A stretch of DNA of 34,612 nt from Cytauxzoon felis (lineage: Eukaryota; Apicomplexa; Aconoidasida; Piroplasmida; Theileriidae). The stretch lies in contig JAIQCW010000023.1 of the NCBI GenBank assembly GCA_020283715.1, positions 1-34,612 on the forward strand. The letters run 5' to 3'. The notes beneath the pieces are model-generated. The model did no database searches. It saw nothing but the letters and a program-made list of their open reading frames with translations, and was not told where the DNA came from. The position numbers were made by a program, and so were the translations under genes. Shown here in pieces: positions 1-34,612 of the stretch. How positions within the stretch are numbered: the stretch's first letter is position 1; each line of letters opens with the position of its first letter.

Positions 1-110
1 CAACATCACCATTATCGCCACGATCTCTGGGAGTGGCTCTACTCTTTAGAGATAGGTAATTAAAAGAGCTGACGGCAGGACCAAGAGAGTTGGATTGGAC
101 CTCAGGTGGA
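1..110 (-). repeat. Modular repeat element cut by the left window edge
   Basis: CGCCACGATCTCTGGGAGTG, TAGAGATAGGTAATT, AGCTGACGGCAGGACC and TTGGACCTCAGGTGG. It lies in the UFD1 intron and is read through in frame by the second exon of the nested fragment until a TAA near 48. Confidence 0.9.
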
Positions 111-1496
111 AAGAGGAATTTTCTTCGTAAAAATTTTCTCCACCTTTGGGTGGTGTTTTGTTTGCCTTTGGTGATTCACTCCCATAGATGTTGAAGGTTG
201 GAATATTGAAATTTATTCTACCGGTTGTGTTACCATCATCTAAAAATGGTTTGTGTTCACCTGGAGTAACGTTGGTAATGTTACTTTCATTTCCACAATG
301 CTTGGGTCTCGTATATGAACCTGTGTGGTCACCATCAGTCTTAATACTTCTGTTATCCTCACTTTTTATAGATTGTCCAGCATTGTCTTGTATTTGCGCT
401 CAAGAGAAATCATAGAAATCATAACTAATTTAAAGGTTAATATAATAACAGATGAATAATTATCATCGAAGATGGAAATTCTATAAAAGTACCCTGTCTC
501 CTTAATTTACCTTCAAACAACTTTTGAGCTTGAGTGCTAATATTAGAAGTACCAGCACTACTATTTGGATCTCCTTTAACGTCTCCTGTTTTTACCCATT
601 TGTTGCCTCTATGATACCATTTATGACTACCAGAGTTAACATATATTAATAATGGTCTATCGATGATAGGATCCTCACCACCAGATTTCTTTTGATAATA
701 TATCCATAATTTATTTGTATTACTAATACTCACACTTCCAGGTAATCCCTTAAGTTCTTTACCAAAGTGCTTATATATAACAGATGCAATAGCTGAACCA
801 GGGCTATGACTATACGCCACATATCCTTGAGGAACTTTATCGGCATCCGTCTCCTTCGCAACAGTAATTTGTATACTATTTGCACCAGTAGTATATTGAC
901 CACTACTTGTTCCTTCAGTATCAGTCTTCTCTATATGAATTACAGTTTGACTATTTGCCTTATCATTAAGTTTATCTAATTCAACTAAAAGAGCATTTTT
1001 ACCCGCAGTGTCAGGATTTCCAGTAATTGTAACTGAAGTCCAATTTCTATTAGTATCTACCCCGGGATTATCGTTACTATAATATTCCCATGAACCACTT
1101 TGTTTATCAATGCGTATAAATAAGGGCCTTTCATCTCCTCGAACCTTGGAATAATATACATGAACAAATTTGACTTCATCGGTAACAGTTATATTATTAC
1201 CACCACTTTGTAGAGTCTGAGCTCCGTTTTTAAGTGTAATACTTTTCATTTTATTATTATCCGTCAAATGATGAGAGTATCTCGTAAAGCCTCCCTTGGG
1301 ATTTCCCGAAAATTCCAAGACTGTAACATTTTCAGTGCTGCTAGAAACAGTACTCGTATAATTCGTCTTCTCGTCAATTTTTATGTCAACATTATTTGTA
1401 CTAGTTTCTGCTTTAATAGTAGGTAATGATGGTCCCAATAAATTCATAGCATTCAATTGATCCCACGTCCATAATGCGCCAGTGAGAAATATAATC
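48..1496 (-). CDS. Tpr-related surface/membrane protein fragment nested in UFD1 intron (partial)
   Basis: Two exons are visible. The first runs from about 1496 (acceptor AG at 1498-1497) to 493, followed by a 94-bp intron (donor GT at 492-491, acceptor AG at 400-399). The second runs from 398 down to about 48 and ends by reading into a repeat. The protein starts with the membrane-like stretch TGALWTWDQLNAM, which aligns with the mid-protein helix SAIWWTVDIGWDMYN of the complete Tpr gene at 12671. Two tandem beta-rich units of about 150 residues follow, each with a GY/FxxYSH motif, a VYYxK...RPLLI strand and a WYxxxxxW end. Exon 2 has a KHC...GEHKPFLD motif shared with the nested gene in SSRP1. 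No upstream start codon or N-terminal half is found, so this is a 5'-truncated copy or internal exons. It lies on the same strand as UFD1. Function is unknown; an exposed loop of a membrane protein is inferred. Confidence 0.6.
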
Positions 1497-1509
1497 CTAT
1501 TGCAGACAA

Positions 1510-1760
1510 CATTCCACTCGAAGTCCATCCTGCCGTCAGCTCTTCCATCTGAGGTCCATCTTTTCCATTGCATGGAGCCTCTTATATTTACTTCCCCTTC
1601 CAGCTCCCGGAGATCGCTTCCAGGTAGTCCACCCGATGTCCAATCCACTACACTTCGGCCACGATCTCTGGGAGTGGCTTTACCCTTCAGGGATAGGTAA
1701 TTGAAAGAGGCCTCCACGGCAAGTGGAACGGATGTGGATTGGACATCAAGTGTACTGTAA
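1510..1760 (-). repeat. Modular repeat element upstream of the nested fragment in the UFD1 intron
   Basis: Includes the CCATTGCATGG palindrome, arm CAGCTCCCGGAGATCGCTTC, hairpin CCACGATCTCTGGGAGTGG, TTCAGGGATAGGTAATTG and GTGGATTGGACATC. An open frame on the minus strand runs through it into the Tpr-related exon. Confidence 0.9.
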
Positions 1761-1856
1761 CGTTTATGGATAATAATCATGTAATAGAGAATATATATAA
1801 TTGTATTATCCATCATCCATCCCGTAGATTATCATCAGTATAATATATAAACTTAC

Positions 1857-2558
1857 TTGAGATTAAGGTTGTTCATCATCCATTTGGGTATGAAAATGAA
1901 TCCTTCTTGTGCTCTAAAATCTAATGATGAGCATGCTATCCTTTCTTTATGGCTTTCATCTATATGAATGATTATATAAAATTATGATCTTTTTTTATAT
2001 ACCTATTGTAAAATAATCATCATTTGTAGACAAGGTTATATTATTTGGCTTATCATTATATTCATTTATTCTATGGACTTTTTGTATTATGAATTGCCAA
2101 GGCACTTGTGTATTTGTATCCATTAATCTTATTAATATACTTTCTGGTAATGATACTTTATCACTATTTGTTATTTTAACTAATTTTCCATCTTTAGTTC
2201 TATTTAATCCACCAGATCTTGAGAATTCTTCACTATATTCTAATACAATTAAAAATCTATCATTAATATTATTTTCAGCTAATAGATTATTAACATCATT
2301 TATATACATTTCAATCTATATGTATAGAGGATATTAGAATTTTATTAAGAAGAGTTATAATACCTTGGCATGATCAATAACATTTTTAAATTTATTAAAT
2401 ATAATATTAATTAAAGAATTATGATTAATATTCCATTTTATTGTATTTATTAGAGGTATATTTAATAGACGATGGTTATTCCATATTAGAGCATATGTAT
2501 TTATAATTATTGCGATTATTATAATATAAATAAAGAGAAGATTAATACATTTATACAT
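1857..2558 (-). CDS. UFD1-like protein with N-terminal leader, probably apicoplast-targeted (5' part)
   Basis: Exons 2558-2364, 2315-2003 and 1959-1857 join in phase; the donor GTAAGT at 1856 opens a large intron that runs off the left edge. The product starts with a hydrophobic signal (MYKCINLLFIYIIIIAIIIN) and a basic, Asn-rich stretch, then the UFD1 fold: KLVKITNSDKVSLPESILIRL matches the family 'GGKIxxPPSALDxL', and LDFRAQEGFIFIPKWMMNNL matches '[21 protein letters not shown]'. UFD1 works with CDC48 and NPL4 to extract ubiquitylated proteins. A copy with a bipartite leader is known in apicomplexans as part of the symbiont-derived ERAD-like import machinery of the apicoplast, so that location is inferred. 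It is divergently transcribed from the transporter at 2817 across 258 bp. The remaining exons lie outside the window, beyond the inserted Tpr-related segment. Confidence 0.82.
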
Positions 2559-2816
2559 TTCTAAAGGCTACATTTTAAAAATTTTTTTTCTGAATGGTTT
2601 TTATATACATATATCAATACTAAAGTATTATAGTGTAGGGAGGTATAGATGGAGGTATAGTTGTATGGATGATGGATGGATGTATGGATGATGAATGTGA
2701 TGTAATAGATATAAATTGTTGGTATAATATAAAATTGAAAATGTATACATTGTGAATATAATTAAAAGGGAAAAAAATTTTAGGTGTATATATAAAATAG
2801 ATAATATTTTCATACA
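2559..2816. promoter_or_regulatory. Divergent intergenic region between UFD1-like gene and UAA transporter
   Basis: This is 258 bp of strongly AT-rich sequence between two start codons pointing away from each other, so it must hold both promoters and 5' leaders. It contains runs of GATGGATGGATG-type repeats around 2650-2700. No defined motif was recognised. Confidence 0.45.
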
Positions 2817-3818
2817 ATGAAGACTAATAACTTCAATAATGATTATAAATTAATAAAATTATATTCATATATTAAAGGTATAGGATTAATATTAGGTATA
2901 TATTGTTGTTTTTTATCATTTGGTTATTTATTAGAAAGATTAATGAAATATAGTTATAATAAACATATTAGTTATAATTATCCTATATTTTTAGTATCTA
3001 TATTATCATGTTCAAATTTAATAATAAGTTCATTATTAATATTATTTAATAAATATTATTATAATAAAGATAAGAGTATGTTATGTATATTAAATATTAA
3101 TATTATATTAAGATTAATATTATCATCTATATTCTTATTAACAGCACAAATTACTTCTACATATGCATTATCGCATGTTGGTGTACCAACACAAATTATT
3201 ATTAAAAGTGCTAAAATGGTACCTATATTAATAGGTGGTTTTATATTATTTAATAAAAGATATCCATGGTATGATTATATTGCTGTATTATCTATTACAT
3301 TATCATTAATATTTTTTAATTGGGATAGTATTATTAATTCTAATAATAATTATAATACTAAATTAGGTATATTCTTATGCTTTATATCATTATTCTGTGA
3401 TGGATTAATAGGACCTATACAAGATGATGTCTTATCAAAATATGATATACATCCATATGTATTAATGTTTATAACTAATTCTGTATCATTACCATTATCT
3501 ATTATCATATGTCTAATTACAGAAGGTCTACAACCAATCACTACATTATATAATAATATACAATTAATCAAAATTATCATCATACTCATCATTACTGGTA
3601 GTCTAGGACATTTATTCATCTTCTCATCTGTAAAATTCTATGGTAGTCTATATACTGGCGTTATTACCACTCTAAGAAAAGTATTTAGTACTATTCTATC
3701 AGTCTATATCTTCAATCATAAATTGTCCAAAATTCAATGGATCACAATCACTATAACATTCACAACCATTTTTCTACAACAATACTTTCGTAACCAGAAT
3801 AAAGTCAAGAGAAGATGA
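2817..3818 (+). CDS. SLC35B1/UAA-family nucleotide-sugar (or ADP/ATP) transporter, ER
   Basis: A single-exon protein of 333 residues with about ten hydrophobic segments. Family signatures are clear: LSHVGVPTQIIIKSAKMVPI followed by FNKRYPWYDYIAVL matches 'YPTQVLxKSCKPIPVMxxG...KKYPxxxYxxV' of UAA transporters, and GHLFIFSSVKFYGSLYTGVI then TTLRKVFSTILSV matches the 'G..FIF..V..FGPL..S.ITTTRKFFTIL' block. SLC35B1-like carriers sit in the ER membrane and exchange nucleotide sugars or adenine nucleotides; the substrate cannot be told from sequence. The C-terminus (KVKRR) is a basic tail that could act as an ER-retrieval signal. The length is typical of the family. It is one of the few genes here with neither introns nor repeat insertions. 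Confidence 0.88.
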   Translation: MKTNNFNNDYKLIKLYSYIKGIGLILGIYCCFLSFGYLLERLMKYSYNKHISYNYPIFLVSILSCSNLIISSLLILFNKYYYNKDKSMLCILNINIILRLILSSIFLLTAQITSTYALSHVGVPTQIIIKSAKMVPILIGGFILFNKRYPWYDYIAVLSITLSLIFFNWDSIINSNNNYNTKLGIFLCFISLFCDGLIGPIQDDVLSKYDIHPYVLMFITNSVSLPLSIIICLITEGLQPITTLYNNIQLIKIIIILIITGSLGHLFIFSSVKFYGSLYTGVITTLRKVFSTILSVYIFNHKLSKIQWITITITFTTIFLQQYFRNQNKVKRR

Positions 3819-3879
3819 CTGTAGTCTATTATAATTAATCTATTACCCATTTATATATATATACACTTGTATGAATGAA

Positions 3880-4236
3880 GTTTGAGGTCTGTGGAGAATC
3901 ATTCGTCGAAGATGGATGATTCTTGACGATGGTAGTGGAGATGGATGTGATGAAGAATTGTTCATCGAAGGTGGATGGTTCTTCATTGACGCTTCTTCAT
4001 TGAAGATGGTAGTGGAGATGGATGATTGTTCATCGAGGATCATCCTTCATGGACGCTTCTTCTTCATCGAAGATGGATGTGATGAAGAATTATTCATCGA
4101 GTATGCTTCTCCTCCTCCATGGGAAGTAGTCTATTATCAAGAGTTGCATTGAAGTGACCAACTAGACATCCTGAACATCCTGACAACTAGACATCCTGAA
4201 CATCCTGACAACTATACATCCTGAACATCGGAACAA
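3880..4236. repeat. Two minisatellite tracts in a convergent intergenic region
   Basis: The 539-bp stretch 3819-4357 between the 3' ends of the UAA transporter and DSK2 has no gene. From about 3900 to 4110 it holds imperfect copies of TCATCGAAGATGGATG-like units. From 4158 to 4236 it holds about three copies of a 25-bp unit containing ACTAGACATCCTGAACATCC. Short open frames here are repeat artefacts. Confidence 0.8.
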
Positions 4237-4357
4237 CAAAGGAACGGAACATCGGACAATGTATAACATGTATAAATGAAAAAGTAAATTATTAAATCTA
4301 GTAAAAGGTATATACATTATATAAACTTCATGGCTCTAGAATTATTATATAAATTCA

Positions 4358-6305
4358 TTAAAATTTAAACCTACTATTTAATAATCTAGATATAGCAGCT
4401 GATACATCACCACCCGCCGCATTAAGTGCTTCGATATTAGCATCACGATCAGAAAATCCCATCTCTTGTAATGATTGTAACTGAGTAGCAAAACGATCCT
4501 CAGGACTTCTAGTATCAACTTGTGGTGCCGGAAAATTAAAACCAGGAAAAGTTGGCATCGCAAATGGATTAAATACAGGATCTATATCCATTATTAAATT
4601 ATAATAATTGAAATTACCATTTGGATTTGTAGGCACAGCACCCGATTGCTGAACCTGCTGTTGCTGCTGCTGTTGTTGTTGAACCTGACCCTGCATTGCT
4701 TGATGCATCTGTAAACCAGCCTGTAACATCCCAGGCCTCATCAATGTACGAACCAGTTCTGGATTACTCAACATCTGATTAAACATCTGATTCTGAGCCT
4801 ATACCATATATATATCAAGAGAACACTCCACCTCTTCTTCCACTCGCCTCCATCGTTGGTCCTGCAGACAGCTCTTCCAATTACCTATCTCTAAAGAGTA
4901 TAGCCACTCCCGGAGATCGTGGTGAAGGTGGTGATGGATCATCCATCATGGGAATGATGGAAGATGGTGCTAAGGATGTGTTGGATGTAACCTCAAGTGG
5001 AACCTGGAAGCGATCTACGGGAGCTGGAAGGGGAAGTAAATAGATGAAGCCTCCACGGCGAGTGGGAGAAGAGGTGGATGTAACCTCAAGTGGAGGAGCT
5101 GTCTGCAGGACGAAGGAAAGGTGTACAGGACCTCGGGTGTAGTTAAAAGTTTTAGATACTAACGTACCATCATGGGTTGTAGGATAGGGCTGTTTTCAAC
5201 GAGTGATCTTAATAGTTCTGGATTTGAGCTGATTTGTTGTACCATTTCTTGTATAACTGGGCTATTGAGTAATGCTGCAGCTGTTTGTGGATTAAGATCA
5301 GGCATTCCTGGTACACCACCAGCACCCATACCACCATCTATAATAATGTTTTTATAATAATTATAATACATACTTTGAAACATTTGTGACATAAGATCAG
5401 GTGAAAATGGCATTTGACCATATTGAGGCATATTAAAATTGCCAGCTGCACCTGGAACAGCACCAGAATTTACACCAGTATTAACTGGACAAGTATTTGT
5501 TGTTGATGTTGTTGTAGCAGTAGTGGTAGTCGTAGCACTCGCAGTAGTAGCCGATGTATCCGCTTCTATAATTATATGTATTTCAAACAGTAGAGGTCCA
5601 ATCCAACTATCTACTCCACCTCTTTTCCCACTCGCCGTTCCACCCGAGGTTGTCTTGCAGACAGATCTCCACCTGAGGTCTTTCCACTCGCCGTGGAGCC
5701 TCCTCTATTTACTTCCCCCTCAAGTTCCCGTAGATCACTTTCGGGTTCCACTCGAGGTCCAGTACTACTCTTCATTCCACCTGAGGTTACATCCAACACA
5801 TCCTTAGCACCATCTTCCATCATTCCCATGATGGATGATCCATCACTACCTTCACCTCCGCCACGATCTCCGGGAGTGGCTATACTCTTTAGAGATAGGT
5901 AATTGGAAGTGCTGTCTGCAAGACAAGGAGAGTTGGATTGGACCTCAGGTGGAGGACGAAGGGAGATTGTACAACCTTCGTTGGAGGTGACTTCGGATGG
6001 ATTTGATTGAGGTAATGTAAACATACGTGGTTTGACACCGCTTCTGACTAGATGAATGGTATTACCATCTTCTACATTGAGATTATTTAAGACTTCATCA
6101 TCTTTAATGATACGTCCTGATTGGATATGATTGATGTGGTTATGTAGATGTATTATATACCTTTAAATATGAGTCTTTGTTTATCTGGAGTAGCATTAGC
6201 TTTTTCAGAACAAAGTTCTTTAAGTTGTACAACGGTAATAGATGTATCAATTTCTAGAGAGAATGTTTCACCACCACTGATTTTTATTGTTATAGATATT
6301 GTCAT
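4358..6305 (-). CDS. DSK2: Ubiquilin/DSK2 shuttle factor (Ubl-STI1-UBA)
   Basis: Four exons: 6305-6161, 6116-6027, 5565-5168 and 4798-4358, total 1074 nt, 357 residues plus stop. Residues 1-78 form a ubiquitin-like domain (the LIFKGRIIKDDEVL block is diagnostic). A Thr/Ala-rich linker follows, then an STI1-type region (IQEMVQQISSNPELLRSLVE, joined across the third intron to MFNQMLSNPELVRTLM), a Gln-rich tract, and a C-terminal UBA domain (LQEMGFSDRDANIEALNAAG near residues 320-357). The protein delivers ubiquitylated clients to the proteasome. Introns 2 and 3 (about 461 and 369 bp) each carry a repeat element; intron 1 is only 44 bp. The element in intron 2 is open in frame with the upstream exon for 137 codons, so retaining that intron would give a hybrid tail. 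Start chosen as the first ATG of the Ubl. Confidence 0.95.
4827..5142 (+). repeat. Modular inverted-repeat element in DSK2 intron 3
   Basis: Starts and ends with hinge-type motifs (CTCCACCTC, ACCTCGGGTG). It contains the module TTACCTATCTCTAAAGAG, the hairpin CTCCCGGAGATCGTGG, the GATGGATCATCCATCATGGG spacer and the CGATCTACGGGAGCTGGAAG arm. Orientation is antisense to DSK2. Confidence 0.9.
5593..6000 (-). repeat. Modular inverted-repeat element in DSK2 intron 2
   Basis: A long copy with the full module order and the same GATGGATCATCCATC-type spacer as the element at 4827, but in opposite orientation (sense to DSK2). Read on the minus strand it is open for its whole length until a stop at 5611. 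Confidence 0.9.
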
Positions 6306-6855
6306 TTTATTTTTAATATAAATACAAAATATAGAGCTAAATAATATAAAGAGAATTTTATATTAAAATTTAATAAATAAATAACACTTACCTAAATAAA
6401 ATTCATTAGAGTTAACTTATGATATCAAATACGACAGAAATATGTTTGAAATTGATATTTAACATAAAGTATCTTAAGATTTATATTAAATATACATAAA
6501 TGGCTCCATTTATTATATTAATTATAACATTAACAATACTCTTTAATTTTTTTTTCTAATATAAAAAAAAATATATCAATGGTGGTTTATATTAGGTAAT
6601 GATGGGGATCTATTCCAACATGAACAATGAATGAATAAAAATATATCACTTATAGCATCATTCATATATATCTATAACATAATATTGATAGAAATAATTC
6701 CTATTATATCACATCTACTAATCTTCATCTATATAGATCTACAGACACTATCATAAAATATACATTGATCTCATGTTACACCTATCATTTGATCCATAGT
6801 CCATACCTGGATACTTTCTCGTTGTCTTTTACAAACTATTTTCATCTGTATAACC

Positions 6856-7060
6856 TGCCTTCCACCCGAGGTCCAATACAATTCATCATCTCATGCCTCA
6901 TATTCCACTCGCCGTTCCACCTGAGGTTACAATCACTGTTCCACTCGCCGTGGTGGCTTCTCTCCACTCGAGGTCTTTCCACTAGGCGTGGCGCTTCCTC
7001 TATTTACCTCCCCCTACGCTTCCCTGAGATCAGCTACGGGTTCCACCTGAGGTCCAACAA
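6856..7060 (-). repeat. Partial modular repeat cluster (intergenic)
   Basis: Contains CCACCCGAGGTCC, CCACTCGCCG, and the arm TTCCCTGAGATCAGCTACGG, ending with CCACCTGAGGTCC. The CTCCCGGAGATCGTGGC hairpin module is missing. Confidence 0.82.
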
Positions 7061-7389
7061 TATAATATTCTATTAATCAATACAATTATATAACTATATC
7101 CATATTGTCACTTACAATCTTTATATAATATTATAATAATTATATGAAGTATAATTATTTATATATATCTACTACTATCTTATCTAGGTACTAACTTCAA
7201 TTCATGTTAGTAGTTATATACTATATATATTATTATAATTATCTATATTAATACATATATACCATCCTACAACTATATATCATGCTTCAATTGTATTACT
7301 TTAGATGTATATAGTATAGTCATGGAGAAATCATGAATAGACATTAATAATGTAGGGGAAATGGTGTTTTTTATCCCTACAATTCTGGG

Positions 7390-7625
7390 GTGTATTGAAG
7401 GTAGTTATGGATCATCCATCATGGGAATGATGGAAGATGGTGCTAAGGATGTGTTGGATGTAACCTCAGGTGGGAAATCCGCCACGATCTCTGGGAGTGG
7501 CTATACTCTTTAGAGATAGATAATTAGAAGAGCTGTCTGCAAGACGAAGAGAGGTAGATGTAACCTCAGGTGGAGAGCTGTCTGCAAGACGAAGAGAGGT
7601 AGATGTAACCTCAGGTGGGGGTGAA
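7390..7625 (-). repeat. Modular repeat cluster with an internal 45-bp exact duplication
   Basis: Includes the GATGGATCATCCATC spacer, the hairpin GCCACGATCTCTGGGAGTGG and the TAGAGATAG module. A 45-bp unit beginning AGCTGTCTGCAAGACG and ending with the hinge CCTCAGGTGG is repeated exactly at 7531-7575 and 7576-7620, showing that modules can duplicate in tandem from hinge to hinge. Confidence 0.88.
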
Positions 7626-7768
7626 TTGTCGTATGAAGGCATGTATGTATATAATTTCAGTGATATTAGTTGTATTATAGTGTATGTGTTTATTTAAGCA
7701 TATTTTTGTATAATAATTTTTCATTTTTATGACTTTTGATTTCCTATATTATAGATATGATAATTGTA

Positions 7769-9327
7769 TTATAGATTTACTAATTGTTGTATTTTTTGTA
7801 GAAATTCATCGACATTTATTGAATTTGGATTTAATTTTTTAATTTCATGAAAATCCTAAAGTGGGGGAAATTTATTTTTTTTTCTTTTAAAAAAATTAAA
7901 ATTTCTTACCATTTTTGATTTATTATATTGCGATAAATTTAAATAATTTAATGCACGCCTTATTAATGCTTTAATATTATTTGGATCGATACATAAAACT
8001 TCATTACAATGTCTTATTGATTCATTATATTCATTCAATTTATATTTAACAATTGACATATTCATATGTGCTTTTAATTTCAATAAATTAAATTTATCTA
8101 ACCATTCATCATCAGGAAATGTATAATCCAATTGTATAAATATCTAAAAATATATATCATTATCTAATCATCATAATCTATATTACCTTCTCATAAAATC
8201 TACACGCCAATCTATACTCACCACACTCATATGCCCTGTTACCCTCCTCCCTTAAACTATATATATACATATATAATAACAAATGTATTATACCCGAGGT
8301 CCGATGCACCTTTCCTTCGTCTTGCAGACAGCTCCTCCACTCGAGGTCCAATCCTACTCTCTTCGTCTTGCAGACAGCTCCTCTAATTACCTATCTCTAA
8401 AGAGTACAGCCACTCCCAGAGATCGTGGCGGTGTTAACCCGGAAGAACGAAGATGTTCAACCCATAAGAACAGAAATAATCTACCCGGAGTAACAAAGGA
8501 TGTTAACCCGGAAGAACAGAAAGTTAGTGATTATGTAACCTCGAGTGGAACCCGTAGCTGATCTCAGGGAAGCGGAGGGGGAGGTAAATAAGAAGGCCAC
8601 CACGGCGAGTGGAATGGAATGTAAAGTCAGTACGGACCTCAAGTGGAGAACCCGCAGCTGATCTCAGGGAAGCGGAGGGAGAGGTAAATAGAAGAGCTGT
8701 CTGCAAGACGACGAAAGTTGGAGAAGGTAATAATGTAACTTCAAGTGGAAGTGGAATACCTGGAAGCGATCTACGGGAGCTGGAAGGGGAAGTAAATAGA
8801 GAGGCTGACGGCAGGATGAACCTCGAGTGAAAGGCCTCCACGGCGAGTGGGAAGACCTCAGGTGGACCTCGAGTGGATTATAAACAAGTCGTTTGATATA
8901 TTAATGGTTAAGTATTTACCTTTCGCAGCATTTAAACTTTTCTTCGATTGTTCTTTCGAATAGTATACGTTCCTGTAAGTATTATATGGTAATGGTTATG
9001 AATTGGTATACTTTCGAGTGGTCATGAGGTGTTGAGCACGTTGTGGTATGGCAATCCTGGATTTATGTATAAAAATTCGATTTACTGTATAAATTTACAT
9101 GATTATGTGATGATTTAATTAATTTTTTATAATGATTATATGCTTCTATACTAGTTTTAATCATATTATATATAGTATCATGGTCATGTTGAGATGATAT
9201 TTGAAATAGATTCTATAAAACAATAAACTTGTATAAATATATATATAAATTATATTAAATATAAAAAATTAATAATTTATTCAATGAAAAAAATAACTTC
9301 TTGATTGAATATTAGATTAATTAACAT
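7769..9327 (-). CDS. Tetratricopeptide (TPR) co-chaperone-like protein
   Basis: Exons 9212-9099, 8972-8920, 8256-8187, 8143-7910 and 7855-7769 join in phase; a possible first exon begins at ATG 9327 and ends before a weak GTTATT donor, otherwise the in-frame ATG at 9164 is the start. The joined protein reads REEGNRAYECGEYRLACRFY, the classic 'K..GN..Y..G.Y..A...Y' first TPR helix pair, then a second repeat (AHMNMSIVKYKLNEYNESIRHCNEVL) and a third (DPNNIKALIRRALNYLNLSQY), ending DFHEIKKLNPNSINVDEFL. This resembles the three-TPR clamp of FKBP/AIP/TTC4 co-chaperones, so binding to Hsp90/Hsp70 tails is a reasonable inference. No catalytic domain is seen. The 663-bp intron 8257-8919 holds the largest double repeat cluster; the other supported introns (44-126 bp) are much shorter. 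Confidence 0.78.
8292..8876 (+). repeat. Compound modular repeat element in TPR-gene intron
   Basis: Two successive arms are present: GCAGCTGATCTCAGGGAAGC near 8650 and CTGGAAGCGATCTACGGGAG near 8770. A unique sub-module, GTTAACCCGGAAGAAC, occurs twice at about 8434 and 8504. Orientation is antisense to the host gene. Confidence 0.9.
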
Positions 9328-9525
9328 GTATAGCCCACTATGTATTAAAGATTGGTCCTTACAGTATCCATAGAGGAGGTATAATGTATATCCCCCTATG
9401 GTATTAAGATAAATTAGATGATGTAGAATGATATAATAGTAATGATATTACATCACACATACAATTATATAATTGTATGTTAGATAATAATAAGAAGTAG
9501 TATAGATTAAACAAAATAAATATAT

Positions 9526-10490
9526 TTATTTTTTACCAACTAAAGTTTTTTTAACTTTCTTATTAACATTTGTAGAAGATTTTTTTTTATTAACTTTAGT
9601 TTTTGTTGTATTAGTTTTCTTTTTATCATTTTTAACTTTATTCTTGTCAACTTTTACTTTTTTCTTATCCTTTAATTTATTTTTATCTTCAGTAACTTTT
9701 TTCTTTGTAGTTTTAATATTTTTTTTAGTTAAAGTTTTTTTTGTTTTTGTTTTAGCGTCATCATATTTTTTAATTAAATCATCTACTCCTTTCTTTAAAT
9801 TTTTACCTTTTTTTTTAAGATTATTAACATCTTTAATAAATTTATTTTTATTTTGTAATTCTTTAGTTTTTTATTAAATTTTACCTTTACTCTCTTATTA
9901 TAATCATTACGTTTTTTATTAACAACATCATCTTTTTTTTTAATTTTTTCATTATTTTATTCATTTGTCCATCACTTTTTACCATTTCTGCATAAAAATC
10001 CGATGGTCTATTAAATGATATACCTAAATTCTATAAAAGAAGAATTATTATTATTTATAATATTATATACCCAACAACATAAAAATATACCTTTAGACGT
10101 TGTAAACCTATACGTACACATCCCATTGCTATATTTTTACTATTATATTATATTATTATTTTTTTAAAAAAACATACAAATTCTCTTCAATTTTTATTAT
10201 CTGATTTCTATCTAACTTTTCATTACATATTTCATTACTAATTATACATAAACTTTCTATCCATGATACTGTCTTATCACCTTTAATAGGTTTCAATTCT
10301 ATTTCTTTAATTTTAGATAATATATCTATTATTATTATTATATATATATAATTATAAATTTACCATCTTTTAAATTTATATTAGATTTCTTATCATCTAT
10401 ATCATCATCATCATCTATACAATCATCTTCATCAATAAAATGTTCACCCGGTTTCAATGTATATCCAAGATCTTTTATTTTTATAGGCAT
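9526..10490 (-). CDS. EBP2: rRNA-processing protein EBP2 (frame broken twice in this sequence)
   Basis: Exons 10490-10364, 10325-10178, 10139-10091 and 10030-9526 join in phase. The core, LQRLKNLGISFNRPSDFYAEM followed by VKSDGQMNK, matches the EBP2 signature 'RRLKKLGxPxxRPxDYFAEMxKSDxHMxK'; upstream is an acidic N-terminus and a WIESLC block matching 'WVExLD'. The C-terminal third is Lys-rich, ending TLVGKK. EBP2 is a nucleolar factor for 60S subunit assembly. In exon 4 the frame is broken twice, at T-runs 9933-9941 and 9867-9872 on the + strand, each by one missing base; the protein sense resumes in another frame both times. Sequencing or consensus error in homopolymers is the simplest reading. 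Introns are 38, 38 and 60 bp with no repeat element. Confidence 0.85.
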
Positions 10491-10612
10491 TTTTTATTAA
10501 TATATATAATTATATATAATAATTAATAATTTTATACAATCAGCAACTTCTATTTATTCTCATACCCTGGGGGATATATATCAACAATTATAAATTCTAT
10601 TATATATATATA
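10491..10612. promoter_or_regulatory. 122-bp divergent promoter region shared by EBP2 and RPF2
   Basis: Two 60S biogenesis genes start on opposite strands only 122 bp apart. The interval is nearly all A/T apart from CATACCCTGGGGG near 10560. Joint control of the pair is inferred from the arrangement. Confidence 0.5.
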
Positions 10613-12022
10613 ATGGCTATAAAGAAAATTAAAAGAATTAATAAATCACAAATAGAAACAATAGAACCACAATATAAAAAACCAATTCTATGTATGCTCT
10701 CATCTAATCATAATAATGATACCAAATTATTATTAAAAAATCTTTATCAAATCTGTAAATTAAATAGTATATTCCGTATCAATAAAACTAATAATTATAA
10801 TTGGAAAGATGAAAATCTTAAATTAAATATCAATCAAAAAAATCATATCTTAGCTGAATCCATATGTAATAAATTATCATGTGGTCTATATATTATCGGT
10901 AATTCTAATAAAAAAGACCAATCAATATAGGATTCGGTAGAATATATAATGGAACAATATTAGATTGTTGCCAATTAAAAGTTATAAAATTCAAATCTAT
11001 GGAATCATTCAATACTAAAGGTATTTATACATTTTTTTTAGCTTTTTTTTCATATATTAATACTAATTTTCGTCTATATATACCATATTTATCAATTATT
11101 TTATATTCTTTAACCATAGGTGCTGTCACATTTAATTCAAGACCATTAATCATAGCACAAGGAGCAGAATTCGGTCAAGATTCTGGACCTTTAAACACAG
11201 TACGTAATATACTACTCGATATCTTTAGAGGACCAACGTTTCCAAAACTCTCATTAAATAATATCGAACATGTCATCGTATTAACACTACTAGATCATGA
11301 AGCTGATCTAAGAAATAATCATACAACAAACACCTCTCCACCCGAGGTCCAATCCACCTCTCCTTCTCTTGCAGAGAGCTCTTCCAATTACCTATCCCTG
11401 AAGGGTAGAGCCACTCCCGGAGATCGTGGCGGTGAGAAGGGCAGTGATGGATCATCCATCATAGGAATGATGGAAGATGGTGCTAAGGATGTAGTGGATT
11501 GGACCTCAAGTGGAATACCTGGAAGCGATCGCCGGGAGCTGGAAGGGGAAGTAAATGGAGAAGCTGTCTGCAAGACGACGAAAGTTGGAGAAGATAATAA
11601 TGTAACCTCAAGTGCAGGTGTAGATATTGATGTATCATGTTTCAATTCATCTACATCGATTAGAGAGTATCCAAAGTTATTATTTCGACGTTATTCTATA
11701 AGACTATTGAAGAGTACAGGAGGTATTAATGAGAAAGTTCCATCCGTGAAATTGGATGAAATTGGTCCATCGATAGACTTTGAGATTGAGGAGGTGATGA
11801 TAGCAGATGATGAAAAGTTCAAGGCAGCAACTTCGGTTGTTAAAAAAACCTCATAAACTTGTAGCAGGTGTTGATGATGATAAGAAAAGGGTACCTACAA
11901 AGAGGAAGAATGTCCATAGTACTATTATGGGTAACTTAGAAGGTAGAGTATATGTTAATAGACAAGACATTAATAAATTATATACACCTCACACTAAAAA
12001 GAAGAGGAAATTAAAATCATAA
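10613..12022 (+). CDS. RPF2: Ribosome production factor 2 (Brix domain) with in-frame repeat insertion; two homopolymer frame breaks
   Basis: Exon 1 is 10613-11020, exon 2 is 11120-12022 (99-bp intron). RPF2 landmarks: GNSNKK then RPINIGFGRIYNG (family 'GSHSKKRPNNLVIGRMFD'), LLDIFRGPTFPKLSLN ('DFFRGPxxxxINL'), LLFRRYSIRLLKSTGG, VKLDEIGPSIDFEI ('ELEEIGPSLDF') and a basic tail with GRVYVNRQDINKL. RPF2 with RRS1 brings the 5S RNP into pre-60S particles. The frame must slip at A-run 10910-10915 (one base short) and A-run 11842-11848 (one base extra). Between residues TTNT and AGVDID, about 95 codons derive from the repeat element (11330-11620), open in frame with no usable splice pair that keeps the frame. 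They fall in a loop between conserved Brix strands. Confidence 0.87.
11330..11620 (+). repeat. Modular repeat element inside the RPF2 coding sequence
   Basis: Runs from CCACCCGAGGTCC to GTAACCTCAAGTG and includes all main modules. Translated in the host frame it starts PPEVQSTS and carries [17 protein letters not shown] and RRELEGEVN, the same peptide frame as the coding insertions in the secreted protein and CTU2. Confidence 0.92.
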
Positions 12023-12085
12023 TTTATTATTAATAATGTTAATTAATTAATTTATTTAAACTTATTTAAATTTTATAATCTTAAT

Positions 12086-15000
12086 ATGGAACCTGTAGTC
12101 TACTGGGAAAAACAGGACCCAAATACAAAAATGTGTGCCTTACATTGTTTAAATGCATTATTACAGGTAATTTCTACATATTTCTTATATAGATACTGTT
12201 TTTCTTAGGGACCCGTCTTCACAGAAGCCGAATTGTGTGAAATCTCACTCATGCTTGACTCCAGGGAAAACGAATTACTCAATATAAACGGTACGTTTAT
12301 ACATTTAGATAACTCTCTACTCGAGGTCTAATCCAACTCTCTTTCTCTTGCAGAGAGCTCTCCGCCTAGGTCTATCCTGCCGTCAGCTCTTCCAATTACT
12401 TCCCCGTACACGGTATAGCCACTCCCGGAGATCGTGGCGATGAAGAAGATGTAGTGATAGGACCTCAAGTGGAACCCGTAGCTGATCTCAGGGAAGCGTA
12501 GGGGGAGGTAAACAGATGAAGCCTCCACGGCGAGTGGAAGAAGAGTGGATTTGACCTCAGGTGGAATGGAGAGTGAATAGACTTCAGGATATTATTTACT
12601 TGAAATAATGGGATGGGGATAATTTGGATGAAAATGTTTGTTGTAAGAATATAGATAGAACACTTAGACAATGGTTGGACCTGGACCTGATGATGAATTT
12701 GCTAAGGTCCAAGGCAAGATTTCCATGTTCATCGCCGGATTTATTATGTTAACACCGCATAGAATCGCCATGACTTGTGCTCCTCATATATTGAAACGTT
12801 ATCATCTCCCTCCAGATGTTGTTGGACTCTTCATTTATAAAATCCATACTCCGATGGAGTTGTATAATGTGTTGGGACAATATATAGCAAATATTGTAGC
12901 ATGGATAGTTAGAATAGAACCACTTAATGCTCCTAGGTGGATTTATAGAGGATTCTCTATTGTATCCGTCTGGTTAATGTTTATATCTGGGATTCTATCA
13001 TATGTATTATTTAAATCTGGTGATGATTATGGTAAATTCAATGAATTCTTCTGGAGTGTCATCTTCATGACCTTTACCAATGGGTTATATTGTGCTTCAA
13101 CTTTTAAATTGGAAGGTTTCCTGGCTTCAATGTATGGTGCTGGTGTCCCTTCTTCCGGGTTCTTTACATTTTTCCTCCATAAAATATGCGAATGGTTATC
13201 CGTCAGATTTGATTGGGAGGATTTTGATAGAAGCATATTAAAGGTCCAATTTTGGGTCACTATATTAACACTAGGCCTATCTGCAATTTGGTGGACAGTG
13301 GATATTGGATGGGATATGTACAATACTGAAACAGATACAAGCACTAATCCTAAACGTGGTTTCGGTACAAAAAAATATCAATCTGGTGATAATCCTGATC
13401 AATCTAAAGAAACTCCTAATAAGGGTATTCTGAGATTATTTACTAATGGCAGTACATCTGATGCTAAAGATGTCGGCCATATTTATGACTGGTCGCCTAT
13501 ACTTATGTTGGCTTCATCATTGGGGACGGTTTATTTTTTCTATCCTTCCATCAGCCCATATCAACTCGTTGAGGATGATATTATGGGCAAACGTATTGAT
13601 TTATGGGTCCTATTCACTGCCGCCATACCGAATTTTGCGGTAGCTCTGCTGGATTTAATTGGAAATGATGCCGGTCCCAGTGAAAAATCATGGAACCAAA
13701 AAAATTCTAAGTGGTGGCAATTGTCATGGTTAGCTATAATACCTTATTTATTATGTATATTTATTTTTCTATCATTCATGCATTATCCGGATGGATTTTT
13801 TGGTAGGCATATGAGGAGTAAAAATTGGCTTGTGTATATCATCTGTATAACATTTAATTTCTTCCAAGAGTGGTTAGAATCTATCGGATTCGCAGGAGCA
13901 GGGGCACAAATACAACCCGATGCAGAGCAATGCGCTAGTGCAGGTGAAACTAAACCGTTTGATGTTGGTGGTAAAGCTGCTGGTAAAATAAATTCCGCTA
14001 AAGGTGCATTCAACGATGATATTGCTGCTTTTAATGTATTACTAACGATTACTATTGTGAACATATCAATGTTTGTGGATATAGGGTTATTTTCCCCCAT
14101 TTTTAATTTTATGGTGCTTGGTTGCAATCAACTTTTATTGTCTATATGATAATATATCTATTATTATAGGTAGTCGTAATGATACAGAGAGATTATTAGG
14201 TTTTAGAAATGTATCCGAATCGGGTCATTTTAATGTAACAGTTTGTTGACTGTTTATTATTTCCCCATCTTATTATTTATTTAAAGGTGTTGGAGAATGC
14301 ATTATTAAGGCGTGGTATATCGTGTGAATATTGTTCAATAAATAAATTAGAAGTATATTTCAGGTATTTTTATATATAATTATACCCATTCAATCTTAAT
14401 CAGATTGAATTCTATCGGATTCATCTGTAATATTCAAGCACACTGGTTCTGCCTCAGAAAACTTATCGATGATAAATGGTAAGCACAATAATACATCAAT
14501 ACATCTCCATTCCCTCTTCCATTGTTCCACTCGAGGTTCAATCCTACTCTTTTCGTCCTGCAGACAGCTCTTCCACCGAGGTCCAATCCGACTCTCCTTC
14601 CACTCGCCGTGGAGGCTTCTTCCAATTACCTATCTCTAAAGAGTATAGCCACTCCCGGAGATCGTGGCGGTGAGAAGTTAGTGATTGGACCTCAAGTGGA
14701 ACCTGGAAGCGATCTACGGGAGCTGGAAGGGGAAGTAAAAGGAAGAGGCCACCACGGCGAGTGGAAGACATCAGGTGGAATGAAGAGTAGGATTGGACCT
14801 CGAGTGGAGCGTCGAGATGAGGATGTTTTATAATATTCATTATGATAATTAGGTTTATATTGGATAGTATGAAGAGTGGTCCAATGAGTGTTGATTCAGA
14901 ATGGACGTATAATTATCTTACTGATATAATTAAAAATGAAAAGGGTGTAATATTCAGTGTTATACCAATTAATAATAATCAAACATTACCCATCGCTAAA

Positions 15001-16102
15001 CAATCACCATTTATAAAATTACAACCACATCAATTCTACCTCACATTATCAGAAATCAATGGTACGTATACATAAACACATTATCATATATATCCAGAAC
15101 GACTCAAAGATTCTGACGACTATGAAGTACGTTACACAAACATATATATGAAAACAACACCGTTATACAACGATGAATCATACCATTCCTATCTTCCAAC
15201 TCTACTCCATTCACCGTTCCACTCGAGGTCCAATCCACCTTTTTTTCGCCTTGCAGGCAGCTCTCCACCTGAGGTTACAACCAGTGTTCCACTCGCCGTG
15301 GAGGCCTCTTCTATTTACCTATCTCTAAAGAGTAGAGCCAATCCCAGAGATCGTGGCAGTGAGGAAGTTAGTGAATATGACCTCAAGTGGAAGACCCGAG
15401 AACGATCTACGGGAGTTTGAGGGGGAAATAAATAGAGAAGCTGACGGTAGGACCTCGAGTGGAGCCTCCACGGCGAGTGGGAAGACATCGAGTGGAAGAG
15501 CTGACGGCAGGATTAGACCTCAGGTGTAGTAGACAACATTTCGTTATTGTGTTATTCAATATATATATTATAGGAGCCGAGATCATTTCTGTATAAGAAC
15601 GGTACGAACCATTCTAAACCTGTTGTATGGCCAACTACTGGTGGAGTGTATGTTTAAATATATATATGAGATCAATTCATTTATATAGACGTTTAGATCA
15701 AGTATTGGAAGATAATCAAAATATTGACCCCATTGATGATAATGATGGAATTAAACTTGCTGTACGATTAGATGATGGTAGAGTTACAAAAAATTTCAAA
15801 CCCAATACACAAATAACACAAATTTTCCATTGGATTGAAGAGAAATCAAATAAAGATCTTAAAACATTAGATTTCTATTTTCTCATTCATACTGCACATA
15901 ATCAAAAGTATATTAAATATTGTAATGGTTCTATTGAACTCATTAATAATCAACAGGTATGTTGGAATTATATGTGATGATATGATGTACAATTTATATG
16001 ATCTTCATCAAACTTCTATAGTGTCCTATAGATGTGACTGACAAGACATTAAAAGAATTGGATTTTGCATCGCATGATATGTTGATATTACATTTAAGTT
16101 AA
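12086..16102 (+). CDS. Ataxin-3-like Josephin deubiquitinase with C-terminal UBX-like domain
   Basis: Ten exons: 12086-12166, 12209-12290, 14170-14240, 14287-14363, 14404-14478, 14853-15061, 15098-15126, 15574-15647, 15689-15956, 16022-16102; total 1047 nt, 348 residues. The Josephin domain has the catalytic Cys17 (KMCALHCLNALLQ, human LCAQHCLNNLLQ), His117 (CNIQAHWFCLRKL, human CNYKEHWFTVRKL) and, where human ataxin-3 has Asn134 (WFNLN), Asp133 (WFILD). From about residue 250 a UBX/ubiquitin-like domain follows (IKLAVRLDDGRVTKNFKPN ... KTLKELDFASHDMLILHLS). The Josephin-plus-Ubl layout is known from Plasmodium ataxin-3. Intron 2 (1879 bp) contains a repeat element and a complete Tpr gene; introns 5 and 7 carry further elements; the other introns are 36-65 bp. 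The stop overlaps the stop of the converging EF-hand gene. Confidence 0.92.
12307..12580 (+). repeat. Modular repeat element in ataxin-3 intron 2
   Basis: Lies just upstream of the nested Tpr gene. Contains CTACTCGAGGTC, the hairpin CTCCCGGAGATCGTGGC, the arm CCCGTAGCTGATCTCAGGG and CCACGGCGAGTGG, ending with GACCTCAGGTGG. Confidence 0.9.
12671..14149 (+). CDS. Tpr-family multi-pass membrane protein, complete, nested in ataxin-3 intron 2
   Basis: Intronless, 492 residues, about nine to ten hydrophobic segments (for example near residues 15-35, 95-115, 193-213, 275-293, 308-328, 355-378, 390-415 and 465-490). It shares SSLGTVYFFYPSISPYQLV, WLAIIPYLLCIFIF, MHYPDGFFGRHMRS and FQEWLESIGFAGAGAQ with the other Tpr-related sequences in this window. 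I recognise this C-terminal half as the Tpr/Tar family of Theileria; transport or surface roles are not established. The hydrophilic loop between the two membrane halves is only about 55 residues here, whereas the copy in SSRP1 carries over 700 in the same place. The stop codon lies only 20 bp before the host splice acceptor at 14169. Same strand as the host. Transcription from its own promoter or as part of the host pre-mRNA cannot be decided from sequence. Confidence 0.85.
   Translation: MVGPGPDDEFAKVQGKISMFIAGFIMLTPHRIAMTCAPHILKRYHLPPDVVGLFIYKIHTPMELYNVLGQYIANIVAWIVRIEPLNAPRWIYRGFSIVSVWLMFISGILSYVLFKSGDDYGKFNEFFWSVIFMTFTNGLYCASTFKLEGFLASMYGAGVPSSGFFTFFLHKICEWLSVRFDWEDFDRSILKVQFWVTILTLGLSAIWWTVDIGWDMYNTETDTSTNPKRGFGTKKYQSGDNPDQSKETPNKGILRLFTNGSTSDAKDVGHIYDWSPILMLASSLGTVYFFYPSISPYQLVEDDIMGKRIDLWVLFTAAIPNFAVALLDLIGNDAGPSEKSWNQKNSKWWQLSWLAIIPYLLCIFIFLSFMHYPDGFFGRHMRSKNWLVYIICITFNFFQEWLESIGFAGAGAQIQPDAEQCASAGETKPFDVGGKAAGKINSAKGAFNDDIAAFNVLLTITIVNISMFVDIGLFSPIFNFMVLGCNQLLLSI
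14526..14812 (+). repeat. Modular fold-back repeat in ataxin-3 intron 5
   Basis: Left CCACTCGCCGTGGAGG... and right ...CCACCACGGCGAGTGG face each other as inverted repeats. Between them lie TTACCTATCTCTAAAGAG, CTCCCGGAGATCGTGGC and the CGATCTACGGGAGCTGGAAG arm. This is one of the clearest full-length copies. Confidence 0.92.
15199..15530 (+). repeat. Modular repeat element in ataxin-3 intron 7
   Basis: Hinge CCACTCGAGGTCCAATCC at the left and GACCTCAGGTG at the right. Includes CCACTCGCCGTGGAGGC, the CCCAGAGATCGTGGC variant of the hairpin, and the GAACGATCTACGGGAGTTTG arm variant. Confidence 0.9.
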
Positions 16103-16548
16103 GTATTAACTATACAATTTAGAAATTCTTTAAAGTTTGCATTACCTTTTGGTAATCTTGTGTTTAATCTTATACGAGCATCATCACCTACATCCATACC
16201 AAGATTCTCAGCTAATTTTAATAATTCATCTACTGTAATCTCATTTGTTCCTTTGGTCAAGTTATCAAATACACCCTTGAGTATAGATTCTAATGATTTT
16301 GTCTTGATGGTATTATTAACAGCTTCTACAAAACTATGAAAATCCAACTCTGTACATAATTTATCATCAATTGTACCCATGGATTTCAAATGATCCAGTG
16401 CAAAGTTTAATTCCTCATCTTTATATTCTGTACCAAATGAATCCTTAAATATACACCTCAAGTCATTAACATCTATATGACCTTTATTACCTCTATCGAA
16501 ACATTTAAATACATTCATTAATTGAGAATTCTTTAATCCACCTTCCAT
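16099..16548 (-). CDS. EF-hand (calmodulin/centrin-like) protein
   Basis: A single-exon product of 149 residues from MEGGLKNSQLM; an in-frame ATG at 16596 would add 16 residues that do not look like the family. The first EF-hand is intact: FKCFDRGNKGHIDVNDLRCI has the D-x-N-x-G-x-I spacing. The later helices (LDFHSFVEAVNN, EITVDELLKLAENLGM, NFKEFLNCIV) follow the EF-hand pattern of calmodulin-like proteins but have lost most calcium ligands, so probably only one site binds calcium. The precise subfamily is not resolved. It converges on the ataxin-3 gene: its TAA (16101-16099) and that gene's TAA (16100-16102) share the palindrome TTAA. Confidence 0.8.
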   Translation of the reverse strand: MEGGLKNSQLMNVFKCFDRGNKGHIDVNDLRCIFKDSFGTEYKDEELNFALDHLKSMGTIDDKLCTELDFHSFVEAVNNTIKTKSLESILKGVFDNLTKGTNEITVDELLKLAENLGMDVGDDARIRLNTRLPKGNANFKEFLNCIVNT

Positions 16549-16718
16549 TTTATATATGCTGTCCATATGAAATACATCTACACACCATAGACACACCTAC
16601 ACATGGACTGTATAAGATATTGGATACCTAGAGATGAATCACTTGTGTTACTTAACTAACGTATAAATTTTCATTTTTTTAAAGGAAATTAAAATTAAAA
16701 TTCGTTTTATATAATCTT

Positions 16719-18941
16719 CTATACACTCGTTCCAGAAATTTGCTCTGCTTCAGCAGACGCTATTATACGACCACAAACGTCGACAAGTTGAGAATTTATA
16801 AAGGTTAAAATCATAGCCATCAAGTCTATATTGCCACTATTGGCCAATTTTAATGATATTACGTGCTTTACCTTGTCAAATTGCTCCTTGAATTGGGCTG
16901 ATATCATTATCAATCTTGCAACCTCACTGCTTGCATCACCCAGTAAAATCCCACCAGCCTTCATAATCTCACCAGGTAAGTCGCTAACAACTCCCAGTGG
17001 AGTAGTTTTAACGTCACCACCGTGAGATGAGTCTTCTGTCTTGGCTTCAGTACTGTCGGTTGCTAGAGTTTTCGTAGGTTTAGTAAGGATTTGATCATAT
17101 TTACTAGTCAATGCGTCCTTAAATTTACCAAATAAGCCCCTCTTCTTCTTTTTATCCTTCTTTTTCTTGCCCTTGACATCAGTATCTGAGGTATTGTCAT
17201 CATCATTCTTACCATCTTCAGTTCCGTCTTTCTCTTCTACAGTTGAGGTCTTCCACTCGCCGTGGAGGCTTTCCTTATTTACTTCTCCCTCCGCTTCCCT
17301 GAGATCAGCTACGGGTTCCACTTGAGGTCCAGTACTATTATTCATTCCACTTCCATCTACACCTCCATCTTCGCCACGATCTCCGGGAGTGGCATTACCC
17401 TTCAGGGATAGGTAATTGGAAGAGCTGTCTGCAGGACCAACGGTGGAGTCGAGTGGAACAGTGGTTGTAACCTCAGGTGGAGATCTGTCTTCAAAACCTT
17501 CGGTAGATGGATGTTCTTCATCATGATGACTTTTACTTTGAGGTAATTTATATCTTGGTGCCACTTTAGGTGGTGTAAGTTCAATACCGTATTCTTCTGG
17601 TGCTGATGCTTTAGAAGGTAGTGCTGGGTAGAGTCTATCATCCATACCATCACCACTGGTCGCTTCCTCATATGTTGGTAACTTTACAAGTTCACCATCT
17701 ATATATTCATACCCCTTTGGTACTTTATAATGTACATTTACTATACGTGGCGCTGTGGAATTATCGATGGTGGGTTCTTTCCTTGTATTCGTCACTTGGA
17801 TTCTATAACTTCCATTTTTTAGAATCCTCTGTATATCGTCATACAACTCCCTCACCTCCGCTACTATTGTAAAACTCGATTGCTTACTTGCATAATTCCA
17901 TTTGTATTTCGTTTCTATCTGATCTTTTAGCTCCTTCAACTTATTATACGTCTCCATAACTTTGCTGTAGCCTTGTTCTGGCTTCTTAGCTACGTATAAA
18001 CCCAATTCATTGACCTTATCCAATAATTTCTTCACCTCTGACAATGACTTCTTGATATCCTTCGCGTTATTTATTGATGTCTCCTTTAAATTTTTCATTG
18101 TATCCCTATATGACGCGCATTTTTCGTACAATTCATTAATAGCATTTAAATCAATTTTAAAGAACCCTTTAAATTTAGCCTCATCTAATGATACTAATGC
18201 CTTTGTTGTAATCGATTCAACCTCATTATGATCAAATACTATTCTATCTGATGATTCCATAGCCTCAATTGATGACTTCATAGATAATATATGAGCTTCA
18301 GCCGATTTAGACAACACTTCTAATAAATATCTATACGCTACTAAACGACTTGTAGCATGCTCCAACTTTTTTACAGGACCATTCATCTGCTTATTATACT
18401 CCTTCAAATACTCCAACATCTCCTTCAAACGATCATGTGAATTTAATATCATCGATACAGATTTTTTAGCACCACTTACAATCACTTTAGGTTGTACTGC
18501 ATGTCTTTCAAAATCCTTCTTCAATTTACCATTATACTTTGTAGATTGACTATACTCCTTCTTAGCCTTTGATGTATACGCCAATATATTCTGTAATAAT
18601 GAGCTTATACTGTCTCTAACTTCGATCTGATCATCCACATATTTCTGTACAGTCGATATATAAGACTTCAATGATGAATCCTTTAAATAGGGCACCAGGT
18701 TATTAAATGCATTGTCAAAATCCTTCAATGATTTCTTACCCATCAATTCACTTATTTCCGACACCTCCAATATCTCATTATAAACCTTCTTCTGCTCAAT
18801 TATAGAATCACCAGCCTTCTTTATAGTAAATGGTGATATGATATCAACATCCACTGCATCGTCGGGTGTACCATATGAAAATTCATGTAAACTAACAACA
18901 ACTAGAGTACATAATACATTTAAATACATAGAGTTTGCCAT
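16719..18941 (-). CDS. Large secreted coiled-coil protein with in-frame repeat insertion, function unknown
   Basis: A single exon of 740 residues. The N-terminus (MANSMYLNVLCTLVVVSLHE) is a signal peptide. Residues about 40-380 are charged and helical with many heptad-like stretches (SVSMILNSHDRLKEMLEYLK, KSLSEVKKLLDKVNELGLYV), suggesting coiled coil. A Pro-rich, acidic middle (about 390-480, including LPTYEEATSGDG) leads into roughly residues 473-567, which are translated repeat element ([36 protein letters not shown]). A KKKKDKKKKR basic patch follows, then a helical C-terminal domain. No membrane anchor or known domain is recognised. A secreted piroplasm protein acting at the parasite surface or in the host is an inference only. 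The repeat sits in the low-complexity linker, where an insertion would be tolerated. Confidence 0.8.
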   Translation of the reverse strand: MANSMYLNVLCTLVVVSLHEFSYGTPDDAVDVDIISPFTIKKAGDSIIEQKKVYNEILEVSEISELMGKKSLKDFDNAFNNLVPYLKDSSLKSYISTVQKYVDDQIEVRDSISSLLQNILAYTSKAKKEYSQSTKYNGKLKKDFERHAVQPKVIVSGAKKSVSMILNSHDRLKEMLEYLKEYNKQMNGPVKKLEHATSRLVAYRYLLEVLSKSAEAHILSMKSSIEAMESSDRIVFDHNEVESITTKALVSLDEAKFKGFFKIDLNAINELYEKCASYRDTMKNLKETSINNAKDIKKSLSEVKKLLDKVNELGLYVAKKPEQGYSKVMETYNKLKELKDQIETKYKWNYASKQSSFTIVAEVRELYDDIQRILKNGSYRIQVTNTRKEPTIDNSTAPRIVNVHYKVPKGYEYIDGELVKLPTYEEATSGDGMDDRLYPALPSKASAPEEYGIELTPPKVAPRYKLPQSKSHHDEEHPSTEGFEDRSPPEVTTTVPLDSTVGPADSSSNYLSLKGNATPGDRGEDGGVDGSGMNNSTGPQVEPVADLREAEGEVNKESLHGEWKTSTVEEKDGTEDGKNDDDNTSDTDVKGKKKKDKKKKRGLFGKFKDALTSKYDQILTKPTKTLATDSTEAKTEDSSHGGDVKTTPLGVVSDLPGEIMKAGGILLGDASSEVARLIMISAQFKEQFDKVKHVISLKLANSGNIDLMAMILTFINSQLVDVCGRIIASAEAEQISGTSV
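17235..17500 (-). repeat. Modular repeat element inside the secreted-protein coding sequence
   Basis: Hinge TCCACCTGAGGTTAC at the host-5' end, hairpin GCCACGATCTCCGGGAGTGG, arm TTCCCTGAGATCAGCTACGG and CCACTCGCCGTGGAGGC. Read in the host frame it gives the same peptide modules as the RPF2 insertion. Confidence 0.92.
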
Positions 18942-19299
18942 TTTTAATAAAAAATTATATATCTATCAACTAATCTCAAAGATTATTATACCGGTAAATG
19001 GAACTCCGGTGAAAAGACCATTAAAATTACAGCTATTTTACAGATATTAAAACCTTATAAAGTATAGATTTATGATATTTTATATACAATCAATTGAAAT
19101 TTATATAATTTCTATACCAATATAGATGTATGGACGTCTAGAATATCTCCGATTCAAATTTTCCATTTTCAGATCCATGTGGCGAAGTCACGTATTAAAT
19201 GCTATATAAGAAGTAAAATGATGTAATTATTAAGCGAATAGAATATGTATGCTGATTTTGATCTGTAGAAATTCCATTGTTGCAATGAAAATCTAGACA
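18942..19299. other. Intergenic, AT-rich, no feature seen
   Basis: About 360 bp upstream of the secreted-protein start. It should include that gene's promoter and 5' leader. No repeat module and no supported exon. Confidence 0.5.
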
Positions 19300-20515
19300 G
19301 ATGGTATATATGGGATGAAAAATAACCATGAAGCGTGATATATTGCATACCATCTAGCACTAGGATCTTCTTGAGGACCACTTTCTGGTTTAGGTTTTCT
19401 CATCCAAAGCCTACTAAATGTTGAACATGCACATGAATTTTCGAAAAGACAAATATGGGGTTGAAGACTATTGTTCCATTCATAGTTGGGTAATTTTATA
19501 CGCGAGAAATCAGACTTTTATAATGTAAATGAAGGGATATAAGGAATGAAGTAGTTAATTGGAATGAACAACATGAATATTGGGGACCAGTGTATTCTAT
19601 TATAATCATTAAATACATTATTTTCACCAATACCAAATAGTAGAGCAAGACCAGAATCATTACGTTTAGTATCACTTAAATTTTCTGCTAATGGAGTATA
19701 ACCTGGATCACCAGCAAGTCCACCGCTAATTGTACCGAGTTGAGTTGCAAGATTTTGTTCAATTGTGTTACCATTTGATCCACCGGGTCTTATATTTTGA
19801 AAAGTATTATTTGTATCTTTCAACCATGAATAGACTTTAGTGGAGCTATTATACGTCCGCTTATACCATATATTGTTATCAGGAACATCTTTATTACTTT
19901 TAGTGTGGTAAATACAGAGGCTCTAGAATGTTTATAATAATTATATCCTTCAACAGGTGTACCACCACTAGGATTTTCTTCTACATTAATTTGTTTAGCG
20001 GCAATCTCAGTTAAACCATAATTACCACTCTGTTTCTCCAATTTAATCTCAACATCATCTTTAATTGTAGTCAATAGATTACCAAAACCAGTAGGAGCAT
20101 TACTTTCCGTATATTCTGTCCAATTACTCGTCTGTTGTGTAACATCTTCTTTATAAAATATCTTCGCCTCACTAGAGGTTTTAACCTTTAAAGCACCTTT
20201 AGGACTCTTTACATAATAATACACTTCATAGACATCTGAAATAGAATTAATTACACCTTGTAATGTAGCAGTTCTACCACCATTCTTTATTGTTCTGTTC
20301 AATGTAAATGGTCCTCCATTTAGTAATGTATGGATGTAGAATTGGAAAGTATTACTGGGACTAGCGGTAAAGCTTGCATCCTAATACCTAACTTTCACAT
20401 TATTACTTCCATCTTGATAAGTTCTAGTTTCACCTTCAGTAAGAGTTGTGCCTTCATTAATCTTCAATTGAATTTCTGGTGGTGTTGACCCTCCACTTCC
20501 CCCACAATTTTACAT
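19300..20515 (-). pseudogene. Degenerate Tpr-related gene
   Basis: Read on the minus strand from about 20515, the sequence is a clear paralogue of the nested gene 26135-23880: FYIHTLLNGGPFTLNRTIKN, SDVYEVYYY, ATQLGTISGG then PGYTPLAENLSDTKRND, IHWSPIFMLF and, further down, ARWYAIYHASWLFFIPYIPS (near 19350). The frame is broken by an in-frame TAG at about 20383, a shift at about 19820 and an early stop after RIHWSPIFML..., and the membrane part is collapsed. No homopolymer explains these breaks. The N-terminal half is missing, as in the two nested truncated copies. Unlike the other copies it has no modular repeat next to it. Confidence 0.8.
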
Positions 20516-20859
20516 TACTTCGTTCCATATAATTTATTCTAGTGGGGAAATTTTCATTCACATGGTTAAAATTATATACATTATACTTGTTTAAATATGG
20601 ATTAGATGGAATTTTAATGTTATAATGGTTCATTTCAATATAATGCAGTAATTTATAAACTTAATTTAGACATGTATAATATGGGGTAATTTATTATAGT
20701 ACAAATTGAAGTATACTAACTATATTATACTTATAACAAACTACTCTATACATTTATTAATATTCTTAGAATCTACTACTATCATCTACTACATAGAACC
20801 CCATTATTTCAATTTTATATATAATTTCAGACGTTGGAATATATAAAAACTATAGAAAA
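20516..20859. other. Intergenic, no feature seen
   Basis: About 340 bp of AT-rich sequence between the pseudogene and the LCMT stop codon. No exon or repeat module was recognised. Confidence 0.5.
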
Positions 20860-22847
20860 TTATAAATTAGTACTTGTATCATTTACAATTGTATCAGAAA
20901 AAAACTTTGAAAATGAGGCCATTTTCAATAATGGGGGCTGCATTTTATATAATGTTCCGGTATTGATCATTTCAATTACTTCATCTGTTGTATAAGATTT
21001 TATTTTTTCATTAATTTCTTTTCGTGTAAATAAATTATTAATTTCATTAAATGCCTCGGGCTTCTTTGTTGCAATACCTAATCCGTGACGTGCAGACAAT
21101 AATATTAACTCTTCAACCTCATCCAACACTTCTAATTTCTAAGAGGATGTTGAAATGAATTTATGAATATAACGTACCCTTATCCTAATTCTCTCATCAT
21201 TATCCAAGAAATTATCATATAAAAATACGTAATCTCTAAATACACAGTTATCCCATCCGAGTTCGATATATCTTTAATTGAAATATGACGTTGATATAAC
21301 AAATATATACTAACCTCTTCATTTGTAATTCATCATTACCATATTCAACAGGTGCATGCAGTTCTAAACCCAAATTCTGTCACATGATAACAATTGAAAA
21401 GCATAGAATCATAAATACCTTAAATGTATTAAAAAAAATTTGACCATAAGAATCATGTGAAAGAAACTATAATAATATTAAAATTAGTAAATTGTATATA
21501 CAATTAGAAGCATAGAGGGTAAAAATTTTCTACATTGAAGTGATTAATGAGGAAATATACATATTTATATTATATACTCTCACATGCTATACATTATAAT
21601 CCATCCGAAGTTACCACCACCGAAGGTAATACACCTAAGGTCCATCCTGCCGTCAGCTATTTTATTTATCTCCCCTTCCAGCTCCCATGGATCAGCTGCG
21701 GGTTCCACTTGAGGTTACAATCCTACTCTCTTCCACTCGCCGTGGTGGCCTTCTTATTTACATCACCTCGGATTCCCGTAGATCATCCTCGGATATTCGC
21801 CACGATCTCTGGGAGTGGCATTACCGTTTACGGGGAGGTAATTGGAAGAGCTCTCTGCAAGAGGAACAGACGTGGATTGGAGCTAGGTGGAGAAGATGGG
21901 GTAATAGGGGGTTCTATGGATAATAACACTATTTACACTACATTTTCAATATATATTGATGATATATATATACTATATACTCTCACATGATATACATTAT
22001 GCTAGTCTTTATAAACATACTTGTTCCAAATATAGATAACATGTTGGTTGTTTAGAGAATTGAGCACATAATTTTATAATCTATGTGGTGTAAATATTTT
22101 ATAAATCTACAATTTCAATACCTCATTGGAATATTTATTTTCAATATATTGAACCGAGAATTCACTTAAAAAAAGTGTTTTCATACTAATGATATAAGAT
22201 GATCATAACCTTCAACATACTCGGGAGATAATTTCTCATTAAGAAATTCTTTAAATTTATCTGCATCCCTTAAATCAATATCTACCTACAAAATTATAAA
22301 ATACTTACATTCAACATACAAGTGTGTAATATTTAGATGTAACAAGACCATCTACAATTTTAAAATCAGGAAATAATTCTTTTAATTGAGGTGTATTATT
22401 AATAATTTCAGTTTTAATTTCCAATTGTGTTTTAAAATCCAATTCATATATAATGACATTTTTATAATTCTTTAGTATCCAATATGAAATTGTATCTAAT
22501 CCACATCCGATATTAACAAATTGTACTAATTCATCATTATACGATTCTATAAAATGCTTTAGTACTTTTCTGATTGTAAATACTCTTAGATAATATACTA
22601 TAACAATAATGTAGTATATTATATATCAACATACATATGTTTAGTACTTGATTGTGTCTAATATTTTCCACAAAGTATTGTATGTACTCATCTTCATAAT
22701 AACCAACTTCTACTGATGCTCTAAATTAAATAGTAAATTACCGCATAATGTATATAACAATATTTACCTTTTATTAAGCAATGCTAATGGTGAACTCCGC
22801 TTGACAGCCTTATCGTCATCCTGCATAATATCATCAGTACAATCCAT
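20860..22847 (-). CDS. LCMT1: Leucine carboxyl methyltransferase (PP2A methyltransferase)
   Basis: Ten exons: 22847-22768, 22720-22635, 22597-22320, 22285-22221, 22185-22122, 22080-22021, 21466-21419, 21376-21315, 21271-21178, 21138-20860; total 1116 nt, 371 residues. Family landmarks: ASVEVGYYEDEYIQYFVENI ('VxxGYxxDPYIxxFV'), FVNIGCGLDTISYW (SAM-binding 'VNLGAGMDTxFW'), the DIDLRDADKF block, KTLFLSEFSVQYIE ('PTLFIxECVLxYL'), CYLYLEQ followed by SYGQIFFNTF ('YEQ...FGQxM'), and RIRKLEVLDEVEELILLSAR at the end. The enzyme methylates the C-terminal Leu of the PP2A catalytic subunit and so controls holoenzyme assembly. Intron 6 (22020-21467, 554 bp) contains a repeat element flanked by a 27-bp direct repeat; the others are 35-48 bp. 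Confidence 0.9.
21571..22000. repeat. 27-bp flanking direct repeat around the LCMT intron element
   Basis: TATATACTCTCACATG at 21571 and at 21974 begins two 27-bp stretches (21571-21597 and 21974-22000) that differ at one position. They bracket the whole repeat insertion, as a target-site duplication or a local tandem duplication would. Confidence 0.85.
21599..21896 (-). repeat. Modular repeat element in LCMT intron 6
   Basis: Contains CCTGCCGTCAGCT, two arm variants (GCTCCCATGGATCAGCTGCG and TTCCCGTAGATCATCC), CCACTCGCCGTGGTGGCC and the hairpin GCCACGATCTCTGGGAGTGG. Confidence 0.88.
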
Positions 22848-22925
22848 CAATTAATCATTATATAATTTACATTTATAATATAAAGTTAATAATTTAATTT
22901 ATTTCTAATTAAAGTGTATATAATA

Positions 22926-25900
22926 TTACTTGTCCTCTTCTTCACCACCTTCCTCTGAACTCTCATCTTCATCGTCTTCAAATTCCTCGTCATCTTCATC
23001 CTCATCATCCAATTGATTCTCATTCATTAGTGTACGAGATGGTTTAGATAAGTCATCCTGATTCTTAATCTTTATATTCTTAGATTGCAAATACGCCGTC
23101 AAATGCTTAAGGATGTTATGATGAAATATAAAATTTAACACACCTGAAATTCAGCCTTGTCTATATTAGTAAATTCATACTCCAAATCACCCCTTAATGA
23201 TATCAAAATTGTAAAGAAACGATTCTGTGATACGACACCAGTACGTGAAAATTCAATCGTAACCACATCCTCAAATCTAATTTTAATATTATGTAATATT
23301 CCATTATACTAGAAGCTCCTCCACCCGAGATCCAATCCAATTCTTCTTCCACTAGCCGTTCCACTTGAGGTCGTCTTGCAGACAGCTTCTCCACCTGAGG
23401 TCTTTCCACTAGGCGTGGAGCCCTCTTCCAATTACCTATCTCTAAAGAGTAGAGCCACTCCCAGAGATCGTGGCAGTGAGAAGTATAGTACTGGACCTCA
23501 GGTGGACTACCCGAGAGCGATCTCTGGGAGCTTGAGGGGGAAGTAAAAGGAAGAGCTGTCTGCAAGACGAAGAGAGTTGGATTGGACTTCAGGTGGAAAT
23601 TCATCGTGTAGACATATACCTGATGAAAATAACGGGTTTGACGATGAATAGGAATGATCGATTGAGTGGGAATAGATGTCCTGAGGTGGCTTTATATGTG
23701 CATGAAACAGCCTATGATGGTTATGATTGTTTAATATTTTAAATATTTACCGATTCTCCTTTATCGGATTTAAAATCTCCTGGTACTACAATTGAACGAT
23801 TTACCAAAGCACCAAATAAACGTGTTACTATATTATATGTTTTACCTGTAAATATTATTATATATGAAATTTTTATTTTTTATAATCCGTAATAAATGGG
23901 GATAATTATCCCCATTTTCTCAATGATACAATTTTTGTATAAGTCATTAAATAATGACATGACCATGAAATCTACAATCGACATATCATACATGTAAAAT
24001 GTGATGACAACTAGAAACATAAATCCAAATATTGTTCCATCATCATCATTAAAAGTATCTCCACATCTACCACTCACTTGTGCACCCATACCACCTCCAA
24101 ATCCAACAGCTTCCATAAATTCTTGTACCCAAGCGAATACTACACATAGAACTCCAGTTCTAAATACACTTGCCCTGAAGTATTTACCAATGCGCCCATC
24201 AGGAAAATGCATCATGGAGAAGAAGATGTAAATACATATTATATAGGGTATGAAAAATAACCATGTCAAATGATAGAGTGCATACCATTTATAATCTTCA
24301 CATTCATATATGTAACAACAACCTCTTTCACTCTTACAACAGCAACATTTATCACATCTTTGTTCACTCGTCGGACATGTACATTGTGTACAATTAGTTT
24401 CAGTTTTACAAGCACATTGACAAGCGTCATCCTTACAACAACAACATTTACATCTTTGAGTATCTTCTTCACTACATGTACATGTGCAAGGTTCTGAACA
24501 TGGCTCCCCATTTACACAACAAAAGCAACATTTGTTCTCATCACAGACTTTAAACTCCACATTTATGTGACACACTTGACAGATTATTGTAATTATCAAT
24601 TTTATTACAATCTCGCAATTCTTCTTGATGCAAGAACATATGCGTATGATAATGTTGCGATCTTTAATACATACTACGCACTTTTTACAGCAGCAACAGC
24701 AGGTTTGGTTTTTACAGCAATTATCATCACCACTCTCAGCCTCACATGAACAAGTTCCAGAATTTTTGCAGCTTTTACAACAACAACAACATTTACCACA
24801 TTTGGGGTCTTGATTTTCAGTACATGTACATGTGCAATTAGAACCAGTTTTACAACAGTCACTACAGTTACATGAATCCTTTTTCTTCCATTTTTGCCTC
24901 CAAGTCCTGCCAGGGCCTTTGTCACAAAGTTGAGTTATGGCAAATGCTATATGGGGTGTAGCAGAAATAGCCTGGATCCATAATTCAATCTTTTTACCAT
25001 CAAAAGGATCATCAACTAATTGGTAGGGTGATATCGCAGGGTAGAAGAAATAGACTGTACCTAATGAAAGGGCTACCAAAAATATTGGTGACCAGTGTAT
25101 TATATTATATTCAGTATCAGTAAATAGTTTAGCAATGCCCAACTCGGGTTTACTTTTCATTGTATCACTTAAATTGGGTACTGATGGAGTATAACCTGTA
25201 TCGGGAGGATTTTCAAGTGCAGTTTTAATATTTTGGAGTTGGGTTGCAAGGTTTCCGCTAATATTATTTGGATTATCAGTAGCAGTAAATTTGGTACTGT
25301 CTACTTGCCATGTATTGCCTGAGGTAGCACTGTAGGTACGTTTATACCATTTATTATTTTGATTAGCATTACCATCTTGAGATAAACATATTAAATATGG
25401 CTTTTGAAGCTTATCATCACCCGTTTTCGCAAAATATACAAATAAACCTCCTCCAGAACTAGGCGTAAATCCATCTCCATTCACGTCAGAAATATCCTCT
25501 ATGGGTTTATTATGTATTTTAATGCGATTTATACTGTTTCCAGAACCAATATCATGCTTAAAACCTCTAAAAGTGGGAGTAGCACCTTGTTCCTGTACTA
25601 CTGTAACAGTAATTGGTTTATTACAGCCATATTTAGCAGTCTTCTCCAATTTAATCTCATACTGCTTTTTAATTTTATCAACAAGATTTAGAAGATCATT
25701 ATCAGCACTGGTCACGGGTTCTTTTGCTTGATTTTTCCATTCAGTATTGTCACCAACGTTTGTCTTATAAAATATCTTCTCACCATTCATAGCCTTAATC
25801 TTTAAAGCTCCACTAGTACCAGTGCTCTGCTTATAATAATACACTTCATAGACATTCGAAATAGAATTTCCACCTTGTAATGGAGCAGTATTAGTATCAT

Positions 25901-28900
25901 CATACTTTATTCTATTGCTCAATGTAAACTTCCCTCCACTTAGTAATGTATGGATGTAGAATTCGAAATTACCACCAACGGGAACATTAGTCATTTTGGT
26001 AACTTTCATCGTGCCACTACTATAAGTTGCAGTTTCACCTACAGCAGAAGGTGTTTGATGAATTTCCAGTGTAATTGTTGTTGATGTTGATCCTGCTCCA
26101 CCTACAGTATTTTTAGTACTTTCAATAATTTGCATCAGTTCATTAATGTTCGATTGAAAAAATGTATAATTATCGTCCTGCAGTCAGTTCTCTATCTGTT
26201 ATCCACAACTCCTGAGATCGTGGAAATTCAGTATTAAATTATTTCTACCAGATGTACTTCTGCCATCTAAAAATGGTTTATGTTCACCAACAGTATCAAC
26301 TTCAGCATCTTTACCTTGAGGAGGATGATCATCAGCAGATTCTTTATCACAATGTTTGCATAACATGTTCACATTTTAAATCAGAAAAAGCACCCTGTCT
26401 TTCTAATATATCATTAAGCTTAGAAGCAATTTTTTTACCATCAGCACCAGTCTTCGCTGGTAGACTTGTTGATGCATCTACAGTTAGTTTCGAATGGTGT
26501 TCCCACTTCTTACCCTTACCATACCAATTATTATTACTGCTCTGTTGATAATATAAAAGTAGAGGTGTGTTACAGTTGGTATCATTTGCTTCATAAAATA
26601 TCCATACTCTCTTATTAGCTTCAATAGTTATATTACCAGGAAACCCTTTCAACAATTCACCATTATGTCTAAATTTAACATTGGTAAGTTGTGCTCCTGG
26701 ATCATGACTATATGCCACATATCCTGTAGGGACATTGCTGCCTCCCTGAGCAACAGTAATTGTTGTATTACCTTGAGAACCAGTTTTATAAATCTTATTA
26801 CTACCACTACCAGCGATTGTGCCACTTGTAGGGGTTTTCTCTATATGAATTACATCCTTCTGAATAGCTTGATCATTAAGTTTATCGAGATGCATTAAGA
26901 ATGTGTGATTAGAATTCCCAGGAGCTCCACTAATACCATTTTCTTGAGGCCAATTTATACTATCAGCATTAGTAGGATCATTATTTCTATAATATTTCCA
27001 TGAACAACTACCATTATTATCCTTACAAATGGCTATCAATAACGGTTTATCATTATTATTTCCTCCAAAATATACATATACATAATTGACATTCCCATTA
27101 ACACTTATACTAGTTATTTCCTTAGTATTATTTTTAAATGTACGTCCAGTGTCACTAATCTTCCTATATTCACCATCCTTACCGCCCTTCACCTTATGCA
27201 TGTAACGCTTAAATCCATTCTTGGGCTCATTATTATTCAAAAAGACTTTAACATTACCTTCTGCAATATTAGAAGCAGTTTTATCCCGTCCATTACTTGG
27301 GTCATAACCATCTCCCTTCTTATCAATTCGTATTATAACATCAGAAGCATTATTAGTATCTGGAGTAGTTAGATCATCATCTCTATCAGTTGAAACTGGT
27401 TTCTTGGTCATTTCATTATATTGATCCCAAGTCCATAATGCACCGGTGGACTTGTATCTTGTGTCAAATCAACTTGAATATCAATGAGACTACTTCATAA
27501 CCCGAAGCTGATCTCAGGGAAGCGGAGGGGGAGGTAATTGGAAGAGGTGTCTGCAAGACCAACGATGGAGGCGAGTGGAAAAGGTGAAGGTATAAATTGG
27601 ACCTCAAGTAGAAGTGGATGAAGGAAAGTTGTAATAGAATTTCTAGGATGATCTCAGATTGTAGAATTATGGTTTTTATGATATGAATTTCAACGTACCG
27701 ATCATTGTTTTATCGAGTTTGGCTTGTTTGAGTTCATTTTCATCCATATTGACATCGATTTGGATTTCATCTTCGGTATCGAATTGCATAACAATATATG
27801 GATAACGTGTTTGACCATGTTTCATTGGTTGATTTAATCCAAGTATAAAATTAATATGTGGTGAATTTGGTTTTGAAACTAGAAACATTCTTATTATATT
27901 CGTAAATAATAATGTATAATCATATGATTTCCCATGTAATTTTATATTTTTTTTTGTAAATTCAATCTCATATCTACCCCTTGGTACTATCAATGGTATA
28001 TCCATTAATAACGCTATCTTCTCACTCTTCATCTCATCCAATCCAGACTTTAATAAAAATGTCTATAAAATGTTAATAGTAAAATTAAAAATAATATTGT
28101 GGGGATCATGGGGATAAAAAACACCATTTCCACTCGAGGTCCAATCCAACTCTCCTTGTCTTGCAGACAGCTCTTCACTTGAGGTCTATCTTTTCCATTG
28201 CATGGAGCCTTCTCTATTTACTTCCCCCTCAAACTCCCGTAGATCGTTCTCGGGTAGTCCACTTGAGGTCATGTATTCAATATCGCCACGATCTCCGGGA
28301 GTGGCTTTACTCTTTAGAGATAGGTAATTAAAAGAGCTGTCTGCAAGACGACCTACGGTGGAGTGTTCACAGTGTTCATTTGAGTGTTGTTATTGTTTTT
28401 TTTGTGTATGAAAACATACTTGTTTAAGATCTTCGAGTTGGATTTCGACATCATCTGGATCGTTTTTATTTGGTGGTAGGCAGAATCTGATTTCGACTAG
28501 ATTATCTGAGTTTATAACATTATTTGATTTGAGTTCAATGGCTAAATCAGTTTTTGATGGTACAGATGCTTGACTGATAGAATTTGAATCGATTTCTAAT
28601 CCACTACTATTATTAATTTTCAATTTGAATGTTTTATTTTCAAAATCATAAGTACCCCAATGCCATCCAGATGATGATACTTGTTCAATATGTGCTGTTA
28701 AATTATAATGTGTTTCTATATGTTTCTTTAAATCAGACATCATCTATAAATTGATATGAGGTATTAAATGTTAGAGTATGATAAGATACCTTTTCTGTAA
28801 AGCCATCAAATCTTAAGACTTTATATTCTTTAGCTTCATTTAATTCTACTCTCAATTGATAAGTATCTAAAATTATAAAGATGAAATGAAAATTAATATT

Positions 28901-29139
28901 TCTTAAATCAATATACTCGAGCTTGTCTTTACAAAGGTTGTTGTTAAGATATCATTAGATCGGAATTGCATAACATCACCAGTACGTTTATTTTTCCATC
29001 CAAATAGTTCTGTAGACACTTTGAATGAGCCCTGAAAAAAAAAGAAGTTAAATTAAAGTATTAAAAAAATACATACAAAATCCGGAACATCTGGACCTTT
29101 AATATTTCCAAATGATGATATGCTAGCCAATGTAGACAT
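22926..29139 (-). CDS. SSRP1: FACT complex subunit SSRP1/POB3 (split by a nested Tpr-related gene)
   Basis: Eight exons: 29139-29077, 29031-28917, 28866-28790, 28743-28420, 28062-27699, 23845-23751, 23308-23144, 23105-22926; total 1383 nt, 460 residues. Landmarks: TELFGWKNKRTGDVMQF, YKVLRFDGFTEK, SGWHWGTYDFENKTFKL, LVEIRFCLPPNKNDPDD ('EVRFYVPP'), VPRGRYEIEFTKKNIKLHGK, LNQPMKHGQTRYPYIVMQF, ALVNRSIVVPGDFKSDKGES, and a very acidic C-terminus (EDDEDESSEEGGEEEDK). There is no HMG box, as in yeast Pob3. FACT moves H2A-H2B during transcription and replication. Intron 5 is about 3.85 kb (27698-23846) and holds a Tpr-related gene; introns 4 and 6 (about 357 and 442 bp) carry repeat elements; the remaining introns are 38-50 bp. 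Confidence 0.95.
23313..23598 (+). repeat. Modular repeat element in SSRP1 intron 6
   Basis: Starts CTCCACCCGAGATCC and ends GACTTCAGGTGG. Includes CTTGCAGACAGC, TTACCTATCTCTAAAGAG, the hairpin CTCCCAGAGATCGTGGC and the GCGATCTCTGGGAGCTTGAG arm. Antisense to SSRP1; its left edge lies about 5 bp from the splice acceptor. Confidence 0.9.
23880..27450 (-). CDS. Tpr-related membrane protein with giant beta-rich and Cys-rich loops, nested in SSRP1 intron 5
   Basis: Three coding blocks on the host strand. 27450-26347 starts TGALWTWDQYNEMTKK (matching the mid helix of the complete Tpr) and carries two beta-rich units. About 26340-26230 reads CKHCDKES ... GEHKPFLDGRSTSG. 26135-23880 (751 residues from its ATG, with a possible exon start just upstream after CTGCAG) adds two more units, then the Tpr membrane region LSLGTVYFFYPAISPYQLV, ATPHIAFAITQL, WYALYHLTWLFFIPYIICIY, MHFPDGRIGKYFRA and FMEAVGFGGGMGAQVS. 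Between TWRQKW and YKWYALYH sits an insert of about 195 residues (residues 415-612) with close to 60 cysteines, including several CCCC and CCCCC runs. The N-terminal membrane half is absent. Splice joints between blocks are uncertain. Frames are long and intact, so it is probably functional or recently lost. Confidence 0.7.
26175..26232 (+). repeat. Short eroded repeat remnant between exons of the nested Tpr-related gene
   Basis: TCGTCCTGCAGTCAGTTCTC followed by CAACTCCTGAGATCGTGGAA matches the CTGCAGACAGCTC and CTCCCGGAGATCGTGGC modules with several changes. The CTGCAG on the minus strand sits exactly where the next coding block could take its splice acceptor. Confidence 0.65.
27497..27612 (+). 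repeat. Partial repeat at the upstream boundary of the nested gene in SSRP1
   Basis: Contains AGCTGATCTCAGGGAAGCGG, GGTAATTGGAAGAG, GTCTGCAAGACC and ATTGGACCTCAAG. It lies between SSRP1 exon 5 and the first nested coding block, only about 50 bp upstream of that block. Confidence 0.85.
28128..28372 (-). repeat. Modular repeat element in SSRP1 intron 4
   Basis: Hinge CCACTCGAGGTCCAATCC, CTTGCAGACAGCTC, the palindromic CCATTGCATGG module, arm ACTCCCGTAGATCGTTCTCG, hairpin GCCACGATCTCCGGGAGTGG and TAGAGATAGGTAATT. The 20 bp just before it, GGGATAAAAAACACCATTTC, recurs inverted at about 7357-7376 beside another cluster. Confidence 0.92.
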
Positions 29140-29355
29140 CTTTATGTAATAAATATAAAATATATATTACTAAATCATACACTAGACACCACACATTCTT
29201 ACATCAACACACAATCGATATTTGTATTATTCAAATCTATAATAATAATTATCATAATTTAAACACTATAAAATATCATTAAAATCATCAGACATACATC
29301 AATTTCCATGTTTTAATGTAGAAGGTCGATACCACTTGTTATAACTTATCTTCCA

Positions 29356-29810
29356 TATCCACCTGAGATCCAATCCACCTGAGATCCTTTCCTTGTCCTG
29401 CAGACAGCTCTTCTATTTAGTTATCCCTCCGCTTCCCTGAGATCAGCTACGGGTAGTCCACTTGAGGTCTAAATTCACTTGTCTATTTTCATCTCCAAAA
29501 TTTGAAGGAAAATCTGAATTTCTTGGGAAACTCATGAGAATATCTCAATGACTATTGGATGAATATCTGATGTTAATACCTCATCGAAGAGGAATTCATC
29601 GATTCTATTGAATTTAATTAGCCTCACTTCATTCCATTTTATATTCATGGAGTAATCCGAACAAACATAGATTCCGTCACTTTAGTCATATCTCGATGAG
29701 ATTAGAATTATTGACCTCAAGTGGAATACCCGCAGCTGATCTCAGGGAAGCGGAGGGGGAAGTAAATAGAGAAGCTCCATGCAATGGAAAAGATGGACCT
29801 CGAGTGGAAG
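29356..29810. repeat. Fold-back element with a 240-bp core (between SSRP1 and RPL10A)
   Basis: The left arm (about 29356-29470) has TTCCCTGAGATCAGCTACGG in minus sense and the right arm (about 29712-29810) has GCAGCTGATCTCAGGGAAGC in plus sense, so the arms are inverted. Between them is an AT-richer core of about 240 bp (29470-29712) that recurs at 32821-33068. The rest of the interval 29140-29898 has no gene. Confidence 0.85.
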
Positions 29811-29898
29811 ATGATGGAGATCGACTTTATACAATTACTCACTCACTATACTTGGTTAGTTTGATGTATATGTATGTATATATGAGAAATAGATGAGA

Positions 29899-30987
29899 TT
29901 AGCCATAGATTCGTTGTGGTTTTCCCATGGTAGATTTTATGGTGAGTGCTTTGATATTATTCCAATTTTTTTTGAGTAATGATGCTAGATAATTGATGGA
30001 GAGTATAATATTAGCTTTAAGTTGTTCATGTGTCATTTCAACATTACCAACAGCAACACCCATACATAATACTTTTTTAAGTTGAAATTTAACACTTGAT
30101 TTAATTTCATTAATTTTATCTTCCATTTTATCAGAATGTAATAATTGTGTTGGGAATTTACCAGCTTTATTAAGTCCTGGACCAAGAAAACGTGGAATTT
30201 GTGGTAATAATGCTTGTGAGGCTAAAAATGCAGAATAATTACGTGCCAGTTTCTTAACTTGTGTCTTATTACGATTAAATTTCTTTAAACCTTCAAGATC
30301 AATACAATCAACACCTAATGCTTTAGCCTCATCACAATGTACAGCATCACCAAATACACATACTTTCATATTCCTCCTAGGTATATTCTGTAAACATACA
30401 GTACCACTAAAACGCTTATCCCTTTGTGTATCATAATCCTTCAATGCTATATTATTAATTATAATATAAATCTAATTGAAATTCATATCATACCACCTCC
30501 ACCGAGGTCCAATCCACCTGAAGTCCATCCTATTCTCCTTCCACTCGAGGTCCATCTTTTCCATTGCATGGAGCTTCTCTATTTACTTCCCCCTCCGCTT
30601 CCCTGAGATCAGCTGCGGGTATTCCACTTGAGGTCCAATAACTACCCTCACCACTGCCACGATCTCTGGGAGTGGCTCCACCCTTTAGGGATAGGTAATT
30701 AGAAGAGCTCCATGCAATGGGAGGGGAGATAGTACCGGACCTCAGGTTTAGAGCTGTATTCAAGACGAAGAAAAGATGGATAGTAATAATGGAGGGGAAA
30801 TTTTCAGTAGTTATTCAATTGGGTTAGTTGTGGGTGACTTACAGATTTGAAGTTCAACTGTTTCTAGGAATTTGCGTTTTTTGGTTTTTGATTGTTCGAG
30901 TATTGTAGCGATGGCTTCGTTTAAAGTATCGGGTTGTATTTTGCTATAAAAATATAGATATGGGTATGATGTGCTTACTAACCTCAT
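29899..30987 (-). CDS. RPL10A: 60S ribosomal protein L10a (uL1)
   Basis: Three exons: 30987-30983 (only ATGAG), 30943-30843 and 30446-29899; 654 nt, 217 residues, the usual length for this protein. The spliced protein begins [13 protein letters not shown] and has [83 protein letters not shown] and [17 protein letters not shown] ends, near identical to the eukaryotic family. It forms the L1 stalk of the large ribosomal subunit. Intron 1 is 39 bp; intron 2 (396 bp) carries a repeat element in sense orientation. Even a highly expressed housekeeping gene therefore tolerates an insertion. Confidence 0.97.
30500..30748 (-). repeat. Modular repeat element in RPL10A intron 2
   Basis: Hinges CCACCGAGGTCCAATCC (left) and GGACCTCAGG (right), arm TTCCCTGAGATCAGCTGCGG, hairpin GCCACGATCTCTGGGAGTGG. 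The palindromic CCATTGCATGG / CCATGCAATGG module is present on both sides in inverted order, so this copy too is a fold-back. Confidence 0.92.
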
Positions 30988-32282
30988 TATGATTATATTA
31001 AATATATTTAATATACGATAAATATTAAAAGTGTTTTATTTAAAGAATATTTATATATTAAAGATTCTTTAAAGTCTAACTAATTTTATTATTTTTAAAT
31101 TATTAATCTTGATCCATTCACTTCTACATCACCTGTGGGGAAACCATGCTCATGTCATACAAGTATACACTAAGTCCCCAAAATATACTAGTTCTTATAT
31201 TAATACGAATAAAAAACTATTAATAATGTATGAATATTTCATATATTCATGCTTTTGTTCTCTGATTTGTACTTTATTGTCTTAGAGGCTAACCCGGAAG
31301 TCATGTCGTTACCACTCGCAGTTATACCTGTAGTATAGTCCTGCCGTCAGCTCTTCTATTTACTTCCCCCTCCGCTTCCCTGAGATCAGCTACGGGTAGT
31401 CCACTTGAGGTCCAATTTCACTAACGTCACTTCCGCCACGATCTCCGGGAGTGGCTATACTCTTTAGAGATATGTAAATAAAAGGGCTGTCTGCAAGACG
31501 AAGACAGGATTGAGTGGCTGATGTGTAGTAGATTGGACCTCAGGTGGAACCCGTAGCTGATATACCGGAATCCGAGGACAAGTAAATAGAGAAGTTCTCT
31601 TCAGGACCTCGAGTTGGGTGCCACAACGGCGAGTGAATATGAAAGATCATTCATAACTGGAATCCTATAGAACATACAATATATATAGGGTAGTGATCGA
31701 TGTCATTGAACATAAATGTGTAGATGTTGTATTTGTATAATTATTAATATGATGATGATATAATTTATATGACTTCTACTATTTATATATTTGATATTAT
31801 ATAGTTAATTATGAACACAACATTTCTATTAGCCTAATATGTATGCACGTCTTAATTTGTGACTTTGTAATGTGTGTCTAATTTGTCCTCTTGTGCTTAT
31901 ATTGTAAATTTAGCGCAGGTAAATTATTATGTATAATAAGTATTAGCTGATTATAGATTTGTGTAACCCTCATAAATGTGTATAACTTATGGGCATACAT
32001 ATATGTTTGTTAGTTGTTTAACACATAAATTTAAGGGAAAGATAACCCCATAGGTGTAATGTCATGTTTGCTGATGGATATGTGTTCACCATACTCATGT
32101 TTGTATCCGTGTTCATTTAATATTTATTTAATAATTTTTATTAAATAAAATATTATTATTTATAGAAGTTTTTGATATTTTTAATATTATCAAAAAAAAA
32201 TCTTTTTTTTTCGGATTCCTGCCTTGTGGTATCACTGTACTTAAATTAAGATTCTATATCTCTAATAGTCTTTTAAGAAAAG
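30988..32282. other. Divergent intergenic region with one repeat cluster
   Basis: 1.3 kb between the RPL10A start (-) and the acidic-protein start (+). Apart from the cluster at 31328-31638 it is AT-rich with no supported exon, and it must include both promoters. Confidence 0.55.
31328..31638 (-). repeat. Modular repeat cluster (intergenic)
   Basis: CCTGCCGTCAGCTC, arm TTCCCTGAGATCAGCTACGG, hinge CCACTTGAGGTCCAATT, hairpin GCCACGATCTCCGGGAGTGG, GGACCTCAGGTGG and an eroded second arm (CCCGTAGCTGATATACC). ACCCGGAAG at about 31294 recalls the GTTAACCCGGAAGAAC sub-module at 8434. Confidence 0.88.
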
Positions 32283-33247
32283 ATGTCGGAAGAAGATTTT
32301 GATAAAAAAAGACCGCGTGAAGAGGAAGAAGGTATGTTTAGAATATTAGACACAAATTTTCTATATATATCAACTTAGATCCTAGAGAATCTTCTGAAGA
32401 CGCTAAAGATGTTGAGGATGAATGTATGTTTTATTTTTAATAAATTATAGTAATATATATTCGATTATAATAAAAAAATATTTATACCTTAGCTGAAACT
32501 GTTCAACCACAACGTAAATCTTCAAGAGCTGTTACAAAGCGTAAATATCCAGATGAAGAATCTGATGAAGAAGAAGATGAAGACGAAGAGGAGGAAGAAG
32601 ATGAAGATGAAGAAGAGGAAGAAGAATCTGATGATTTTGATGAAGCCGATGAAGAAGAAGATGAAGATGTAAGTCATGTAATAAATTATACTAGAGGTCC
32701 AATTCAAGTCCTCTTCCACTCGACGTTCCACTCCAAACTCTCTTGGTCCTGCCGTCAGCTTCCTTATTTACTTCCCCTTCCAGCTCCCGTAGATCGCTTC
32801 CAGGTTCCACTCAAGGTCCAATCACTGTCTTCCACTACTTCATTTTTACCTCTGAAATTTTGAAGGAAATCCTGAATTTCTTGGGAAACTCATGAAGATT
32901 ACTCAATGAATATTGAATCTATTTCTGATGTTAATAGCTCATTGAAAAGGACTTTGATGATTGTATTGGGTTTAATAAAGTTCACTTCATTCCAATTTAT
33001 ATTCATTGAGATATCCCTTCAAACATGAGCTTCGTCACTTTAACCTTATCTCACCGAGATTAGAAATTAACCTCAGGTGGAACCCGAAAACGATCTACGG
33101 GGGTTTGAGGGGGAAGTAAATAGAGAAGCTGTCTGCAAGACGACCTCGGGTGGAAGTGGAAGGAGAGTTGGATTGTAACATCAGGTGGAATTGTGTTAAT
33201 AATTTTCGATTATATTTTTTTATAATGATTGTTTATAGGATGATTAG
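32283..33247 (+). CDS. Small very acidic protein, function unknown
   Basis: Four exons: 32283-32331, 32379-32423, 32493-32668 and a nine-base last exon 33239-33247 (GAT GAT TAG); 279 nt, 92 residues. The protein begins MSEEDFDKKRPREEEE, has a basic patch (RKSSRAVTKRKYPDE) and then a run of Glu/Asp to the end. The length and charge pattern recall nuclear histone-binding or chaperone tails, but no family is recognised. The last intron (570 bp) contains a fold-back element with the 240-bp core. The nine-base exon rests only on a good acceptor (TTTATAG) and phase 0; if the true last exon lies elsewhere, the tail will differ. Confidence 0.65.
32690..33192. repeat. Fold-back element with 240-bp core in the acidic-protein intron
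   Basis: Left arm: GTCCTGCCGTCAGC, CCAGCTCCCGTAGATCGCTT, GGTTCCACTCAAGGTCC. Right arm: CCTCAGGTGGAACCCG, CGATCTACGGG, GGGGAAGTAAATAG, AGCTGTCTGCAAG. The arms are inverted copies around a core at 32821-33068 shared with the element at 29356. Confidence 0.9.
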
Positions 33248-33465
33248 TATGGTTGATTCTTATAATTATATAATTTATTCTTGTCATTGTCTGTGATACA
33301 TTATGTATTATTTTGGTGGTTATTACACATTATATTTTTATATAATTGATGATTTAATGATTTAAATATTTATATGTATATAATTAGTGTTAGATTATAA
33401 TTTAGTTTATGTTAAGTGTTCATTTGTCTATGGTTTATATTTTTTTTGATGAAATTATATATTTA

Positions 33466-34612
33466 ATGTCAGATTGTATAGATAGATATGAATTAAATGT
33501 TGATTATAAAGTTAAATGTAATAAATGTAAGGATAGATTTAAATGTGTGAATATAAATAATGGTTTATGTAGAGATTGTTTTATTAATATAATAAATAAG
33601 GATTTTCGTAGTAATTTACGTACAAAATGTATAAGATATGATGGAATAACTAAGGATTTGATAATAATATCTACAGGTGATATATATTCTACATCATTAA
33701 TACATTTATTATTGAATCGTAATAAGAATAGACATTTAAAGTATAATAATGACAATATTAGAGGTATTTTAGAATCAGATGATATAAGACTTAGATGTAT
33801 ATTACATTTTGTGTATCCAAATGATGATATAAGAATTGATTATGGATATGTCAAGGAAATTATACATAATTTAATAGAAGATGTTATAGATGATGATGAT
33901 TATTATATCTTATCAACACAATTGGAATCATCAAATTCTATATATAAATTTATATTTATGAATAAATTGTCTATAGTGTATATAAAATTCTGTTATATAT
34001 TCCATGAAGATGGATGTACAGATAAATGTAGAGATTTAATGAATAAATTAATCAATTTAAATGTAGATGTATTAAAATATGTATATAATTTATTAATTGT
34101 ATTGAATTTAAGGAAATATTTATATAATGAATATAATAATGGTAATGTTATTATAATGTATCCATATACACAAGATAATATTATACAAGACACTTTATAT
34201 CTAACATGTATTGGTGGTAGTAATAAAATATCATTATATACTTCATTTATAGATAATATAACATTAGGTAATAATAATATTATAATTAAACCTTTAAGAA
34301 CATTTATTAATAAACAAATTGTATTTTATCATAGATATAATCATTTACCCATTATACCAAATATCCATTCATTTAATCTAATACAATCCAATAATAACAT
34401 ATTAGGCATTATTAATAACTTTATCAATGATATCAAATGCAATAATCCAACCTCATTATATAATGTCACCAATATCACCAATAAACTATATAATCTGACA
34501 TGTAATAACGATAATATTCATCACCATTCCAAAGAACTAATTGTTGATGAAGATGTACCCGAGGTCCAATCCACCTCTGTTCCACTCGCCGTGGAGGCTT
34601 CTTCCAATTACC
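33466..34612 (+). CDS. CTU2: Cytoplasmic tRNA 2-thiolation protein CTU2/NCS2 (3' end outside window)
   Basis: One open frame to the window edge. The ATG at 33466 gives MSDCIDRYEL; an in-frame ATG at 33409 would add 19 hydrophobic residues. Landmarks: CNKC...GLCRDCFINIINKDFRS ('CVKC...CRxCFxxxxxHKFR'), then LIIISTGDIYSTSLIHLL in the place of the degenerate PP-loop ('VLxAxSGGxSSxALLxLL'), and IIKPLRTFINKQIVFYHRYN ('RPLRDxxxKEVxxYxR'). CTU2 pairs with CTU1 to thiolate U34 of certain tRNAs. The last 19 or so visible codons (VPEVQSTSVPLAVEASSNY) are repeat element read in the same peptide frame as in RPF2 and the secreted protein. The coding sequence uses almost only AT-rich codons until that point, so the transition is sharp. 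Confidence 0.85.
   Translation, partial: MSDCIDRYELNVDYKVKCNKCKDRFKCVNINNGLCRDCFINIINKDFRSNLRTKCIRYDGITKDLIIISTGDIYSTSLIHLLLNRNKNRHLKYNNDNIRGILESDDIRLRCILHFVYPNDDIRIDYGYVKEIIHNLIEDVIDDDDYYILSTQLESSNSIYKFIFMNKLSIVYIKFCYIFHEDGCTDKCRDLMNKLINLNVDVLKYVYNLLIVLNLRKYLYNEYNNGNVIIMYPYTQDNIIQDTLYLTCIGGSNKISLYTSFIDNITLGNNNIIIKPLRTFINKQIVFYHRYNHLPIIPNIHSFNLIQSNNNILGIINNFINDIKCNNPTSLYNVTNITNKLYNLTCNNDNIHHHSKELIVDEDVPEVQSTSVPLAVEASSNY
34556..34612 (+). repeat. Modular repeat element inside CTU2 (cut by window edge)
   Basis: ACCCGAGGTCCAATCCACCT then CCACTCGCCGTGGAGGCTTC and TTCCAATTACC: the standard left half of the element, continuing past the edge. Confidence 0.93.

Follow-up and report, generated by a model that had tools for sequence, protein, structure and literature searches.

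Tpr-like genes, usually with a shared upstream element, inside introns of unrelated housekeeping genes and in host orientation in the cases resolved

The Tpr/Tar family of Theileria (Palmateer et al. 2023, PMC10730637) is described as a large family of single-exon membrane-protein genes whose C-terminal part is conserved, with copies both clustered and dispersed and with species-specific expansions. The family analyzed here appears alike in these respects; however, the Theileria genes form a locus array with additional dispersed genes, whereas many copies here lie in introns of housekeeping genes. Neither 'intron' nor 'nested' appears in the main text of that paper. Multigene families of T. 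parva carry their own family-specific upstream motifs, as the present family does, but the motif families named there are SVSP and TpHN, whereas the 34-bp element described below accompanies its gene into introns; 'tpr' is absent from the main text of that source (PMC4761415).

Whole genes in introns of unrelated genes, arising from inserted duplicates, are known from animals (PMC8467205, in part). Simple nested pairs are mostly on opposite strands there (220 of 296 in human, or 74%, with 76 on the same strand; 193 of 248 in mouse), and interference between the two transcription units is given as the reason why same-strand nested genes would be purged. In contrast, the 17 resolved hosts reported here all carry the nested gene on the same strand, and the nested genes belong to one family. 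Introners likewise place repetitive elements in many introns of one genome (PMC9860276, in part), but the introns studied here also hold a protein-coding gene with its own upstream element. The re-annotation of T. parva lists numerous overlapping loci that share a strand, as well as 872 introns whose read coverage equals or exceeds the coding mean (PMC7126163, in part), so that unannotated nesting would be conceivable there. No report of Tpr or other families nested in Theileria introns was found among open-access titles and abstract starts, a search that left most of the subscription literature outside.

A single family in 14 to 17 unrelated genes of a compact genome, on the host strand in resolved cases, offers a natural test system for same-strand gene sharing. 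In annotations of this clade, Tpr and housekeeping genes may be fused, divided or overlooked, and the 34-bp element provides a recognisable upstream signature for finding family members.

Tpr-like copies in the ataxin-3, SSRP1 and UFD1 genes

The window, that is, the whole stretch of DNA analyzed, is the complete contig C16 of 34,612 bases. Its only complete Tpr-like copy lies in the ataxin-3 (Josephin) gene on the forward strand, whose exons 1 to 4 were placed at 12086..12166, 12209..12290, 14170..14240 and 14287..14363 from Josephin and PDB matches of the joined exons. Exon 2 ends in phase 1 (...AACG|gtacgt), and intron 2 (12291..14169, 1879 nt, GT..AG) holds an intact single-frame ORF of 492 aa on the same strand (12671..14149), as the original prediction of a complete Tpr gene had stated. 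A modular GC-rich repeat island (12323..12565) lies on the 5' side, followed by the promoter-like 34-bp element (12595..12628, forward strand), with 42 nt between it and the ATG. Across the ORF, exon 2 continues in phase into exon 3, and the joined protein matches the Josephin domain (residues 14-164) and, across the junction, human ataxin-3 (PDB 2dos, residues 5-154). The stop codon is located 20 nt before the intron end, DNA common with paralogues breaks off about 97 nt before that end, and no repeat lies between the ORF and the downstream exon. The nearest paralogue, in a Tpr group on contig C147, shows 80% DNA identity, with dS of 0.60 and dN/dS of 0.21.

In the SSRP1 gene, on the reverse strand, exon 5 (27699..28062, upstream end approximate) and exon 6 (23755..23845, downstream end approximate) flank intron 5 (23846..27698, 3853 nt). 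Joined, these exons give a match to human SSRP1 that spans the junction (PDB 9eh2, 216 bits, residues 21-444), and with ataxin-3 this confirms that the nesting is genuine. The intron contains, on the host strand, a main and C-terminal Tpr-like part (23880..26183), which resembles the ataxin-3 copy and stops 34 nt before the intron end, and an N-terminal part (26350..27468), which resembles the UFD1 fragment; a modular repeat (27499..27537) lies on the 5' side. The N-terminal part has no start codon before the conserved region and no 5' element, and the reading frame is interrupted at 26184-26349. Judged from these frames, the SSRP1 copy is not a complete gene, and the earlier description of a nested gene in intron 5 stands for the nesting and the joined exons, not for completeness.

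The UFD1 copy is divided by a contig end. The window starts 1.8 kb downstream of the exons for the N-terminal domain (UFD1_N1, 1853..2177, reverse strand), and consequently only the N-terminal half of UFD1 and Tpr-like pieces are visible: a Tpr-like N-terminal fragment (437..1496, reverse strand), a modular repeat on its 5' side (1585..1728), and, at the contig end, a further reverse-strand frame (46..399) with weak Tpr similarity (45% over 40 aa) that is partly modular repeat. A UFD1_N2 exon lies on contig C38 (3053-3286, forward strand) and is, besides a separate UFD1 on C40, the sole UFD1_N2 match in the genome; it is preceded on the same strand by a frame-interrupted Tpr-like gene at about 126-2551. 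The two halves combined match UFD1_N1 and UFD1_N2, and we infer that C16 and C38 join, with the nesting extending over both contigs. The claim of a Tpr fragment in a UFD1 intron is thus borne out for the fragment and its strand, and the nesting itself probably holds by way of this join.

All three nested copies of the window share the strand of their host and have a modular repeat at their 5' side, as had been noted. A fourth Tpr-like stretch with several broken frames (19269..20509, reverse strand) sits between two different genes when the ORF map is read by eye, and appears to be intergenic; an intron within an untranslated region is also conceivable there. Read as intergenic, it lowers the nesting count of the window from the 'three of three' first proposed to three of four.

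The Tpr-like family and its upstream element

The name Tpr is used presumptively for these ORFs, following published criteria. A protein search with the main ORF gave no hit at E 0.001 among 7084 candidates, and its Pfam search gave no match. The published description comprises a 245-aa C-terminal block conserved in T. parva Tpr proteins, about five C-terminal transmembrane helices, single-exon structure and a large multigene family (PMC10730637, main text). A simple hydropathy analysis of the ataxin-3 copy showed six strong segments in 492 aa, four of them within residues 309-485, and the stretch 12671-14149 reads as one open frame, consistent with a single exon. The genome surveyed (8.62 Mb, 181 contigs) contains at least 197 matches to two protein queries (114 and 83), both clustered and dispersed, which merge to at least 104 places on at least 52 contigs. 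The FAINT domain (PF04385) has 145 genome matches over the cut-off and none in 14 control genomes (prokaryotes where a name was given). FAINT expansion is a feature that we take to mark the Theileria/Cytauxzoon group, and it would place the genome there.

Purifying selection is seen in the intact ORFs: dN/dS was 0.11-0.30 in 44 of 45 pairs among ten of them (one dS not computable), pairwise values that may reflect selection before insertion. The intact nested copies of ataxin-3, TMA7, APN1 and COG3 gave 0.15-0.19 with one another and up to 0.29 against other copies. Nested copies have scattered origins on a tree of 28 N-terminal domains, in which the 11 nested rows require nine changes, at least six of them forced by well-supported branches, and these rows did not cluster beyond shuffled labels. 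The tree counts TMA7, PIG-V and COG3 as nested and C79 as other, and covers the set without SSRP1, QARS, the ABC transporter and eight copies added later.

Alignment of 26 copies revealed a shared stretch upstream of the start, and a matrix built from them was scanned over 225 kb on both strands at a cut-off of 20 bits. The scan returned 33 sites (the 26 training sites and seven new ones), all on the Tpr strand and either at a Tpr ORF or a short distance before it; below these sites, scores dropped to 12. In the hold-out, the element was present in all eight later copies at 28 to 46 bits, whereas the strongest antisense match in those flanks scored 6.7. Allowing up to three mismatches, a fixed pattern gave 41 matches genome-wide versus one for the reversed control; 35 of them precede a scored Tpr match on the same strand by 43 to 1371 nt, and six, at C96, C168, C33:14.9k, C98, C121 and C172:8.5k, are not near one.

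The element precedes the copies nested in ataxin-3, TMA7, the C85 helicase, COG3, the ABC transporter, PMS2, APN1, AT-1, PIG-V, RAP, OLA1 and UFD1 (on C38), as well as the later copies in CHMP1, the DDX23-like gene and adenylate kinase. No site was found by the scan for the SSRP1 copy, the QARS copy or the UFD1 fragment of the window, and these three may therefore be dead or host-dependent. The element is a putative promoter at which transcription would start.

At 23 of 30 sites, a modular repeat is present no more than 150 bp upstream of the element, compared with 19% of random non-Tpr positions, an association that is partly due to shared ancestry of the paralogues, so that the sites are not independent. 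Only sites with at least 250 bp of upstream sequence were counted, and three of 33 were dropped.

Host genes and strand across the genome

Hosts were sought around 50 Tpr-like stretches, some with one flank only, and around the eight later copies with both flanks. Both halves were recognised by Pfam, PDB or family coordinates for 14 hosts, and three further hosts are weaker, giving 17 in total. Besides ataxin-3, SSRP1 and UFD1, the 14 comprise APN1 (242 bits to PDB 10nh over the junction), a C85 helicase of the DEAD-box type (DEAD and Helicase_C), an ABC transporter, PMS2 (a junction-spanning PDB match of 128 bits), OLA1 (138 bits in PDB), AT-1 and QARS (the donor site chosen is weak in both), a RAP-domain protein and, from the later copies, a DDX23/PRP28-like helicase, adenylate kinase and CHMP1. 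Neither the joined OLA1 piece nor the right half of PMS2 by itself had a Pfam match, and the PDB comparison matched both genes; for CHMP1, Snf7 scored below its cut-off and the PDB match was 91 bits. The weaker hosts are TMA7 (21.7 bits versus a cut-off of 27), PIG-V (a Pfam match that reaches 19 residues beyond the junction at residue 268) and COG3 (one half only, below the cut-off). Plausible in-phase GT..AG joins were found in about 10 of the 17, and in-phase host exons mark ataxin-3, APN1, OLA1, RAP and others as hosts of nested genes.

The Tpr-like copy is on the host strand in 17 of 17 hosts; these are the resolved cases, and no context was assigned to some 20 of the 50 stretches or to C175 and C86 among the later copies. 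The sign test gives 1.2e-4 for 14 of 14 and 1.5e-5 for 17 of 17 if the sites are taken as independent, and the strands of the 14 hosts differ from those of the human nested pairs (Fisher p 1.4e-8). Strand was read by eye, on both strands in some regions and on one, mostly the Tpr strand, in others; since hosts were found partly by eye and several readings covered the Tpr strand alone, an antisense case could have been missed.

Automated flank calls, which ignore nesting, assigned both sides for 15 of the 50 stretches: 12 sense/sense, one antisense/antisense (C20) and two mixed (p 0.003 for 12 versus 1). The 12 include seven counted hosts (QARS, APN1, SSRP1, COG3, UFD1, C85 and RAP), the unassigned C79 and C146, and three stretches between different genes (window 19.3 kb, C94:152k and C162:47k). 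The call unit 12647-15417 was lengthened by repeat matches. By eye, the C20 copy lies beside a different gene on the opposite strand, not inside one, and was rejected as an antisense nested copy. MRE11 was also rejected as the host on C37, as its DNA-binding-domain model matched nothing in the genome or in the controls. The same gene is apparent on both sides of C79 and of C86, but C86 has no Pfam match, and neither was counted.

Of the eight later copies, three are counted as nested and C86 looks nested, C94:123k, C172:43k and C29 appear not to be, and C175 is unassigned. Copies beside ZMAT2, cyclophilin, ferlin, pumilio, RPA1, Sec24 and the ATP synthase beta gene (names assigned by eye) likewise appear not to be nested.

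Origin and orientation of the intronic copies

We favor, at a probability of roughly 0.58, the view that cassettes of promoter and ORF with repeat borders were scattered into introns many times and were kept in host sense. Each cassette would comprise a modular repeat, the promoter-like 34-bp element and a single-frame ORF, and cassettes would have landed repeatedly both between genes and within introns of unrelated genes, most likely through recombination via the modular repeats, which also fill ordinary introns. Insertion is the probable origin of the nested copies, and the repeats are the probable carriers of cassette movement. A nested copy of the ataxin-3 type would form its own transcription unit from its own element, and the host would splice out the whole intron. 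An antisense copy would yield RNA directed against an essential gene, which may be why host-sense copies persist; a further reason may be that some cassettes that lost their own 3' end could use that of the host. A mechanism that places family members in introns had been proposed, and nesting, a strand shared with the host and a repeat at the 5' border are indeed seen genome-wide; the placement extends beyond introns, as many copies appear to be intergenic. Selection against antisense copies would, on this view, cause the strand bias, but copies that face a neighbour's 3' end are common among the flank calls, which weakens a simple collision argument, and in a reporter study interference was stronger from L1 inserts in sense than in antisense orientation (PMC3192792, in part), opposite to what selection would need here.

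Host sense would be required if the nested ORFs were expressed from the host promoter, by intron retention or an alternative last exon. The 17 same-strand hosts are consistent with this, as are the stops close to the intron end in ataxin-3 and SSRP1, the SSRP1 copy with neither start nor element, and the C85 helicase, in which one frame of the broken Tpr copy overlaps and extends into a host exon. We nevertheless regard such expression as unlikely, since nested and intergenic copies of the ataxin-3 type share the same dedicated element, which speaks against simple use of the host promoter, and since the phase of ataxin-3 exon 2 is out of frame with both AG sites before the Tpr ATG (by eye). 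For copies of this type, the suggestion that they plainly borrow host transcription was not upheld. Sense orientation could also be set without selection, by retroposition into transcribed DNA or by recombination between oriented repeats; the single-frame genes, the repeat abutting the cassette in 23 of 30 sites and the lack of an antisense intronic case among resolved copies would agree with that. This route is doubtful in view of the DNA that the cassettes carry upstream of the ORF and the absence of a poly-A tail after the 18 Tpr ends examined; moreover, the orientation of repeat modules relative to the host is mixed within the window, and a rule based on it did not explain the strand bias.

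The contigs are short and that of the window starts and ends in repeats, which would suit misjoins inside modular repeats. Chance misjoins would, however, pair different genes, whereas in the 17 hosts both halves belong to the same gene in correct order and strand, with the in-phase joins given above, and in ataxin-3 no repeat separates the Tpr-like ORF from the downstream exon; an assembly artefact is therefore very improbable, and UFD1, on two contigs, is less protected by this argument. That the intronic copies are functionless relics tolerated by introns would account for the broken frames in the C85 helicase, the ABC transporter, PMS2 and UFD1 and for the missing start in SSRP1, but appears rather unlikely against the intact copies of ataxin-3, TMA7, APN1 and COG3 and their low dN/dS.

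As an extension of the cassette reading, a large share of a variable membrane-protein repertoire might reside in introns of essential genes as an antigen library, always in host sense, with the host sheltering each copy from loss or silencing and supplying its 3' end and with the portable promoter switching each copy singly; we put this forward as speculative and rather unlikely. Perhaps nested copies do borrow the 3' end of the host. Some copies (APN1, C33:98k and C79) have 25 to 55 nt in common after the stop codon, as read by eye.

Modular repeat islands

Within the window (1-34612), 24 islands of the GC-rich modular repeat were found, in which the order of the modules recurs and the ends are partly inverted. 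Many introns are filled by these repeats, whether genes of the Tpr-like membrane-protein family are present or absent. Half-modules of the same repeat family flank a 211-nt repeat, the two copies of which (29497-29707 and 32855-33065) are 79% identical.

Modular repeats in reading frames

The modular GC-rich repeats, which are usually intronic, were also observed in frame within long open reading frames, at 11337-11589 and 17249-17421 of the window as well as in the PIG-V gene on contig C33 and the helicase gene on contig C85 of the same genome. The in-frame repeats may be translated, in which they would somewhat resemble the Rickettsia palindromic elements. Inspection by eye of the SSRP1-nested copy showed a modular-repeat remnant (26170-26230) that apparently breaks the Tpr frame itself.

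QARS and UFD1 as host genes

A second Tpr-like DNA match was located between exons of the QARS catalytic domain (C4:52927-53112, minus strand), and thus one host may hold two insertions. The UFD1 of the window, distinct from a second UFD1 on contig C40, may represent an organelle-type UFD1. Its start (approximately 2400-2560, minus strand) appeared by eye as a hydrophobic, signal-peptide-like stretch.
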